The notes below the pieces were generated by a model, which saw nothing but the letters and a program-made list of their open reading frames with translations, searched no databases and was not told where the DNA came from. From Roseococcus sp. SDR (GTDB lineage Bacteria; Pseudomonadota; Alphaproteobacteria; Acetobacterales; Acetobacteraceae), in contig NZ_JAHRCU010000009.1 of assembly GCF_019083995.1 (NCBI RefSeq), forward strand, positions 62,001 to 126,000: 64,000 nucleotides of DNA, given 5' to 3'. A program made the position numbers and the translations under genes. Shown here one piece after another: positions 1-64,000 of the stretch (its first letter is position 1; every line of letters begins with the position of its first letter).

Positions 1-980
1 CCTTCCGCTTCCACCACTTCGCCGCCTTCTGGATGGGCAAGGCGCCCGCCATGTGGAACGCGGTGGAGGGCATCCTGCCGCATTGGGATGGCGAGGTGCC
101 GGGCTATGGCTCCGTGCTGGCCTGCCGCGCCTTCGCCAATGAGGAGGCCGGCAACCTGCTCATCGCCGAGCATGCGGGGCGCGAGGCCATCCGCCGCGAC
201 CCGGCCGATCTCTGGGCCGCCCATGCGGTCGCCCATGTGCTGGAGATGCAGGGCCGCCGGGCCGAGGGCATCGCCTGGATCACCGGCCTGCGCCCGCATT
301 TCGAGGGCGGCAACAACCTGATGCATCACATCGACTGGCACCAGGCCATGTTCCACCTGGAGCGCGGCGAGCATGCCGAGGTGCTGCACCTCTACGACAC
401 CGGCTTCCGCAACCTGGAGAGCCCGGTCACGCAGATGCAGCCCGACCTCTACATCGACTGCCAGAACGCCGCCTCCATGCTCTTCCGCCTGGAGCGCCAG
501 GGCGTGGATGTGGGCAACCGCTGGGAGGAACTGGCCGAGAAGGCCGAGGCCCGCATCGGCGACTGCCTCTCGGCCTTCACCCTGCCGCACTGGATGATGG
601 CGCTCTGCGCCGCCGGCCGCTTCGAGGCGGCGGACCGCATGCTGGCCGCCATGCGGGACTACGCGGCCAGCAACACGGGCGAAAACCCGCGCGTGGTGCG
701 CGAGGCCGCACTCCCCTGCTGCGAGGCGGTGCTGCTGCGCGCGCGGGGGATGCCTGCGGCGGCGGTCGCCGTGATGCGCCCGGCGCTCGGCGGGATGCAT
801 GAGCTGGGCGGCAGTCACGCCCAGCAGGACGTGCTGGAGCAGCTTTTCCTCGATTGCGCGGTCGCGGCCGGGCTGCAGGCCGATGCCGAGCTGCTGCTGG
901 AGCGCGTCACCGGCCGCTGGCCGACGCCCCCCGATCGCCGGGTGGGATATCGCTCGGCGGCGGTGGGCTGGCGGGGCTGA
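1..980 (+). CDS. TPR-repeat (TTC38-like) protein, 5' end outside window
   Basis: The frame is open from the first full codon at position 3 (F-R-F-H-H-F-A-A-F-W) and ends with TGA at 978-980, so the gene enters from upstream; the ATG at 33 is internal. The protein is all-helical with TPR-like repeats. It carries the AHAVAHVLEMQGR and HIDWHQAMFHLERGE segments that resemble the eukaryotic/bacterial TTC38 family, which supports the call. The biochemical role of that family is not established, so no function is proposed. It is cytoplasmic as far as can be seen. A 218-bp gap separates it from the next gene. Confidence 0.8.
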   Translation, partial: FRFHHFAAFWMGKAPAMWNAVEGILPHWDGEVPGYGSVLACRAFANEEAGNLLIAEHAGREAIRRDPADLWAAHAVAHVLEMQGRRAEGIAWITGLRPHFEGGNNLMHHIDWHQAMFHLERGEHAEVLHLYDTGFRNLESPVTQMQPDLYIDCQNAASMLFRLERQGVDVGNRWEELAEKAEARIGDCLSAFTLPHWMMALCAAGRFEAADRMLAAMRDYAASNTGENPRVVREAALPCCEAVLLRARGMPAAAVAVMRPALGGMHELGGSHAQQDVLEQLFLDCAVAAGLQADAELLLERVTGRWPTPPDRRVGYRSAAVGWRG

Positions 981-1040
981 CCCCGCGCCACGCCTTCAGC
1001 GGCAACCAACACGCTCAACCCCTTGTCCTGATTCAATGAT

Positions 1041-1091
1041 TTGACAGGAAAATCTTTTTGCGGTGTCAATCGGGAAGGGGCCGAGTATATA
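1041..1091 (+). promoter_or_regulatory. Candidate promoter/operator ahead of the capsule-export operon
   Basis: A consensus TTGACA (1041-1046) is followed after exactly 17 nt by TGTCAA (1064-1069), its perfect inverted copy. TGTCAA is in turn 16 nt upstream of TATATA (1086-1091). Either the second pair is a -35/-10 promoter with the first element as an operator arm, or TTGACA is itself a -35 with a poor -10. The leader to the first gene would be about 100 nt. This is read from sequence only. Confidence 0.3.
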
Positions 1092-1198
1092 GCGGCCCTG
1101 ACTCAAGGGGTGAGCCAGGCGGGGTGGCCAGATCGTCGAAGATCGCCCCTTCGCAGGTTGAAAGGCGCCCCCTCACCATGACGAAAGGTCTGTAGCCT

Positions 1199-1555
1199 TT
1201 GCTGCACACGAGATGGATGTTCCGTGTTTTCGCCCTGGCGCTCCTGCCCGGCTGCGGCATGCAATGGCCCGATTTCACGCCGATCGCCTCCAGTGCGCCC
1301 CCCCCGCCCGTCGTCGAGGCGCCGCGCGGCCCTGATCCCCTGGGCGACTTCGCCGAAACCGCCACCCCCGGCGGCGTGGGCTTCGTGAACGGTGAGCGCG
1401 CCCGCCTCGTGCGCTCCTACAACGCCGCCAGCGGACGCGAATGCCGCGAGATCATCCTGGGCTCCGGCGGTGCCGAGCGCGTGGCGGTGGCCTGCCGCAA
1501 CAGCGCGGGCCAGTACGTCTCCTCCACCCCGCTGCTGCGCGGCAGCCTCAGGTAG
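1199..1555 (+). CDS. Small putative lipoprotein, first gene of capsule-export operon
   Basis: This 118-aa protein has a short hydrophobic N-terminus ending in LLPGC, a lipobox with Cys at about residue 19, so it is probably an outer-membrane or periplasmic lipoprotein. A proline-rich linker (APPPPVVEAP) follows. The C-terminal part has SGRECREI and VACRNSAGQY, reminiscent of the small surface-antigen domain with paired cysteines. The start is uncertain: TTG at 1199 gives a normal 18-residue signal, while ATG at 1217 gives an unusually short one. It ends 8 nt before kpsM, so it is probably an accessory of the export machinery. The function is otherwise unknown. Confidence 0.6.
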   Translation: MLHTRWMFRVFALALLPGCGMQWPDFTPIASSAPPPPVVEAPRGPDPLGDFAETATPGGVGFVNGERARLVRSYNAASGRECREIILGSGGAERVAVACRNSAGQYVSSTPLLRGSLR

Positions 1556-1563
1556 CCCCTTCC

Positions 1564-2367
1564 ATGGACCTCGCGGGCAGGGATCCGGGCCTACTCGAGA
1601 GCTTCCGCGCACGCATGCGCGTCCTGCAGGCGCTGATGATCCGCGAACTGCACACGCGCTTCGGCCGCGAGAACCTGGGCTATGTCTGGCTGTTCATGGA
1701 GCCGGCCATGCTGGGCGTCGGCGTCGGCCTCTGGCAACTGGCGGTCCGCGGCAGCGCGGCCATGCCCGGGGATCTGAACAAGTTCAGCTTCTTCCTGATC
1801 GGCTATATCCTCTTCTATCTCTTCCGCACGCTCGTCGGTCGCTCGCCGCACGGCATCGCCGCCAATTATCAGCTCCTCTATCACTCCCGCGTGACGATCG
1901 AGGCGGTGATGTGGGCCCGCAGCCTGCTGGACGGCGCCGCCGTGGCCATCTGCATCGGGATCTTCCTGATCATCATCGGCGTCGCCTTGGGCGATTGGCC
2001 CACCGACCCCCTGCAGATGATGGTCGGCGTCGCCCTGATGACGCTGCTCGCGCACGGCACCGGGCTGCTCTTCCTCGCCGCGACGAGCCTCAACTCGCAG
2101 ATCGTGGACCGCGTGGTGCATCCGTTCACCTACCTCTCGATCCCGTTTTCCGGCATGTTCTACATGGTATGGTGGCTGCCCGGCCCGATGCAGGAGGTCC
2201 TGCTCTGGTCGCCCCTCATCCACATCATGGAGTTCACGCGCGAAGGCCAGTTCGGCCCCCGCGTGCCCTATACCTACGACCTCACCTACGTCGCCTTCTG
2301 GATCGTGATCGTGAATTTCCTGGGGCTCTGCGCGCTGAAGGCGGCGAAGCCGCATATGGAGCATTGA
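1564..2367 (+). CDS. kpsM: Capsule polysaccharide export ABC transporter permease (KpsM family)
   Basis: This is the inner-membrane subunit of an ABC-2-type exporter that moves lipid-linked polysaccharide across the cytoplasmic membrane. The 267-aa protein shows the family's N-terminal amphipathic stretch (ALMIRELHTRFGRENLGYVW) followed by about six hydrophobic segments. ATG 1564 was chosen over a longer in-frame opening at 1441 because that extension overlaps the preceding gene and is not membrane-like. The ATPase subunit follows 7 nt downstream, and the periplasmic and outer-membrane export parts come next. Length and gene order match group 2/3 capsule (kps/ctr/bex) systems. Confidence 0.88.
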   Translation: MDLAGRDPGLLESFRARMRVLQALMIRELHTRFGRENLGYVWLFMEPAMLGVGVGLWQLAVRGSAAMPGDLNKFSFFLIGYILFYLFRTLVGRSPHGIAANYQLLYHSRVTIEAVMWARSLLDGAAVAICIGIFLIIIGVALGDWPTDPLQMMVGVALMTLLAHGTGLLFLAATSLNSQIVDRVVHPFTYLSIPFSGMFYMVWWLPGPMQEVLLWSPLIHIMEFTREGQFGPRVPYTYDLTYVAFWIVIVNFLGLCALKAAKPHMEH

Positions 2368-2374
2368 GGGCGCG

Positions 2375-3022
2375 ATGCTGCAGCTGGAGGGCGTGTACAA
2401 GAGCTTCAAGAAGAACGGCATCACGCGGGAGGTGCTGTCAGGCATCGACGCCACCTTCCTGCCGGGCGACGCCGTGGGCATCCTGGGCCGCAACGGCGCG
2501 GGCAAGAGCACGCTGATGAAGATCCTGGCCGGCGTCGAGCATCCGACGCGCGGCAAGGTACGCCGCCGCATGAGCGTCTCCTGGCCCATGGGCTACGACG
2601 CGGCAGTGCACGGCGCGTTGACGGGCGCCGACAACGCCCGCTTCATCGCGCGGCTCTATGACCGCCCGGTCGGGTGGGTGGAAAGCTTCGTCCAGGAATT
2701 CTCCGAGATCGGCGAAGAGTTCCGCAAGCCGGTCAAGACCTATTCGGACGGCATGAAGGCGCGCCTCATCTTCGCGCTCTCCATGGCCGTGGATTTCGAC
2801 TGCTACCTGATCGACGAGGTGATCGCCGCCGGTGACGCCCGCTTCGCCGAGCGATGCCGCCAGGCCCTGCTGGCCCGGCGCGGCCGCAGCGCCTTGATTC
2901 TTGTCTCGCACCAGACGAATACGGTGCGGCAGCTCTGTTCCCACGCCGCGATCCTCCACGAAGGGAGGCTGAGTTTTCATGAAGATCTGGACCAGGCTTT
3001 CGCCGAATACGAGCAGCTCTAG
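2375..3022 (+). CDS. kpsT: Capsule polysaccharide export ABC transporter ATPase (KpsT family)
   Basis: This ATPase energises KpsM. The 215-aa protein has a Walker A GRNGAGKS at residues 39-46, the KpsT-type signature YSDGMKAR at 123-130 in place of the usual LSGGQ, Walker B CYLIDE at 143-148 and the switch histidine in LVSHQ near 179. The size is typical of KpsT/CtrD. Its last 44 nt overlap the kpsE reading frame, which implies translational coupling. Confidence 0.9.
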   Translation: MLQLEGVYKSFKKNGITREVLSGIDATFLPGDAVGILGRNGAGKSTLMKILAGVEHPTRGKVRRRMSVSWPMGYDAAVHGALTGADNARFIARLYDRPVGWVESFVQEFSEIGEEFRKPVKTYSDGMKARLIFALSMAVDFDCYLIDEVIAAGDARFAERCRQALLARRGRSALILVSHQTNTVRQLCSHAAILHEGRLSFHEDLDQAFAEYEQL

Positions 3023-4331
3023 CGCTGGCCCGGCGGCACCTCGTCCGGCGGCTGCGCCGGCGATGGCCGCTCCGGTCCGGACCTCGGGCGGTGCCAGCGC
3101 CCTGCGGGCGAAGACGACGCGCACGCTTCCAGCGCGCGCGCCCACGGCCCGCGCCGGCCAGACGGCGAGCCTCGCGGAACGGCTCTCCGGCCGCACGCTC
3201 GGCGCGGTGCCGAGCCTCGGCGGGCGCGGCGGCTGGCGGGGCTGGATGCGCGAACACCCCTTCACCATGTGGGTCGTCCTGCCCAGCCTCATCGCCGCCT
3301 TCTATCTCTTCTTCGTGGCCGCGCCCCAGTATGTGAGCGAATCCCGTTTCCTGGTGCGCGCGCAGATGCCGCGCGCCGCGACGTCCAGTTCCGTGGGCAG
3401 CGAGATGCTGGGCTCGGCCGGCTTCCTTCCCTCGCCCGAGAACGTCGCCGCCGTGCGGGATTTCCTCCTTTCGCACGACGCCGTGCGCAAGACGCGTGAG
3501 AAGCTCGACCTCGTCGAGATCTTCCGCCGGCCAGAGGCTGACCCGCTGTTCCGCCTGTGGTGGGCCCACCCCACGGCGGAACGCCTGCGCTGGTTCTACC
3601 GATGGCAGGTGACCGTGACGGTGGATCCGACGACCGGCATCTCCGACCTGCGCGTCTGGACCTTCCGCCCGGCCGACAGTCTGGCCCTGTCCAACCGGCT
3701 CCTGGAGCTGAGCCAGGAACTCGTGAATGAGATGAACAACAACATCCGGGAGGAGGCGCTGCGCATCGCCCGCTCGGAATTGCGCCGGGCCGAGACGCGG
3801 CTGACCGATGCGCGCGTGGCGCTGACCATGTTCCGCCAGCAGGAGCGGGAGGTGGACCCGACCGCCACCGCCACCGCCGCCGTCGCCACCATCAACAGCC
3901 TGCAGAGCGACATCGCCCGCGCGCGCAGCGATCTCCAGGCGCTGCAGGCCTTCGCACGCCCCGGCAGCCCGCAGATCCTGGTCCTCGAGAACCGGATCCG
4001 CGGCCTCGAGGCGCAGGTGGCCGAGGAACGGACGCGCATCGCCTCCGCCAATACCGGCGTCACCGAGCAGATGGAGACCTTCGCGCGGCTGAGCGCCGAG
4101 GTCACCCTGGCGCAAAGCCAGCTCGAGGCGAATGTGCTGGTGCTGGACCGTGCCAATTCGGACGCCGCCCGGCAGACCATCTTCCTCTCGCGCGTGGTGG
4201 ACCCCAACCTCGCCGAGCGGTCGCTTTTCCCCCTGCCCTACTGGGCCAGTCTCTATGTCTTCCTCAGCCTGACCGTCCTCTACGGCATGACATGGCTGAT
4301 CGTGACCGGAATGAGAGAACATGCGCGCTGA
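2979..4331 (+). CDS. kpsE: Capsule export inner-membrane/periplasmic protein (KpsE/CtrB family)
   Basis: This is a polysaccharide co-polymerase/adaptor that links the ABC exporter to the outer-membrane channel. The 450-aa protein has an Ala/Pro-rich cytoplasmic N-terminus of about 90 residues, a TM helix (MWVVLPSLIAAFYLFF) and the PQYVSESRFLVR motif typical of the family just after it. A long coiled-coil-rich periplasmic region and a C-terminal TM (YWASLYVFLSLTVLYGM) follow. ATG 2979 has a good Shine-Dalgarno (GGGAGG) 9 nt upstream, inside the end of kpsT. The N-terminal extension is longer than in E. coli KpsE. Confidence 0.87.
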   Translation: MKIWTRLSPNTSSSSAGPAAPRPAAAPAMAAPVRTSGGASALRAKTTRTLPARAPTARAGQTASLAERLSGRTLGAVPSLGGRGGWRGWMREHPFTMWVVLPSLIAAFYLFFVAAPQYVSESRFLVRAQMPRAATSSSVGSEMLGSAGFLPSPENVAAVRDFLLSHDAVRKTREKLDLVEIFRRPEADPLFRLWWAHPTAERLRWFYRWQVTVTVDPTTGISDLRVWTFRPADSLALSNRLLELSQELVNEMNNNIREEALRIARSELRRAETRLTDARVALTMFRQQEREVDPTATATAAVATINSLQSDIARARSDLQALQAFARPGSPQILVLENRIRGLEAQVAEERTRIASANTGVTEQMETFARLSAEVTLAQSQLEANVLVLDRANSDAARQTIFLSRVVDPNLAERSLFPLPYWASLYVFLSLTVLYGMTWLIVTGMREHAR

Positions 4332-6120
4332 CTTTCTTCGCCCCCTCGTCGTCGCCGCCGGTCTCGCCGGTCTGATCCCGGCCGGGGGCCAGGCCCAGGG
4401 CACCTTCACCGGGGGCATGCCGCCCGGCCTCGCCGCCGCGGCGGCCGCCATCACCAATCCGGGCGGGGGCGGCGCGCCGATGGGCGCTCCCGCCGGGACG
4501 GCGGGCACAGCCGGCAATGCCCTCTCCGGCGCGCCGGGCGATCCGGGCACCAACCGCCTGGGCAGCACGACGGAGGCCGAGGCCGGCGCCCTGGCCGCGC
4601 TGCCGCTGGGCGAACTCGGCCGCGCCGCCGGCCGGCCGACCGCCGTCTTCGGCGCGGCACTCTTCATGCAATCCGCCGCCGCCTCCTCGGAGGCGCCGAA
4701 CCCGAACTACGTCCTGACGCCGGGCGACCGCGTCTCCGTCCGCGTCTGGGGCGCGGTGGACGCGGACCAGAGCGGCATGATCGACCCGGCGGGCAATTTC
4801 TTCCTGCCCAATGTCGGCCCCATCCCGCTCGCCGGCACGCGCTCGGGTGACATCCAGGCCCGCGTGGAGCAGGAACTCCGCCGCCTCTACACGCAGCAGG
4901 TCCAGGTCTATGCGACCGTGCTCTCGGCCCAGCGCATCGGCGTCTTCGTCACCGGCTTCGTCCGCACGCCCGGCCGCTTCGCCGGCAGCGCGGCGGATTC
5001 CGTCATCGACTTCCTGGTGCGCGCCGGCGGCGTGGACCCCTCGCGCGGCAGCTTCCGCGAGATCTCGATCCTGCGCGGCGGCCGCCAGGCGGCCAGCGTG
5101 GACCTCTACCGCTTCCTGCTCGACGGCCGCCTGCCGCCGCTGCGCCTGCAGGAGGGCGACACGATCGTCGTCGGCCGGCAGCGCGCCCTGGTGGGCGCCA
5201 CGGGCGGCGTGCGCAACAACTTCCTCTTCGAGGTGCCCGGCACGGTCATGACGGGGCGCGAGCTGATCGACTACGCCCGCCCGCTGCCGAGCGCCACCAA
5301 CGCCATCATCCAGGGCACGCGCGACGGCCGGCCCTTCTCGCGCTACAGCACACTGAGCGAGTTCGCCTCCCAGCGCCTGGGCGACCAGGATGTGGTGACC
5401 TTCATCACCGATCGCCCGATGCAGACCGTCCGCGTCACCGTCGAGGGCAGCCGCGTCGGCCCCTCGGTTCTGGTGATGGATCGCGACGCGCAGCTCTGCA
5501 ACGCGCTCGACTACATCGAGGTCAACCCGACGCTGGCCGACACCGGCAGCATCTACATCCTGCGCGCCAGCGTCGCCGCCCAGCAGGCCCGCGCCCTGTC
5601 CGAGGCCGCCGACCGGCTGGAGCGCGCGCTCTTCCTCGCCGTCTCGCCCACCCAGGGCGTAGCCAATATCCGCTCGGCCGAGGCGCAGCAGATCTCCGCC
5701 TACCTGCAGCGCGCGCGGCGCGTGGTGCCGGAGGGGCGCATCGTCGTCTTCAGCGGCGGGCGCTGCAACAGCATCCGCCTCGAAGACAACGACATCATCG
5801 TGATCCCCGAGCGACGCGAGACGGTGCTCGTCACGGGTGAGGTCGGGGTCACCCGCGCGGTGCTCTGGCGCCCCGGCATCACGGTGCCCGATCTGATCCG
5901 CGAGGCGGGCGGCCTGACGGCGCGCGGGAACATGAGCAGCATCATGATCCGCCGCGCCTCGGGCGAGGTGATCCTCGACCCGCGGGAGCCGCCACGTCCG
6001 GGCGACGAGGTGATCGCCCTGCCCCGCATCGATCCGCGCAACCTCCAGGTGGCGCAGGACATCATGCAGGTCCTGTTCCAGGCGGCCCTGGCGGCGCGCG
6101 TCTTCGTGCCTGTGAATTAG
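4321..6120 (+). CDS. kpsD: Polysaccharide export outer-membrane protein (KpsD/Wza type, SLBB domains)
   Basis: This protein forms the periplasm-to-outside conduit for capsule or exopolysaccharide. The 599-aa protein has a signal peptide (cut near AGGQAQ) and a low-complexity Gly/Ala linker. The polysaccharide-export domain begins around YVLTPGDRVSVRVWG, and repeated SLBB-type segments (VFVTGFVRTPGRF; VLVTGEVGVTRAVLW) follow. No lipobox cysteine is present after the signal, unlike Wza, and the length fits KpsD. Its ATG overlaps the kpsE stop by 11 nt. A strong hairpin without a T-tract follows the stop. Confidence 0.87.
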   Translation: MRADFLRPLVVAAGLAGLIPAGGQAQGTFTGGMPPGLAAAAAAITNPGGGGAPMGAPAGTAGTAGNALSGAPGDPGTNRLGSTTEAEAGALAALPLGELGRAAGRPTAVFGAALFMQSAAASSEAPNPNYVLTPGDRVSVRVWGAVDADQSGMIDPAGNFFLPNVGPIPLAGTRSGDIQARVEQELRRLYTQQVQVYATVLSAQRIGVFVTGFVRTPGRFAGSAADSVIDFLVRAGGVDPSRGSFREISILRGGRQAASVDLYRFLLDGRLPPLRLQEGDTIVVGRQRALVGATGGVRNNFLFEVPGTVMTGRELIDYARPLPSATNAIIQGTRDGRPFSRYSTLSEFASQRLGDQDVVTFITDRPMQTVRVTVEGSRVGPSVLVMDRDAQLCNALDYIEVNPTLADTGSIYILRASVAAQQARALSEAADRLERALFLAVSPTQGVANIRSAEAQQISAYLQRARRVVPEGRIVVFSGGRCNSIRLEDNDIIVIPERRETVLVTGEVGVTRAVLWRPGITVPDLIREAGGLTARGNMSSIMIRRASGEVILDPREPPRPGDEVIALPRIDPRNLQVAQDIMQVLFQAALAARVFVPVN

Positions 6121-6141
6121 AGTAACAGGCCGCGGCCCGGC

Positions 6142-6170
6142 CGCGGCAGCGGGCACCCCCCGCTGCCGCG
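6142..6170 (+). terminator. Strong stem-loop after the capsule-export operon
   Basis: A 12-bp G+C stem (6142-6153 with 6159-6170) has a 5-nt loop, 22 nt after the last stop of the operon. There is no T-run, so it may act with Rho or as a 3'-end stabiliser rather than as a classical intrinsic terminator. Confidence 0.4.
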
Positions 6171-6347
6171 TAACCGAGCCCCTGCCAACCAGTGCGGGGC
6201 GAGGCGCCGCCCGGCGCCTGATCGCGCGCATGGGCCCGCATTGCGGCGTTGCACAATTTTGGGTTGACCTGCCCCACCCCTTGGGTTGCAGATGAGGGAA
6301 GCTTCGCGGCGGGCCCTCCCGGCCCGTTGCCATAGGGATTTCTCTGC

Positions 6348-7520
6348 ATGCGGTTTTTCGTTGCGTCGGTGTTCCTGGCGGCGGCCTCCCTGGCCCAGCC
6401 CGCCCAGGCGCAGATGGGACCCGGCGGCCCTCCTCCCGCCGTGGGCGTGGTCGAGGCACAGCGCCAGCCGGTCACCGAAAGTACCGAGTTCATCGGCCGC
6501 ATCGAGGCGATCAACCGCGTCGAGCTGCGGGCCCGCATCACCGGCTTCCTGGAGGAGCGCCTCTTCCGCGAGGGCACCGAGGTCGAGGAGGGCAAGCTCC
6601 TCTTCCGCATCGAGCGCGCGCCCTTCGAGGCACAGGTGGAACAGGCGCAGGCCAATGTCGCCTCGGCCGAGGCGCAGCTCGCCAATGCGCGCACCTCGCT
6701 CGCCCGCGCGCGCGAACTGCGCACCACCGGCACCGGCACGCAGGTGGCGCTCGACAACGCCCAGGCGCAGGAGCGCACCTCCGCCGCCACGCTGCTCGGC
6801 GCCCAGGCGGCGGTGCGCGTGGCGGAGATCAACCTGGCCTACACCAACATCACCGCGCCCTTCGCAGGCGCCATCGGGCGCTCCACCTACACGCCCGGCA
6901 ATGTCGTCTCCCCCTCCAGCGAGCCGCTGGCCACCATCGTCAGCCAGGACCCGATGCGCGTGGCCTTCACCATCGCCCAGCGCACCGCGCTTGAGCTGCG
7001 GGAGCGCTATGAGGGCCGCGGCGGCGCGGCGGCCGTCGTGGTGCGCATCCGCCAGTCGGACGGCACCATCTACCCGCTGCCCGGCCGCATCGACTTCATC
7101 GACACGCAGGTCAGCCGCGACACGGATTCCATCCTGGTCCGCGCGAGCATCCCCAACCCGATCCGCGCGGGCATGCAGCAGAACGACATCGGCGCACGGC
7201 AATTGGTGGACGGGCAGTTCGTGACCGTCCTGCTGGAGGGCGCGCAGCCGGTCATGGCCGTCACCATCCCGCGCTCGGCCATCGCGCAGGACCAGGCCGG
7301 TTTCTTCGTCTTCATCGTGGATGGCGAGGGCCGCGCCCAACGCCGCAACGTGACGCTCGGCCGCAGCACGGCCGAGACGGCCGTGATCGAAAGCGGCGTC
7401 GAGGCCGGCAACCGCGTCATCACCGAAGGCATCCAGCGCGTCCGCCCCGGCCAGCCGGTGAACGCCGCCCCCGCGGGCGTGCGCCCCGGCGCCCCGCCCC
7501 CCGCGGGCCGGCCGGGCTGA
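6348..7520 (+). CDS. RND efflux periplasmic adaptor subunit (MFP)
   Basis: This adaptor links the RND pump to an outer-membrane channel. The 390-aa protein has a signal peptide (cut near AQPAQAQ). The family's lipoyl-half motif is split on either side of a coiled-coil hairpin (GRIEAINRVELRARITGFLEE then AYTNITAPFAGAIGR), followed by beta-barrel and membrane-proximal domains and a Pro/Gly-rich tail. It ends 6 nt before the pump gene. No TolC-like gene is present in this window, so the outer-membrane partner must be elsewhere. No regulator gene is adjacent. Confidence 0.92.
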   Translation: MRFFVASVFLAAASLAQPAQAQMGPGGPPPAVGVVEAQRQPVTESTEFIGRIEAINRVELRARITGFLEERLFREGTEVEEGKLLFRIERAPFEAQVEQAQANVASAEAQLANARTSLARARELRTTGTGTQVALDNAQAQERTSAATLLGAQAAVRVAEINLAYTNITAPFAGAIGRSTYTPGNVVSPSSEPLATIVSQDPMRVAFTIAQRTALELRERYEGRGGAAAVVVRIRQSDGTIYPLPGRIDFIDTQVSRDTDSILVRASIPNPIRAGMQQNDIGARQLVDGQFVTVLLEGAQPVMAVTIPRSAIAQDQAGFFVFIVDGEGRAQRRNVTLGRSTAETAVIESGVEAGNRVITEGIQRVRPGQPVNAAPAGVRPGAPPPAGRPG

Positions 7521-7526
7521 CGGCGC

Positions 7527-10500
7527 ATGTTCTCCGCCATCTTCGTCCGCCGCCCGCGCTTCGCCATCGTCATCTCGATCGTGATGACGCTGGCCGGCGC
7601 GCTTTCGATGTTCAACATCCCGGTCGCGCAGTTCCCGGACATCGTGCCCCCGGTGGTGCAGGTCACGGCGCGCTACCCCGGCGCCTCGGCCGGCGTGGTG
7701 GAGGCGACGGTCGCCCAGCCCATCGAAAGCGCCGTGAACGGCGCGGACCGCATGCTCTACATGCGCTCCAACTCGGGCAGCGACGGCAGCTATTCGCTCT
7801 CGGTCACCTTCGCGCTCGGCACGAACCCCGACATCAACACGGTGAACGTGAACAACCGTGTGCAGGGCATCCTGGCGCGGCTGCCACAGGAGGTGCAGCG
7901 CGCCGGCGTCACGGTGCGCAAGCAATCCTCGGCCGTTCTGCAGTTCATCGGCGTCTCCTCGACCAATCCCGAGCATCCGCCGCTCTTCCTCTCGAACTAC
8001 GTGACCATCAACATGCTGGACACGCTGCGCCGCCTCCCCGGCGTGGGGGACGTGCAGATGTTCGGCGCGCAGGACTACTCGATGCGCGTCTGGTTCGAGG
8101 TGGACCGGCTGAACAACCTCAACGTCTCGCCCTCCGAGATCATCGCCGCCATCCAGGCGCAGAACATCCAGGCGGCGGCGGGCCGCATCGGTGCTCGTCC
8201 GATCGGCGAGGACCAGCAGTTCCAGTTCAACATCCAGACCCAGGGCCGGCTGATCACGCCCGAGGAATTCGGCGCCATCGTCATCCGCGCCAACCAGGAC
8301 GGCTCGACGCTGCGCGTGCGGGACGTGGCGCAGGTCGAACTCGGTGCTGCCAGCATGGATGTGGAGGCCCGGCTCAACGGGCAATCCACCGTCACCATGG
8401 GCGTCTATCTCTCGCCCGGGGCCAATGCCGTGCAGGTGGCGCAGCTTGTCAGCCGCACACTGGCCACCATGGGCCAGCGCTTCCCCGAGGGGATGCGCAG
8501 CACCGTCATCTACGACACGTCAACCTTCGTGACCGACACGATGTATGAGGTGATCAAGACGCTCATCGAGGCCTTCATCCTCGTCGTCATCGTGGTCTAT
8601 CTGTTCCTGGGCTCGCTGCGCGCCACGATCATCCCGACCATCGCGGTGCCCGTCAGCCTCATCGGCACCTTCGCCGTGCTCTATGCCATCGGCTATTCGG
8701 CCAACACCATCTCGCTGCTCGCCATGGTGCTCGCCATCGGCATCGTGGTGGATGACGCCATCGTCGTCGTCGAGAATGTCGAGCGCGTGATGGAGGAGGA
8801 GCCGGACCTCACCCCGGCGGAGGCCACCAACAAGGCGATGGGCGAGATCACGGCGCCGATCATCGCCATCACGCTCGTGCTGCTTTCGGTCTTCGTGCCG
8901 ATCGGCCTGATTCCCGGCGTCTCGGGCGTGCTGTTCAAGCAGTTCGCGGTGACCATCAGCGTCGCCATGATCATCTCCGCGATCAATGCGCTGACGCTCT
9001 CGCCCGCGCTCTGTGCCATCGTGCTGCGGCATGAGGGGGCGAAGCGGGGCCCCATCAAGTATGTGCTCCGCGCCATCGACAAGGTGCGGGACGGCTATGC
9101 CTGGATCGTGGGGCGGCTGGTGCGCGTCGCCTTCCTCTCCATCCTGCTCACCGGCGTCTTCGCCTGGGGCATCATGTCGCTCGGCAGCCGCACGCCGCAG
9201 GGCTTCCTGCCGAACGAGGACCAGGGCGCCTTCTTCGTCCAGCTCCAGCTGCCGCAGGGTTCCTCCGTCGCGCGCACGCGCGAGGCAACGATCCAGGTGG
9301 AGAATTTCCTGCGGCAGAATCCGGCGATCGAGAACATCCTCTCCATCATCGGCTTCTCCTTCATCGATGGCGGCGCGCAGTCCAACTCGGCCTTTCTCGT
9401 CGCGCGCATGAAGCCCTTCGAGGACCGCAAGACGGTGGAGGCGAGCGTCTTCACCGGCATCCGCTCGGTCTTCGGCTTCGCGGCGGGCTTCCGCGTCGCC
9501 AATGTCTTCGCCTTCAACGTGCCGCCCATCCTGGGCCTCGGCACCGGCGGCGGCTTCGAATACCAGCTGATGGATTATGAGGGGCGCGACCCGGTCGAGC
9601 TCGGCGGCGCCATGATGGGGATGATGATCGCGGCCAACCAGGATCCGCGGCTCGCGGCCGTCTTCTCCACCTTCTCGCCCACGACGCCCTCGCTCTACCT
9701 CGATGTGGACCGTGACAAGGCGCAGGCGCTGGGCGTGCGCATCAGCGACATCTTCACCACGCTGCAGGCCTCGCTCGGCGGTTTCTACGTGAACGACTTC
9801 AACCTCTTCGGCCGCACCTGGCAGGTGAACATCCAGGCCGTGGCCGCGGATCGCGACGACATCCCGGACATCTGGCGCCTGCAGGTGCGCAATTCGCGCG
9901 GGCAGATGGTGCCGCTGCGCGCCTTTGCCGATGTGCGCGTCATCCTCGGGCCACAGACCATCCAGCGCTACAACAACGTCCGCAGCCTGACGCTGAACGG
10001 CCAGGGAAGGCCGGGCGTCTCCTCGGGCGATGCCATGATGGCGATGGAGGAACTCTCGGCCCGCGTGCTGCCCTCGGGCTACAGCTTCGACTGGACCGGC
10101 ACCGCCTTCCAGGAACGCCAGGCCTCCGGCCAGACCGGCGTGCTGATCGCGCTGGCTTTGCTCTTCGCCTATCTCTTCCTCGTGGCGCTGTATGAGAGCT
10201 GGACGATCCCGGTGCCGGTGCTGCTCTCGGTGGCGGTGGGCGGCCTCGGCTCCTTCGCAGCGCTGGTCATCGCGGGGCTGCCGCTCAACGTCTATGCGCA
10301 GATCGGCCTCGTCGTGCTGATCGCGCTGGCGGCGAAGAACGGCATCCTGATCATCGAATTCGCGAAGGAGCAGCGCGAGAAAGGCCTCTCGATCCAGGAG
10401 GCCGCGGTGCTCGGCTCCCGGATGCGGTTCCGCGCGGTGATGATGACGAGCTTCGCCTTCATCCTGGGCCTGGTTCCGCTGATCACGGCGACGGGTGCCG

Positions 10501-10670
10501 CGGCCCTGTCACGCCAGGCGGTGGGCCTGCCGGTCTTCGGCGGCATGCTCGCGGCCTCGGTCATCGGCATCTTCATGATCCCGATGCTCTACGTGGTGTT
10601 CCAATCGCTGCGTGAGCGGGTGAAGGGCATGCTTGGCAAGCGCGAGGGTGAGCCGGCGAAGGCGCATTGA
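7527..10670 (+). CDS. RND multidrug efflux pump, HAE-1 family inner-membrane transporter
   Basis: This is an AcrB/MexF-like proton-driven exporter. Its length, 1047 aa, is typical. The N-terminus [19 protein letters not shown] is the usual TM1. The proton-relay aspartate pair is visible in TM4 as [21 protein letters not shown], around residues 405-425. The C-terminal half has [23 protein letters not shown], matching the conserved TM10 lysine motif, and two large periplasmic loops are present. It is co-transcribed with the adaptor gene. The substrate cannot be deduced. Confidence 0.94.
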
Positions 10671-10676
10671 GGGGCG

Positions 10677-10697
10677 GGGGCGCGGAGGACGCGCCCC
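10677..10697 (+). terminator. Stem-loop after the RND operon
   Basis: A perfect 8-bp stem (10677-10684 with 10690-10697) with a 5-nt loop lies 7 nt after the pump stop codon. No T-tract follows, so terminator activity is a guess. Confidence 0.4.
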
Positions 10698-10746
10698 ACC
10701 TCGCCGCCAGACGCGGTGCCGAACCAGGCACCCGAGCACTACTCAC

Positions 10747-10858
10747 AGAATCCGGCCGCACAGCGGCCGGCGCCGCCCAACCGACCTCTTGGCCCAGCAC
10801 GACAGCCGCGCGGCGAAGCCAAGCGCGCGGAGCGCGCGCCCGGCGCCTGAGGGCGTAA
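10747..10858 (-). repeat. Post-stop three-hairpin repeat, copy A
   Basis: The element lies in the sense of the minus-strand DUF2889 gene, beginning a few nt after its stop. In order it has GCCCTCAGGCGCCGGGC, stem 1 (GCGCGC/GCGCGC), the TTGGCTTC block, a short GCCGCGCGGC palindrome, a spacer, then stem 3 (CCGGCCGC, loop TGT, GCGGCCGG) and the tail ATTCTG. The spacer and stem 3 closely match copy E. See the finding on the repeat family. Confidence 0.8.
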
Positions 10859-10859
10859 C

Positions 10860-11453
10860 CTAAATCTGACTCTCTTCCCGCTTCTCCGCGAGGTCGCTCC
10901 ACTCGGGCCACTTCTTGCGCACCACCGGACTGTCCGGCGCATAGGCGTGGCAGGTGCCGAGCAGGGCGGGGCGCTTGCGCGGCGCGCCGGCGGCTTCCGC
11001 CTTGCGCTGCGCCGCCTGGCGGCGGTTGCGCAGCGGCCACATGGTCTGGAAGGCCACGGTGCCCATCTGCGCCAGCACCTCGCGCAGATGGGTGCAGCCC
11101 AGCACGCCCCCCACGCGCTCATTCACCGCGCGGTTGAAGCCCGGCCCGATGGTCAGCCCCGCGAGCTTGGCGAAGGCGGGCGTCGCCCCGGTGCAGACGG
11201 CGAAGGGCGTGTGGTCCGAGGCGGCCTCGCAGGCGATGATCAGCATGTCCTCATTGATCGTCATCCGCACCCACATGCCGTGGATGGGATCGCCGGGGCC
11301 CACCTGGCCGCGATGCTCGGAGGGGAAGCCGTAGGTCTTGGTGTCGGTGAGATGCGCCTCGATGTCCACCAGCCCATCCTCGCGCACATAGCCGCGCAAC
11401 TGGATGTCGCGCAGGTGTTCGAGCTTGCGGGGGGCGGGGGCGGAGAGCGGCAT
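10860..11453 (-). CDS. DUF2889 domain protein
   Basis: The 197-aa protein matches what I recall of DUF2889. It has an N-terminal RGYVREDGLVDIEAHLTDTK, then GDPIHGMWVRMTI, then a central GGVLGCTHLREVL containing a conserved Cys-Thr-His. No signal peptide or TM segment is seen. The C-terminal 50 residues are basic and probably disordered. The function of this family is unknown. It is convergent with the RND operon and divergent from secB. Confidence 0.75.
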   Translation of the reverse strand: MPLSAPAPRKLEHLRDIQLRGYVREDGLVDIEAHLTDTKTYGFPSEHRGQVGPGDPIHGMWVRMTINEDMLIIACEAASDHTPFAVCTGATPAFAKLAGLTIGPGFNRAVNERVGGVLGCTHLREVLAQMGTVAFQTMWPLRNRRQAAQRKAEAAGAPRKRPALLGTCHAYAPDSPVVRKKWPEWSDLAEKREESQI

Positions 11454-11561
11454 CCCTCAGAGATAGGCTTTTGGTGCGCCGCCGCAAAGGGCGCGACATG
11501 GCTGGCGGCTCCGCGCCGCCCGTGGTAGCGCCCCCCATCCCTATTGATCGAAGGCGATCCC

Positions 11562-12056
11562 ATGTCCGACCAGCCCCAGAACCCCGCCAACGGGAACCCC
11601 GCCAATGGCAGCTCCGGCCAGGAGCAGATGCCGATCGTCCTGAACATCCAGTTCACCAAGGACCTTTCCTTCGAGGTGCCCGGCGCGCCCGGCATCTACG
11701 CGACGCTGCGCGAGCAGCCGCGGGTGGACCTGGCACTCGACGTGCAGGCCCGCCCGATCCAGGAGGGCGAGAACGTTTTCGAGGTCTCGCTGATGATCCG
11801 CGCCGACGCCAAGGCGAACGACACGGCCTGCTTCATCGCCGAGCTGACCTATTGCGGAATCTTCACGCTGAACGTGCCGCAGGAGCATCTGGAGCCGGTC
11901 CTGCTGGTGGAATGCCCGCGCCTGCTCTTCCCCTTCGCCCGCAACATCCTGGCCGATGTGACGCGCGAGGGTGGCTTCCCGCCCGTGATGCTGAACCCGA
12001 TCGACTTCGTGCAGCTCTGGCAGAGCCGCCGCGCCCAGCCCGTCGGCACGGCGTGA
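11562..12056 (+). CDS. secB: Protein-export chaperone SecB
   Basis: SecB is a cytosolic tetrameric chaperone that holds preproteins unfolded and delivers them to SecA. The 164-aa protein shows the family blocks IQFTKDLSFEVP, CFIAELTYCGIFTL and CPRLLFPFARNILADVTREGGFPP. ATG 11562 is preceded by GAAGG at a good distance, whereas the in-frame TTG at 11544 has none. The N-terminus has a Pro/Asn/Gly-rich stretch of about 20 residues before the fold. A clear intrinsic terminator follows, so it is probably monocistronic. Confidence 0.95.
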   Translation: MSDQPQNPANGNPANGSSGQEQMPIVLNIQFTKDLSFEVPGAPGIYATLREQPRVDLALDVQARPIQEGENVFEVSLMIRADAKANDTACFIAELTYCGIFTLNVPQEHLEPVLLVECPRLLFPFARNILADVTREGGFPPVMLNPIDFVQLWQSRRAQPVGTA

Positions 12057-12062
12057 CGCCCC

Positions 12063-12105
12063 GCAAGGGCGGGAATGCCCCCCGCCCTTGCATTTTTTCA
12101 TTTTT
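12063..12105 (+). terminator. Rho-independent terminator of secB
   Basis: A perfect 11-bp stem (12063-12073 with 12081-12091) with a 7-nt loop is followed by six T and a further T-rich run. It starts 6 nt after the secB stop. Confidence 0.88.
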
Positions 12106-12212
12106 GATCTGCGCGCGAAATTATAAATATCAGCGAGAAATACACGCAGGACTTGCATTTCCACCCATCTGCTCGCTCTAATTTTGGCCAACGGTTACCA
12201 AGGGTTAGCCGA

Positions 12213-13400
12213 ATGGCCTCCGTCCGCCTTGCCTTGCCCGACAGCGCCATCCGGCAATCTCCCGGGGCGTCTCAAACGCTGCTCCCACTCTCCCCGCCCC
12301 ATCTGGCGGGTGGTGAATTGGACCGCCTGCGGCTCTCCCTGGAATCCGGCTGGCTGGCCCCGGCGGGGCCCGAGCTCCTGGGTTTCGAGGCGGAGATCGC
12401 GGAAGCCGCGCGCCTGCCGCATGCGCTGGCGACCAGTTCCGGCACGGCCGCCCTGCATCTGGGCTATCGCCTGCTCGGCGTGGAGCCGGGCGACGAGGTC
12501 TGGGCGCCAAGCCTCACATTCGTCGCCACCGTGGCGCCGGCGGTGCAGATGGGCGCCACGCCCCGTTTCCTCGACGTGGACCCCACCTCCTGGACGCTCG
12601 ATCCGTATCTGTTGCGGGAGGAGTTGGCCGTGGCCGCCCGGCGCGGCCGCCTGCCGCGCTGCGTGGTCCCGGCCGATCTCTACGGCCAGCCCGCCGACAT
12701 GGCCGCCATCCGCGAGGCCTGTGACGCCTGGGGCGTGCCCATCCTGTCGGACAGCGCCTGCGCGCTCGGCGCCATGCAGCATGGCCGCCCAGCGGGCCAT
12801 GGCGCGCGGCTGGTCGCGCTCAGCTTCAACGGCAACAAGATCGTGACCGCGGGCGGTGGCGGCGCGCTCCTCTCGGCCGAAGCGGGGCTGATCGCCCAGG
12901 CGAGGGCGCTGGCCACCCAGGCGAAAGAGCCAGCCGTGCACTACCAGCACGAGACGACCGGGTTCAACTATGCCATGAGCTCGCTGCTCGCCGCCGTCGG
13001 CCGCGCCCAATTGCCGAGCCTGGCCGAGCGGGTGACGACGCGGCGCGCCATCTTCGCGCGCTATGCCAAGGCGCTGGCCCATCTGCCGGGGCTTTCCTTC
13101 ATGCCGGAGCCCGCCTGGGCGCAATCCTCACGCTGGCTCACCGCCATGCTGGTAGAGCCGCGCGCCTTCGGCACGGATCGCGAGGCGCTGCGCCGGGCCC
13201 TGGCCGAGGAAGGGATCGAGAGCCGCCCGGTCTGGAAGCCGCTGCACCTCCAGCCCGCCTTCCGCGATGCGCCCGTGGTGGGCGGCGGCGTGGCGGCGGC
13301 ACTGTTCGAGCAGGGGCTCTGCCTGCCCTCGGGCAGCGGGATGACCCCGGCCGACCAGGCGCGCGTCATCGCCGTCATCCAGGCCCTGCATCGCGGGTGA
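12213..13400 (+). CDS. DegT/DnrJ/EryC1/StrS-family sugar aminotransferase
   Basis: This is a PLP enzyme of the type that makes amino sugars on nucleotide-sugar precursors for surface glycans. The 395-aa protein has the N-terminal substrate-loop motif ATSSGTAALHLGYRLLG, then DLYGQPADM and SDSACALGA. The PLP-lysine region is FNGNKIVTAGGGGALL, and the tail resembles SRPVWKPLH. ATG 12213 has AAGGG 9 nt upstream; an in-frame opening at 12153 would add 20 residues unlike the family. A glycosyltransferase starts 9 nt after the stop. The usual EDaAqalGA is SDSACALGA here, a mild deviation. The exact sugar is unknown. Confidence 0.87.
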   Translation: MASVRLALPDSAIRQSPGASQTLLPLSPPHLAGGELDRLRLSLESGWLAPAGPELLGFEAEIAEAARLPHALATSSGTAALHLGYRLLGVEPGDEVWAPSLTFVATVAPAVQMGATPRFLDVDPTSWTLDPYLLREELAVAARRGRLPRCVVPADLYGQPADMAAIREACDAWGVPILSDSACALGAMQHGRPAGHGARLVALSFNGNKIVTAGGGGALLSAEAGLIAQARALATQAKEPAVHYQHETTGFNYAMSSLLAAVGRAQLPSLAERVTTRRAIFARYAKALAHLPGLSFMPEPAWAQSSRWLTAMLVEPRAFGTDREALRRALAEEGIESRPVWKPLHLQPAFRDAPVVGGGVAAALFEQGLCLPSGSGMTPADQARVIAVIQALHRG

Positions 13401-13409
13401 CGCGGCGCC

Positions 13410-14639
13410 TTGGCGCGGATCCTCTACCTTCACCAGCATTTCTCCACGCCCTCCGGCGCCACCGCCACGCGCAGCCACGCGCAGGCCCGCGCCCTGGCGC
13501 AGGCCGGGCATGCCGTCACGCTGGCCTGCGGCCAATGGCAGGGCGCAGTGACCGGCCTCGAAGGCGCCTTTCGGCGGGGCGCCCGCCAGGGCCGCATCTC
13601 GGGCTTCGAGGTGCTCGAATGGGCCATCCCCTGCGGCAATGCGATGGGCGAGGCGGCGCGCATCGGCGCCTTCCTGCGCTACGCGGCGCGCGCCACGCGG
13701 CTCGCGCTCCGGCCCGGATGGGACCTGGTGATCGCCAGCTCCACCCCGCTCAGCGTCGCCATCCCCGCGCTGCTCGCCCGCCAGGCGCGCGGCACGCCCT
13801 TCCTCTTCGAGATGCGCGACCCCTGGCCCGAGCTCCCTGCCGCCATGGGCCTGCGCCGCCCGCTGCTGCTGCACGCCATGGAACGCCTGGCCCGCGCCGC
13901 CTGCCGCGAGGCCGCGGCCGTGGTGGCGCTGACCGAGGGCATGGCCGAGACCGCCCGCCGGCGTGGCACGCCGCCCGAACGCCTCCGCGTGATCGGCCAG
14001 GGCTGTGACCTCGATCTCTTCGGCCCGCAGGTCCCGCCCTGGCGGCCGGATGGCGCGGGCAGCGGCGAGATGCTGGCCGTCTATGCCGGCGCGCATGGCC
14101 GGGCCAATGGCCTGCACCAGCTGCTGGAGGTGGCGGCCCTGTTGCGCGAAGAGCGCCGCATCCGCCTGCTGCTGGTGGGCGAGGGCGGCGAAAAGCCCGC
14201 CCTGCTGGCGGAGGCGGCGGCGCGCGGCCTGGCCAACCTCAGCTTCCTCGACCCGATGCCCAAGCCGGAGCTGGCGCGGCTGCTGGCCGGCAGCCAGGTG
14301 GGCCTCCTCTGCCTCGCGCCCATCCCCGCCTTCGCCGAATGGACCGCGCCCAACAAGCTGATGGACTATCTCGCCGCCGGGCGCCCCGTGCTCTCCAACG
14401 TCCCGGGCGAGGCGGCGCGGCTGCTGGAGGCCGGCGGCTGCGGTGAAACCCATGCGGAACCCGCCGCCATGGCCGCCGCCCTGCGCCGCCTGGCCGAACA
14501 GCCCACCCGGCGCGAGGCGATGGGTCAGGCCGCCCGCCGCCTGGCCGAGCGGCAGCATGACCGCCGCCAGCTCGCCACGCGCTTCGTCACCGCCGTCGAA
14601 GGCGCGCTGGCCGCCGCCCCCGCGAGGGCCCTCGCATGA
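13410..14639 (+). CDS. Glycosyltransferase family 4
   Basis: The 409-aa protein has a GT-B fold. The N-terminus ARILYLHQHFSTPSGATATR has the glycine-containing acceptor-site loop of WbuB-like GT4 enzymes. The middle has FEMRDPWPELPAAMG, and the C-terminal half carries VIGQGCDLDLFGP and the donor-site ExxxxxxK-like region (NKLMDYLAAGRPVL). The start is a TTG at 13410, chosen because translation from it gives the standard N-terminal beta strand directly; no ATG fits. It is coupled to the next gene by an ATGA overlap. It probably transfers a sugar to a lipid-linked or nucleotide acceptor in surface glycan assembly. Confidence 0.85.
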   Translation: MARILYLHQHFSTPSGATATRSHAQARALAQAGHAVTLACGQWQGAVTGLEGAFRRGARQGRISGFEVLEWAIPCGNAMGEAARIGAFLRYAARATRLALRPGWDLVIASSTPLSVAIPALLARQARGTPFLFEMRDPWPELPAAMGLRRPLLLHAMERLARAACREAAAVVALTEGMAETARRRGTPPERLRVIGQGCDLDLFGPQVPPWRPDGAGSGEMLAVYAGAHGRANGLHQLLEVAALLREERRIRLLLVGEGGEKPALLAEAAARGLANLSFLDPMPKPELARLLAGSQVGLLCLAPIPAFAEWTAPNKLMDYLAAGRPVLSNVPGEAARLLEAGGCGETHAEPAAMAAALRRLAEQPTRREAMGQAARRLAERQHDRRQLATRFVTAVEGALAAAPARALA

Positions 14640-15718
14640 TCCTGCTGCTCTCCGCGGCGCATCCGAGCGACGACATGCGCGTGGTCCGCAAGGAGGGCGA
14701 GAGCCTGGCCGCGGCCGGCTGGGCCGTGACCCATCTCTCACCCGCACCCGCGCGCCCCATCGGCCCCGTGGCGGTGGAGGGGGTGCCGCCCGCCCCGCGC
14801 TGGCGGCGCTGGCGGGCGCTGCATGCGCGTGCCGTCGCCCTGCAGCCGCGCGTGATCCACGCCTCAGAGCCCGATGCCTGGATCATCGCCTGGCTCGCCG
14901 CCCGGCGCACGGGGGCACGCCTCGTGCTCGACGTCCATGAGCATTATCCCTCACGCCTGGACGCGCGCCTGCCCGCCTGGCTGCGGCCGGTGGCACAGGG
15001 CGCGATCCGGCGCGTGATGGCGGCCCTCGGCCGCCGCGCCGATGCCGTGGTGCTCGCGAAGGACGGCCTCGCCGAGGATTTCCCCGGCGCGCGCTGCGTA
15101 GCCGTCCGCAACCACGCGCTGGTGCCCGAAAACCTGCCCCGACGCCGGCACGGCCCAGGCCCGGTGACGCTGCTGCATCTGGGTGCCATCGGTGTGGCTC
15201 GCGGCTGGCCCGTGCTGCTGGAGACACTGGCGCAGTGCCCGCCGGAGACCCGCCTACTGGTCATCGGCCGCTTCACCGATGGCAGCGAGGCGGCCTTTCA
15301 TGACGCGGCGGCCGCGCGGGGCCTGGCCGGCCGTATCACCTGCACCGGCTGGCTCCCGGCCGAGGCGGCCATGGCCCGCGCGGCGATGGCGGACGTCAAC
15401 CTGATCCTGTTCCAGCCGGGCGAGGAGAATCACCGTCTCGCTTTGCCGCATAAGCTCTTCGACGGGATGGCGCTGGGCCTGCCCGTCATTGCGCCCCGCT
15501 TCGCGACAGGCGTGGCCGACATCGTGACGGGCAGCGCCTGCGGGCTGCTGGTGGATGTGACGGATGCGGGCGCCATCGCCGCCGCCGTGGCGCAACTGGG
15601 CGATGCGGCGTTGCGCGCGACGCTGGGCGAGGCCGGCTGGCAGGCCGCCCGCGGCGCCTGGGGCTGGCCCGCCGAGGCGGAGAAGCTCGTCGCGCTCTAT
15701 CGCGAGCTGCTCGCCTAG
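14636..15718 (+). CDS. Glycosyltransferase family 4
   Basis: The 360-aa protein has the N-terminal strand ILLLSAAHPSDDMRVVRKEGESL, with the conserved R-x-x-(K)-E of GT4 enzymes acting on surface glycans. It also has VIHASEPDAW, LVLDVHEHYPSR, and a C-terminal donor domain with LPHKLFDGMALGLPVIAP. It is translationally coupled to the preceding transferase (ATGA). Its stop codon overlaps, on the opposite strand, the stop of the convergent thioesterase gene: both use the palindrome CTAG at 15715-15718. Confidence 0.84.
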   Translation: MILLLSAAHPSDDMRVVRKEGESLAAAGWAVTHLSPAPARPIGPVAVEGVPPAPRWRRWRALHARAVALQPRVIHASEPDAWIIAWLAARRTGARLVLDVHEHYPSRLDARLPAWLRPVAQGAIRRVMAALGRRADAVVLAKDGLAEDFPGARCVAVRNHALVPENLPRRRHGPGPVTLLHLGAIGVARGWPVLLETLAQCPPETRLLVIGRFTDGSEAAFHDAAAARGLAGRITCTGWLPAEAAMARAAMADVNLILFQPGEENHRLALPHKLFDGMALGLPVIAPRFATGVADIVTGSACGLLVDVTDAGAIAAAVAQLGDAALRATLGEAGWQAARGAWGWPAEAEKLVALYRELLA

Positions 15719-16212
15719 GCGCCCCGCCGCCGCAGCGCGAGCCGCTTCGCCGGCTCGCCCGTCGCGCGGCTCGCCAGGATCTCCCGCACATCCGCAGGCC
15801 AGGGTGTCACGCGGCGGATGTTCAGGTCCACGCAGAGATAGAGCACCTCATGCTCCGAGGCGGTCCAGCCCTCGGTGAAGTGGAACATCCGGTGCTTCAC
15901 CAGCAGGCGCTTGTCATCGGCAGCGAGCACCATGCTCTCCGCGCCGATCGGCATCGCCTCCGTCATCTCGCGCTGGTAGTCGAGCCAGGCCTCCGCCGCG
16001 AAGGTGCCGAGGCCGCCCTTCTTGAGCGAGGTGCCCAGCCCCAGATGCGGCCAGAGCCGGTCGGTCTGCAGGTCATAGGCGACCAGGTAGTAGCCCATGT
16101 TGAAATGGCGATAGCTGTCCACCCACTCGCGCTTCACCGCGACCAGCGGCTCATCCCAGCGGAACCAGCCATCCTCCAGCCGCGGCGCCGGACCATCCTC
16201 GACAAAGGGCAT
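15715..16212 (-). CDS. Hotdog-fold thioesterase
   Basis: The 165-aa protein resembles the single-hotdog acyl-CoA thioesterases of the YbgC/4HBT class. It has VDSYRHFNMGYYLVAYD, in the place of the catalytic D-x-N-x-H-x-NN-x-Y region, and the strand pairs ESMVLAADDKRLLVKHRMFHF and EHEVLYLCVDLNIRRVTPWP. ATG at 16212 has a GGGGAGG Shine-Dalgarno 5 nt upstream; the longer open frame to 16350 only runs through repeat copy B. The substrate is unknown; carnitine/betaine-type CoA thioesters are one possibility for this subfamily. Confidence 0.7.
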   Translation of the reverse strand: MPFVEDGPAPRLEDGWFRWDEPLVAVKREWVDSYRHFNMGYYLVAYDLQTDRLWPHLGLGTSLKKGGLGTFAAEAWLDYQREMTEAMPIGAESMVLAADDKRLLVKHRMFHFTEGWTASEHEVLYLCVDLNIRRVTPWPADVREILASRATGEPAKRLALRRRGA

Positions 16213-16264
16213 GCAGCCTCCCCAACCCGACCAGAGCAGAAACGAAGAACAAGCATCGCGCCCC

Positions 16265-16350
16265 GAGAATCCGGGCCGAATAGGCCCGGCGCAAAGCTTC
16301 AGCTTTGCGAAGCCAAGCGCGCGGAGCGCGCGCCCGGCGTCTGAGGGCAT
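16265..16350 (-). repeat. Post-stop three-hairpin repeat, copy B
   Basis: The element is in the sense of the minus-strand RraA-like gene, starting 5 nt after its stop. It has GCCCTCAGACGCCGGGC, stem 1 (GCGCGC pair), CTTGGCTTC, stem 2 (GCAAAGC, loop TGAA, GCTTTGC), stem 3 (CCGGGCC, loop TATTC, GGCCCGG) and the tail ATTCTCG. It is the cleanest three-stem copy. Confidence 0.82.
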
Positions 16351-16354
16351 AAAC

Positions 16355-17059
16355 TCAGTGAATATCGTCGGACTTGGCCAGCGCCTCGCGCAGCTTGCCG
16401 ATGTCGAAATCCGGGCGCTTCGCCATCTCCAGGATCACCGCCTCCTTGCGGCTCAGCAGATCGATCGCGGCGGGCAGCGCCTTCACCGCATCGGCGGGGA
16501 TGGTCACGGCGCCATGGCGGTCGGCATGCACCACCTCGTCATGCACCACCTGCATGCCGTGCACCGTCACCGGCCGGCCCCAATCCACCACATGCACATA
16601 GGCGTGGCTCGGGTTGATGATGCCGAGCAGCTGGAAGCCGGGCGCCACCATGTCGAGGTCGCGGATCGAGCCGTTGGTGACGCAGCCCAGCGCCTTCAGC
16701 CCCTTGTGGACATTGGTGTTCACCTCGCCCCAGAAGGCGCCGGTGCCCGGCACGTCGTCCAGATCCTGCAGCACGACCACGGTCGGCATGTCGGTGTTGG
16801 CGACATACTCGTACCAGCCGATGCGCGACGCGCGGTCCTGCTCCTTGGTGCGGCCCGAGGGGAATTGCGCGCGGATGGTGCCGACGCGCGCCGGGCCGCA
16901 GATCGGCTTCATGGAGGGGTGGGCGCAGTCGAAGGTGCGGACGGTGAAGCCATGGCCGCGCCGCGCGGGCACCACGAGTTCCAGCGCGTTGCAGATGGTG
17001 GGCGTGTCCCATTCGCAGAGCGCGTCGAGATCGGCTTGGGTATAGGGGCGCGTGACCAT
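16355..17059 (-). CDS. RraA-like / HMG-aldolase family protein
   Basis: The 234-aa protein of the RraA superfamily includes 4-hydroxy-4-methyl-2-oxoglutarate aldolases and oxaloacetate decarboxylase-like enzymes. It shows CEWDTPTICNAL near the start, then GPARVGTIRAQFP, a metal/active-site region GEVNTNVHKGLKALGCVTNGSIRDLD, and HVVDWGRPVTVHGMQV. An AGGAGG site lies just upstream of the ATG. The family blocks G-E-x-x-x-x-A and G-x-x-x-D-G-x-x-R-D are present only in part (GxxxNGSIRDLD), so the catalytic role is not certain. It is divergent from the porin. Confidence 0.78.
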   Translation of the reverse strand: MVTRPYTQADLDALCEWDTPTICNALELVVPARRGHGFTVRTFDCAHPSMKPICGPARVGTIRAQFPSGRTKEQDRASRIGWYEYVANTDMPTVVVLQDLDDVPGTGAFWGEVNTNVHKGLKALGCVTNGSIRDLDMVAPGFQLLGIINPSHAYVHVVDWGRPVTVHGMQVVHDEVVHADRHGAVTIPADAVKALPAAIDLLSRKEAVILEMAKRPDFDIGKLREALAKSDDIH

Positions 17060-17140
17060 GGTGTTCCTCCTGAGGTTCGCGCCAGTGTCGGGCGCGGCGG
17101 CGCGCGCGTCAAACCGGGGCGTGACAGATTCGTGATGCGC

Positions 17141-17168
17141 TGGACAGGGCGCGGAACGGCGCTACAGC
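17141..17168 (+). promoter_or_regulatory. Candidate porin promoter
   Basis: TGGACA (17141-17146), 16 nt, then TACAGC (17163-17168). The start point would fall near 17175, two nucleotides before the GTG at 17177, a near-leaderless layout seen at other genes here. Both elements are weak matches. Confidence 0.35.
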
Positions 17169-17176
17169 ATCGCCGC

Positions 17177-18550
17177 GTGCGCGCGCTGCTGCTCCTGCTG
17201 CTGATGCTGCCCGGTCTCGCGAGCGCGCAGACCGGCCGCTTCAACTCGGCCGGCACGCCCAATATCGGCGATCCGTCGGAGGCGATGATCCCGAGCCTCG
17301 CCGCCAAGCAGGATCGGCTGGAGGAACAGGGCTGGCTGATCCGCGGCCAGGCCACCTTCATCCTGCAGGGCAATGCGGGATTCCGCTCGCCCTATCAGGG
17401 GGCGGCGAGCCTGCTGCCGCAGCCCCAGGCGCGCAACACCTTCTCCTCCGACCTCGTGATCGGAAGGCGCCTCTGGCATGGAGCGGAGGTGATCGTGAAC
17501 GCCGCCGTCACGCGCGGCTTCGGCATCTCCAATTCCACCGGTGTCGCGAGCTTTCCCAATGGCGAGGCCTTCCGCCTCGGCAGCACCGAGCCGGTGCTCT
17601 TCTTCCCGCGCGTCTTCGTGCGCCAGACCATCGCGCTGTCGGAGGATATGGTCCCGCCGGACAATGACCCGCTGCGCTTCACCGAGCCGCTGCCGCGCGA
17701 GCGCATCACCATCACGGCGGGCAAGTTCTCCGTCTGGGACATCTTCGACGACAACCGCTACGCGCATGATCCGCGCACGCAGTTCATGTCCTGGGCCCTG
17801 GTGGGCGGCGGCGCCTTCGACTACGCGGCCGATGCGCGCGGCTATACGGAAGGGCTCGCGCTGGAATGGGAGAACGGCACCTGGGCGCTGCGCGGCGGCG
17901 CCTTCCGCGTGGCGCGCGAGGTGAACAGCCTCTTCCTCGACCCCTCGATCACGCGCGGCTTCCAGCTCATCGCCTCGCTGGAGCGCTTCTGGAAGTTCGG
18001 CGAGCGCGAGGGCGCGCTGCGGCTGATCTACGGCTATTCGCGCGCGCGGCAGTCGCGCTGGAACGAGCTCTTCAGCAACGGCTTCCAGACCTTCGATATC
18101 AACCCCTACGGCTATCGCGCGAAGAACAACGCGACCCTCTCCTTCGACCAGCAGATCACCGAGGATTTCGGCATCTTCGCCCGCGCCTCCTGGAATGACG
18201 GGCAGACGCAGAACTGGATGTTCACCGAGATGGACCGCGCCATCAGCTTCGGTGGGACGCTGATGGGCAACCGCTGGGGCCGGCCCGCGGATACCATCGG
18301 CCTCGGCACCAATATCGGCTTCATCAGCGGCGGGCGCCGGCGCTACCTCGAGGATGGCGGCATCGGCTTCATCACCGGCGACGGGCGGCTGAACTACAGC
18401 CCGGAATGGGTGACGGAGACCTATTACGACGCGCGCCTCGCCCCCGGCCTGCACGGGGCGCTCGGCTATGCCCTGGTGGTGAACCCGGCCTACAATGCCG
18501 ATCGTGGTCCCGTCTCCATCTTCACCGCCCGGCTGCGCGTCGCCTTCTGA
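17177..18550 (+). CDS. Carbohydrate-selective porin, OprB family
   Basis: This is an outer-membrane beta-barrel for sugar uptake. From GTG 17177 the protein is 457 aa with a textbook signal peptide (RALLLLLLMLPGLASA, cut before QTGRF). OprB-type blocks include ITAGKFSVWDIFDDNRYAHD, QFMSWALVGGGAFDYAAD and YGYSRARQSRWNE. The protein ends ARLRVAF, with the C-terminal Phe typical of outer-membrane barrels. An alternative ATG at 17135 adds 14 residues; GTG was chosen on signal length and a promoter-like pair just upstream. The much longer open frame from 16211 is spurious, because it runs antisense through RraA. The 3' end overlaps the next gene by 56 nt. Confidence 0.82.
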   Translation: MRALLLLLLMLPGLASAQTGRFNSAGTPNIGDPSEAMIPSLAAKQDRLEEQGWLIRGQATFILQGNAGFRSPYQGAASLLPQPQARNTFSSDLVIGRRLWHGAEVIVNAAVTRGFGISNSTGVASFPNGEAFRLGSTEPVLFFPRVFVRQTIALSEDMVPPDNDPLRFTEPLPRERITITAGKFSVWDIFDDNRYAHDPRTQFMSWALVGGGAFDYAADARGYTEGLALEWENGTWALRGGAFRVAREVNSLFLDPSITRGFQLIASLERFWKFGEREGALRLIYGYSRARQSRWNELFSNGFQTFDINPYGYRAKNNATLSFDQQITEDFGIFARASWNDGQTQNWMFTEMDRAISFGGTLMGNRWGRPADTIGLGTNIGFISGGRRRYLEDGGIGFITGDGRLNYSPEWVTETYYDARLAPGLHGALGYALVVNPAYNADRGPVSIFTARLRVAF

Positions 18551-19160
18551 CCGAACCGCGCTGTTTGCCGCCGAGCCGCGCTTCGCCGGCATCGAGGAGC
18601 GCGCGGGCCCGCTGCCCTGGCGCACGCGCCCGCGCGGCTTCGCCGGCCTGCTGCGCACCATCTGCGGCCAGCAGATCAGCAATCAGGCGGCCGGCGCCAT
18701 CTGGCGGCGGCTCTCCGCACTCCCAGGGGCACTGACGCCAGCGGGCCTGCTCGCGATGGATGACGCGACGCTCTGTGGCACGGCCGGCCTCTCGCGCCCC
18801 AAGGCCCAGCATGCGCGCAGCCTCGCCACCGCCTGCCTCGACGGCACGTTGGATTTCGAGCGCATGGCCACGCTGCCCGATGCGGAAGCCATCGCCATGC
18901 TCAGCGCCGTGAAGGGCCTCGGCCCCTGGACGGCGGAGGTGCATCTGCTCTTCGCCGAAGCGCGGCCCGACATCTTTCCCTCCGGCGACATCGCGCTGGC
19001 CAATTCCGCGCGGCATCTCTTCGCGCTGGAGGCGCGCCCCGCGCCGCGCGCGCTGGCCCGCATGGCCGAGGCCTGGTCGCCCGCGCGCTCGCTGGCGGCG
19101 CGCCTGCTCTGGCACCATTGGCGGCACGAGACCGGCCGCCCGCTGATCGAGGACCCCTGA
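18495..19160 (+). CDS. DNA-3-methyladenine glycosylase II-like (AlkA family)
   Basis: This is a base-excision repair glycosylase of the HhH-GPD superfamily, removing alkylated purines. The 221-aa protein has LLRTICGQQISNQAAGAIWRR, the helix-hairpin-helix VKGLGPWTAEVHLLF, and the following PDIFPSGDIAL, whose Asp is the expected catalytic residue. The start at 18495 lies inside the porin coding region in another frame; family proteins have about 20 residues before the ALFAAEPRF block, which fits. The stop overlaps the next ATG (TGATG). Confidence 0.88.
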   Translation: MPIVVPSPSSPPGCASPSDRTALFAAEPRFAGIEERAGPLPWRTRPRGFAGLLRTICGQQISNQAAGAIWRRLSALPGALTPAGLLAMDDATLCGTAGLSRPKAQHARSLATACLDGTLDFERMATLPDAEAIAMLSAVKGLGPWTAEVHLLFAEARPDIFPSGDIALANSARHLFALEARPAPRALARMAEAWSPARSLAARLLWHHWRHETGRPLIEDP

Positions 19161-20308
19161 TGCGCTTCTCGTCCACCATTCTCTCGACCGCCGAGCCGCC
19201 CATCCCGGCCGCCCGCGCCTGGGCCGCACGCTACCAGGGCCAACGCGGCCAGGCGCTCGACCTCACGCAGGCCGTGCCCGGCTATCCGCCGCATCCCGAA
19301 TTGCTCACGCGCCTGGGCGAGGCGGCGGCCCAGCGCAGCGCCGCCGGCTATGGCCCCATCGCGGGTGACGAAGCGCTGCGCGCGGCGCTGGCCGAGGATG
19401 CGAGCGGCTTCTACGGTGCGGCCATCGGCGCGGAGCATGTGGCGATCACCGCCGGCTGCAACCTTGCCTTCGCCATGGCGATGAAGGTGCTGGCCGCGCC
19501 CGGCGACAATGTCCTCGTCCCCACGCCCTGGTATTTCAACCATGAGATGGCGCTGCGCATGGCGGGCGTCGAAGCCCGCCCGCTGCCCTGCCGTGCCGAG
19601 GATGGCTTCGTGCCCGATGCGGCGCTGGCGGCCACGCTGATCGACGGGCGCACGCGCGCAATCCTGCTCGTCACACCGAACAATCCGACCGGCGCCGTCT
19701 ATCCGGCCGAGGTCATCGCCAGCTTCGCCGAACTCGCCCGCCAGCGCGGCATTGCGCTGGTGCTGGACGAAACCTATCGCGACTTCCTCCCCAACACCGT
19801 GCCGCATCGCCTCTTCAGCGACCCGGCCTGGGGCGAGGTGCTGGTGCATCTCTACAGCTTCTCCAAGGCCTATTGCATTCCGGGCCATCGCCTCGGCGCC
19901 GTCATCGCCGGCACGGCCTTCCAGCAGCAATTGGCCAAGGCGCTCGACACGCTGCAGATCTGCCCGGCCCGCCCCGCGCAGCAGGTGCTGGCCTGGGCCA
20001 TTCCCGCGCTGCGCGACTGGCGCTCGGACAATCGCAAGATCATGCAGGCGCGCGCGAGCGCCTGCCGCGCCGCGCTCAACAGCGACTGGATCGACGCGAT
20101 GGGGAGCTACTTCGCCTATCTTCGCCTGCCCGCCAGCGCGCCGGACGCGATGGCGGCGGCGGAATGGCTGGCGGCCGAGCAGGGGCTGATGACGCTGCCC
20201 GGCCCCTTCTTCGGCCCAGGGCAGGAGCGCCATTTGCGCCTTGCATTCGCCAATGCGGAAGCCGAGCGCCTCGCCGAACTGCCGGCGCGGCTGGCCGGAC
20301 TGGGCTGA
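19160..20308 (+). CDS. Class I/II PLP-dependent aminotransferase
   Basis: The 382-aa fold-type I aminotransferase of the AspC/aspartate-like group has TPWYFNHEMALRMAGVE, the VTPNNPTGAVYP substrate/PLP motif, VLDETYRDFLP (PLP aspartate and tyrosine) and the Schiff-base lysine in YSFSKAYCIPGHRLG, with the phosphate-binding Arg nearby. ATG 19160 overlaps the alkA-like stop. The amino-acid substrate is not evident; sarcosine/amidase neighbourhoods often carry similar enzymes, but that is weak. Confidence 0.85.
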   Translation: MRFSSTILSTAEPPIPAARAWAARYQGQRGQALDLTQAVPGYPPHPELLTRLGEAAAQRSAAGYGPIAGDEALRAALAEDASGFYGAAIGAEHVAITAGCNLAFAMAMKVLAAPGDNVLVPTPWYFNHEMALRMAGVEARPLPCRAEDGFVPDAALAATLIDGRTRAILLVTPNNPTGAVYPAEVIASFAELARQRGIALVLDETYRDFLPNTVPHRLFSDPAWGEVLVHLYSFSKAYCIPGHRLGAVIAGTAFQQQLAKALDTLQICPARPAQQVLAWAIPALRDWRSDNRKIMQARASACRAALNSDWIDAMGSYFAYLRLPASAPDAMAAAEWLAAEQGLMTLPGPFFGPGQERHLRLAFANAEAERLAELPARLAGLG

Positions 20309-20310
20309 GC

Positions 20311-21285
20311 TCAGCCCGGCCGCAACCCCGCCAGATCCGCCGCGCGCCGCGCATTGGTCAGCTCCTGCCGCAGGAAGGCGGCGAAGCCATCTGGCGAGCG
20401 CTGCGCCTCGATGGAGGGAATGGCGCCCACCTCCGCGATGCGCGAGAGCACGGCCGCCTCACCCAGCGTCGCGGCCAGTGCCGCATGCAGCGCCGCCACC
20501 ACCTCGGGCGACGCGCCGCTCGGCGCCAGCAGCCCGCCATAGCTGCCGGCGGTGAAGCCGGGCAGCCCCGCCTCGATGAAGGTGCCCACCTGCGGCATGA
20601 GGGGCGAGCGCTGCTCCGTCGCGATGGCGATGATCGGCGCCTGGTTGTCCCGGTGCAGCGGATAGGCGGAGGGCAGCTCCACCATCGCCACCTCCACCGC
20701 GCCGCTGATCAGGTCCGGGATCATCGCGCTGCCGCCGCGATAGGGCACATGCGAGGCGCGCACGCCCGCATTGGCCATCAGCAGCTCGAGCGCCAGATGC
20801 GCGGCGCTGCCATTGCCTGGCGTGGCCACCGTCACCTGGCCCGGCCGCGCGCGCATCATCGCCAGCAGATCCGGCAGGTTCCGCGCGGGCAGGCGCGCCG
20901 TCACCTGGCAGACCATGGGCAGGATGCCGACCAGGCCGATCGGCCGGAAATCGCGCTCCACATCGTAAGGCAGCCGCACCTGTAGCACCGGGTTGGCCGT
21001 CAGCGGCCCACCGGCGCCAAACAGCAGCGTGTACCCATCCGGCGTGGCGCGTGCGACGAGTTCCGCGCCCACGCTGCCGCCCGCCCCGGCGCGGTTCTCG
21101 ATCACCATGGGCTGGCCGAGCCGCTCGGCCATGCGGGCCGCCAGGATGCGCGCCAGGATGTCGGTATTGCCGCCGGCCGCGAAGGGCACGATCACACGGA
21201 TCGGCCGGTCCGGATAAGCGGCGTGCGCGGCACGCGAGAGGACAAGGCTGGGCGCTGCGGCGAGCAGCAGGCGGCGTGACCACAT
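20311..21285 (-). CDS. Tripartite tricarboxylate transporter substrate-binding protein (Bug/TctC)
   Basis: This is a periplasmic solute receptor of the Bug family. The 324-aa protein has a signal peptide (MWSRRLLLAAAPSLVLSRAAHA). The family blocks are PDRPIRVIVPFAAGGNTDILAR, IENRAGAGGSVGAELVARATPDGYTLL, HVPYRGGSAMIPDLISG and AGSYGGLLAPSG. ATG 21285 lies 9 nt from GGAGG and gives a normal signal; upstream ATGs at 21291 and 21294 are too close to it. No TctA/TctB gene is adjacent, so it is an orphan receptor that probably serves a shared membrane unit. It is divergent from an aldo/keto reductase. The ligand is unknown. Confidence 0.9.
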   Translation of the reverse strand: MWSRRLLLAAAPSLVLSRAAHAAYPDRPIRVIVPFAAGGNTDILARILAARMAERLGQPMVIENRAGAGGSVGAELVARATPDGYTLLFGAGGPLTANPVLQVRLPYDVERDFRPIGLVGILPMVCQVTARLPARNLPDLLAMMRARPGQVTVATPGNGSAAHLALELLMANAGVRASHVPYRGGSAMIPDLISGAVEVAMVELPSAYPLHRDNQAPIIAIATEQRSPLMPQVGTFIEAGLPGFTAGSYGGLLAPSGASPEVVAALHAALAATLGEAAVLSRIAEVGAIPSIEAQRSPDGFAAFLRQELTNARRAADLAGLRPG

Positions 21286-21400
21286 GGGCATCATCCTCCA
21301 ACCCGGCATCTGCGGCCGGTTCCGGGAAAGCATGACGCAGCGGCCGCGCTTGCCGCAAGCACGGCGCTGCCCCAGCATCAGCCGAACAGGGAGAGGCGCG

Positions 21401-22351
21401 ATGGAACAGCGGCGACTGGGCCGGACGGGGCTTTCCGTCTCGGTGCTCGGCTATGGGTGCGGGGCGATCGGCGGCCTCATGGTGAAGGGCACGGCGGCGG
21501 AGCAGGACCGCGCCATCGGCCGCGCGCTCGATCACGGCATCACCTATTTCGACACGGCGGCCGTCTATGGCGACGGCGCCTCCGAACGCAATCTCGGCCG
21601 CGCGCTGCGCGGGCTTTCCGCGCGACCGGTGGTGGGCACGAAGGTGCGCGTCTTTGCGCCCCAGCGCGGCGACATCGCAGGGCGCATCACCACCTCGCTG
21701 GAGGAGAGCCTGCGCCGCCTCGGCATGGAGAGCGTGGACATCTTCCAGCTGCACAACCCGATCACCCTCGCGGGGCAGGAGCCCGCCTTCACGCCGGCGC
21801 AGATCCTGGAGGAGGCCGTGCCCGCGCTGGAGCGAGCGCGCGCGGCGGGAAAATTCCGCTTCTTCGGCATCACCGGCCTCGGTGACGCGGAGGCGCTGCG
21901 GCAGGTGCTGGATGCCGGCGGCTTCGCCACCGCGCAGATCCCCTACAACCTGCTGAACCCGAGCGGCATCGCCCCCGCGCGCCCCGATGTGCCCGACCTC
22001 GGCGGCATCATCCGCCATGCGGTGGCGCAGGATGTCGGCGTCATGGCGATCCGCATCCTCGCCGGCGGCGCGCTGAGCGGGACGGAGGCGCGCAGCCCGC
22101 TGGGCGTCGCCAAGGTCGAGCCCATCGCCTCGGGCGCCAGCTATGCCGCCGATGTCGCGGCGGCGCAGCGCTTCCGCCCGCTGGTCGAGGCCGGCCATGC
22201 GGCGGATCTGGTGGAGCTCGCGCTGCGCTTCGTCATCGGCGCGAAGGAGATCGCGACGAACATCATCGGCACCTCCAGCCTGGAGGAGCTGGACCACGCG
22301 GTGGCGGCGGTCGCGAAGGGCCCGCTGCCGGCGGGCCTTATCGCGGATTGA
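21401..22351 (+). CDS. Aldo/keto reductase
   Basis: The 316-aa (beta/alpha)8 NADPH-dependent oxidoreductase begins RRLGRTGLSVSVLGYGCGAIGG. The catalytic Asp and Tyr are in FDTAAVYGDGASE, the Lys in VVGTKVRVFAP and the His position in FQLHNPITLAG. The C-terminal NADPH-binding portion has ATNIIGTSSLEEL. A strong AGGGAGAGG precedes ATG 21401. The substrate is unknown. It is divergent from the Bug receptor and convergent with the hydantoinase gene. Confidence 0.87.
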   Translation: MEQRRLGRTGLSVSVLGYGCGAIGGLMVKGTAAEQDRAIGRALDHGITYFDTAAVYGDGASERNLGRALRGLSARPVVGTKVRVFAPQRGDIAGRITTSLEESLRRLGMESVDIFQLHNPITLAGQEPAFTPAQILEEAVPALERARAAGKFRFFGITGLGDAEALRQVLDAGGFATAQIPYNLLNPSGIAPARPDVPDLGGIIRHAVAQDVGVMAIRILAGGALSGTEARSPLGVAKVEPIASGASYAADVAAAQRFRPLVEAGHAADLVELALRFVIGAKEIATNIIGTSSLEELDHAVAAVAKGPLPAGLIAD

Positions 22352-22358
22352 GGGAGCC

Positions 22359-23804
22359 TTACAGCGGCGGCGCCGCGTCGAAGCCATTCGCCAGCACCCC
22401 GCGCGGCTTCACCATGTCATAGGGCCCGCGCGGCAGGTATTGCGCCGTCCCCGGCTCGGCCTGCACCACGCCATCGCGCATCACCACCTCGCCACGGCGG
22501 ATGGTCATCACCGGCCAGCCCGTCACCTCCAGCCCCTCATAGGGCGTGTAGTCGATGGCGTGCTGCATCAGCGCATTGGTGATGGTGCGCTTCGCCTTCG
22601 GATCCCACAGCGCCAGATCCGCATCGGCGCCGATGGAAATGCTGCCCTTGCGCGGCGCCAGGCCCATCAGCCGCGCGGGATTCGTCGCCGTCAGCCGCAC
22701 GAAGTCATCGAGGCTGATGCGCCCCTTGGAAACACCCTCGCTGAACAGGATCGGCAGCCGCGCGGCGAGGCCCGGGATGCCGTTCGGAATGTCGCGGAAG
22801 CTCGCATCGCGGCCGTTCTGTGCCTTGCCCTTGTCGCCCGCGAAGCTGAAGGCGCAGTGGTCGGAGGAGACGACGTCGAGCACGCCGCGCCGGATCAGAT
22901 CCCAGATGCGCGCATGCTCCGCTTCGTCGCGCGGCGCGGGGCTGCACATGAACTTGGCACCCTCGAAGCCCGGCTGATCCATCTGCTCCGCGGTCAGCGT
23001 CACATATTGCGGGCATGTCTCGCCCCAGACCTTCACGCCGCGCAATTGCGCCCGTGCGATCTCCTCCGCCGCCTCCGCGCAGCTGACATGGAAGACCTGG
23101 ATGGGCTGGTCCACGAATTCGGCGAGTGCGATGGCGCGGTGCGTGGCCTCGCGCTCCACCACCGGCGGGCGGGACCACGCGTGGTACTTCGGTGCCGTCA
23201 TGCCGGCCGCCAGCAGCGCCTCGGTGCGCCAGTTGATCGCCGCATAATTCTCGCAATGCACGGTGACCAGGCAGCCATGCTTGCGCGCCGTCACCAGCAC
23301 CTTGAGGTAATCCGCATCGCTCACATGCAGCGGCTCATAGGTGAGGAAGACCTTCAGGCTGCGCACGCCCTTCGCCACCAGCTGCGGGATCTCCCGCTCC
23401 AGCACCTCCTCCGTCGCGTCGCTGATGATCTGGTGGAAGGCGTAGTCCACCATGCCCTTCGCCGCGCGGGCGGAGCTGTCCGCGAAGCGCTCCAGCACGC
23501 CATGCCCCTTCCATTGCGGCACAAAGCAGACGACCGATGTCGTCCCGCCCGCGAAGGCGGCACGGGAGGCGCTCTGGAAGCTCTCCTCGTTCACGCCATG
23601 CGGGTTGGGCTCCTCGATGTGGCAATGGCTGTCCACGCCGCCCGGCAGCACCAGCAGGCCCGCCGCATCCACGCTGGCGCCGGCCGCCGGAAGTTGCTCC
23701 GCCAGCGCCACGATGCGCCCGCCCTTCACGCCGATATCGCAACGAACCGTGCCAAAGCCCGTCGCCACCTCGCCGCCGCGCACCACCAGGTCGTAATCCG
23801 CCAT
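22359..23804 (-). CDS. Dihydropyrimidinase / D-hydantoinase family amidohydrolase
   Basis: This is a binuclear-zinc cyclic amidohydrolase that opens dihydropyrimidine or hydantoin rings. The 481-aa length is typical. Metal ligands are visible in order: HCH in GGVDSHCHIEEP near residue 60, the carbamylated lysine in SLKVFLTYE, His in LVTVHCEN, His in FHVSCAEA and the catalytic Asp in VVSSDHCAFSF. It lies beside an orphan Bug receptor and an aldo/keto reductase, which hints at scavenging of cyclic amides, but no amidohydrolase partner is next to it. Confidence 0.9.
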   Translation of the reverse strand: MADYDLVVRGGEVATGFGTVRCDIGVKGGRIVALAEQLPAAGASVDAAGLLVLPGGVDSHCHIEEPNPHGVNEESFQSASRAAFAGGTTSVVCFVPQWKGHGVLERFADSSARAAKGMVDYAFHQIISDATEEVLEREIPQLVAKGVRSLKVFLTYEPLHVSDADYLKVLVTARKHGCLVTVHCENYAAINWRTEALLAAGMTAPKYHAWSRPPVVEREATHRAIALAEFVDQPIQVFHVSCAEAAEEIARAQLRGVKVWGETCPQYVTLTAEQMDQPGFEGAKFMCSPAPRDEAEHARIWDLIRRGVLDVVSSDHCAFSFAGDKGKAQNGRDASFRDIPNGIPGLAARLPILFSEGVSKGRISLDDFVRLTATNPARLMGLAPRKGSISIGADADLALWDPKAKRTITNALMQHAIDYTPYEGLEVTGWPVMTIRRGEVVMRDGVVQAEPGTAQYLPRGPYDMVKPRGVLANGFDAAPPL

Positions 23805-23846
23805 GAAGCCCTGTCTCCTCTTGCGCCGCCAGCATGGCGCGGCAGC

Positions 23847-23860
23847 TTGATCCGGCGCAA
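23847..23860 (+). promoter_or_regulatory. FNR/FixK-like box upstream of hemN
   Basis: TTGAT-CCGG-CGCAA matches the TTGAT-N4-ATCAA consensus at 8 of 10 positions. Its centre (23853.5) is 43 bp before the hemN ATG, the class II activator position if transcription starts right at the ATG. Oxygen-independent hemN genes are classic FNR/FixK targets. Confidence 0.4.
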
Positions 23861-23896
23861 GGACAGGGCGGTGCGGTGGCGCGCACCGTCCCTCGC

Positions 23897-25237
23897 ATGG
23901 ACACCCTCGCTCGCCCCACCCCCACCGTCTCGCTCACCGCGAACCTGCCGCGCTACACGAGCTACCCGACGGCGCCGCATTTCGGGCCGATGGAGGAGGC
24001 GCTCTACCGCGAATGGCTCGCCGCCATGCCGGCGGGCTCCGCGCTCTCGCTCTACGTCCACATCCCCTTCTGCCACGAGCTCTGCTGGTATTGCGGCTGC
24101 CACACCTCGGTGACGCGCAATGACGCGCGCATCGCGCGCTATGCGGCCGCGCTCGAGACCGAGGCCGGCACGCTGGCCCGCGCGCTCCCGGCCGATGGCC
24201 TGGTGCAGCACCTGCATCTGGGCGGCGGCACGCCGAGTGCGCTGGGCGGCGCGCGGCTGACCAAGCTCATGGGCCGCCTGCGCGCCCTCTTCCCCTTCTC
24301 CCCCCAGGCCGAACTCTCCGTCGAGCTCGACCCGCGGACGCTCACGCAGGAGGTGGTGGACGCGCTGGCCACCTCCGGCTTCAACCGCGCCTCGCTCGGC
24401 CTGCAGGACGCGAATGCCGAGGTGCAGGAGCGCATGGGCCGCGTGCAGCCGGCCGAGATGGTCGCCGCGGCCGTCACGCGCCTGCGCAGCGCCGGCATCA
24501 GCCGCATCAATCTCGACATGATGTACGGCCTGCCGGGCCAGAGCTGCGAGCATGTGCGCGCCACTGCGGCGCTGGCCGCCGAGCTCGGCGCGGACCGCGT
24601 GGCCGTCTTCGGCTATGCCCATGTGCCCTGGATGAAACCCTCGCAGAAGGCCATCCGCATGGAGGAACTCCCCGGCGCCGAGGCGCGCCTCGAGCAGGCC
24701 GATGTCGCCGCCCAGGCGCTGCGCGCGGCCGGCTTCGTCTCCATCGGCCTCGACCATTTCGCCCGGCCGAATGACAGCATGGCCCGCGCCAGCCGCGACG
24801 GAAGGCTGCGCCGCAACTTCCAGGGCTATACGACGGACCAGGCGGAATACCTGCTGGGCATCGGCGCCTCCTCCATCGGTGCGACGCCGCGCGGCTATGC
24901 GCAGAACATCCCCGACGAACGCGGCTACGTCGCCGCCGTCGAAGCCGGGCGCCTCTCCATCGCGCGCGGCCTGACCCTCACCGAGGAGGACATCACCCGC
25001 CGCGCCGCCATCGAGCGGGTGATGTGCGACCTGGCGCTCGACCTCGACGCCCTGCCGCCCGAGGTGCTCGCCACCGCGCGCCCGGCGCTGGAGGTGCTGG
25101 AAGCGCAGGGCGTGGTGCGCCTCAGCGGCGCCTGGCTCACCGTGCCGGAAGAATCACGCCCCTTCCTGCGCCACGTGGCCGCCTGCTTCGATGCCTATCT
25201 GGGCCAGGGCAAGGGGCGGCACAGCGCCGCGGTGTAG
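23897..25237 (+). CDS. hemN: Oxygen-independent coproporphyrinogen III oxidase
   Basis: This radical-SAM enzyme converts coproporphyrinogen III to protoporphyrinogen IX without oxygen. The 446-aa protein begins with the HemN-type PRYTSYPTAPHF. The SAM cluster motif is CHELCWYCGCH (Cx3CxxC, with the extra Cys of HemN), followed by GGGTPS and the C-terminal HemN domain (FQGYTTDQAEYLLGIGASSIG). The YTSYPTAPHF start distinguishes it from HemW-like paralogues. ATG 23897 is chosen over an in-frame upstream opening. A probable FNR box lies 43 bp upstream. Confidence 0.94.
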   Translation: MDTLARPTPTVSLTANLPRYTSYPTAPHFGPMEEALYREWLAAMPAGSALSLYVHIPFCHELCWYCGCHTSVTRNDARIARYAAALETEAGTLARALPADGLVQHLHLGGGTPSALGGARLTKLMGRLRALFPFSPQAELSVELDPRTLTQEVVDALATSGFNRASLGLQDANAEVQERMGRVQPAEMVAAAVTRLRSAGISRINLDMMYGLPGQSCEHVRATAALAAELGADRVAVFGYAHVPWMKPSQKAIRMEELPGAEARLEQADVAAQALRAAGFVSIGLDHFARPNDSMARASRDGRLRRNFQGYTTDQAEYLLGIGASSIGATPRGYAQNIPDERGYVAAVEAGRLSIARGLTLTEEDITRRAAIERVMCDLALDLDALPPEVLATARPALEVLEAQGVVRLSGAWLTVPEESRPFLRHVAACFDAYLGQGKGRHSAAV

Positions 25238-25243
25238 CGCGGC

Positions 25244-25882
25244 CTAACCCTGCAAAAACGGATTGGTCCGCCGCTCCGTCCCGAAATCCGAGCCCGGCCC
25301 ATGGCCGCAGACGAAGGCGATGTCATCGCCCAGCGGCAGCAGCTTCGTCGTGATCGCGGTGATCAGCGCCTCATGGTCGCCATAGGGGAAATCGGTGCGG
25401 CCGATCGAGCCCTGGAACAGCACATCGCCCACGAAGGCGATGCGCAATTCCTTGCTCACATAGACAAGGCTGCCCGGTGAATGGCCCGGGCAATGCAACA
25501 CGTCGAAGGTGACACCGCCGATCGTCACCTGCGCGCCCTCGTCGAGCCAGGTGTCCGGCACCAGGTTGCGCGCGCCGCGAATGTCATAGGCGCGGCCCTG
25601 CTGCTCCAGATGGTCGAGCAGGATGGCATCCGCGCGATGCGGCCCGGTGACGGGAATGCCCGTCTTCTCGCGCAGCTCATCCGCGCCGCCCGCGTGATCA
25701 ATATGCCCGTGCGTCAGCAGGATCTGCTTGAGCGTCACGCCGCGCGCCGCGATTTCCTGCTGGATGCGCGCCACATCGCCGCCCGGATCGATCACCGTCG
25801 CTTCCAGGCTCTGGTCGTCCCAGACCAGCACGCAATTCTGCTGGAAGGGTGTGACGGGAATGATGCTGGCCTTGAGCGGCAT
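25244..25882 (-). CDS. MBL-fold metallo-hydrolase (glyoxalase II-like)
   Basis: The 212-aa metallo-beta-lactamase-fold hydrolase is close to YcbL/GloB-like thioesterases. The signature LLTHGHIDHAGG gives HxHxDH, a further His is in VLHCPGHSPGS, an Asp is in FVGDVLFQGSIGRTDFP, and the last His is in FVCGHGPGSDFGTER. AGGAGG precedes ATG 25882. The probable substrate is a glutathione thioester or a related hydroxyacyl thioester. Confidence 0.88.
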   Translation of the reverse strand: MPLKASIIPVTPFQQNCVLVWDDQSLEATVIDPGGDVARIQQEIAARGVTLKQILLTHGHIDHAGGADELREKTGIPVTGPHRADAILLDHLEQQGRAYDIRGARNLVPDTWLDEGAQVTIGGVTFDVLHCPGHSPGSLVYVSKELRIAFVGDVLFQGSIGRTDFPYGDHEALITAITTKLLPLGDDIAFVCGHGPGSDFGTERRTNPFLQG

Positions 25883-25946
25883 GTCGGGCCTCCTTGCGAG
25901 CGCGGGCTGTATCACCCGGCGCCCGGCGCGGCCACCCCGGGCGGCC

Positions 25947-27011
25947 TTACTCGTTGGCCGGCAGGGGCGTGAACATCGCGGCCGGCGCGAAGCGGCCGCC
26001 CACATCGCCGATCAGGTCGTAATTCCCCACGACCTCGAGCTTCCTCACGCCGGAAGCTGGCGCGAAGTCGAAGCGGCCGTAATCCACCCAGAACACATTG
26101 GCGCTGTAGACGCCGTCGAAATACACGGTCCGCTGCTCGAGGCTGATCACGCTGCGCCAGATGGTGGTGGCGATGTTGGGGCGCGAGCGATCCGCCACGC
26201 CGAAGGGGGCGGAGACGTTGCGCATCACGCTCATGATGGAGGCCACCGCCTCGCGCTGGTTGCGCGGTGTCGGCAGGTGCGTGACGTAATAGGCGGCGCG
26301 CACGAAGCGATCGGCCGCCTCATGCGTGCCGGGCAGCCGCTCCGTGCCGCCGAAGCCCTGGAAGCGGCGCAGATTCTCGAGCTGCTTGTCGAAGGTCGGC
26401 TGGTTGGTCATCACCACGAAGCGGCGGTCATGGTAGATGTTGATGCGGCCGTTGATGCATTCGAGGATCGCGCAGTCGCCGCTCCGGTCGTTCAGCGCAA
26501 GATGGACCGTGCCGGCCATGCCGCTATTGGGCTCGACCGACATGCGGAGCTGGAAGGGCTCCGCCCGCGTGCGCTCCACCGCCTCGGCCACGGAGGCGCA
26601 AGTGTCGAGATACCAGGTGATCCATTGCGTGATGGCGAGGCCGGGCTTGGCCGGATCACGCGGGCCGGTGCTCGTCTCCGGCAAATAGAGCACATGCGCG
26701 GCGAGCCCGGCCTCGTTCACGCCATCCACGGCCGTGTTGTCGTAGACCGTGACGACGAGGCTGCCGTAGCGGCTGGTCCAGCGCAGCGGGTTCACCGGCG
26801 TGGCGCCGCTGCGCTCCATGCCGCGCGGCAGGATCCAGAGGTTGCTCTCGCAATCCTCGAACCAGTCGAGATTGCGGCCGACGAAGACGCCAAGGCCCGG
26901 CCAGTTCCACAGGGCGCGCGAGCAGGCCTGCGCCGGGCGCGGCGTGGCCGCGAGGAAGGGCAGCGCGGCGCCCGCGCCGAGGATCATCCGTCGCCCGAGG
27001 GTCATCGCCAT
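25947..27011 (-). CDS. Exported linear-amide C-N hydrolase (choloylglycine hydrolase / penicillin acylase family)
   Basis: The 354-aa Ntn-hydrolase has a signal peptide with a twin-arginine motif (LGRRMILGAG). The segment PRPAQA ends directly before Cys30, so cleavage would expose the N-terminal nucleophile cysteine. The following CSRALWN and GRNLDWFED supply the usual Arg and Asp. Later blocks include TVYDNTAVDGVNEAGLAAH and MTNQPTF, the Asn-containing family motif. It is probably periplasmic, acting on amides such as acyl-homoserine lactones, bile-salt-like conjugates or penicillin V; which one is unknown. AGGAGG lies 8 nt before ATG 27011. Confidence 0.85.
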   Translation of the reverse strand: MAMTLGRRMILGAGAALPFLAATPRPAQACSRALWNWPGLGVFVGRNLDWFEDCESNLWILPRGMERSGATPVNPLRWTSRYGSLVVTVYDNTAVDGVNEAGLAAHVLYLPETSTGPRDPAKPGLAITQWITWYLDTCASVAEAVERTRAEPFQLRMSVEPNSGMAGTVHLALNDRSGDCAILECINGRINIYHDRRFVVMTNQPTFDKQLENLRRFQGFGGTERLPGTHEAADRFVRAAYYVTHLPTPRNQREAVASIMSVMRNVSAPFGVADRSRPNIATTIWRSVISLEQRTVYFDGVYSANVFWVDYGRFDFAPASGVRKLEVVGNYDLIGDVGGRFAPAAMFTPLPANE

Positions 27012-27144
27012 GCGCGTTCCTCCTGTGCTTCCCCGCGCCTCTCTCGCCCCGACCGCCCGGCAGCGATCAGGGGGCGCAGGTCGGGCGCTTGGCGGCAGAC
27101 TCCCGCATGCCGGGCCAACGTGCAAGGGGAATGGGGGTCGGGTG

Positions 27145-28560
27145 TCAGCCGGGCAGGCGCGCGATTACGCGCAGGCCCCCGCCCTCGCGGTTGGCGAGCG
27201 TCACCTCCCCGCCATGCGCGCGCAGGATGCTGCGCGCGATGGTGAGGCCGAGGCCCGTGCCGCCCGTCTCGCGGTTGCGGCTCGCCTCGACGCGGCGGAA
27301 GGGCTGGAACACCGCCTCCTGCTCCGCCTCGGGGATGCCCGGCCCGTCATCATCCAGCGTCAGCACGGCGCCCTTGGCACGGGCTTCCAGCGTCAGCCGC
27401 GCGGCATCGCCATACTTGAGCGCATTGCCGACGAGGTTCGCCAGCGCCCGCTTCATCGCGACCGGGCGCAGCTGCAGCACCAGGTGCTCCGGCCCCGCAT
27501 AGGTGATGCGATCCGCGTGGCCGGGGCTCGCATCCGCCGCCTCGTCCAGCACGGTGCGGGCCAGGCTCGCCAGGTCCACCGCCGCGGCCGGCTCATTCGC
27601 CGCATCATCGCGCGCGAAGGTCAGCGTGGCGGCGATCATCGCCTCCATCTCCGCGAGGTCAGCCAGCATCTTCGCGCGCTGGTCGTCATCCTCGAGGAAT
27701 TCGGCGCGCAGGCGCAGGCGCGTGATGGGCGTGCGCAGGTCATGGCTGATGGCGGCCAGCATCTGCGTGCGGTCGGCCACGAAGCGGCGGATGTTGCTCG
27801 CCATGGTGTTGAAGGCGGCGGCCGCGGTCGCGACCTCGCGCGGGCCGTTCTCCGGCAAGGGGGGCGCGTTCACGCCGCGGCCCAGGCGCTCGGCCGCGGC
27901 GGCGAGGTCCGTCACCGGCCGCGTCAGGCGGCGCACCGCCCACCAGGTCATCAGCGCGGCGGCCAAAGACATGGCGAGGAAGGCCACGAGGAAGTTGTCG
28001 GAATGCCAGGGGCGCGGCGGCGGAATGCGGATGGTAAGGTTCAGCCAGCCCTGGTCCGGGAAGCGCATGGAGACGGCGAAGCTGCTGCGCCCCAGCGCGC
28101 CGGACTGCACCTCGATGGGCCGGAAGCGGCGCGGCGGCGGCGGCAGGCCCCCGCCCTCCAGCCGCAGCGCGGGGCGGGGCGCGCCCTCGAAATCCGGGCG
28201 GGGTCGCGGCGGCGGGGGTGGCGGCGGGGCGGCCGCATCCAGCCGGAACCAATTCGCCATCGGCAGCGGCACATGCGGCAGGCCGGCCGGCAGCGTCGAA
28301 TGCGCGTCATAGGTGGCGCCGAGCGTGGAGGGCAGTTCGGCCTCGGCCAGGATGGCCGCGCGCCGCTCGGGCGGCGCGGTGACCAGGGCGCGCCACAGGC
28401 CGAAAATCCGCAGCGCCGTCTCCCGCGCCTCGGCCGCCCGCTGCAGCTCCACGCGGTCGAAGGCGTGGATGGTGAGGCCCACCGCCTGCACCACCATCAG
28501 CCCCAGGATGAGGACGAGCGCGGTGCGGCCGGCCAGGCTCCCCGGCCAAAGCCTTTTCAT
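27145..28560 (-). CDS. Sensor histidine kinase (EnvZ/HisKA type)
   Basis: The 471-aa membrane sensor has TM1 at about residues 10-33 and a periplasmic region of about 150 residues with a striking poly-proline/arginine stretch (PPPPPPPRPRPDFEG). TM2 is FLVAFLAMSLAAALMTWWAV, followed by a HAMP domain. The H-box is AAISHDLRTPITRLRLRAEFL, and the ATPase lobe has LVGNALKYG, DDDGPGIP and GGTGLGLTIA. The gene starts 13 nt after the response-regulator stop, so the two are co-transcribed. The signal is unknown. Confidence 0.93.
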   Translation of the reverse strand: MKRLWPGSLAGRTALVLILGLMVVQAVGLTIHAFDRVELQRAAEARETALRIFGLWRALVTAPPERRAAILAEAELPSTLGATYDAHSTLPAGLPHVPLPMANWFRLDAAAPPPPPPPRPRPDFEGAPRPALRLEGGGLPPPPRRFRPIEVQSGALGRSSFAVSMRFPDQGWLNLTIRIPPPRPWHSDNFLVAFLAMSLAAALMTWWAVRRLTRPVTDLAAAAERLGRGVNAPPLPENGPREVATAAAAFNTMASNIRRFVADRTQMLAAISHDLRTPITRLRLRAEFLEDDDQRAKMLADLAEMEAMIAATLTFARDDAANEPAAAVDLASLARTVLDEAADASPGHADRITYAGPEHLVLQLRPVAMKRALANLVGNALKYGDAARLTLEARAKGAVLTLDDDGPGIPEAEQEAVFQPFRRVEASRNRETGGTGLGLTIARSILRAHGGEVTLANREGGGLRVIARLPG

Positions 28561-28573
28561 GACCGGGGGCGCT

Positions 28574-29329
28574 TCATTCCGCCGCGCGCTCGGCTGCCGG
28601 CTTCTCGCCACGCTCCACGGTGGCCGAGAGCACATAGCCCCCGCCGCGCACCGTCTTGATGACCGAGGGGTTGCGCCCGTCATCCTCGAGCTTGCGCCGG
28701 AGGCGAGAGACCGCGACGTCGATCGCGCGGTCGAAGGGCCCAGGCTGGCGGTTGTGCAGCAGGTCCATCAGCATGTCGCGCGTCAGCACGCGGTTGGGGC
28801 GTTCCAGCAGCGTGGTCAGCAGCTCATACTCGCCGCCGGTCAGCGGCACCTCCGCACCCTGCGGGTTGATCAGGCGGCGCCGCGCGGGCTCCAGCAGCCA
28901 GCCGGCGAAGCGGATATTGGCGCTGGCATCCTCGCTGGTCTGCGCCATGGCCTGCGCGCCCTCGGCGCGGCGCAGCACGGCGCGGATGCGCGCCAGCAAT
29001 TCGCGCGGGTTGAAGGGCTTGGCCATATAGTCATCGGCACCGAGCTCCAGGCCCACGATGCGGTCCGTTTCCTCGCCCATCGCGGTCAGCATGACGATCG
29101 GGATGTTGGACTGCCCGCGCAGCCAGCGCGCGACATCGAGGCCGGATTCCCCCGGCAGCATCAGGTCCAGCACCACCAGGCTGTAGCGCGCCAGTGGCCA
29201 GACCTTCCGCAACTCCCGCGCATCACGGGCCAGCGTCACGCGCAAGCCCTGCTTCTCGAGGAACTTCCCGAGAAGCTCACGGATCTCACGGTCGTCGTCG
29301 AGGACAAGGATATGCGGGGCGGGTTCCAT
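28574..29329 (-). CDS. OmpR-family response regulator
   Basis: The 251-aa protein has a receiver domain with the acidic pair in VLDDDRE, the phospho-acceptor Asp55 in VVLDLMLPG and Lys104 in YMAKPFNP, and a C-terminal winged-helix DNA-binding domain (PLTGGEYELLTTLLE; DVAVSRLRRKLEDDGR; IKTVRGGGYVL). It is the partner of the kinase immediately downstream. ATG 29329 sits next to a TACAAT -10-like element within one of two 11-bp direct repeats, which points to autoregulation and an almost leaderless mRNA. Confidence 0.94.
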   Translation of the reverse strand: MEPAPHILVLDDDREIRELLGKFLEKQGLRVTLARDARELRKVWPLARYSLVVLDLMLPGESGLDVARWLRGQSNIPIVMLTAMGEETDRIVGLELGADDYMAKPFNPRELLARIRAVLRRAEGAQAMAQTSEDASANIRFAGWLLEPARRRLINPQGAEVPLTGGEYELLTTLLERPNRVLTRDMLMDLLHNRQPGPFDRAIDVAVSRLRRKLEDDGRNPSVIKTVRGGGYVLSATVERGEKPAAERAAE

Positions 29330-29336
29330 GGCGGAG

Positions 29337-29382
29337 ATTGTAACAGCCACCCCCGTATCGGTCCGTCGCCAATTGTAACAGC
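29337..29382 (-). promoter_or_regulatory. Direct repeats GCTGTTACAAT ahead of the response regulator
   Basis: Two perfect 11-bp copies of GCTGTTACAAT (minus strand, 29372-29382 and 29337-29347) have starts 35 bp apart. The proximal copy contains a good -10 hexamer (TACAAT) 8 nt before the ATG. No good -35 is seen, which would suit activator-dependent transcription, possibly by the encoded regulator itself. Confidence 0.4.
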
Positions 29383-29385
29383 GGG

Positions 29386-29474
29386 GCAAGCGGCCCGCAG
29401 GGCCGAAAGGCCGTCGCCGCTTATGCGGCGAAGCCAAGGGCCGCGGACGCGGCCCGCCCGGCGTCTGAGGGGCA
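29386..29474 (-). repeat. Post-stop three-hairpin repeat, copy C
   Basis: The element is in the sense of the minus-strand SDR gene, about 29 nt after its stop. It has CCCCTCAGACGCCGGGC, stem 1 (GGGCCGCG / CGCGGCCC), CTTGGCTTC, stem 2 (CGCCGC, loop ATAA, GCGGCG), then GC-rich palindromes. Both stems differ entirely from copies B and D but still pair. Confidence 0.78.
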
Positions 29475-29502
29475 CGAGGGCAAAGCCTTCGTGCGGTCCC
29501 GA

Positions 29503-30255
29503 TCAATGCGGAAAACGTCTCGTCCCGCCATCCACATGGATCACCTGGCCGGTGATGTAATGCGCGAGCGGCGAGGCCAGGAAGGTCGCCAGCACCGCCA
29601 GGTCCCGCGCCTCGCCGATATAGCCGACCGGCACCTGGCTTTCGGCCCAGGCGCGCCGCGCCTCCTCCGTCGGGAGGATGCGCTGGTCGATCTGCTCGGA
29701 GCGGATGCGGCCCGGCGGGATGGAGTTCACCGTGATGCCGTCCCGCCCCAGCGTGCGGCTCAGCGCCTTGGCCCAGATATGCACCGCGCCGTTCGGCGCA
29801 TTGGCCGCATTGATCATCCAGGCCTCGTCCTGGCCCGTCAGGTTGATGATCCGGCCGAATTTCTGCGCCTGCATCATGGGCACCAGCGCATGCGTGATGC
29901 GGCGGCCGGCATGGAAGTTGATCTCCATCGCCTCCATCCAGGCCTCGTCCGCGCCCAGCCCCTCCTGCGGGCGGGAGGAGCCGGCATTGTTCACCAGGAT
30001 GTCGCAGCGGCCGAAGCGCGCCTGCATCGCATCCCGCACGCGCTCCCCCGCATCCTTGGCCGTGAAGTCCTGCTCGATGATGAGCGGCTCCGCACTGGCC
30101 GGCAGCTCGGCGGCGAGCGTCTCCAGCAGCGGGCGGCGGCGCGCCAGGATGGCGAGGCGGCAGCCCTCGGCCGCCAACTCCTTCGCGATGGCCCGGCCGA
30201 GGCCGGCCGAGGCGCCCGTCACCAGCGCCACCTTGCCCTGCAGTTGAAGATCCAT
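29503..30255 (-). CDS. SDR-family oxidoreductase with atypical active site
   Basis: The 250-aa Rossmann protein has LVTGASAGLGRAIAKEL as the cofactor loop, ILVNNAGSSRP, and TVNSIPPGRIRSEQI near the end. The usual YxxxK is HIWAK here, so the catalytic Tyr position is His, and the usual Ser block reads NLTGQDEAW. I recall an SDR subfamily with AVHAWAKGLSR that shares this, so it is probably a real subgroup rather than a decayed gene. A strong GGGAGGG precedes ATG 30255. It lies directly behind the tctA terminator in the same orientation. Confidence 0.82.
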   Translation of the reverse strand: MDLQLQGKVALVTGASAGLGRAIAKELAAEGCRLAILARRRPLLETLAAELPASAEPLIIEQDFTAKDAGERVRDAMQARFGRCDILVNNAGSSRPQEGLGADEAWMEAMEINFHAGRRITHALVPMMQAQKFGRIINLTGQDEAWMINAANAPNGAVHIWAKALSRTLGRDGITVNSIPPGRIRSEQIDQRILPTEEARRAWAESQVPVGYIGEARDLAVLATFLASPLAHYITGQVIHVDGGTRRFPH

Positions 30256-30270
30256 CCCGACGCCCTCCCC

Positions 30271-30306
30271 AAACGAAAAACGCCGCGGAGGTTGCCCTCC
30301 GCGGCG
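30271..30306 (-). terminator. Rho-independent terminator between tctA and the SDR gene
   Basis: On the minus strand an 11-bp stem (30296-30306 with 30281-30291) is followed by TTTTT and a T-rich tail down to 30273. It follows the tctA stop by about 24 nt and ends only about 16 nt before the SDR start codon. Confidence 0.82.
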
Positions 30307-30329
30307 CGTTTCGGGAAGAGCGCCCGGCC

Positions 30330-31832
30330 TTACTCGGCGAGCGCCTTGTCCTTGCCCTTGCGGATGTTCGGCAGAAGCATGAGCGCCAGCGCGGTGGCCG
30401 CGATGCCGAGCATGGTCGCCGAGATCGGGCGCTGGATGAAGACCGACCAGTCGCCGCGCGAAAGCAGCATGGCGCGGCGCAGGTGCTCCTCCATCATCGG
30501 GCCGAGCACGAAGCCGATCAGCAGGGGCGCGGGCTCCAGCTTCAGCTTGTTGCACATGTAGCCGAAGACGGTGAACAGCACGGTCATGTACACGTCGAAC
30601 ACGTTGTTGTTCAGCGAGTAGACGCCGATGCAGCAGAACACCAGGATCGAGGGGTACAGGAAGCGGTAGGGCACCTGCAGCAGCTTCACCCACATGCCGA
30701 TCATCGGCAGGTTGATGACCAGCAGCATCAGGTTGCCGATCCACATCGAGGCGATCAGGCCCCAGAACAGGTCGGGCTGCGCTTCCACCATGCGGGGACC
30801 GGGCTGGATGCCCTGGATGATCAGCGCGCCCACCATCAGCGCCATCACGGCGTTGGAGGGGATGCCCAGCGTCAGCAGCGGGATGAAGCTGGTCTGCGCC
30901 GCGGCGTTGTTCGCCGCTTCCGGACCGGCCACGCCCTCGATCGCGCCCTGGCCGAACATGTGCCGGCCCTTCGACATCTTCCGCTCCATCATGTAGGAGC
31001 CGAAGGCCGCGAGCGAGGCGCCACCGCCCGGCAGGATGCCGAGGAAGGAGCCGACGACCGTGCCGCGCAGCACCGCGGGCGTCGCGCGCTTGAACTCATC
31101 CTTGGTCAGCCAGAGCGAACCCACCTTGGAGCTGAGCACCGAGCGCGATTCCGGCCGCTCCAGGTTCAGCACGATCTCGGCGATGCCGAACATGCCCATG
31201 GCGATGGGCACGAAGCCGATGCCGTCAGACAGCTCGGGGATGCCGAAGGTGAAGCGCTGCTGACCGGTCTGCACGTCGGTGCCGACCAGGCCCAGCGCCA
31301 CGCCCAGCACCACCATGCCGACGGCCTTGATGATCGAGCCCTGCGCAAGCACGCAGGCGATGATCAGGCCCAATAGCATCAGCGAGAAGTAGTCGGCCGG
31401 GCCGAAGCTCAACGCCACCTGCGTCAGCAGCGGGCCGGAGGCGGCCACCAGGATGGTGGCGATGGAGCCGGCGAAGAAGGAGCCGAGCGCCGCGGTGGCG
31501 AGTGCCGCGCCCGCGCGCCCGTTGCGGGCCATCTTGTAGCCTTCGAGCGTGGTGACGACGGACGACACCTCACCCGGCAGGTTCAGCAGGATGGCGGTGG
31601 TCGAACCGCCATACTGCGCGCCGTAGAAGATGCCCGCCAGCATGATGATGGCGGTGGTTGCAGGAAGCCCGAAGGTGATGGGCAGCAGCAGCGAGATCGT
31701 CGCCACCGGGCCGATGCCCGGCAGCACGCCGATCGCCGTGCCGATCAGCGCGCCCAACAGGGCGAAGCTGATGTTCTGCAAGGAGAGCGCAACGCCGAAG
31801 CCATGCGCGAGGTTGGTCAAAAGCAGTTCCAT
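30330..31832 (-). CDS. tctA: Tripartite tricarboxylate transporter, large permease TctA
   Basis: This is the large membrane subunit of a secondary, receptor-dependent carboxylate importer. The 500-aa protein has about 11-12 hydrophobic helices. The family signature regions are LGALIGTAIGVLPGIGPVATISLLLP and YGAQYGGSTTAILLNLPGE near the N-terminus, and their internal repeat is GTVVGSFLGILPGGGASLAAF with FGQGAIEGVAGPEAANNAA. It ends the tctC-tctB-tctA transcript at a terminator. The substrate is probably a di- or tricarboxylate or a related acid. Confidence 0.95.
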   Translation of the reverse strand: MELLLTNLAHGFGVALSLQNISFALLGALIGTAIGVLPGIGPVATISLLLPITFGLPATTAIIMLAGIFYGAQYGGSTTAILLNLPGEVSSVVTTLEGYKMARNGRAGAALATAALGSFFAGSIATILVAASGPLLTQVALSFGPADYFSLMLLGLIIACVLAQGSIIKAVGMVVLGVALGLVGTDVQTGQQRFTFGIPELSDGIGFVPIAMGMFGIAEIVLNLERPESRSVLSSKVGSLWLTKDEFKRATPAVLRGTVVGSFLGILPGGGASLAAFGSYMMERKMSKGRHMFGQGAIEGVAGPEAANNAAAQTSFIPLLTLGIPSNAVMALMVGALIIQGIQPGPRMVEAQPDLFWGLIASMWIGNLMLLVINLPMIGMWVKLLQVPYRFLYPSILVFCCIGVYSLNNNVFDVYMTVLFTVFGYMCNKLKLEPAPLLIGFVLGPMMEEHLRRAMLLSRGDWSVFIQRPISATMLGIAATALALMLLPNIRKGKDKALAE

Positions 31833-31855
31833 GGTCGCTATCCCCTATCCCGCAC

Positions 31856-32458
31856 TCAGCTCTGCGGCCACAGATTCACACGGATGTCGAGTTCGTAGAT
31901 GAAGACCCACCAGCACAGCACCAGCAGGAACACGAGCAGGCCCGCGACGCCCTTCTTGGTGTGGGTGTGCTCGGCCACGCAGCTCACCAGGATCACCGCC
32001 GTCAGCGCGGCGAAGAAGCCGCCCTTCTCGAGGATGAGGCCGAACAGCGCCACCGCCGCGCAGATGATCGCAAGCAGCTTCCAGCCGGCGGAGATCGCCA
32101 TCACCAGGAAGCCCACGGTGATGCCGAGGCCCACCGCATTGTAGGTCTGGCCGAAGAAACCCCAGACGGAAGGCGAGAGCTTCCAGGCCAGGGTGCCGGC
32201 GGCGATGCCAAGCGCCAGGCTGCCCCAGTCCATCTTCGTCCACTTCTCCAGCGGATCGGGCCCGCTGAACAGGCTGAAGAAGATCACCAGCGCGCCAAGG
32301 CCGGCCTGGATGTAGAAGACCATCATGGGCATGTAGCCCGGGCCCATCCGGCGCGCCGTGCCCAGGCTGTGATCCTGGTTGAGGTAAAGCCCCACGAGCG
32401 CGACGAGCACCAGGAAGATTCCTGATGCCAGATCCTTGGCGTTGATCTTCAACTGCAT
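31856..32458 (-). CDS. tctB: Tripartite tricarboxylate transporter, small permease TctB
   Basis: This is the small membrane subunit paired with TctA. The 200-aa protein has four or five hydrophobic helices with the family pattern ASGIFLVLVALVGLYLNQ and GTARRMGPGYMPMMVFYIQAGLGALVIFF. ATG 32458 was chosen because it gives the usual short cytoplasmic N-terminus (MQLKINAKDL); the longer opening adds a non-membrane leader. GGGAG lies upstream. It sits between tctC and tctA. Confidence 0.9.
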   Translation of the reverse strand: MQLKINAKDLASGIFLVLVALVGLYLNQDHSLGTARRMGPGYMPMMVFYIQAGLGALVIFFSLFSGPDPLEKWTKMDWGSLALGIAAGTLAWKLSPSVWGFFGQTYNAVGLGITVGFLVMAISAGWKLLAIICAAVALFGLILEKGGFFAALTAVILVSCVAEHTHTKKGVAGLLVFLLVLCWWVFIYELDIRVNLWPQS

Positions 32459-32547
32459 AAGCCAGACTCCCAAACGTCGTGCCGGACCTTCCGGCATTTC
32501 GCACGAACTGCCAAGCGCCAAGCGCGCCTGGGATCAAATCTTACGAA

Positions 32548-33519
32548 TCAGTCAGGTTGCGCGCCACTTTCGCGAACCAATGTGGCCCAGCTGGCGACCT
32601 CCGACGAGACAAAGTTCGAGTATTCCTCGGGCGAGAATTCACCCGCGGTGCCGCCGATTTCAGCAAAGCGCGCGCGGATTTCCGGCATGGCGAGGATCGC
32701 ACGCACCTCGCGGGAGAGGCGCTCAACCACAGGTTGCGGCAACCTCGCCGGCCCGGAAAGCCCGAACCAGGAGCTGGTGACGAGGTCGTAACCCTGCTCA
32801 CGCAGCGTCGGCACATCCGGGAAGGAGGGATGGCGCTCCGCGCTGCTCATCGCGATCGCGCGCACGCTGCCCTGGCGGATATGCGAGGCGGCCGAGGGCA
32901 GGCTGTCGCTCATCAGCGGCACCTGGCCACCGATCACCGCCGTCATCGCCGGGCCCGCGCCGCGGAAGGGGATGTGGTTGATCTCGCGCCCCAGGATCTG
33001 CCCCATGCGCACGATCAGCAGGTGGTTCGAGCTGCCCGCGCCGCTGCTTGCCATGTCCAGCCCGCGCGGACTCGCGCGATGCACCCGCGCGAAATCCGCC
33101 ATGTTGGAAATGCCCGCGCGCGGATTCGCGACGAAGACCGAGGGGTTCAGCGTCAGCAGCGCGATATGGCTGAAGTCGCGCACCGCATCGTAGCGGATGT
33201 TCGGATACAGCGTGGGCGAGATGCCATGGCTCGCGATGTTGGAGAGCACGAGCGTATAGCCATCGGGCGCGGCCTGTGCGGCCATCAGGCTGCCCACCGT
33301 GGCGCCGGCGCCCGGCCGGTTCTCGATGATGATGGGCTGGCCCAGGCGTTCCTGCAGCGGTGTCGCCACCAACCGCGCGATGAGATCGGTCGTGCCGCCG
33401 GGCGCGAAGGGAACGATGAGACGGATAGGCTGCACGGGCCAAGCTTGCGCGAGCGCCGGCGTCGGCCCGAAGGCGGCGGCGGCCATCAGCGCATGGCGGC
33501 GCGTCAGCTTCCCGAACAT
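32548..33519 (-). CDS. Tripartite tricarboxylate transporter substrate-binding protein (TctC/Bug)
   Basis: This is the periplasmic receptor of the adjacent TctAB unit. The 323-aa protein has a signal peptide ending ALAQA. It shows QPIRLIVPFAPGGTTDLIAR, IENRPGAGATVGSLMAAQAAPDGYTL, HIPFRGAGPAMTAVIGG and SSWFGLSGPARLP. It is the first gene of the operon, with a -35/-10 pair about 50 bp upstream. It diverges from the M20-creatininase-PanE operon, which suggests that those enzymes process the imported compound. Confidence 0.93.
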   Translation of the reverse strand: MFGKLTRRHALMAAAAFGPTPALAQAWPVQPIRLIVPFAPGGTTDLIARLVATPLQERLGQPIIIENRPGAGATVGSLMAAQAAPDGYTLVLSNIASHGISPTLYPNIRYDAVRDFSHIALLTLNPSVFVANPRAGISNMADFARVHRASPRGLDMASSGAGSSNHLLIVRMGQILGREINHIPFRGAGPAMTAVIGGQVPLMSDSLPSAASHIRQGSVRAIAMSSAERHPSFPDVPTLREQGYDLVTSSWFGLSGPARLPQPVVERLSREVRAILAMPEIRARFAEIGGTAGEFSPEEYSNFVSSEVASWATLVRESGAQPD

Positions 33520-33567
33520 CCATGCACCCCCGTGATTGTGGCCTGATTGGGGCCGATCATTAACGGC

Positions 33568-33596
33568 GCTATGGCACGCTGCCCCGCGGCTTACAA
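33568..33596 (-). promoter_or_regulatory. Candidate promoter of tctCBA
   Basis: On the minus strand TTGTAA (33591-33596), 17 nt, then CATAGC (33568-33573). The leader to tctC would be about 40 nt. It lies in the shared intergenic region with the divergent amidohydrolase operon. Confidence 0.42.
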
Positions 33597-33660
33597 GCCG
33601 GAACCCTGGACAGTCCGTAAGCTCAGGGGGAGGATGAAGCACCGCAGCGAGGCCCAGAAC

Positions 33661-34836
33661 ATGCTCACCAATGATCCCGCCACCCGCATCCGCGAAGAGG
33701 CCGCCGCCCTGGAGCCGCGCCTGATCGAGCTCCGGCGCGACATCCACAGCCATCCGGAGCTCGCCTTCGAGGAAGTCCGCACCGCCGGCATCGTCGCCGC
33801 GGAACTCACGCGCATGGGCATCCAGCATCGCACCGGCGTGGGCCGCACCGGCGTCGTCGGCGTGATCGAGGGCGCGCGCCCCGGCCCCACGCTCGCGCTG
33901 CGCGCCGACATGGACGCGCTGCCCATCCATGAAGAGACCGGCCAGCCCTTCGCGAGCAAGTTCGACGGCAAGATGCACGCCTGCGGACATGACATCCATA
34001 CCGTCACGCTGCTCGGCGCGGCCGAGATCCTGAACGGCCTGCGCGAGAATCTCGCCGGCCGCGTCGTGCTGATCTTCCAGCCGGCGGAGGAGGTGCTGGA
34101 AGGCGCGCCCGCCATGATCGCCGATGGCGCGGCGGAAGGCATCGACATGGCCATCGGCTTCCACAACCACCCGGACAAGCCCGTCGGCACCTTCGGCTTC
34201 GTGCGCGGCCCCTCGCTCGCCGCTTCCGACCGCTTCGACATCATCCTGCGCGGCAAGTCGGGCCATGCGGCGCATCCTTACGCGGCGGTGGACCCGATCG
34301 TGGGTGCGGCGCATCTCATCACGCAATTGCAGACCGTGGTCGCGCGCGAGCAGAAGCCGCTGCATCCCTGCGTCGTCACCGTCGGCATGTTCCAGGCCGG
34401 CACGACCTACAACATCATCCCCGAGCGCGTGCACCTGAAGGGCACGGTGCGCACCCTGCACGCCGAGGCGCGCGATGTCGCGGAAAACGCGATCCGCCGC
34501 CTGGTGGAGCACACCGCCGCCGCGATGCGGATGGAGGCCACCATCACCTATCGCCGCATGGTGGCGAGCCTGGTGAATGACGACCGCGTGCTGGAACCCG
34601 CCATCGCCAGCGTGCGCGCGCATTTCGGCGAGGTGGTGCACGAGGGCACGCCCTCGATGGGTGCCGAGGATTTCGCCGCCTTCGCCGAACGCGCCCCCGC
34701 CTTCCATCTCGGCGTCGGCGCCGGCGCGCCGGGCCGGGACGACAAGCTGCACAACGCGAACTACCAGCCGGATGAGCGCTGCATCGCGCTCGGCGTGCAG
34801 GCGCTGAGCCGCATCGCGGTGGACATGCTGTCGTGA
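33661..34836 (+). CDS. M20-family amidohydrolase (hippurate/N-acyl amino acid hydrolase type)
   Basis: The 391-aa metal-dependent peptidase/amidohydrolase has the family motifs LRRDIHSHPELAFEE, LRADMDALPIHEETG, HACGHDIHTVTLL (metal ligands), FQPAEEVLEGA (catalytic and ligand Glu) and a late ligand region GTPSMGAEDFAAF. ATG 33661 follows a GCGAGG at 8 nt and gives the usual N-terminus (MLTNDPATRIREEA); in-frame starts at 33634 and 33547 are alternatives. The stop overlaps the creatininase GTG. It probably cleaves an N-acyl or amide substrate brought in by the divergent Tct system. Confidence 0.9.
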   Translation: MLTNDPATRIREEAAALEPRLIELRRDIHSHPELAFEEVRTAGIVAAELTRMGIQHRTGVGRTGVVGVIEGARPGPTLALRADMDALPIHEETGQPFASKFDGKMHACGHDIHTVTLLGAAEILNGLRENLAGRVVLIFQPAEEVLEGAPAMIADGAAEGIDMAIGFHNHPDKPVGTFGFVRGPSLAASDRFDIILRGKSGHAAHPYAAVDPIVGAAHLITQLQTVVAREQKPLHPCVVTVGMFQAGTTYNIIPERVHLKGTVRTLHAEARDVAENAIRRLVEHTAAAMRMEATITYRRMVASLVNDDRVLEPAIASVRAHFGEVVHEGTPSMGAEDFAAFAERAPAFHLGVGAGAPGRDDKLHNANYQPDERCIALGVQALSRIAVDMLS

Positions 34837-35600
34837 GGATCGCGGAGCTTCCCGCGCCCGAGGTCGCGCGCCGCATCGCCGCCGGCCACGCCATCCTGCT
34901 GCCGCTCGGCAGCACCGAGACGCACGGGCCCGCCATGCCGATGGGCGACTATCTGCTGGCCGAGGCGATCGCGCTGCGCATCGCGGAAGCCGCGGGGGAC
35001 GCGCTGGTCGCGCCGCCGGTCGCCTTCGGCGGCGTGGATTTCTTCCGCGGCGTGCCGGGCGGCGTGGCACTCAGCACGCCCACGCTGACGGCGCTGATCA
35101 CGGAAATCCTCGTCGCGCTGGATGAGGGCGGCGCGCGCCGCATCCTCATCGTCAACGGCCATGGCGGGAACATTCCCGCCATCGAGGACGCGCAGCGCGC
35201 GCTGCGGCGCAGCCATGGCGTCATCATCCCCGTGCTGCATCTCTGGAAAACCGCCGGCCCCTGGCAGGCGGAACTGGGCGGCGCGCCCGAGGCGCTGGGC
35301 CATGGCGGGGATCCCGTCGCCTCCGTGGCGCTCCATCTGCGCCCCGATCTCTGTGACCCCGGCAAGCTCGCGCCGCGCGCGGCACCCGAGCCTTTCCTCG
35401 GCCTGCCCGTCAGCGGCTTCGGCACCATCCGGGCTGACGGCGTGGATTTCGGCGTGCCGATCGAACTGCCCGAGATCGCGCCCGGCGGCGTGCAGGCGAC
35501 CGATCCTTCGGGCGCGAACCCCGAACTCGGCGCGCGCATCGTGGCGCGGCATGTCGCCGCCGCCACCGCGCTGCTCACCGCCATGAAGGGCGATGCATGA
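34833..35600 (+). CDS. Creatininase-family amidohydrolase
   Basis: The 255-aa protein has the creatininase metal-binding pattern: LLPLGSTETHGPAMPMGD (Glu, His, Asp ligands), LIVNGHGGNIPAIEDA (His ligand) and a Glu in LPEIAPGG. Members open lactams or hydrolyse formamides. The start is GTG 34833 within the preceding stop (GTGA), and the end overlaps the next ATG (ATGA), so the three genes are tightly coupled. Confidence 0.88.
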   Translation: MRIAELPAPEVARRIAAGHAILLPLGSTETHGPAMPMGDYLLAEAIALRIAEAAGDALVAPPVAFGGVDFFRGVPGGVALSTPTLTALITEILVALDEGGARRILIVNGHGGNIPAIEDAQRALRRSHGVIIPVLHLWKTAGPWQAELGGAPEALGHGGDPVASVALHLRPDLCDPGKLAPRAAPEPFLGLPVSGFGTIRADGVDFGVPIELPEIAPGGVQATDPSGANPELGARIVARHVAAATALLTAMKGDA

Positions 35601-36538
35601 AGGTCACCATCTTCGGCGCCGGCGCCATCGGCAGCCATGTCGCCGCCCGCCTCGTGGCACGCGGCCGGTCGGAGGTCAGCGTCATCGCGCGCGGCCCGCA
35701 GTTGGAGGCGATCCGTGCCCGCGGCATCACCGTCGAGGCGCCGGACGGCAGCTTTACCGCCCATCCCCGCGCGGAGCAGGACCCGGCCGCCCTCGGCCCG
35801 CAGGATGCCGTGATCGTCACCGTGAAGGCGCCGGCGGTGACCGGCGTGGCCGAGGCCATCGCGCCGCTGCTGGGGCCGGAGACGCCCGTCGTCTTCGTCA
35901 TCAACGGCATCCCCTGGTGGTGGGGTGAGACGCTGACGAGCCTCGACCCCGGCGGCGTCGTGCGCGCGCGGATCGGCCTCGATCGCACCATCGGTGGCGT
36001 CGTCTGGTCCGCCTGCACGGTCACCGAACCCGGCGTGGTCCGCGTGCTGAGTGCCGCCAACCGCGTCATCTTCGGTGAACTCGACAACCGCATGAGCCCG
36101 CGGATCCAGGCGCTGGCCGAGGCACTGGAAGGCCCAGGCATGGGTGGCGTCGCCACCACCGACATCCGCACCGCCATCTGGACCAAGCTGCTCAACAACC
36201 TGACCAACGGCCCGATCTGCCTGCTGACGCGTCAGGACATGAAGACGACCTTCACCGACCCGGTGGTGCTGGCCGCCGCGAAGGCCGTGATGCATGAGGG
36301 CCTCGCCATCGCCGCCGCGCTCGGCCATCCGGTGCCGGGCGACCCGGAGGCGCAGATCCTCCGCTCCGTCGGCATCGCTCATAAACCGTCGATCCTGCAG
36401 GATCTGGAGGCCGGGCGGACGCTGGAATTCGAGGCGCTGATCAGCGTTCCGCTGCAACTCGCGCGCGAAGCCGGCGTGGCGACGCCGGTCTTCGAGCTTC
36501 TGGTCTCCCTCGCCCGGCAGGCGGCGCGGGCGGGGTAG
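35597..36538 (+). CDS. 2-dehydropantoate 2-reductase family protein (ApbA/PanE-like)
   Basis: This 313-aa NADPH-binding oxidoreductase begins VTIFGAGAIGSHVAARL, the Rossmann glycine motif, followed by IVTVKAPAV. The catalytic Lys region is TKLLNNLTNGP, then Glu in the helical C-terminal domain. The family includes ketopantoate reductase, but PanE-like paralogues in catabolic operons reduce other 2-oxoacids. Third gene of a coupled operon with M20 and creatininase members, a catabolic setting is more likely here than pantothenate synthesis. Confidence 0.82.
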   Translation: MKVTIFGAGAIGSHVAARLVARGRSEVSVIARGPQLEAIRARGITVEAPDGSFTAHPRAEQDPAALGPQDAVIVTVKAPAVTGVAEAIAPLLGPETPVVFVINGIPWWWGETLTSLDPGGVVRARIGLDRTIGGVVWSACTVTEPGVVRVLSAANRVIFGELDNRMSPRIQALAEALEGPGMGGVATTDIRTAIWTKLLNNLTNGPICLLTRQDMKTTFTDPVVLAAAKAVMHEGLAIAAALGHPVPGDPEAQILRSVGIAHKPSILQDLEAGRTLEFEALISVPLQLAREAGVATPVFELLVSLARQAARAG

Positions 36539-36550
36539 CTCCCGCGGCCC

Positions 36551-37024
36551 TTACCGCGCCTTCACGGGCCGGTTGGCGTGGCTGTCCGCCGGCACGCCGC
36601 GCGCGAGCGACATGTGGCTGTGCACCGCGATCCAGGGCTCGGCCCCGTCGCCCGGCACGAGAATGAGCGTGGTGCGGCCAGGCCGGTCGAAGCGCGTGCC
36701 GTCCGGCTGGTAGCCGGACGAGGTGAAGGGGGCGATGGCCACCGCCATCTTCCCATCCGGGCTTGCCAGGACGCGCGTCACATCCAGGCGGAAGGCGAAA
36801 TCGGTGGTCTTCGGCCAGACCGATTCCCACTGCCGGTCCCTGAACACCTCCAGCCCCTCCACGATGGGCTGCACCGTGCCGAAGGCGATGATGCGCGGGT
36901 GCCAGAACGGGTAGGCGCTCAGGTAATCCACCTCCCGGACTGTGGCGGAGAAGCGGGTCAGCCAATCCAGCACGGCGTCGCGGATGGCGGGCGGCGCCTC
37001 GGGCAGGGCGGGGGCCGGGCTCAC
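36551..37024 (-). CDS. NTF2-like / SnoaL-fold protein
   Basis: This 157-aa protein resembles nuclear-transport-factor-2-like (SnoaL/DUF4440) proteins. It has an N-terminal helix, FWHPRIIAFGTVQPIVEGLEVF, and the C-terminal strand pair TTLILVPGDGAEPWIAVHSHMS, the W-x-x-x-H-x-H-x-S pattern typical of the fold. The start is GTG 37024, overlapping the stop of the preceding gene (GTGA), so it is translationally coupled to the secreted helical protein. Function unknown. Confidence 0.72.
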   Translation of the reverse strand: MSPAPALPEAPPAIRDAVLDWLTRFSATVREVDYLSAYPFWHPRIIAFGTVQPIVEGLEVFRDRQWESVWPKTTDFAFRLDVTRVLASPDGKMAVAIAPFTSSGYQPDGTRFDRPGRTTLILVPGDGAEPWIAVHSHMSLARGVPADSHANRPVKAR

Positions 37025-37527
37025 GGCCGGGCCCGCCGGGCGGGGGCGGGGCGGTTCAGCGCTGTCAGCGCCGCCTCGATCTCCGCCTGCGCCTTGGGGC
37101 GGTCATTGGCCAGCAGCGCCGCGCGCGCGGCGGCGATATGGCCGACCGGGCCGCCCTGCACGGGCTGTCCGGCCTGGGCGGGGACGGTGCTGCGCGTCAG
37201 CAGGCGGGATTCGGCGCGCTCCAGGAATTCATTGGCCTGGCCGGCGCGGCCGCTGCGCAGAGCGGTGGCCGCCGCCCGCAGCTGGGCCGCCGCATCATCG
37301 AGGCTCGCCGCATCGGCATCCGCCGCGTCCCGGCGTTGCGCCTGTACGCCCGGCGGCACGTCCGGGTTGCGGCGCTGGCGCTGCAATTCCTGGATGGAGT
37401 CCGGCGTGGCCGCCTGGGCCATCAGATTGGGCGCCGGATGGCGCTCCCCGTGATGGGCCCAGGCGGGAATGACGGTAGCGGGGGCGGCCAACAGCAGGGC
37501 CGCCGCTGCAAGCGAGAGATGGCGCAT
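37021..37527 (-). CDS. Hypothetical secreted helical protein
   Basis: The 168-aa protein has a clear Sec signal (HLSLAAAALLLAAPATVIPAWA, cut before HHGERHP). The mature part is Ala/Arg/Gln-rich and predicted helical, with two similar Ala-rich helical segments (AAAQLRAAATALRSGRAGQANEFLERAE; HIAAARAALLANDRPKAQAEIEAAL). No enzyme motif is seen. It is 11 nt downstream of the PfkB kinase and coupled to the NTF2-like gene. The family was not recognised. Confidence 0.68.
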   Translation of the reverse strand: MRHLSLAAAALLLAAPATVIPAWAHHGERHPAPNLMAQAATPDSIQELQRQRRNPDVPPGVQAQRRDAADADAASLDDAAAQLRAAATALRSGRAGQANEFLERAESRLLTRSTVPAQAGQPVQGGPVGHIAAARAALLANDRPKAQAEIEAALTALNRPAPARRARP

Positions 37528-37538
37528 CAGCGAAGTTC

Positions 37539-38516
37539 CTATCCGACAAGCGCCTTGAGATCGGCCTGCGGGCGGGCCCCGTAATGGCTGATCACTTCGG
37601 CAGCCGCGATGCTGCCCCAACGCCCGGCCTCGGCCAAGGGCTTGCCCGCCGTCCAGGCGGCGAGGAAGCCCGCCGCATAGGCATCGCCCGCGCCGGTCGT
37701 GTCCACCACGGCGGTCGGCTGTGCGGCCACCACATGCCGCTGCCCGCCCGAGAGGATGACGGAGCCCTGCTCGCTGCGCGTGAGTGCGGCGATCTCGACA
37801 TCCTGCGCCACGCGGGCGGCCGCCACCTCGAAGTCCTCCGTCTCATACAGCGCCAGGATCTCCGCCTCATTGGCGAAGAGGATGTCGCATTCCTCGGCCA
37901 CGAAGGCGCGGAAGGCGTCGCGGTGGCGGCCGACGCAGAAGGGATCGGATAGCGTCAGCGCGACCTTGCGGCCCGCGGCATGCGCGGCCTTCGCCGCCGC
38001 GCGGAAGGCGGCCTGCGCCGCCGGCGGGTCGAACAGGTAGCCCTCCAGATAGACCACCTTGGCGCGCGCCACCTCGGCCGCGTCCACATCCTCCGGCCCG
38101 AAGGTGACGCAGGCGCCGAGGAAGGTGTTCATGGTGCGCTGGCCATCCGGCGTCACCAGGATCAGGCAGCGGGCCGTGGGCGCGCCGGAGGCCAGCGGCG
38201 CGGTCGGGAAGTGCACGCCTGCCGCCCTGATGTCATGCGCGAACACCTGCCCCAGCTGGTCGGCGGCCACCTTGCCGAGAAAGCCGACCTTGGCGCCCAG
38301 CGCCGCCGCCACCGCGCAGGTATTGGCCGCTGAACCGCCCGAGCTCTCCACGCCCGCCGGCATGGCGGCATAGAGCGCCTCGGCCTGGGCGGTGTCGATC
38401 AGCTGCATCCCCCCCTTGGGCAGGCCGCGCCCGGCCAGGAAGGCGTCATCCGTGGGGGCGAGAACGTCCACGATGGCATTGCCGATGCCGAGGATATCGA
38501 GGGAGGTGAGGCTCAT
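37539..38516 (-). CDS. PfkB-family sugar/nucleoside kinase (adenosine kinase-like)
   Basis: The 325-aa ribokinase-fold kinase opens with LDILGIGNAIVDVLAPTDD. It has GGSAANTCAVAAALGAKVGFLGKVAADQLG (PfkB signature 1 area) and DTTGAGDAYAAGFLAAW (signature 2, catalytic Asp and anion hole). Overall it looks like the adenosine kinase group common in alphaproteobacteria. It would phosphorylate adenosine or a related nucleoside using ATP. It leads a minus-strand group of three genes. Confidence 0.88.
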   Translation of the reverse strand: MSLTSLDILGIGNAIVDVLAPTDDAFLAGRGLPKGGMQLIDTAQAEALYAAMPAGVESSGGSAANTCAVAAALGAKVGFLGKVAADQLGQVFAHDIRAAGVHFPTAPLASGAPTARCLILVTPDGQRTMNTFLGACVTFGPEDVDAAEVARAKVVYLEGYLFDPPAAQAAFRAAAKAAHAAGRKVALTLSDPFCVGRHRDAFRAFVAEECDILFANEAEILALYETEDFEVAAARVAQDVEIAALTRSEQGSVILSGGQRHVVAAQPTAVVDTTGAGDAYAAGFLAAWTAGKPLAEAGRWGSIAAAEVISHYGARPQADLKALVG

Positions 38517-38607
38517 GCGGGGCTGTCTTCCGGGTCCAGTCGAGGGCTCGGGGTAGCCTTCCCCGCCGGGAAATGCAAAGCCGTGCGGAAATCTTCACAG
38601 ACGGCCG

Positions 38608-38635
38608 TTGCCCGGCCACGGCGGCGCGTTATACA
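38608..38635 (+). promoter_or_regulatory. Candidate bactofilin promoter
   Basis: TTGCCC (38608-38613), 16 nt, TATACA (38630-38635). It would give a leader of about 30 nt, which includes the GAAGGA ribosome-binding site before the ATG at 38672. Confidence 0.45.
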
Positions 38636-38671
38636 CCGCCCTCTTCGCTCGGATCTTGAAGGAACGCCTCC

Positions 38672-39229
38672 ATGTCGATCTTCGGTCGCAAAAAGGATGA
38701 GAACGCCGATTCCGCCCAGGAAGGCACGAATGGCGGGGTGCCCCGCGACGCGGAGCTGACCATGCCGAGCTATCGCGCGCCCGCCGCCAACAGCGCGCCC
38801 ATGGGCCTGCCGCCCAAGCCCAGCAACGCCCCGGTGCGCCCCGGCGTGCCCGCCCCGGCCGCCATGCCGGCCCGCGGCGGCCCCATCACCAGCGCCGGCA
38901 ATGAGCGCCGCACGCTGATCGTCGGCCGCGGCATCAGCCTCCAGGGCACCGTCACCGACGCCGAGCGGCTGGTGGTCGAGGGCACGGTCGAGAGCCAGAT
39001 GATCCAGGCGGCCGAGCTCTCCGTGGCCCAGACCGGCGTCTTCCGCGGCGAAGTCCAGGTCGAGGATGCCGAGATCGCCGGCCTGTTCGACGGCACGGTC
39101 ACCGCCCGCGGCAACCTCGTCGTGCGCTCGACCGGCAAGATCAAGGGCATGGCGCGCTACAAGAAGCTCTCGGTCGAAGAGGGCGGCCAGATCGTCGGCA
39201 GCATGGAAATGCTGCAGGGCGAGGGCTGA
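38672..39229 (+). CDS. Bactofilin (polymer-forming cytoskeletal protein)
   Basis: The 185-aa protein has a disordered Pro/Ala-rich N-terminal tail, then the right-handed beta-helix bactofilin domain from about residue 80. The repeats are VGRGISLQGTVTDAERLVVEGTVE, GVFRGEVQVEDAEIAGLFDG and GNLVVRSTGKIKGMARYKKLSVEEGG. Bactofilins polymerise without nucleotide and scaffold cell-wall or polar functions. It is single-gene, with its own promoter-like pair and a terminator. Confidence 0.92.
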   Translation: MSIFGRKKDENADSAQEGTNGGVPRDAELTMPSYRAPAANSAPMGLPPKPSNAPVRPGVPAPAAMPARGGPITSAGNERRTLIVGRGISLQGTVTDAERLVVEGTVESQMIQAAELSVAQTGVFRGEVQVEDAEIAGLFDGTVTARGNLVVRSTGKIKGMARYKKLSVEEGGQIVGSMEMLQGEG

Positions 39230-39240
39230 CCCACCTCCCG

Positions 39241-39268
39241 TCCCGCCGCCCCCGCGGCGGGATTTCTC
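39241..39268 (+). terminator. Terminator after bactofilin gene
   Basis: A 9-bp stem (39241-39249 with 39254-39262), a CCCC loop and a short T-rich tail, 11 nt after the stop. Confidence 0.62.
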
Positions 39269-39300
39269 GACTTGAGCCTCCGTTCAGGACCCCCCCGGCC

Positions 39301-39819
39301 ATGGCGCGCCGCCTGATCCTTCCCCTGCTTGCGCTCACCGCCTGCACCGGCGGGCCGGAGCGTGAGCGGGAGGCCGCCGAGGCCATCCTGGACTCGCACC
39401 GCGCCACCCTCCAGGCGCTCGGCGCCCCCACGCCGGCGCCCCGCCCAAGGGCCGCGGCACCCCATGCGGGCCATCCCCACCAGGCCGCCTCGCTGCTGGG
39501 CGCGACGCCCGAGGCGGTGCGCGCCGCGCTGGGCGAGCCCATGCTGCGCCGCGCCGAAGGGCCGGCGCAGGTCTGGCTCTATTCCGGCGGCGGCTGCCAG
39601 CTCGACATCGTGCTCTATGCCGGCGCCTCCGGCCCGCGCGTCGCCCATGTCCAGGCCCGCGCCGGGGGCCTCGCGCAGCGCAGCGAGGCCTCCTGCCTGC
39701 GCGACATCTCGGCCCAGGCGGCGAATTCGCGCCACGCCGCCCCGCCCCGGCCTGATCCCCTTCCTGTGCCAGCCCCCTTGGCCGCCCCCTTGGCCGAGGA
39801 GGCCGGGTCGGACGCCTGA
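39301..39819 (+). CDS. Putative lipoprotein
   Basis: The 172-aa protein has a short signal ending LLALTAC, a lipobox, followed by a Pro/Ala-rich linker. A small domain of about 70 residues follows: LLGATPEAVRAALGEPMLRRAEGPAQVWLYSGGGCQLDIVLY. It resembles the BamE/SmpA-type fold pattern (G-x-x-x-x-x-V-x-x-x-L-G-x-P, then a W-x-Y strand). Function unknown; probably outer-membrane associated. Confidence 0.65.
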   Translation: MARRLILPLLALTACTGGPEREREAAEAILDSHRATLQALGAPTPAPRPRAAAPHAGHPHQAASLLGATPEAVRAALGEPMLRRAEGPAQVWLYSGGGCQLDIVLYAGASGPRVAHVQARAGGLAQRSEASCLRDISAQAANSRHAAPPRPDPLPVPAPLAAPLAEEAGSDA

Positions 39820-39849
39820 TCCGGACCCCATGAAAGGGAATCGGGCGCG

Positions 39850-40776
39850 ATGATCGCCTATCTCGACGCCTTCGTCCCCGCCTTCGGCCTGCTGGCACTC
39901 GGTGCGCTGCTCAAGCGCCGTCTGCTGCGCGAGGACGCGATCTGGGCCGGCATTGAGCGCCTGATCTTCTGGGTGCTGCTGCCCGCCCTGCTGGTCGCCG
40001 CCATCGGCTCGGTGAAGCTGGGCGAGGTACCGGTCTTCGGCATGATGGTGGCGATCTGGACCGCGCTCGGGATCGGCACCGCGGCCTCGCTGCTGATTGC
40101 CCGCAGCTTCCGCCAGCCACATGCCTCGATGACCAGCGTGCTGATGGGAGGCATCCGCTTCAACAACCTGATCGGCTTCGCGGTGGCCGGCGCGCTGTTC
40201 GGCGCGCCCGGCATCGCGCTCGGCGCCGTGGCCACCGGGCTGATCGTGCCCTTCGTGCAGTTCGTCACCAACACCGCCTTCGCGGCCGGCGGGGGGCGCC
40301 GCTTCCAGCCCTGGCCGGTGCTGCGCCAGATCCTGCTGAACCCGCTGATGCTGGCCTGCGTGGTGGGCTTCGCGGTGGCCTGGGCCGGCGGACTGCCGCC
40401 GGGCCTCAAGCCCTTGCTGGAATCGCTCGGCCGCGCCTCGGTGGCACTCGGCCTGCTGGCGGTGGGTGCGGCGCTCTCCCTCGGTGCCATGGCGGACCGG
40501 CTGCCGCTGCAGCTCGTCACCTCGGCGCTCAAGCTCATCATCATGCCGGGACTCACGCTCGCCTTCTGCCTCTGGCTGGGGCTGGAGCCGCTCTCCATCG
40601 CCATGGCGGTGCTCTTCATGGCGCTGCCGACGGCCGCCACCTCCTACGTCATGGCCCGCGCCATGGGGGGGGACGCGCCGCTCATGGCCGCGATCACCTC
40701 CACCGAGCATGCGCTGGCCATCATCAGCCTGCCGCTCTGGCTGCTGCTGGTGAAGCATATGACCGGGTTGGGCTGA
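39850..40776 (+). CDS. AEC-family (auxin efflux carrier-like) transporter
   Basis: The 308-aa inner-membrane protein has about ten hydrophobic helices in two inverted halves. The conserved Asn-containing helix is GGIRFNNLIGFAVAG and the second-half signature is LFMALPTAATSYVMARAMGGDAPLMAAITS. Bacterial members export or import carboxylates such as malonate or malate. It is preceded at 20 nt by the lipoprotein gene. The substrate is not deducible. Confidence 0.87.
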   Translation: MIAYLDAFVPAFGLLALGALLKRRLLREDAIWAGIERLIFWVLLPALLVAAIGSVKLGEVPVFGMMVAIWTALGIGTAASLLIARSFRQPHASMTSVLMGGIRFNNLIGFAVAGALFGAPGIALGAVATGLIVPFVQFVTNTAFAAGGGRRFQPWPVLRQILLNPLMLACVVGFAVAWAGGLPPGLKPLLESLGRASVALGLLAVGAALSLGAMADRLPLQLVTSALKLIIMPGLTLAFCLWLGLEPLSIAMAVLFMALPTAATSYVMARAMGGDAPLMAAITSTEHALAIISLPLWLLLVKHMTGLG

Positions 40777-40852
40777 GCGCCCGGGCGGGCAACGCAATGT
40801 TCATCCCTCACCCGGTAGCAAGGCGGCGGAGAAGAGGACCCCGCCGCCCCAC

Positions 40853-41923
40853 ATGCACAGCACCGCGACGCACCACGCCCCATCCCGTCCGCACCCAGCC
40901 CCGCGCAAGGATCCCACCCTGCTCCATGCGCATGCGGCCATGGGCTCCATGCTCGAGCACGGCCTCTCGCCGACACCGGCCAACTACCTGGTCTGGTTCA
41001 GCTACCACGGCGATTCCGCCCCCGGCCTGCGCGCCGAGCTCGAACGTCAGCTCGCGGCGCAACCTCGCGTGACGCAGGCCGTGATGGAGGAGCTGCACGT
41101 GCAGTTCTTCACCGCCGATCATGAGGCGCTCTCGCTGCGGGAGGTGGCGGCACGGCTCGAGGTGGCGGTGCACGAGGCCATCGGGCTGGTGCAGGACACG
41201 CGCGAGGACGCGCTGCGCTATGGCGGCACGCTCGCCCAGGCCTCCGACCGCATGGGCGGGGAGCCCGAATCCCTCAACGCCCTGCTGCGCCGCCTGGCGG
41301 CCGAGACGCTGGAGGTCTCGCGCCGGAGCGAGGCGGCAGCCCGCAACCTGGCCGAGACCGCCCGCAAGACGCAGGAGCTGCGCCACGAGCTGGCCGAGGC
41401 GCGGCGCCAGGCCGGCACGGACCCCCTGACCGGCCTCGCCAATCGCCGGCATTTCGACCAGGCCCTGCGGGAGCAGCTGGCAGGGCAGCGCCCCACGGCC
41501 CTCCTCATGGTGGATCTCGACCACTTCAAGGCGGTGAACGACACGCATGGCCACCCGGCGGGCGACCAGGTGCTGTGCCGGCTGGCGGACATCCTGGGCG
41601 AGGCGGCACCCAAGGGCGCGGTCGCGGCCCGCTTCGGCGGCGAGGAGTTCAGCCTCATGCTGCCCTGCAGCCAGCTGCGCGAAGCGATGAACATGGCCGA
41701 GCAGATCCGCGGCCGCATCGCGCAGGCCGCGGTGGAACTGCCGGAGGGTGGGGCGCGCATCAGCGTCACCGCATCCTTCGGTGTGGCGATGGCCATCCCG
41801 GGCGAGCGCCCGGCGCAGTTGATCGCCCGCGCCGATGCCGCGCTCTACGAGGCGAAGCGCGGCGGCCGCAACCGCGCCTGCAGCGATCCGCCCCCGCCCA
41901 AGGCGGAAAGCGTCTGGAACTGA
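40853..41923 (+). CDS. Diguanylate cyclase (GGDEF), no I-site
   Basis: The 356-aa cytoplasmic protein has an N-terminal helical module starting HAAMGSMLEHGLSPTPANYLVWFSYH, common ahead of GGDEF domains, then a coiled coil and the cyclase domain. The cyclase domain has DPLTGLANRR, VDLDHFKAVNDTHGHPAGD (metal Asp) and RFGGEEF as the active loop. The position of the RxxD inhibitory site five residues before the loop reads PKGA, so product inhibition should be absent. It makes c-di-GMP from two GTP. Confidence 0.92.
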   Translation: MHSTATHHAPSRPHPAPRKDPTLLHAHAAMGSMLEHGLSPTPANYLVWFSYHGDSAPGLRAELERQLAAQPRVTQAVMEELHVQFFTADHEALSLREVAARLEVAVHEAIGLVQDTREDALRYGGTLAQASDRMGGEPESLNALLRRLAAETLEVSRRSEAAARNLAETARKTQELRHELAEARRQAGTDPLTGLANRRHFDQALREQLAGQRPTALLMVDLDHFKAVNDTHGHPAGDQVLCRLADILGEAAPKGAVAARFGGEEFSLMLPCSQLREAMNMAEQIRGRIAQAAVELPEGGARISVTASFGVAMAIPGERPAQLIARADAALYEAKRGGRNRACSDPPPPKAESVWN

Positions 41924-41997
41924 GGGAAACACCCTTGGAAGGGGGCGCGGCGGGCCGCATGATGGGTCCAGCCGTCCATCGCATGAGAGAGCCCGCC

Positions 41998-42969
41998 ATG
42001 CCCTTTACCAGACGCCGCCTCGCCCAAGCCGGGCTGGCGCTTGCCTCCATCCCCGCCGCGGCGCGGGCGCAGAGCTTCCCCGACCGGCCGCTGCGCTGGG
42101 TGGTCGGCTATCCCCCGGGGGGCGCGTCCGACACCTTCGCCCGGCTGATCGGCGCCCAGATGGCCGCACGCCTCGGCCAGAGCGTGGTGGTGGAGAACCG
42201 GCCCGGAGGCGGCGCCCTGCTGGCAAGCGAGATGGTCGCGCGCTCACCCGCCGACGGCTACACCTGGATGCATGTGGACAACGGCATCCTGACCTACAAT
42301 CCGGCGCTTTTCTCGCGCATGCCGTTGAACCCGGATACGGACTTCACCGGCATCGGCTTCATCGGCCGCTTCCCGCTCTACATCGTGGTGCGGCCCGAGG
42401 GCTCGCCACGCAGCTTTGCGGACTTCCTGGCTGCCGCGCGCACCCGCGCACCCACCTATGGCACGCCAGCCGTGGCCTCGCCGCACCATCTGGCGATGGA
42501 GCTGGTGCGCCGCCGCACCGGCCTCGAAGCCACGCATGTGCCCTATCGCGGCGGCCCCGCCGCCATGCAGGACCTGCTGGCAGGCAATGTGGATTCGGTG
42601 GTGATCGATACGGCCACCGGCCTGCCCTTCATCCGCGACGGCCGCGTCCGCGCGCTGGCCGTGCTGAGCGATGCGCGCAGCCCCCAGGCGCCGGACGTGC
42701 CGACCATGGCCGAGCTCGGCCACGCCAATACCGTCGCCTATGGCTGGCAGGGCATGTCGGTGCCGGTGGGCACGCCGGCCGCCATCATCCAGCGCCTGTC
42801 CACGGACATGATCGCGGCCATCCAGTCACCCGAAATCACCGCGCGCATGACCACGCTCGGCATCGAGTATCAGCCCTGGACGCCGGCACAGTTCAACGCC
42901 TTCGTCCAGGCCGAGAACGCGCTCTGGCGCCCCTTGATCCGCGAGCTGGGCATCCGGCTCGACGGGTGA
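41998..42969 (+). CDS. Tripartite tricarboxylate transporter substrate-binding protein (Bug/TctC)
   Basis: The 323-aa periplasmic receptor has a signal peptide (RRLAQAGLALASIPAAARAQ). Bug blocks: PDRPLRWVVGYPPGGASDTFAR, VENRPGGGALLASEMVARSPADGYTW, HVPYRGGPAAMQDLLAG and YGWQGMSVPVGTP. The ATG at 41998 lies near GAGAGAG; an in-frame ATG at 41983 adds five residues. It is an orphan with no tctAB nearby and the third such receptor in the window. Confidence 0.9.
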   Translation: MPFTRRRLAQAGLALASIPAAARAQSFPDRPLRWVVGYPPGGASDTFARLIGAQMAARLGQSVVVENRPGGGALLASEMVARSPADGYTWMHVDNGILTYNPALFSRMPLNPDTDFTGIGFIGRFPLYIVVRPEGSPRSFADFLAAARTRAPTYGTPAVASPHHLAMELVRRRTGLEATHVPYRGGPAAMQDLLAGNVDSVVIDTATGLPFIRDGRVRALAVLSDARSPQAPDVPTMAELGHANTVAYGWQGMSVPVGTPAAIIQRLSTDMIAAIQSPEITARMTTLGIEYQPWTPAQFNAFVQAENALWRPLIRELGIRLDG

Positions 42970-43014
42970 GCCGCGCAACGCTTCGGGCGCGCCATGCGGC
43001 GCGCCCGGGCGGCC

Positions 43015-43737
43015 TCAATACATATGCTGGCCACCGTTGATCGACAGCGTCGAGCCCGTGATGAAATCCGCCTCATCCGCCGTCAGGAACACCACACCGC
43101 GCGCGATGTCCTGCGCGGTTCCGAGCCGCCCGCGCGGGATGCGCGCGACGATCTTCTCCAGCACGTCGGCCGGCACGGCGCGGACCATCTCGGTGTCCAC
43201 GTAGCCGGGCGCGATCGCGTTCACCGTGATCTGGTTGCGCGCCCCTTCCTGGGCCAGCGCCTTGGTGAAGCCATGGATGCCCGACTTCGCGGCCGCATAG
43301 TTCACCTGGCCGAGCTGCCCGGCCTGGCCGTTCACCGAGCCGATATTCACGATGCGGCCGAACTTGGCCGCGCTCATGCCGTCCCACACGGCCTTGCACA
43401 TGTTGTAGCAGGAGCCGAGGTTGGTATCGATCACGTCGTCCCACATCTGGCGCGTCAGCTTGCGCATCATCGCATCGCGCGTGATGCCGGCATTGTTCAC
43501 CAGGATCTCGATCGGCCCATGCTCCGCCTGCACCTTCGCCACGGCCGCCATGCAGGCCTCGAAGTCGGAGACGTCGAACTTGATGCAGGGGATGCCGGTG
43601 CGCTCCGTGAACTCGGCGGCGGCCGCGTCATTCCCGGCATAGCTGGCAACGACCTTGCGCCCGGCGGCCTTCAGCCCCTCGCTGATCGCGGCGCCGATAC
43701 CGCGCTGACCACCCGTCACCAATGCAACTCGCGCCAT
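43015..43737 (-). CDS. phaB: Acetoacetyl-CoA reductase (PhaB-type SDR)
   Basis: This enzyme reduces acetoacetyl-CoA to (R)-3-hydroxybutyryl-CoA with NADPH for polyhydroxyalkanoate synthesis. The 240-aa protein has VTGGQRGIGAAISEGL, ILVNNAGITRDAMMRKL (a PhaB hallmark), the catalytic Ser in VNIGSVNGQAGQLGQ, YAAAK with the catalytic Tyr and Lys, and TVNAIAPGYVDTEMV. GGGAGGG precedes ATG 43737. No phaA or phaC is adjacent, so it is a stand-alone copy. FabG is the alternative, but the TRDAMMRK block favours PhaB. Confidence 0.88.
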   Translation of the reverse strand: MARVALVTGGQRGIGAAISEGLKAAGRKVVASYAGNDAAAAEFTERTGIPCIKFDVSDFEACMAAVAKVQAEHGPIEILVNNAGITRDAMMRKLTRQMWDDVIDTNLGSCYNMCKAVWDGMSAAKFGRIVNIGSVNGQAGQLGQVNYAAAKSGIHGFTKALAQEGARNQITVNAIAPGYVDTEMVRAVPADVLEKIVARIPRGRLGTAQDIARGVVFLTADEADFITGSTLSINGGQHMY

Positions 43738-43839
43738 ATGCAACCCTCCCTGGGATCTGCTTGTCCTGTGACGGTTGTTTCGGCCGCCCGCCTTGATCTG
43801 TAACAAGCGCCGACAGCGCGCGCCACAGAAACCAACCGG

Positions 43840-44475
43840 CTACTTGCGGCGCAGCTGGAACAGCGCCTGCTGTCCGAACAAATTGGCGAGCCGCACGGAG
43901 CGCTTCCACGGGGCCTTCAACCCGCGCTCATCCACCGCCAGCCAGCGCTCGATCACATAGCCCTCCAGCTCCGCCAGCGCGAAGAAGTCGAGGATGGTGC
44001 ATGGGTGGATATTGGGCGTCTCGTACCAGGGGCGGGACCAGGTCTCTGTGTCCGGCATGCGTCCGCCCAGCAGCAGCTTCAGCCGCACCTCCCAATGGCC
44101 GAAATTCGGGAAGCTCACGATCGCGTGCTGGCCGATGCGCAGCATCTGCCGCAGCACCTCGCGCGGGCGTTCCACCGCCTGCAGCGTGCGGCTCAGCACC
44201 ACATAGTCGAAGGCGCCGTCGGGATAGAAGGCGAGGTCATTGTCCGCATCGCCATGGATGACGGCGAGGCCCTGCGCCACGGCTTCCGTCGCCTCGCGCA
44301 TGTCGATCTCGATGCCGCGGGCATCCACGTTCTTCTCATTGGCCAGGTGCGCCATCAGCGCGCCGTCGCCGCAGCCGATGTCGAGCACGCGCGCCCCTTC
44401 CGGGATCATCTCCGCGATCAGGCGCAGATCAAGGCGCATGTTCTTCGCGACGTATTGGATCGTGCCGTCGCGCAT
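43840..44475 (-). CDS. metW: Methionine biosynthesis protein MetW
   Basis: This class I SAM-dependent-methyltransferase-fold protein works with MetX in homoserine acylation in many Proteobacteria. The 211-aa protein has RLDLRLIAEMIPEGARVLDIGCGDGAL (glycine loop), YVVLSRTLQAVERPREVL, and the family block FPNFGHWEVRLKLLLGGRMPDT. Its ATG overlaps the dinB stop (TGATG). It is the third gene of the metX-dinB-metW operon. Confidence 0.92.
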   Translation of the reverse strand: MRDGTIQYVAKNMRLDLRLIAEMIPEGARVLDIGCGDGALMAHLANEKNVDARGIEIDMREATEAVAQGLAVIHGDADNDLAFYPDGAFDYVVLSRTLQAVERPREVLRQMLRIGQHAIVSFPNFGHWEVRLKLLLGGRMPDTETWSRPWYETPNIHPCTILDFFALAELEGYVIERWLAVDERGLKAPWKRSVRLANLFGQQALFQLRRK

Positions 44476-45029
44476 CAGCGTCGCTCCGCCCAGAGATCAT
44501 CCTCGGACCAGCCGAGGGCCGCGAATTCGGGCGCGCGCAGATGCGCCTCGCCCCAGCAATAGAATTCGTCGAGCTGCGGCGCGGCGCGCCCCAGCATCGC
44601 ATGGGCCTGGCCGCGATGATGGATCTGGTGCTGGAACAGGTGCAGCAGCAGCCGGTCCACCCGCTCGCGTTGCACGCGATGGCCACGCTGCACCTCGATG
44701 ATGCGCCCCATCTCCTCATCGCGCAGCGCCTCGCACCAGGCGATCAGCCGGTCATCCACGGCCGATTGCGCGGCCTGCAGGCTTGCGACATCGCGGCACG
44801 GCTCCCGGTCGGCCCAGGCGGCGGGGCCGAGCGTGCCACCCTCCAGCGCATCCACGTAGAAATGGTCGATGATGAGGATGTGGTTCAGCGTGGCGCGCAG
44901 CGAGGGGAAGAAGCCCATCCGCTGCTGCTCGAACTCCGCCTGGGACAACCCCGCGCAGAAGTTGAGCAGCCGGTGGTTGGCCCAGGCATTGTTGCGCGCC
45001 TGCGCGCGCATCAACAGCGCGCCGCTCAT
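44475..45029 (-). CDS. DinB-family four-helix protein
   Basis: The 184-aa protein of the DinB/YfiT-like superfamily has a putative metal site from His residues in [17 protein letters not shown] and [20 protein letters not shown]. Members are thiol- or metal-dependent enzymes, often of unknown substrate. It overlaps metX (ATGA) and metW (TGATG) at both ends, so the position inside the methionine operon is firm. Its part in methionine synthesis, if any, is unknown. Confidence 0.85.
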
Positions 45030-46174
45030 ACGGCCAGCGCCGCCGCCGCGCCCGCCAGGAAACCGCCGAGCGCGCGATGGAATTCGGGCTCGTCCAGCAG
45101 GAAGGCGTCATGCCCCTTGTCGGTCGTGATCTCGACGAAGCTGACCCGCGCCGCCGCCGCGTTCAGCGCGCGCACCAGGGCGCGGCTTTCGCTCGTCGGG
45201 AAGAGCCAGTCGGAGGAAAAGCTCGCCACGAAGAAACGCGTCGGCGTGGCGCGGAAGGCATTGGCCACGCTGCCATGCTCATTCGCCAGGTCGAAGTAGT
45301 CCATGGCGCGCGTGATGGTGAGATAGGAATTCGCGTCGAAGCGGCGCACGAAGGTGCTGCCCTGGTGCCGCAGATAGCTCTCCACCTGGAACACGTCCTC
45401 CAGGAAGGTCAGCGCGCTCGCCCCTTGCAGCCGGCGGCCGAACTTGCGCGTCAGCGCCGCCTCGGAGAGGTAGGTGATATGCGCCACCATGCGCGCGACC
45501 GAGAGCCCCTGCGCCGGGATGCGCCCATCCTCCCAATAGCGCCCGCCCTTCCAGTCGGGGTCGGAATGGATGGCCGCGCGCCCCACCTCATGGAAGGCGA
45601 TGTTCTGCGCCGAATGATGCGTGGCGCAGGCGATGGGGGCCGCCGCAAAGACGCTCTCCGGATAGGTCGCCGCCCATTCCAGCACCTGCATCCCGCCCAT
45701 CGAGCCGCCGATCACGGCCAGCAGGCGCTCAATGCCCAGATGCTCCACCAGCTTCTTCTGCGCGCGCACCATGTCGCGGATGGTGACGGTCGGGAAATCC
45801 GTGCCCCAGGGGCGGCCCTGCGGCACCCCGTTCTCATCCGTCATCTCCTCGCGCGGCCCGGTCGAGCCCATGCAGCCGCCCAGCACATTGGCGCAGATGA
45901 CGAAGAAGCGGTCCGTATCCACCGGCTTGCCCGGGCCGATGATCGCTTCCCACCAGCCGCCCTTGCCGGTGACGGGCTGGCGCTCGGCCACATACTGGTC
46001 GCCCGTCAGGGCGTGGCAGACCAGGATCGCGTTGCTGCGCGCCGCGTTCAGCGTGCCATAGGTGCGGTAGGCGACGGCGAGCGGCCGGATCACCGCGCCG
46101 CAATCCAGCGTCAGTCCCTCAGGCAGGACCGCGCGCTGGTGCTGGACCTCCGGGAAGGGGGCGATTTCATTCAT
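45026..46174 (-). CDS. metX: Homoserine O-acetyltransferase
   Basis: This alpha/beta-hydrolase transfers an acyl group from acyl-CoA to homoserine, the committed step to methionine. The 382-aa protein has [15 protein letters not shown], the block [13 protein letters not shown], the nucleophile elbow [14 protein letters not shown], Asp in [14 protein letters not shown] and His in [14 protein letters not shown]. Acetyl versus succinyl specificity cannot be settled from sequence by eye. The gene starts 3 nt after a predicted transcription start, so the mRNA is nearly leaderless. Confidence 0.94.
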
Positions 46175-46183
46175 GGAAGCGCA

Positions 46184-46212
46184 GAGATAGGGCCTGCCCC
46201 GCGCCGGGGCAA
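46184..46212 (-). promoter_or_regulatory. metX promoter (back-to-back)
   Basis: On the minus strand TTGCCC (46207-46212), exactly 17 nt, TATCTC (46184-46189). Expected start near 46177 and ATG at 46174. The -35 is one base away from the divergent -35. Confidence 0.5.
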
Positions 46213-46213
46213 C

Positions 46214-46242
46214 TTGGCGCGCGGCCCGGGCGCCGCTATGCC
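46214..46242 (+). promoter_or_regulatory. Chorismate mutase promoter (back-to-back)
   Basis: TTGGCG (46214-46219), exactly 17 nt, TATGCC (46237-46242). Expected start near 46250 and ATG at 46253. This argues against the upstream ATG at 46238, which lies inside the -10. Confidence 0.48.
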
Positions 46243-46252
46243 TTCCGCACCC

Positions 46253-47032
46253 ATGTCCGAACCAAAGCCCGACCCTGACACGCTGGAGGCGCTGCGCGCC
46301 GAGATCAACAGCCTCGACGACGCGATGCATGACCTGCTGATGCGCCGCGCCGAGGTGGTGCATCGCCTGAGTGCCAGCCAGGCCAAGCCCGCCGGCACCG
46401 TCCTGCGCCCGGGGCGGGAGGCCGCGATCCTCCGCCGCCTGCTGGCGCGCCATTCCGGCCCCCTGCCGCGCCCAGCCCTGGTCCGCCTGTGGCGCGAGCT
46501 CTTCGCCAGCTCCATCGCGCAGCAGGGCAATTTCAGCGTGGCGCTGCCGGCCGACCCGGCACTGGCGCGCCTCGCCGCCGAGCATTTCGGCGTCACCACG
46601 CCGCAGCGCCAGCACCCCTCGCTCGGCGCGGCACTCGCCGCCCTCGGCCACCGCGAGGCGAGCATCGCCGTCCTCCCCTGGCCGCGCGAGAGCGACAACA
46701 CGGCCGAGGAATGGTGGACGCGCTTCGATGCCGCGCACCTCTCCGTCATCGCCCGCCTGCCCTTCGTCTCGGATCGCGAGCCGCCGCTGGAGGCGGCCGT
46801 GATCGGCCTGCACCCGGCCGATCCCTCGGGCCGCGACGCCACGCTGCTGCGCGTCGAAATGCCGGGCGAGCCGAGCCGCGCCGCGCTCGCCGCCCATTGC
46901 GGCGCGGGCCGCGTTCTCATCATGCGCCGCGGCGCCGGCTTCACCCGCGCCCTGGTCGAGACACTGGAGCCGCCGCCCGCCGGCGCCACCATTCTCGGCC
47001 GCTATGCCATTCCCGAACGAGGGACCAAGTAA
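46253..47032 (+). CDS. Chorismate mutase with C-terminal extension
   Basis: The 259-aa protein has an AroQ-type N-terminal domain of about 90 residues ([40 protein letters not shown]), which converts chorismate to prephenate. It is followed by a region of about 165 residues ([39 protein letters not shown]). That extension occurs in other alphaproteobacterial chorismate mutases as far as I recall and has no obvious catalytic motif. It may be a remnant or relative of a prephenate dehydratase/regulatory domain. It is followed by hisC-like and tyrA-like genes, consistent with Phe/Tyr synthesis. Confidence 0.85.
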
Positions 47033-47036
47033 CGCC

Positions 47037-48125
47037 ATGAACGCGCTCCTCCCCCGCCCCTCCATCCTCTCCATCGAGCCCTATGTCGGTGGCGAGTCGA
47101 AGATCCCGGGCGTGAACCGGATCATCAAGCTCTCCTCCAATGAGGGCGCCTTCGGCCCGCCACCCATGGCGCAGGAGGCGATCATTGCCAGCGCGCGCGA
47201 GGCGCATCGCTACCCGGATGGTGGTGCCACCAAGATCCGCGAGGCGATCGGCGCCAAGTTCGGCCTCGATCCCGCGCGCATCGTCTGCGGCAATGGCTCG
47301 GACGAGCTGATCGCCTACCTGATCCTCGCCTATGGCGGCGAGGGCACCGAGCTGATCATGCCCGCGCACGGCTTCGTGATGTATGACCTGACCGGCCGCT
47401 ATGCCGGCTGCCGCGTCATCAAGGTGCCGGAGAAGAACCTGCTCGCCGATGTGGACGCGATGCTCGCCGCCGTCGGCCCGCGCACCAAGCTCGTCTGCCT
47501 CGTGAACCCCAACAACCCGACCGGCGCGCTGCTGCCGCAGAGCGAGGTGAAGCGCCTGCGCGCCGGCCTGCGCGACGACATCCTGCTGATCCTCGATTCC
47601 GCCTACGCGGAATACGTGACCGATCCCGATTACGATCCCGGTCAGGCGCTGGTGGATGCCTCGGGCAACACCGTCATGACGCGCACCTTCAGCAAGATCT
47701 TCGGCCTGGGCGGCCTGCGCCTCGGCTGGGCCTATATGCCGCCGCAGGTGGCCGATGTGCTGGCGCGCATCCGCGGCCCCTTCAACGTGAACGCCACCGC
47801 CATGGCCGCCGGCATCGCGGCTCTGGCCGAGCCCGGCTGGATCGAGCGCAGCGTGGCGCACAACACGGAGTGGCGCGCCAAGACCGTGGCGGGCCTGCAG
47901 GCCGCGGGCATCAAGGTCTGGCCCAGCGCCTGCAACTTCATCCTCGCCGATTTCGAGGATGCGGCGCGCGCCAAGGCCGCCGATGCGGCGCTGCGCGCGC
48001 GCGGCATCATCGTCCGCGGCGTCGGCGGCTACAGCCTTCCCACCTGCCTGCGCATCACCATCGGCACGGCCGAGGAATGCCAGATGGTGATCGAGGGCCT
48101 GACCGAATTCATGCGTGATGTTTGA
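47037..48125 (+). CDS. hisC: Histidinol-phosphate / aromatic aminotransferase
   Basis: The 362-aa fold-type I PLP enzyme of the HisC family has [57 protein letters not shown] and the PLP lysine in [17 protein letters not shown]. Placed between chorismate mutase and a prephenate dehydrogenase, it probably acts as an aromatic (prephenate or phenylpyruvate/hydroxyphenylpyruvate) aminotransferase, perhaps with a histidine role as well. ATG 47037 lies 4 nt after the upstream stop. Confidence 0.88.
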
Positions 48126-48216
48126 CGCCCTCAGACGCCGGGCGCGCGCTCCGCGCGCTTGGCTTCGGAATGCTGAAGCATTCCGCCTCGGCTATTCGCC
48201 CCGGATTCTCGTGGCA
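48125..48216 (+). repeat. Post-stop three-hairpin repeat, copy D
   Basis: It begins at the hisC stop itself. Order: GCCCTCAGACGCCGGGC, stem 1 (GCGCGCG, loop CTC, CGCGCGC), CTTGGCTTC, stem 2 (GGAATGC, loop TGAA, GCATTCC), an imperfect stem 3 around a TATTC loop, and the tail CCGGATTCTCG. Blocks match copy B with a differently sequenced but paired stem 2. Confidence 0.82.
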
Positions 48217-48248
48217 CGGCGCCTGACTTGGGCTGGCGGTTCCCGCCC

Positions 48249-49136
48249 GTGACCGAGCCCCTCTTCGATCGGCTCTGCCTGATCGGCGCCGGCCTCATCG
48301 GCGGCTCCATCGCGCGGCGCAACCGCGAGGGCCACGCCCTCGCGCGGGAGGTCATCGTCACCGCCAACAGCCAGGCCACGCGCGACCGCGTGCGGGAGCT
48401 GGGCTTCGCCGACCGCGTCGAGGATGACCTCGCTGCCGCCGTGCGCGATGCCGATTGCGTCATCCTCTGCGTCCCCGTCGGCGTCTATGGGCAGGTCATG
48501 GCGAAGATCGCGCCCCATCTGAAGCCCGGCGCCATCCTCACCGATGTCGGCTCCACCAAGGGCTCCGTGATCCGCGACGTGGCGCCGCTGCTGCCGCCCG
48601 GCGTGCATCTCGTGCCCGCCCACCCCATGGCGGGCACCGAGTTCTCCGGCCCCGATTCCGGCTTCCCCACGCTCTTCGAAGGCCGCTACGTCATCGTCAC
48701 GCCGACCGAGGGCACCGACCCCGCGGCCGTGGAGAAGGTGCGCGAACTCTGGCGCCGCTGCGGTTCCATGATCGAAAGCATGGACCCCGTCACGCATGAC
48801 AAGGTGGTGGCCATCGTCTCCCACCTGCCGCACCTCATCGCCTTCACCATCTGCGGCACGGCGGACGACCTCAGCGAGGAAACCCGCGAGAGCGTGCTGA
48901 AATTCGCGGCCTCCGGCTTCCGCGACTTCACCCGCATCGCCGGCAGCGATGTGAACATGTGGCGCGACGTCTTCCTCAACAACCGCGAGGCGGTGCTGGA
49001 AATGCTGGCCCGCTTCACCGAGGACGCGCAGGCCTTCGGCCGCGCCATCCGCTGGGGCGAGGCCGGCTTCATCGAGGACCGCATCAAGCGCGGCCGCAAG
49101 ATCCGCCACAGCCTGATCGAGCGCAAGCAGGCTTAG
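48249..49136 (+). CDS. Prephenate/arogenate dehydrogenase (TyrA family)
   Basis: This NAD(P)-dependent enzyme makes 4-hydroxyphenylpyruvate or tyrosine. The 295-aa protein begins RLCLIGAGLIGGSIARR (Rossmann), then DCVILCVPVGVYGQV, LTDVGSTKGSVIRD, LVPAHPMAGTEFSGP (active-site His) and SHLPHLIAFTICGTADDL. GTG 48249 was taken because it puts the Rossmann strand at the usual distance; a TTG at 48228 would start within the tail of the repeat region. No C-terminal ACT domain is present. Confidence 0.9.
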   Translation: MTEPLFDRLCLIGAGLIGGSIARRNREGHALAREVIVTANSQATRDRVRELGFADRVEDDLAAAVRDADCVILCVPVGVYGQVMAKIAPHLKPGAILTDVGSTKGSVIRDVAPLLPPGVHLVPAHPMAGTEFSGPDSGFPTLFEGRYVIVTPTEGTDPAAVEKVRELWRRCGSMIESMDPVTHDKVVAIVSHLPHLIAFTICGTADDLSEETRESVLKFAASGFRDFTRIAGSDVNMWRDVFLNNREAVLEMLARFTEDAQAFGRAIRWGEAGFIEDRIKRGRKIRHSLIERKQA

Positions 49137-49138
49137 TT

Positions 49139-49252
49139 TGCGCCCTCAGGCGCCGGGCGCGGCCTCCGGCCGCTTGGCTTCGCCGCGCCAGAGGCGCGCT
49201 GGGCCCATAGACCTGTTGGGCGGCGCCGGCCGCCATGCGGCCGGATGGTTCT
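49139..49252 (+). repeat. Post-stop three-hairpin repeat, copy E
   Basis: Starts 2 nt after the tyrA-like stop, same sense. It has GCCCTCAGGCGCCGGGC, stem 1 (GCGGCC, loop TCC, GGCCGC), CTTGGCTTC, stem 2 (CGCGCC, loop AGA, GGCGCG), then a GCTGGGCC and TTGGGCGGCG spacer shared with copy A, stem 3 (CCGGCCGC, loop CAT, GCGGCCGG) and the tail. Confidence 0.82.
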
Positions 49253-49262
49253 GCAGACGCTC

Positions 49263-51464
49263 TCAGGCGCGCGCCAGCAGCTTCGGCGCGGGCGGCACAA
49301 GTGCCTCCGGGGGCATCGGGCGGGCCACCAGCCAGCCCTGGATGATGTGGCAACCCGCCCGGCGCAGCGCCAAGGCCTGCTCCTCCGTCTCCACACCCTC
49401 GCCGATCACCTCGATCCCCATGCCCCGCGCCAGGGCCATGGTCGCCCGCAGCACGGCGTAGGATTTCGGGTCATCGGGCAGCCCTGCCGTGATCGAGCGA
49501 TCCAGCTTCAGCCGCTGCACCGGCAGCCGCACCACATGTGGCAGGCCCGAATGCCCGCCGCCAAAATCATCCAGGGCGAGTGGCACCCCCACCTCCCGCA
49601 GCGCGGCCAGGGTGCGCGCCACCCCCGGCAGGTCCCGGATCGCGAGATCCTCGGGAATCTCGATCTCCAGCTGCTCCGGGGGCACCCCGGCCGCGGTCAG
49701 CGCCTCGGCCACTTCAGCGGCGAAGGTCGGGTCATGCAGCGTCGCGATCGAGATGTTGATCCCGAGATTCAGCGGTGCCTCGGGGCGCGTCCCCCAGGCG
49801 GCCAGCAGGCCCACCGCGCGGTTGAGGACGAAGCGATCCAGCTCGAGCATCAAGCCCGCCTCGGCCGCCGTCACGAGCATCTCCGCCGGCGGCACCGTGC
49901 GGCCAAGCCGGGCGCTGTCCCAGCGGATCAGCGCCTCCGCGCCGACCATGCGCCCACTCTCGAGGTCAAGCTGAGGCTGCACATGCAGTTCCAGTTCGCC
50001 CGCGGCCAACGCCTCGCCGAACGCCTCGCGCAACTCGGCCCGCTGCTCGGCCCGCGCGCGCAGCGCGGGCTCGAACAGGGCCACCGCATCGCCGGAGGCG
50101 CCGCGCGCCTCGAAGAGCGCAAGGTCGGCCGCGCGCAGCAACTGGTCCGCCTCAACTCCATGCTCAGGCGCACAGGCGACGCCGAAGCTGCCGGACAAGG
50201 GCCATTCCGCGCCGCCGATCTCCACGGGGCGCCGCAGGGCCTGCCGGAGGCGCTCGGCCAGCGCGGCCGCGCCCTCATGCCCTGCGCCGAAGGCGAGGAC
50301 GGCGAACTCATCCCCGCCCAGGCGACCCACCAGATCGCCCGGGCGGACGCCCTCGCGCAGGCGCCGGCCCGCCTCGACCAGCAGCGCATCGCCGACGGCC
50401 TGGCCGTGGCGGGCATTGGCCGCCTTGAACTGGTCGATATCGACCAGCACCAGCACGCCGCGCCGCTCCGCAGCCAGCATCTCCTCCAGCGCGGCCCTGA
50501 AAGTGCCGCGGTTGATGAGGCCGGTCAGCGGATCGCGCTCGACCAACTGCTCGATCTGCTCCTGCGCGGCCTTCAGCGGCGTCACGTCCAGCACCGAGAG
50601 GATGCAGCCGCGCAACTCCGCGGCCGGATCGCCCGTCGCCGCATGGGCGGCCGAGACCCAGGGGGAGGCCGCGATCCGCAGGCGCCGATCCACCTGCCCG
50701 GGCAGGGTCAGGCATGCCTCGCTCTCCATCTCCGTGCTGAAGCCGAAGGGCCCATCCGGATCGGGCGCCGAGGTCAGCAGGAGGCCGGAGTCCGCCAGCC
50801 CTGGCGGGGCCTCCGCGCCGAACAGCGCCACCAGCCGGCGATTGGCGAAGACGGTCCGCCCCTCACCATCCAGCTGCCAGATGCCGACAGGCGCCATTTC
50901 GAGCAGGGCGCGCAGTCGCCCCTCGGATTCCGCCAGCGCCAGCTCACCGCGCTTCACGGCGGAGATATCCACGGCGAAAACCGCAACTTCGCCACCCGGC
51001 AGCCGGGTCTGGCGCACACGCTCCCAGCCGCCCTCGCCTGTCAGCACCTCGAAGGGCTCACCCACCGCATGGGCATGCTTGTCCAGCCGGCGGGCCATTT
51101 CGGCAGCGCGCTCACGCGGCGGGAGGTGGGCGAGCAGCGCCTGCATCACCTCGACCAGATGCGGATGCCGCCCCAGCGGCGCGACGCGGCGCGTCCAGCC
51201 CTGGCCCGGCCGGCCATTGTGCCAGGCCAGGCGCTGATCGGCCGCGTAGATGGAGACGCGATAGGGCGTGGCCGCCATGACCTGTCGCCAGAGCGCGACC
51301 TCGCGGCGCAGGCGGCAGGTCCACCAGCCGAGGAGCGCGAACGGCAGCACAGGAAGAAACAGCCAGGCCGGCGCCGACCACCAGGCAAGGCCAAGGAACA
51401 CCCCAACCACCAGGGCGATGCCCAGGCGAAGGATCGGCAGGTTCAGGCGCGGCGGATGGGGCAT
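49263..51464 (-). CDS. Membrane PAS-GGDEF-EAL c-di-GMP protein
   Basis: The 733-aa protein has two N-terminal TM helices (residues about 10-50), PAS-like sensory regions, a GGDEF domain and a C-terminal EAL domain. GGDEF: RDPLTGLINR and RLGGDEF, with an intact inhibitory RPGD just before it. EAL: GAEALIRWD, NISIATLHDP, EIPEDLAIRD, LDDFGGGHSGLPHV (normally DDFGTGYSSL), LKLDRS and GEGVETEEQ; the catalytic metal and base residues appear present. It may have phosphodiesterase activity with the GGDEF domain as cyclase or as a GTP-responsive regulator. Convergent with tyrA across repeat E. Confidence 0.92.
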   Translation of the reverse strand: MPHPPRLNLPILRLGIALVVGVFLGLAWWSAPAWLFLPVLPFALLGWWTCRLRREVALWRQVMAATPYRVSIYAADQRLAWHNGRPGQGWTRRVAPLGRHPHLVEVMQALLAHLPPRERAAEMARRLDKHAHAVGEPFEVLTGEGGWERVRQTRLPGGEVAVFAVDISAVKRGELALAESEGRLRALLEMAPVGIWQLDGEGRTVFANRRLVALFGAEAPPGLADSGLLLTSAPDPDGPFGFSTEMESEACLTLPGQVDRRLRIAASPWVSAAHAATGDPAAELRGCILSVLDVTPLKAAQEQIEQLVERDPLTGLINRGTFRAALEEMLAAERRGVLVLVDIDQFKAANARHGQAVGDALLVEAGRRLREGVRPGDLVGRLGGDEFAVLAFGAGHEGAAALAERLRQALRRPVEIGGAEWPLSGSFGVACAPEHGVEADQLLRAADLALFEARGASGDAVALFEPALRARAEQRAELREAFGEALAAGELELHVQPQLDLESGRMVGAEALIRWDSARLGRTVPPAEMLVTAAEAGLMLELDRFVLNRAVGLLAAWGTRPEAPLNLGINISIATLHDPTFAAEVAEALTAAGVPPEQLEIEIPEDLAIRDLPGVARTLAALREVGVPLALDDFGGGHSGLPHVVRLPVQRLKLDRSITAGLPDDPKSYAVLRATMALARGMGIEVIGEGVETEEQALALRRAGCHIIQGWLVARPMPPEALVPPAPKLLARA

Positions 51465-51538
51465 GTCACTCTCTTCCACGCGGAAGAAAGCGCCCGGGCC
51501 GGTTAAGCCTTCCTTGCAGCCACTCGGGAAAAACCGAC

Positions 51539-52273
51539 TCAGATCAGCGCGATGAGCGCCAATGCAGCCAGCACGCCGCCGGCCCCCAGCAGGAGGGCGC
51601 GCAGGGTGCCGCCGGCCGCCACCTGCCCCTCCGCCCGCGCCAGCAACCAACCCGCCGGCGCCACGCCGAGGAGCGTCACGAGCAGCGAGGGCCAGGCGCC
51701 CGGCGCATCGAGCAGCATCAGCGGCAGCAACGGGAGGAGGCCGCCCATCGCCTGACCAACGGCCAGCGCCGCCGCCTCCTGCGCCGCGCGGGCCGGTTGC
51801 GGCTCGATCAGGTCAAGCTCGAAGCGCATCATGAAATCCACCCAACGGCGCTTGTCGGCGGCGATGGCCTCCACCGCGCGGGCCAGCGTATCGCCACGCA
51901 GGCCGTAGCGGTGCAGCACGGCCGCGACCTCCCATCGCTCGCGCTCGGGGTATTCCTCGGTCTCGGCTTCCTCGCGGCGGCGCTCGGCCGCGTAGCGCTC
52001 TGTGGCGCCCAGCACGGCGAAGTACCGCGCCAGCGCGGCGACCACCGCCCCCGCACCCAGCGCCGCGAGGCCGCCCGCCAGCAGCGCGGGCCCGCTGATG
52101 CCCCCCGCCAGCAGGCCGATGATGACGGCGAGCGGCAGCACCGGCCCCTGCGCCAGCCCGGTCAGGAAGGGTACTTCCGCGCGGCTCAGCAGCGCGTGCT
52201 GTTCGCCCTCCGGCGGGCCGGGCGGGGCGGGCGGCAATCCGTCGCGATAGGGGTGGGGCGCGGGGTGGTCCAT
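51539..52273 (-). CDS. VIT1/CCC1-family (ferritin-like) iron/manganese transporter
   Basis: The 244-aa membrane protein of the vacuolar iron transporter family has a cytoplasmic N-terminus, TM helices from about residue 35, and a central charged hydrophilic segment rich in Glu (RREEAETEEYPERERWEVAAVLHRYGL). That segment corresponds to the metal-binding helical domain, with WVDFMMRFELDLIEPQP after it, then three more TM helices. It probably moves Fe2+/Mn2+ out of the cytoplasm. It is monocistronic. Confidence 0.84.
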   Translation of the reverse strand: MDHPAPHPYRDGLPPAPPGPPEGEQHALLSRAEVPFLTGLAQGPVLPLAVIIGLLAGGISGPALLAGGLAALGAGAVVAALARYFAVLGATERYAAERRREEAETEEYPERERWEVAAVLHRYGLRGDTLARAVEAIAADKRRWVDFMMRFELDLIEPQPARAAQEAAALAVGQAMGGLLPLLPLMLLDAPGAWPSLLVTLLGVAPAGWLLARAEGQVAAGGTLRALLLGAGGVLAALALIALI

Positions 52274-52324
52274 CGCGCGGTTCTACCTCATCCACGCCGC
52301 GTGACGAAACCTTCGCGTGGCGCA

Positions 52325-52354
52325 CGAAAAAAGGGCGCCCCTTGCGGAGCGCCC
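52325..52354 (-). terminator. Rho-independent terminator of cold-shock gene
   Basis: On the minus strand an 8-bp stem (52347-52354 with 52329-52336) runs straight into a TTTTTT tract at 52325-52330, about 35 nt after the gene. Confidence 0.86.
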
Positions 52355-52388
52355 TTCATCATCCGCGATCCCGGAGGGATCGCCGAAT

Positions 52389-52592
52389 TCAGCCGGCCTT
52401 GAGGTTGACCGCGGAGGTCTTGCCGCGCTCTTCCGCCAGCTCGTAGGAAATCTGCTGGCCGTCCTTCAGGCCCTGCAGGCCGGCGGCCTGAACCGCCGTG
52501 ATGTGCACGAACACATCGGAACCACCGCCGGCCGGCGAGATGAAGCCGTAACCCTTGGTGGCGTTGAACCATTTCACGGTGCCAGAAGCCAT
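52389..52592 (-). CDS. Cold-shock domain protein (Csp)
   Basis: This 67-aa single OB-fold nucleic-acid-binding protein begins MASGTVKWFNATKGYGFISP, which includes the RNP1 motif KGYGFI, and has RNP2 DVFVHI. It ends QQISYELAEERGKTSAVNL. It acts as an RNA chaperone. ATG 52592 is 9 nt from GGAG; an in-frame ATG at 52607 would add five residues. The leader upstream is long, as is usual for cold-shock genes. Confidence 0.94.
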   Translation of the reverse strand: MASGTVKWFNATKGYGFISPAGGGSDVFVHITAVQAAGLQGLKDGQQISYELAEERGKTSAVNLKAG

Positions 52593-52851
52593 CCGCTTAT
52601 TCTCCAAAATCCTGCGCGCGGGAATCTCCGGCGCATATCACCCACTCCAGCCGGACTTCGCAGAACACGCGCTGATCGCCCGCACCTTTCCCGGCAGGGG
52701 CACGCGTTGTCCGGCGGGTACACATCCAGCGGGTCTGAAGAGAGCTTCTGGGGTCGGCACGGCAAGACGAAGGTGAGGCGCACAAGCGCAGATCGCCCCG
52801 GCGAAGTCAAACAAAACCGGTCGGCCTGCTGCCATGCACGGCACGCGTGGC
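52593..52851 (-). other. Non-coding leader/promoter region of the cold-shock gene
   Basis: The gap between the cold-shock gene and groEL is about 320 bp. Apart from the groEL terminator at its far end, I see no gene. It holds a possible minus-strand -35 (TTTGACT near 52804-52810) with a poor -10, which would give a 5' leader of about 190 nt. No cold-box motif was recognised. Open frames crossing it look like chance. Confidence 0.4.
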
Positions 52852-52884
52852 GCAAAAAGAAAGGGCGGCCCTTGCGGACCGCCC
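52852..52884 (-). terminator. Rho-independent terminator of groESL
   Basis: On the minus strand a GC stem (GGGCGG / CCGCCC, 52863-52884) is followed by TTTCTTTTT at 52854-52862. It lies about 30 nt past the groEL stop. Confidence 0.86.
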
Positions 52885-52913
52885 CTCTCGTTTCGCGTCG
52901 AGCGAAGGACTTC

Positions 52914-54569
<1,656 letters not shown>

Positions 54570-54605
54570 TCATATGGGGTTGAAAGCGATGGTCGTGCGG
54601 GCCGA

Positions 54606-54896
54606 TCAGGCCTCGACGATGCCCATCACGTCGGATTCCTTCATGATCAGCAGCTCTTCGCCGTTGACCTTCACCTCGGTGCCGGACCACTTGCCGAACA
54701 GGATGCGGTCACCCGCCTTCACGTCGAGCGGGCGGACCTCGCCCTTGTCGTTGATGGTGCCGGCGCCAACGGCCAGAACCTCACCCTCCTGCGGCTTCTC
54801 CTTGGCGGTGTCGGGGATGATGATGCCGCCCGCGGTCTTTTCCTCGGCCGTGATGCGGCGAACGAGAACGCGGTCGTGCAAGGGGCGGAACTTCAT
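54606..54896 (-). CDS. groS: Co-chaperonin GroES
   Basis: The 96-aa lid subunit for GroEL begins [22 protein letters not shown]. The mobile loop is [10 protein letters not shown], followed by [34 protein letters not shown] 54896 follows an AGGAGGAAA site. It is the first gene of the groESL operon, with two CIRCE operators upstream. Confidence 0.98.
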
Positions 54897-54954
54897 GTCG
54901 GTTCTTTCCTCCTGATGAGTCAGGCTATGGGAACCTCCCCGCGTGCGGCGCCTG

Positions 54955-54981
54955 TTGGCACTCACTGGCGAGGAGTGCCAG
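54955..54981 (-). promoter_or_regulatory. CIRCE operator 1 (HrcA)
   Basis: TTGGCACTC-N9-GAGTGCCAG matches the TTAGCACTC-N9-GAGTGCTAA consensus except in the outer positions, which are changed symmetrically. It overlaps the predicted transcription start of groESL, an ideal repressor position. Confidence 0.9.
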
Positions 54982-54982
54982 G

Positions 54983-55011
54983 GAGTTAGGCGGGGCCTCG
55001 GCCAGAGTCAA
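54983..55011 (-). promoter_or_regulatory. groESL promoter
   Basis: On the minus strand TTGACT (55006-55011), 17 nt, TAACTC (54983-54988). It lies exactly between the two CIRCE elements. The CTTGA start of the -35 would also suit RpoH. Confidence 0.6.
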
Positions 55012-55020
55012 GGCGGATGG

Positions 55021-55047
55021 CAGCACTCTTCGAGTGCGAGTGCTAAT
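55021..55047 (-). promoter_or_regulatory. CIRCE operator 2 (HrcA)
   Basis: Plus strand GCAGCACTC-N9-GAGTGCTAA: the right arm is a perfect consensus half and the left arm differs at two outer bases. It sits just upstream of the -35, 66 bp centre-to-centre from operator 1. Confidence 0.88.
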
Positions 55048-55187
55048 CACCTGATTCCACAAAAGATTTTTCTAGCGAAGCCGCTTCCGATCATGTCAGC
55101 CTCATGACGTGACCAGCCCGAGCAACGGGCCGGCCGGAGGATCAGCCGGTCCCGCGGGTTGGAGACGACCCTGACGGAGGCTGCCTG

Positions 55188-55460
55188 ATGCTGGATGTTC
55201 TCTCCCCCATGGTCCGCCAAAAGGACTGGCGCCTGACCACGGCGGAAATCCTCTACCACATGCCCGACCACCCGGGCGTTCTTCAGACCTTCATCTGGCA
55301 GAAGCACGATTTGGCGCCGAGTTTTCCCGAACTGACCCGCTTTCTGGACTACTGGAAGCGCGAAATCGAAGGGCCGCTCCACTCCGTCCGCGTGGCCAGC
55401 GCCGCCCTGATCCGCCCGGCGGACCTGAAATACGCCAACGGGGTGTTTTTGTTGCATTAA
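55188..55460 (+). CDS. Usg-like protein
   Basis: The 90-aa protein is nearly identical in pattern to the alphaproteobacterial Usg family (LTTAEILYHMPDHPGVLQTFIWQ; FPELTRFLDYWKREIEGPLHSVRVA; the C-terminal GVFLLH). The function is unknown; the name comes from an association with trp genes in some species, which is not seen here. It is divergent from groESL. Confidence 0.85.
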   Translation: MLDVLSPMVRQKDWRLTTAEILYHMPDHPGVLQTFIWQKHDLAPSFPELTRFLDYWKREIEGPLHSVRVASAALIRPADLKYANGVFLLH

Positions 55461-55477
55461 CCGCCCAGAGATTTTTT

Positions 55478-55565
55478 GCGCCCTCAGGCGCCGGGCGCGC
55501 GCGCCCGCGCGCTTGGCTTCGGATCGCTGAAGCGCTCCGCCGGCCGCACGTGCGGCCGGATTCGG
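55478..55565 (+). repeat. Post-stop three-hairpin repeat, copy F
   Basis: Starts 18 nt after the usg stop, same sense, just after a TTTTTT run. It has GCCCTCAGGCGCCGGGC, stem 1 (GCGCGC, loop GCCC, GCGCGC), CTTGGCTTC, stem 2 (GGATCGC, loop TGAA, GCGCTCC; one mismatch), stem 3 (CCGGCCGC, loop ACGT, GCGGCCGG) and the tail ATTCGG. Confidence 0.82.
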
Positions 55566-55607
55566 CATTGTCGCAACCCACATCCTTCGCGTGGCGCGCC
55601 TGGGGGC

Positions 55608-56858
55608 TTACTTCCCCGCGCCACTCCAGGTGATCGCCCCCGCCGTGCCGCAGGCGCCACAGAGCGGCTTCCATTCGGAATGCTCCGCCCCACAATGCCC
55701 GCAGCGCCAGACCGGTGGCACCGGGGCCATCGCCGCCTCGCGCAGCCAGCCTGCCTCGCGCTCGCGCGCCGCATCCGGCCCGTGCTCGGCCCGCTCGACC
55801 TCGCCCAGCAGGGCGTAGCAGCGCTGGTCCGCCTGCCCGGTCTCGCGCCAGAGGGTCAGCTCATGCCGCGCGCGCCCGGTCAGCCCAGCCTCGAAGGCGA
55901 TGCGCGCGCGCAGCAGCCGGCTTTCCGGATGGGTGGGGGTGTGGCGCGTCAATTCCTCCACCAGCCGCACCCGGCGGATGCGGTCCGTGTCCAGGCTCAG
56001 CACCAGCTCCGCGATGCCCGGATGCGGTGCCGCATTCCAGCCGCGCTGCAGCACCCCCCGCGCCCGGCGCTGCTGCCCGGCATCCAGCAGCCGCGTCGCA
56101 TGGGCGATGACGCCTGGCGCGAAGCCGGGCTCGGCCAGGAAGGCCTGGCGCTCCAGCTCGGCCGCACGGACCGGGTCACGCTCCTGCAGGGCGGCGGCGA
56201 GGCTGAGTGCGGCACGGGGCGCATCCGCGCCGGAGAGCGCCAGCGCCTCGCTCCAATCCTGCCGGCGCCGTGCCACCTCCGACCGCTCGGCGCGGAGCCA
56301 ATCGGCCTCAGGCTCGACCGCCTGCGCCTCGGCCGCGATCTCGCGCGCCGCATCCCAGTCGCCCCGCGCTTCCGCCTGGCGCAACAGCCCGCGCAGGCCG
56401 AGGAAGCGCGCCTCGGGTTGGGCCGCGAGCGCCTGGAAGGCCTCGGCGGCGGCGGCCTCATCCCCCTCGGCGCGGGAGGCCTCGGCCGCCAGCAGCAGCA
56501 ATTGCGGGCTGTCGCCCATCAGCCGCCGCGCCCGCGTCACCTCGATCCGCGCCGCCTCCGCCCGGCCCGCCGCCAGCGCCACCAGGGCGCGTGTCAGCGC
56601 CTGTTCGCCCTCGGCCCGGTGCGCCCGCTCCAGCCGCAACCGCCGCCGCAGGGGCCAGGCCAGCAGCCAGGACCAGAGCCGCAGCAGCGCGTGCAGCAGC
56701 AGGAAGGCCAAGGCCAGCAGGATCAGCGCGGCGGCCAGCGGCGCCCCGATCCAGAGGTCGCCATGCCGAATCTCGACGCTGCCGCCCAGCTCCATCAGCC
56801 AGATCACGCCGGCGAAGCCCGCCAGCAGCACCAGCAGCAGCTTGAGGACCAGCCGCAT
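55608..56858 (-). CDS. hemY: HemY-family haem-biosynthesis-associated membrane protein
   Basis: The 416-aa protein has two N-terminal TM helices (LKLLLVLLAGFAGVIWLMELGG and a second near residues 38-60), then a TPR-like helical domain. The C-terminus is a zinc ribbon, WRCGHCGAEHSEWKPLCGACG, with four cysteines. This is the HemY of the hemCDXY cluster type, not protoporphyrinogen oxidase. Its ATG overlaps the stop of the Mic60-like gene (TGATG). Its role in haem synthesis is not well defined. Confidence 0.9.
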   Translation of the reverse strand: MRLVLKLLLVLLAGFAGVIWLMELGGSVEIRHGDLWIGAPLAAALILLALAFLLLHALLRLWSWLLAWPLRRRLRLERAHRAEGEQALTRALVALAAGRAEAARIEVTRARRLMGDSPQLLLLAAEASRAEGDEAAAAEAFQALAAQPEARFLGLRGLLRQAEARGDWDAAREIAAEAQAVEPEADWLRAERSEVARRRQDWSEALALSGADAPRAALSLAAALQERDPVRAAELERQAFLAEPGFAPGVIAHATRLLDAGQQRRARGVLQRGWNAAPHPGIAELVLSLDTDRIRRVRLVEELTRHTPTHPESRLLRARIAFEAGLTGRARHELTLWRETGQADQRCYALLGEVERAEHGPDAAREREAGWLREAAMAPVPPVWRCGHCGAEHSEWKPLCGACGTAGAITWSGAGK

Positions 56859-57991
56859 CAGCCGCCGGCCAGCGCCCTGAGCGCGAAGCGCGCCTGGGCC
56901 AGGGCCTGCGCCTCTTCCAGCCAGGCGCGCAGGCCCTGGCGCAGCGGCTCCGGCAGGCGCGAGAGATGGCCGAGCGCGCCCTCCACATCCCCCGCCTCCA
57001 GCGCGCGGCGGGCGCGTTCCACATTCACCTCGGTCGCATCGCCCCAGACCACCTCCTCGCCGCGGCGGATGGTGAGCAGGCTGTTCAGCCGGGGCAGCGT
57101 GCCCTCCTGCGCCACCGCCCGTGCCTGGCGCAAAGCCTCCTCGAAGCCGAGGCGCAGCGCAGGCTCCGTCGGCGGCGGAGTGGTGGCGAAGCGGGCCAGC
57201 GCCGGCGGCGCCGTCTGACCCAACCGCGCCAGCGCGGGCGCCAGCGGCTGCCCGGCATCGAGCAGCGCGCGCAGCGCATCAATGGCCGCCAGCCGCTCGG
57301 TCCGCGCCTCGGCCGCCGCGAGGCGCTGCAAGGCCTGCTCGACGGGCGCCAGCCGCTGCGCCGCCTGCGCCTCCATGGCCGCGACGCGCTGCGCGACCAG
57401 CGCCTCCAGCGCGGCGAGGCGCTGCAGCAGCCCGGTTTCCAGATTGGTCACGCGCTGGCCAAGGCTCGCCTCGCCCGCCAGACGCGCCTGATCGAGCTGC
57501 GCGACGCGCGCGCCCAGCGCCTGTTCCGCCGCCTCGCGCCGCGCGATGATACTGGCCTCGAGCGCGGCGAGGCGCTGATCGAGCCGCGCCGTCCCGGCCG
57601 CCTCCACCGCCGCCGTCGCCTGGGCGATGCGCTGCGTCAGCGCCGTCTCCAGCGCCGCGATGCGTTCCTGCAACGCCACTTGCCCGGCCGCGCGATCCGC
57701 TGCGACCTGCCGCTCCAGCGCGGCCAGCGCCACGGGGTCGCCCGCCGGGCGGTCGCTCAGCAGGCGGATGGTCGCCTCGGCTGCCGCCAGACGCGTCAGC
57801 GCGGCCTCCAGCGCCGCCGGCTCCACCACCGGGCGTGCCGCGAGCTGCGCGATCCGCGCCTCGGCCGCCGCCACGCGTTCATCCGTCCGCGCCGGCGGCG
57901 TGCGCCCGCTCAGCAGCCAGAGGATGGCCAGCACCAGCAGCAGCCCCGCGCCCAGCAGCGCCACCCAGGCGGGATCGAGCTTGCGGGTCAT
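56858..57991 (-). CDS. Mitofilin/Mic60-like inner-membrane protein
   Basis: The 377-aa protein has a single N-terminal TM helix (residues about 9-29), a long coiled coil of repeated LE/A-x-R heptads (AALEASIIARREAAEQ; NLETGLLQRLAALEALVAQRVAAMEAQ) and a C-terminal mitofilin-signature-like region (VWGDATEVNVERARRALEAGDVEGALGHLSRL). It is the bacterial homologue of Mic60, found with haem genes in alphaproteobacteria, and has a membrane-shaping role in that group. It overlaps hemD by ATGA. Confidence 0.85.
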   Translation of the reverse strand: MTRKLDPAWVALLGAGLLLVLAILWLLSGRTPPARTDERVAAAEARIAQLAARPVVEPAALEAALTRLAAAEATIRLLSDRPAGDPVALAALERQVAADRAAGQVALQERIAALETALTQRIAQATAAVEAAGTARLDQRLAALEASIIARREAAEQALGARVAQLDQARLAGEASLGQRVTNLETGLLQRLAALEALVAQRVAAMEAQAAQRLAPVEQALQRLAAAEARTERLAAIDALRALLDAGQPLAPALARLGQTAPPALARFATTPPPTEPALRLGFEEALRQARAVAQEGTLPRLNSLLTIRRGEEVVWGDATEVNVERARRALEAGDVEGALGHLSRLPEPLRQGLRAWLEEAQALAQARFALRALAGG

Positions 57992-58677
57992 GGCAGCAGC
58001 TCCAAGAGATGGTCCTGGTCCGGCCGCGCCGCCACGCGAAGGCCCCGCCAGGAGACCCCTTCCAGCGCCGCCGCCACGCGCGGGCTGATCGCCAGCGCCT
58101 CGATGCCCTGGAGCGCCGAAGCCAATCCGCCGCCCGTGAGCAGCGCCACGCTACACGCCGCACTGCGGGGCGAGAAGAACATCGCGTGTGACACTTGGCC
58201 CGCCAGCAGCGCGGCCCTTGCCGCCTCCGGCAGGGTGGTCGCCTCGCGCGCCGCATAGACCACGCGGCGGATCACCCGGAAGCCGCGCGCCCGCAGCAGC
58301 GCCGTGAGGTCGAGCGAATAGCCCTCGCCCACCGCCAGCAGCAGCGGGCCGTCGGCGGGGCGCAGGGTCTCGGCGCAAAGTTCCGCCAGCGCCGCCGCAT
58401 CACCGCCCGCAGCGCGCACATCGGCAAAGCCAGAAGCGCGCGCCGCCTCGGCCGTCGCCGTGCCCACCGCCAGCACGCGGATGGCCCAGGGGGTCAACGC
58501 ACGCGCCGCCGCGCGGCTGGTCAGGAGCAGGGCCTGGGCGTGGGCGGGTGGCGCCAGCGGGCGTGGCGCCAGCAGCAGCGCCGGCGCCAGCACCGGCGTG
58601 AAGCCCAGCGCGCTCAGCCGCCTGGCGGTCTCGGCCGCGCCCGGTTCGGGCCGGGTGACGAGAACGCCGCCCTTCAC
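57988..58677 (-). CDS. hemD: Uroporphyrinogen-III synthase
   Basis: This enzyme cyclises hydroxymethylbilane to uroporphyrinogen III. The 229-aa bilobal protein is poorly conserved as is usual, with VLVTRPEPGAAETARRLSALGF at the N-terminus, ALLLTSRAAARALTPW and VVYAAREA in the first part, and FFSPRSAACSVALL later. The start is a GTG at 58677, 1 nt after the hemC stop. Position between hemC and the mitofilin/hemY pair supports the call. Confidence 0.86.
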   Translation of the reverse strand: MKGGVLVTRPEPGAAETARRLSALGFTPVLAPALLLAPRPLAPPAHAQALLLTSRAAARALTPWAIRVLAVGTATAEAARASGFADVRAAGGDAAALAELCAETLRPADGPLLLAVGEGYSLDLTALLRARGFRVIRRVVYAAREATTLPEAARAALLAGQVSHAMFFSPRSAACSVALLTGGGLASALQGIEALAISPRVAAALEGVSWRGLRVAARPDQDHLLELLP

Positions 58678-58678
58678 G

Positions 58679-59686
58679 TCAGCCGAAGATGTCGGCCGGG
58701 CTATCCGCCCGCAATTCCTCACCCAGCGCGGCGCCAATCCGTGCCGCATCCTCGGCCGCGCCGCGCACCTCGCGCTTGAGCAGGAAGCTGCCATCCTCCC
58801 GCGCCACCAGGCCGGTCAGCTGCAGCGTCCCATCCGTCAGCAGCCGCGCATGCCCGCCGATCGGCGTCCGGCAGGAGCCGTCCAGCGCCGCCAGCAGCGC
58901 GCGCTCCGCCTTGGAGACGGCCGCCGCCTCGCGATCCTCGATGCCCGAGAGCAGCTCATGCAGCTCCACGTCATCCGCGCGGGTGGTGATGCCGACGATG
59001 CCCTGGCCGGCCGCCGGCACCATCACCTCGGGCGGCAGGACCACGCCGGCGCGATCCTCCAGCCCCAGGCGGCGCAGCCCGGCCAGCGCCAGCAGCGTCG
59101 CCGTCACTTCGCCACGGGCCACGCGGTCCAGCCGCGTCTGCACATTGCCGCGCAGGGTCACCACCTTCAGGTCCGGCCGCGCGGCCAGCAGCTGCGACTG
59201 CCGCCGCAGCGAGGAAGAGCCGACGACGGCGCCGCGCGGCAGGCAGGCATAGGGGTCGGAGGGGTCCGGCGTGCCGCAGCCCGGGCCCAGCACCAGCGCA
59301 TCGCGCGCATCCTCCCGCCGCAGCGTGCAGGCGAGCACGATGCCGGGGGGCATCTCGGTCTCCAGATCCTTCAGCGAATGCACGGCGAAATCCACGCGCC
59401 GGTCCAGCAGCGCCTCATGGATTTCCTTGGCGAACAGGCCCTTGCCGCCGATCTCGGCGAGCCGCCGGTTCTGCACCAGGTCGCCCGTGGTGGCGATGGC
59501 GTGCTCCTCGAAGGCATTCACGCCGCGCAGCACCGGGCAGAAGCCGGTGATGATCTCGAGGAAATGCCGCGTCTGCCACAGCGCCAGCGGCGAGGCGCGC
59601 GTGCCCACGCGCAGCGGCAGCGCGCGCATGCGGGAATGCTTGGCCGGGTGCGAAGCCGGGCTCGGGGCGGACATGGCGGAAGACAT
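58679..59686 (-). CDS. hemC: Hydroxymethylbilane synthase (porphobilinogen deaminase)
   Basis: This enzyme polymerises four porphobilinogens into hydroxymethylbilane. The 335-aa protein has [45 protein letters not shown] (catalytic Asp), [12 protein letters not shown] and the dipyrromethane cofactor Cys in [14 protein letters not shown] 59686 is about 10 nt from a TATATG -10-like element and would give a near-leaderless mRNA; ATG 59674 is the alternative. Divergent from tsaD with a 25-bp gap. Confidence 0.94.
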
Positions 59687-59711
59687 CGGCGCGTCATATA
59701 GGGCGGGAGTG

Positions 59712-60743
59712 ATGAACGAAACCCGCCCCGATGCATTGCCGGTCCTCGGAATCGAGAGCAGCTGCGACGAAACCGCCGCCGCCGTGCTGGATGGGACCGG
59801 ACAAATCCTCGCCGAGGCGGTCTTCACCCAATCGGCCGAGCATGCGCGCTTCGGAGGGGTGGTGCCCGAGATCGCCGCCCGCGCCCATCTCCAGCGCCTG
59901 GAGGGCATGGTCCGCGGCGTGCTGGACCGGGCGGGCCTCACCCCGCGGGACCTCGGCGGCGTGGCCGCGACGGCCGGGCCCGGGCTGATCGGCGGCCTCA
60001 TCGTCGGCGCCAGCCTGGGCAAGGGTTTGGCGATGGGGGCAGGCATCCCCTTCCTCGGCGTGAACCACCTGGAGGCGCATGCGCTGACGGCGCGGATGCC
60101 GGGCCTGTTCGAGACGCCGCCCGCCTATCCCTATCTGCTGATCCTCGTCTCCGGCGGGCATTGCCAATGCGTGGCGGTGGAAGGGCTGGGCCGCTACCGC
60201 CGCCTGGGCACCACGCTGGATGACGCGGTGGGCGAGGCCTTCGACAAGGCGGCCAAGCTGCTCGGCCTGCCCTGGCCCGGCGGCGCGCATCTGGAGCGGC
60301 TCGCCGCCGGCGGGGATGCCGGCGCCGTGCCCTTGCCGCGCCCGCTGCTGCGCCGCCCGGGCTGCGACTTCTCCTTCTCCGGCCTCAAGACCGCCGTGGC
60401 CCAGGCCGTGGGCAAGGGGCACCGGCGCGAGGACATCGCGGCCAGCTTCCAGGCCGCCGTCGCCGCCGTGCTGGCCGACCGTGCCCGCAATGCGGCCGCC
60501 ATGCTGCCCGAGGCGACGGCGCTGGTCGTGGCGGGTGGCGTCGCCGCCAACCAGGCGGTGCGCGCGGCGCTGGCCGGGGCCACCCCCCTCCCCCTGCTCG
60601 CCCCCCCGCTGCGCCTCTGCGGCGACAATGCCGTGATGGTGGCCTGGGCCGGGCTGGAGCGCCTGCGCGCCGGCCAGCGCGACGCCATGGCCCTCGCCCC
60701 CCGGCCGCGCTGGCCACTCGGCGAATTGGCGCCGCCGGCATGA
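59712..60743 (+). CDS. tsaD: tRNA N6-threonylcarbamoyladenosine transferase TsaD
   Basis: The ASKHA-fold enzyme attaches the threonylcarbamoyl group to A37 of ANN-decoding tRNAs, with TsaB and TsaE. The 343-aa protein has [32 protein letters not shown], the metal-binding [20 protein letters not shown], and [16 protein letters not shown] 59712 follows GGGCGGGAG. It is divergent from hemC and is followed 62 nt later by an MFS gene. Confidence 0.96.
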
Positions 60744-60770
60744 AATGGCGTTAAGCCCCGGCGCGCGACA

Positions 60771-60798
60771 TTGACGCAGCCCCCGGCCGCGCTCAGGT
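60771..60798 (+). promoter_or_regulatory. Candidate MFS gene promoter
   Basis: TTGACG (60771-60776), 16 nt, TCAGGT (60793-60798), with the ATG at 60806. The -35 is good and the -10 poor. Another near-leaderless arrangement. Confidence 0.35.
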
Positions 60799-60805
60799 TC
60801 CGGCG

Positions 60806-62023
60806 ATGAGCGAAGCCACCCTCTCCGCCCGCCGCGACTATCAGATCTGCGCCCTGATCGGCACGGGCCACTTCCTCAGCCACTTCTACATGCTCTGCCT
60901 GCCGCCGATCTTCCTGCTCTGGCGCGCGGAGTTCGACGTCTCCTTCGCCATGCTCGGCGCCTCGCTCGCGCTGATGAGCGGCACCACGGCCCTGCTGCAG
61001 ACGCCCGTGGGCTTCCTCGTGGACAAGTATGGCGCGCGGCGCTTCCTGGTGGGCGGCACGCTGCTCATGGCGCTCTCCATCAGCGCCATGGCCTTCGTCC
61101 AGGATTTCCGGCTGATCCTGGTGCTGGCCGTGCTGTCGGGCATCGGCAATTCCGTGATCCACCCGGCCGACTACGCCATCCTCGCCGGCTCCATCCGCAA
61201 GGAATTCGTGGGCCGCGCCTTCGCGCTGCACACCTTCACCGGCAATCTCGGCTTCGCGCTGGCACCCCCCACCATCGCGCTGCTGCTGCTGGTGATGGAT
61301 TGGCGCGGCGCGCTGATGCTGGTGGGGCTGCTGGGCGTGCCCGTCGTCGGCCTCATCCTCTGGCAGTCGCGCATCCTGAGCGACCAGCCGAAGGCGCGCG
61401 GGCCCAAGAAGGAAGGCGGCGTGCGGCTGCTGACCAGCAAGCCCATCCTCGCCTTCTTCGCCTTCTTCCTGCTCTCGGCCATGGCGGGCTCGGGCATGAC
61501 GGCCTTCCTCATCACCGTGCTGGGCAAGCTCTGGGGCACGCCCATCGCCGTCGCCTCGCTGGCGCTCACCGGCTACATGGCGGGTGCGACGGGCGGCACG
61601 CTGGTGGGCGGCTGGTGGGCCGACAAGAAGGGCGGGAACCTGCTGGGCTTCGTCACGGTGCTGACGCTCTGCGCCGCGGGCCTGATCCTCTCCCTCGGCT
61701 TCGTGCCCATCGCCGAATGGCTGCTGGCGCCCGTCGCCCTCGTCGCCGGTCTCTGCCTCGGCTCGTCCCGCACGCCGCGCGACGTGATGCTGAAGGAGGC
61801 CTGCCCGCCCGGTGAGATCGGCAAGGTCTTCGGCTTCGTCAGCGCCGGCCTGCCGCTGGGCTCCGCCCTCATGCCCGTGCCCATGGGGCTGCTGATCGAT
61901 TTCGGCCTGACCTGGCTGGTGCTGCCCGTGGTGGCGAGCCTGCTCGTCCTCTCCCTGCTTTGCGCCGGCAGCGCGCGGGCCATGGCGGCGGCGCCCGGGC
62001 CGCGCGTGCAGCCCGCCGAATAG
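60806..62023 (+). CDS. MFS transporter
   Basis: The 405-aa major-facilitator protein has 12 hydrophobic helices. The opening YQICALIGTGHFLSHFYMLCLPPIF and the LVDKYGARRFLVGG motif between TM2 and TM3 (MFS motif A variant, DKYGARR) define it. The second half has WWADKKGGNLLGFV at the matching position. It resembles the NarK/fosmidomycin-resistance-like branch, but the substrate is not clear. The stop overlaps the next GTG (TAGTG). Confidence 0.85.
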   Translation: MSEATLSARRDYQICALIGTGHFLSHFYMLCLPPIFLLWRAEFDVSFAMLGASLALMSGTTALLQTPVGFLVDKYGARRFLVGGTLLMALSISAMAFVQDFRLILVLAVLSGIGNSVIHPADYAILAGSIRKEFVGRAFALHTFTGNLGFALAPPTIALLLLVMDWRGALMLVGLLGVPVVGLILWQSRILSDQPKARGPKKEGGVRLLTSKPILAFFAFFLLSAMAGSGMTAFLITVLGKLWGTPIAVASLALTGYMAGATGGTLVGGWWADKKGGNLLGFVTVLTLCAAGLILSLGFVPIAEWLLAPVALVAGLCLGSSRTPRDVMLKEACPPGEIGKVFGFVSAGLPLGSALMPVPMGLLIDFGLTWLVLPVVASLLVLSLLCAGSARAMAAAPGPRVQPAE

Positions 62024-62673
62024 TGGCCGCGCTCGACGCCTGGCTCTACTGGATCGACCACGCCGCCATCGCGGTCTTCGCGATCTCGGGCGCGCTGGTC
62101 GCCTCGCGCAAGCAGATGGATGCGGTGGGCTTCATCCTCATCGCCATCGTCACCGGCTTCGGCGGCGGCACCCTGCGGGACCTGCTGCTGGGCCGCACGC
62201 CGGTCTTCTGGCTGAAAGCGCCGGAGCTGGTGGCCGTCGCCGTCGTCTCGGCCATCCTCGTCTTCTTCATGGCCCATCTGGTGCAGAACCGCTTCCGCGC
62301 CCTGCTCTGGGCCGATGCGGTGGGACTGTCCATCTATGCCGTGCTGGGCGCCGAGATCGCGCTGCTGGCCGGCGCGCATGCCTGGGCGGCGGTCATCCTC
62401 GGCGTGATCACCGCCACCTTCGGCGGCATCGCGCGGGACGTGATCTGCAACGAGATCCCGCTCATCCTCCGCCGCGAAATCTACGTCACGGCCGCCGCGG
62501 CCGGGGCCACGGTCTTCATCCTGCTGCGGCTGGACGGCGTCTGGCGCGAGCCCGCCTTCCTGGCCGGCGTGATGACCTGCTTCCTGATCCGCGCGGCCGC
62601 GCTGCGCTATGGCTGGAGCCTGCCGGGGTATCGCGCCCGCCCGGGCCGGGATTATCCTAATCCCGACACGTGA
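62023..62673 (+). CDS. Trimeric intracellular cation (TRIC) channel family protein
   Basis: The 216-aa membrane protein of the YadS/UPF0126 family has seven hydrophobic helices in a 3+3 repeat with two glycine-rich signatures, TGFGGGTLRDLLLG and TATFGGIARDVICNE, characteristic of prokaryotic TRIC channels (K+ conducting). The start is GTG 62023 inside the previous stop; the longer open frame from 61960 adds an Arg-rich segment out of keeping with the family. Confidence 0.88.
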   Translation: MAALDAWLYWIDHAAIAVFAISGALVASRKQMDAVGFILIAIVTGFGGGTLRDLLLGRTPVFWLKAPELVAVAVVSAILVFFMAHLVQNRFRALLWADAVGLSIYAVLGAEIALLAGAHAWAAVILGVITATFGGIARDVICNEIPLILRREIYVTAAAAGATVFILLRLDGVWREPAFLAGVMTCFLIRAAALRYGWSLPGYRARPGRDYPNPDT

Positions 62674-62684
62674 GGGGGAACGCC

Positions 62685-63686
62685 ATGGAATATCGTGTGC
62701 TCGGCCGCAGCGGGATGCGCGTCAGCCGGCTCTGCCTCGGGACGATGATGTTCGGCGGCCCGACCGACGCCGCCACCAGCGCCCGCATGATCGCGACCGC
62801 CAAGGACGCCGGCTTCAACTTCCTCGATACGGCCGATGTCTATTCGCGTGGCGCCTCGGAGGAGGTGGTGGGCCAGGCGCTGGCCGGCACGCGCAACGAT
62901 TGGGTCCTGGCCACCAAGCTCGGCAACCCGATGGGGCCGGGGCAGAACGAGAAGGGCCTCTCCCGCGCCTGGATGATCCGCGCCGTGGAAGGCAGCCTCA
63001 GGCGCCTCGGCACCGACCACATCGACATCCTCTATCTGCACCGCGAGGACCACGACACGCCGCTGGAGGTGACCGTGGCCGCGCTGGGTGACCTGATCCG
63101 CGCCGGCAAGATCCGTGGCTTCGGCCTGTCGAACTTCCGCGCCTGGCGCATCGCCGCCCTCTGCGAGGCTTGCGATCGGCTCGGCGTGGACCGGCCCATC
63201 GTGAACCAGCCCCTTTATCACGCGCTGAACCGCATGGCGGAGGTCGAGGTGCTGCCCGTCGCCGCGCATTACGGGATGGGCGTCTTCCCCTATAGCCCGC
63301 TCGCGCGCGGCGTGCTCACCGCGAAATACGACCCCGCCGCGCCGCCCGCGCCCGAAAGCCGCGCGGGCCGGGGCGACAAGCGCATGATGGAGGCGGAATG
63401 GCACCCGGCCTCCATCGCCACGGCGCAAAAGCTGGCGCAGCACGCGGCGGCGCGCGGCGTTGCGTCCGCGCATCTCGCCATCCAATGGGTGCTGCACAAC
63501 CCGATCATCACCGGCGCCATCGTCGGCCCGCGCACCGAGGCGCAGCTCGCGGACTACATCGCGGCCCTCGGCTGCACCTACACGGCGGAGGATGAGGCGG
63601 TGATCAGCGGCCTCGTCACGCCGGGCCATGCCGCGACGCCGGGTTATAACGACCCGGCCTATCGCATCGAAGGCCGGCCCGCTTAG
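62685..63686 (+). CDS. Aldo/keto reductase
   Basis: The 333-aa protein begins YRVLGRSGMRVSRLCLGTMMFG. The catalytic tetrad regions are FLDTADVYSRGASE (Asp, Tyr), VLATKLGNPMGPG (Lys) and ILYLHREDHDTP (His), with the C-terminal cofactor segment TGAIVGPRTEAQLADYI. GAGGGGGA precedes ATG 62685. It is 11 nt downstream of the TRIC gene. It differs in subgroup from the reductase at 21.4 kb. The substrate is unknown. Confidence 0.88.
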   Translation: MEYRVLGRSGMRVSRLCLGTMMFGGPTDAATSARMIATAKDAGFNFLDTADVYSRGASEEVVGQALAGTRNDWVLATKLGNPMGPGQNEKGLSRAWMIRAVEGSLRRLGTDHIDILYLHREDHDTPLEVTVAALGDLIRAGKIRGFGLSNFRAWRIAALCEACDRLGVDRPIVNQPLYHALNRMAEVEVLPVAAHYGMGVFPYSPLARGVLTAKYDPAAPPAPESRAGRGDKRMMEAEWHPASIATAQKLAQHAAARGVASAHLAIQWVLHNPIITGAIVGPRTEAQLADYIAALGCTYTAEDEAVISGLVTPGHAATPGYNDPAYRIEGRPA

Positions 63687-63860
63687 GTACCGAGGGCGAG
63701 AGGCGACGCCTCACCGCCGCGCTTGCCTCGCGAATGGGCAGGCGCTGATGCCGGACAGGGCAAGCCGCGCGGCGGCCGTCCACGACCGCGGCGCCGCGCG
63801 CGTTGACGCTCCCCGCCGCGCACCGCATCACACACCGCATCCCTCTCGCGGTATCCGGCC

Positions 63861-64000
63861 ATGATCATTGACGCGCACACCCACACGCTCTGCCCCGGCG
63901 TGAACCCGATGGTGGCCGGGCGGCCCGAGCTCCGCGCCATTCCCTATAATCGCGACATGGAGCCGGAAAGCGCCGCGGTGGACCAGGCGCAATTCCCCGA
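63861..64000 (+). CDS. Amidohydrolase-family protein, 3' end outside window
   Basis: Only the first 46 codons are present. They read MIIDAHTHTLCPGVNPMVAG, with the DxHxH metal motif at the start typical of amidohydrolase-2 / 4-oxalomesaconate hydratase-like TIM-barrel enzymes. The frame is open to the window edge. The preceding 174 bp contain no gene that I can support. Confidence 0.7.
   Translation, partial: MIIDAHTHTLCPGVNPMVAGRPELRAIPYNRDMEPESAAVDQAQFP

Follow-up and report, generated by a model that had tools for sequence, protein, structure and literature searches.

Why should the same small repeat, folding into several hairpins, lie behind six different genes within a short stretch of a Roseococcus genome, each time just after a stop codon? 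A preliminary description of this DNA held that the repeat always follows a stop codon in sense orientation, and offered two readings, a structured RNA of the 3'-UTR or a REP/RAYT-like mobile DNA element. The window, which is the whole 64,000-nt stretch of DNA that was analysed, does contain the six copies at the positions given there: the pattern CCTCARRCGCCGGGC-N6-30-TTGGCTTCG has exactly six matches in it and none in 100 shuffles, and the names of the upstream genes also fit (DUF2889, RraA-like, SDR, class I/II aminotransferase, prephenate dehydrogenase and Usg). We conclude, at a probability of roughly 70%, that all six belong to a family of small mobile DNA elements of alphaproteobacteria, MITE-like and non-autonomous, in which several consecutive hairpins are arranged around one module. 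The family is large and apparently undescribed, as no description of the repeat was recognised in the literature searched, which was represented mostly by titles and abstracts.

Two of the copies have a long (L) form. Copy A (10747..10858, minus strand; core 10814-10854) lies between the stop of the DUF2889 gene (10860-11453, minus) and a convergent gene ending at 10670, and copy E (49139..49252, plus; core 49142-49182) follows the stop of the prephenate dehydrogenase gene (48249-49136, plus) in a convergent gap. The short (S) form is found in copy B (16265..16350, minus; core 16308-16348), in a co-directional gap after the stop of the RraA-like gene (16355-17059, minus), in copy D (48126..48216, plus; core 48127-48167), 1 nt past the stop of the aminotransferase (hisC-like) gene (47037-48125, plus), and in copy F (55478..55565, plus; core 55480-55521), 19 nt past the stop of usg (55188-55460, plus) in a convergent gap. 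Copy C (29386..29502, minus; core 29429-29472) is a form with a left arm, and no right end was identified for it. The arm (29473-29502) consists of TCGGGACC followed by the hairpin GCACGAAGG..CCCTCGTG and lies directly against the TGA that ends the SDR gene (29503-30255, minus), so that this copy was located correctly at the outset and is longer than had been thought. A fixed head and a covarying hairpin are common to all six copies; the conserved module of the repeat is N-CCCTCARRCGCCGGGC, a variable stem with a TCC-type loop, and TTGGCTTCG. The three-hairpin structure proposed earlier is clean in copies A, B, C and F, and its first hairpin appears in the minimum-energy fold of five of the six copies, copy E being without it. 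Folding z-scores range from -1.3 to -4.4. None of the six window copies has both ends of the element.

The rule about stop codons did not survive its extension to the whole genome, where 129 copies occupy 103 sites, tandem arrays of two to four included (here and in the relatives, genes come from a codon-usage gene caller and start positions are approximate). Only 71 of these sites lie behind a stop codon in the sense of its gene; at 29 the repeat faces the start of a gene on the other strand, and three are at contig ends. The uniform orientation of the six window copies had been taken as non-random, but at 71/100 per site its probability is about 0.13, which a small sample can give. Within tandem gaps of this genome 35 sense copies stand against 23 antisense (p=0.15), and pooling with other genomes leaves a modest sense bias of 76 to 50 (p=0.026); in the other genomes, 93 of the 119 sites could be classified and split 61:32. 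Copies are abundant in convergent gaps (34/94, vs 3/96 divergent gaps), and TAG is over-represented ahead of sense copies (25/67 vs 126/623 genes; p=0.0006). Most copies are of the shorter S and L forms and do not have the full-length ends. The 5' end of these forms is a T-rich tract plus CCCTCA, placed just past the stop in sense copies and often 5-9 nt before a start in antisense ones. The head reads CCCTCARRC with few exceptions in 100 own sites found by model R1, whose rows were picked by pattern, so that their head invariance is by construction. Seventeen of the 29 antisense sites are 5-9 nt from the called start, where the repeat's end reads TGAGGG, like a Shine-Dalgarno; GAGGG occurs in the Shine-Dalgarno window of 15 of the 20 genes behind an antisense copy and of 28 of 610 others.

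Full-length members of the family, 116-206 bp long, were found in Falsiroseomonas, Roseicella, Neoroseomonas and uncultured Rhodospirillales and in a few copies of the own genome. They carry inverted ends TACC...GGTA, in which 8-11 of the first 14 bases match, together with a 3-bp target duplication TNA; the two features are those that define MITEs, and the TNA duplication is also that of the IS1031 group. Among 24 full-length elements with free flanks, two of them own, 42 of 48 flanking triplets read TNA and 15 pairs are identical. Pairs of TNA flanks are identical in 14/19 cases (p=1.2e-5), and still in 8/10 (p=4e-4) once the 11 elements of the richest genome, C5coas_bin-2163, are removed. 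The duplication signal is weaker in the exact-end set of own and named elements (direct matches 9/16, inverted 6/16). Both exact end motifs flank 14/118 named cores vs 2/2260 control windows, and only 2/119 own cores; the ends of a third own full-length copy have drifted. Around 45 own single copies with a GCGGCCGGAT-type end, no direct repeat was significant (16/200 permutations scored as high); target duplication was seen with the full-length elements and not with these copies. No autonomous element with the same ends was found in the 1.9 Mb of sequence examined. When 375 loci were searched for longer elements bounded by these ends, 24 candidates came up, 23 of which contain the core while the remaining one is 153 bp long, and the end pattern has four matches in the whole genome G164 compared with eight for the control.

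The target duplication offers a link to the stop codons. TGA and TAA fit TNA, and in part of the cases the TNA flank is the exact stop codon of the adjoining gene; TAG, the stop over-represented ahead of sense copies, does not fit, and this counts against the reading. A called stop codon is the flank of 10/24 full-length elements, compared with 433/4394 of the TNA sites that lie in gaps at the named loci. The strength of this excess varies with the unit counted (p=5e-5 for elements, 0.017 for ends), and for ends it vanishes against the higher own-loci fraction (351/1754). Two own full-length copies stand directly on a stop codon, and orthologues of these genes in six and three relatives align up to the stop with no element behind it. 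Among annotated Azospirillum plasmids (11 matches; 10 sequences examined, 8 with annotated genes) the right end touches the right-hand gene's annotated stop in 5/7 cases, whereas a left end touches an annotated stop in only 1/6. Because insertion into TGA or TAA would copy the stop codon, the gene would be left unchanged and the insertion tolerated; where the TGA overlaps a start codon, the A at the end of the element would restore the ATG. Short forms would derive from the full-length element and would spread or be rewritten by recombination between copies. Such elements would be for the most part selfish or neutral, and their side effects, on the ends of mRNAs and the starts of translation, would be local. 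It is conceivable, if rather doubtful, that the family is specialised for gene junctions, targeting stops and stop-start overlaps by the TNA rule, restoring the stop and, with its final A, the start, offering at its end a ready-made ribosome-binding site when antisense and so entering operons without breaking either gene, its hairpin arms being exchanged from copy to copy as complementary units.

The element is present in 21/21 genomes of the genus (at least 2-105 copies each), in 2/15 sampled genomes from other genera of the family, in 0/3 of a further sample and, across the class, in 22/241 genomes, the own included. A plasmid collection searched with copy B gave one partial match. A collection of viral contigs, described as 2.9 million, holds 15 matching stretches. 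The comparison of orthologous flanks started from 68, of which 56 could be placed in one relative or more, and it used 80 of the 88 matched regions. The element is absent or strongly changed at 22/80 and was scored as kept at 58/80, an upper count from a fuzzy-pattern presence test that scored as present at least one flank that is empty by eye, the copy D site of genome G255; most copies are therefore not very recent. Some sites of G255 and G259 hold shortened elements, and empty sites of short forms fit insertion or deletion.

Could the hairpins instead be a conserved structured RNA that protects or ends the upstream mRNA, with selection keeping a copy behind particular genes? The 71 sense sites, the pooled tandem-gap bias, the wealth of copies in convergent gaps and the 58 flanks scored as kept all lean that way, and the stems are kept paired in 987/1022 cells (163 of 187 cores; the 24 unique cores with fewer than four Watson-Crick pairs were left out of this and the G-U count). 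The antisense placement of 29 of 103 sites counts against it, as do a copy number that varies strongly between related species and the changes within stems, where G-U (8) shows no excess over A-C (8), a negative outcome for RNA-level selection. No terminator-like call (a GC hairpin followed by a same-strand T-run) falls over any of the six copies, in which the T-tract lies 5' of the core. Rfam 15 has no match in the whole window at gathering score and none over copies D, E and F up to E=10. A conserved RNA function was thus unsupported by the tests run, and we hold it to be improbable.

Mobile DNA, the other half of the original interpretation, is borne out by the 129 copies, the tandem arrays, presence or absence between species, and the inverted ends and TNA duplication of full-length members. 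The mechanism suggested for it was not. REP-like palindromes, moved as single-stranded hairpins by a RAYT (IS200/IS605-like) transposase, would share with this repeat short palindromic units, an unpaired head, high copy number and an intergenic position close to the ends of genes, all features of the REPs in PMC3733652, and the site of copy D is compatible with insertion after GCCCT, since TTTGACGCCCT stands there with no element in G255 and G245. The G255 gap, between hisC and tyrA, may however be what a deletion left behind and not an empty site. PF01797 (Y1_Tnp) matches nothing in the own genome and is matched in only 1/21 genus genomes, there is no GTAG tag, and full-length members have inverted ends with a 3-bp duplication; we regard a REP/RAYT origin as very unlikely. 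A CGTC REP was also considered and rejected, since the stem starts with three G/C pairs, there is no CCA tail and the head CCTC does not adjoin the stem. Gene conversion between existing repeats, rather than transposition, might mainly spread or rewrite the copies: the stem-1 arms at orthologous sites differ in 20/33 pairs (those parsed out of 58, the rest being dropped) with 16/20 perfectly paired in both versions, no transposase candidate was found in the sequence searched, and no duplication surrounds copies with GCGGCCGGAT-type ends. A looser parse, which counts loop and parsing differences too, gives 35/46. Conversion nevertheless leaves the sites with a TNA duplication unexplained, and stem arms differ at a rate (23-25%) that barely exceeds the 18-19% of the flanks. 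We regard it as an unlikely main route, somewhat less so than RNA function.

Were the MITE-like reading true, a 3-bp duplication that rebuilds the stop codon would make insertion nearly harmless and give a simple rule for the clustering of repeats at stop codons. Azospirillum, Falsiroseomonas and Roseococcus form a named test set for the spread of small repeats into operon junctions, where they sometimes provide a ribosome-binding site. In this genome the element also accounts for about 100 structured sites between genes, which might otherwise be taken for regulatory RNAs that are conserved.

Among known systems, bacterial MITEs (RUP, NEMIS, ERIC and others; PMC3733652) are alike in being non-coding, 70-300 bp long and strongly structured, with inverted ends, a position beside genes and a target duplication, which in our repeat belongs to the full-length members. 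That survey gives them inverted repeats of 15-30 bp; the ends here match at 8-11 of the first 14 bases. Our repeat differs in that an internal hairpin module is its best-conserved part, that most own-genome copies lack the ends and that it often has a stop codon as target. Within the IS5 family, the IS1031 group follows a 3-bp TNA target rule (PMC12016507), and it is in this rule and its duplication that the likeness consists. GTAG and CGTC REPs (PMC3733652) are likewise extragenic hairpin repeats with an unpaired tag, mainly in convergent and co-directional gaps, and genes often owe a TAG stop to the end of a GTAG REP. CGTC REPs, which that survey reports as missing in Acetobacteraceae, have a CGTC/TGTC/CCTC tag, an 8-9 bp stem opening with AT pairs and a CCA tail; our repeat has another tag and stem, greater length and several hairpins, and its own genome has no RAYT. 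The pneumococcal BOX elements (PMC3049150) are also modular small repeats that are over-represented in convergent gaps and sometimes encode a gene's stop; sequence and host are different, and in our repeat it is the 3-bp duplication that would restore the stop codon.

The repeat family to which the six hairpin copies of the window belong works like a MITE, and inverted ends together with target duplication are found in its full-length members, which begin and end in TACC...GGTA and are flanked by the 3-bp motif TNA. Read from left to right, they consist of the left end, a long hairpin on the left, a T-tract, the core, another three hairpins and the right end, an anatomy visible by eye in three copies of the own genome, GCF_019083995.1 (C10:59439, C17:81157 and C23:12516, the last with drifted end letters). 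TCATACC-type and GGTATGA-type ends, with at most one mismatch, enclose 21 of 111 cores in loci from other, named genomes, and exact TNATACC...GGTATNA ends enclose 14 of 118 named cores and 2 of 119 own cores versus 2 of 2260 control windows. A free-flank search returned 24 elements of 116-206 bp (11 from the uncultured Rhodospirillales genome C5coas_bin-2163, two own), whose flanking triplets are TNA in 42 of 48 cases and identical as a pair in 15 of 24. Identical TNA pairs number 14 of 19 against an expected quarter (p = 1.2e-5), and 8 of 10 without C5coas_bin-2163 (p = 4e-4); the duplication signal is weaker in the exact-ends set, direct in 9/16 and inverted in 6/16. Full-length copies that closely resemble one another, each about 153 bp long, stand at L020, L028, L038, L056 and L091 in C5coas_bin-2163; they suggest a recent burst and are a good place to seek the transposase.

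The duplicated triplet can itself be a stop codon. By our own gene calls it is the exact stop of the neighbouring gene in 10 of the 24 full-length elements, and at three further ends there is an ATG in the reading frame of a called gene, which in two cases is its called start; the other 35 of the 48 ends have neither. At L043 and L065 the left TGA ends one gene, and the right TGA, together with the element's last A before it, supplies an in-frame ATG for the gene that follows. Stop codons make up 433 of the 4394 TNA sites in gaps of the named loci, to which 22 of the 24 elements belong, and 351 of the 1754 in own loci; with the named-loci fraction the excess has p = 5e-5 per element and 0.017 per end, and with the own-loci fraction the excess per end is absent. 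Azospirillum plasmids give an independent check by NCBI annotation, judged by eye on partly drifted end letters: the right end meets the right gene's stop in five of seven loci (one of the five with a same-strand gene to the left) and the left end meets an annotated stop in one of six. For two of the own full-length copies, each set immediately after a stop codon, orthologues from six and three relatives align as far as that stop, and no element follows it in those relatives.

The other forms differ at their ends. Inverted ends are absent from the long copies A and E and the short copies B, D and F; at their left end stands a T-rich tract, which varies in length and separates the stop from GCCCTC. 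In copy C a left arm (29473-29502) adjoins the SDR gene's TGA stop, and its end letters are TCGGGACC, not TACC. No target duplication was found in 45 copies with GCGGCCGGAT-type ends, so that the short forms tested lack this mark of a MITE; our best guess is that short forms spread by recombination between copies. TAG stops are enriched before sense copies of all forms (25/67 versus 126/623 genes, p = 0.0006).

A pattern match in the window bore out the six copies that the preliminary description had reported. Their common core opens with [N]CCCTCARRCGCCGGGC and closes with TTGGCTTCG, between which stands a variable stem whose loop is of the TCC type; further hairpins come after the core. When 33 cores belonging to a single stem class, drawn from the own and other genomes, are aligned, 99.2% of stem cells are paired, and the covariation score is 0.43 versus 0.10 after shuffling and at most 0.04 with the partner slid; the rows were picked by a pattern fixing head and tail, and only the inner pairs are informative. 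Selection on the RNA strand is expected to favour G-U over A-C, and stem 1 has no such excess in 163 of 187 unique cores (987 Watson-Crick, 8 G-U, 8 A-C and 19 other cells; the numbers are small). At the Azospirillum plasmid loci L446 and L442, CGGCGGGC...TTGCC replaces CGCCGGGC...TTGGC; this change, which is compensatory within the outer helix, is also seen in some own copies.

A covariance model built from this alignment finds 129 own-genome copies at E<=0.01, spread over 103 sites, of which 84 hold one copy and 13, 5 and 1 hold two, three and four in tandem. In this draft, contigs C2, C22, C28, C34 and C39 start or stop within or beside a copy, so that copies are probably under-counted. The model matches all 21 genomes of the genus, a set that includes incomplete drafts, with copy counts from 2 to 105, and 2 of 15 genomes sampled from other genera of the family. 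In the class it matches 22 of 241 genomes, counting the own one, under a strict setting that scored no more than 26 candidates in each. At least 113 stretches in public genomes fit the repeat pattern; the matches listed are all alphaproteobacterial, among them Roseomonas, Neoroseomonas, Falsiroseomonas, Roseococcus, Roseicella, Azospirillum, Niveispirillum, Porphyrobacter, Croceicoccus, Qipengyuania and Micavibrio.

Placement was read from 80 regions fetched around own copies, with the window for the rest, and genes called by a codon-usage script. The earlier claim that the repeat always follows a stop codon in sense fails: a same-strand stop lies upstream at 71 of 103 own sites (by the listed distances within 11 nt at 44 of the 71 and within 31 nt at 60), at 29 the copy faces the start of an opposite-strand gene, 17 of them 5-9 nt from the called start, and three are at contig ends. 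Other genomes have 61 sense copies after a stop and 32 antisense (93 classifiable of 119 sites in 113 loci, many from C5coas_bin-2163), 11 of the latter 6-9 nt from a called start. A location next to a gene end stands. At own sites where a copy faces a start, the copy's end next to the gene reads TGAGGG, and a short spacer, often rich in A, separates it from the start codon; GAGGG occupies the Shine-Dalgarno window in 15 of 20 genes that have an antisense copy before them versus 28 of 610 others. Elements occur in 34/94 convergent, 57/419 tandem and 3/96 divergent gaps, in loci chosen around copies.

Orthologous sites show turnover. With 68 flanks joined into one query, two close relatives had 44 matches apiece, and by a somewhat generous presence score the element is kept in 58 of 80 fetched flanks and absent or strongly changed in 22. 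The hisC-tyrA gap, readable in 17 relatives, holds a version differing from copy D in four (G254, G246, G251 and G256) and none in 13, among them the closest relatives, G255, G259 and G245. One gene is fronted by antisense long-form copies in G250 and G244, and by another copy at that place in the own genome and G254; its pre-start sequence is unlike that of relatives without a copy. Stem arms are unlike in 20 of 33 parsed orthologous pairs, and in 16 of these both sides are perfectly paired. In the related genome G260, a different repeat-like sequence (L245 and L368), which is longer, rich in GC and contains inverted GGTTGAGGGAGG-type parts, sits in the hisC-tyrA gap and a second gap of the same kind.

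As for known families, the tests made rejected a REP/RAYT family, a CGTC REP and an intrinsic terminator, and no Rfam family matched. A sub-threshold Rfam match to the cspA thermoregulator (48.8 bits, gathering 78) lies elsewhere in the window at 52327-52699 (-), over a small called gene at 52389-52577(-). The portions of the literature searched, including parts of PMC3733652, PMC3049150, PMC2873474, PMC2267715, PMC12016507 and PMC12306157, held no description of the repeat family. In the part of PMC12016507 that treats it, the rule for the IS1031 group is a TNA target with 3-bp duplication, and in both respects the full-length elements resemble that group.
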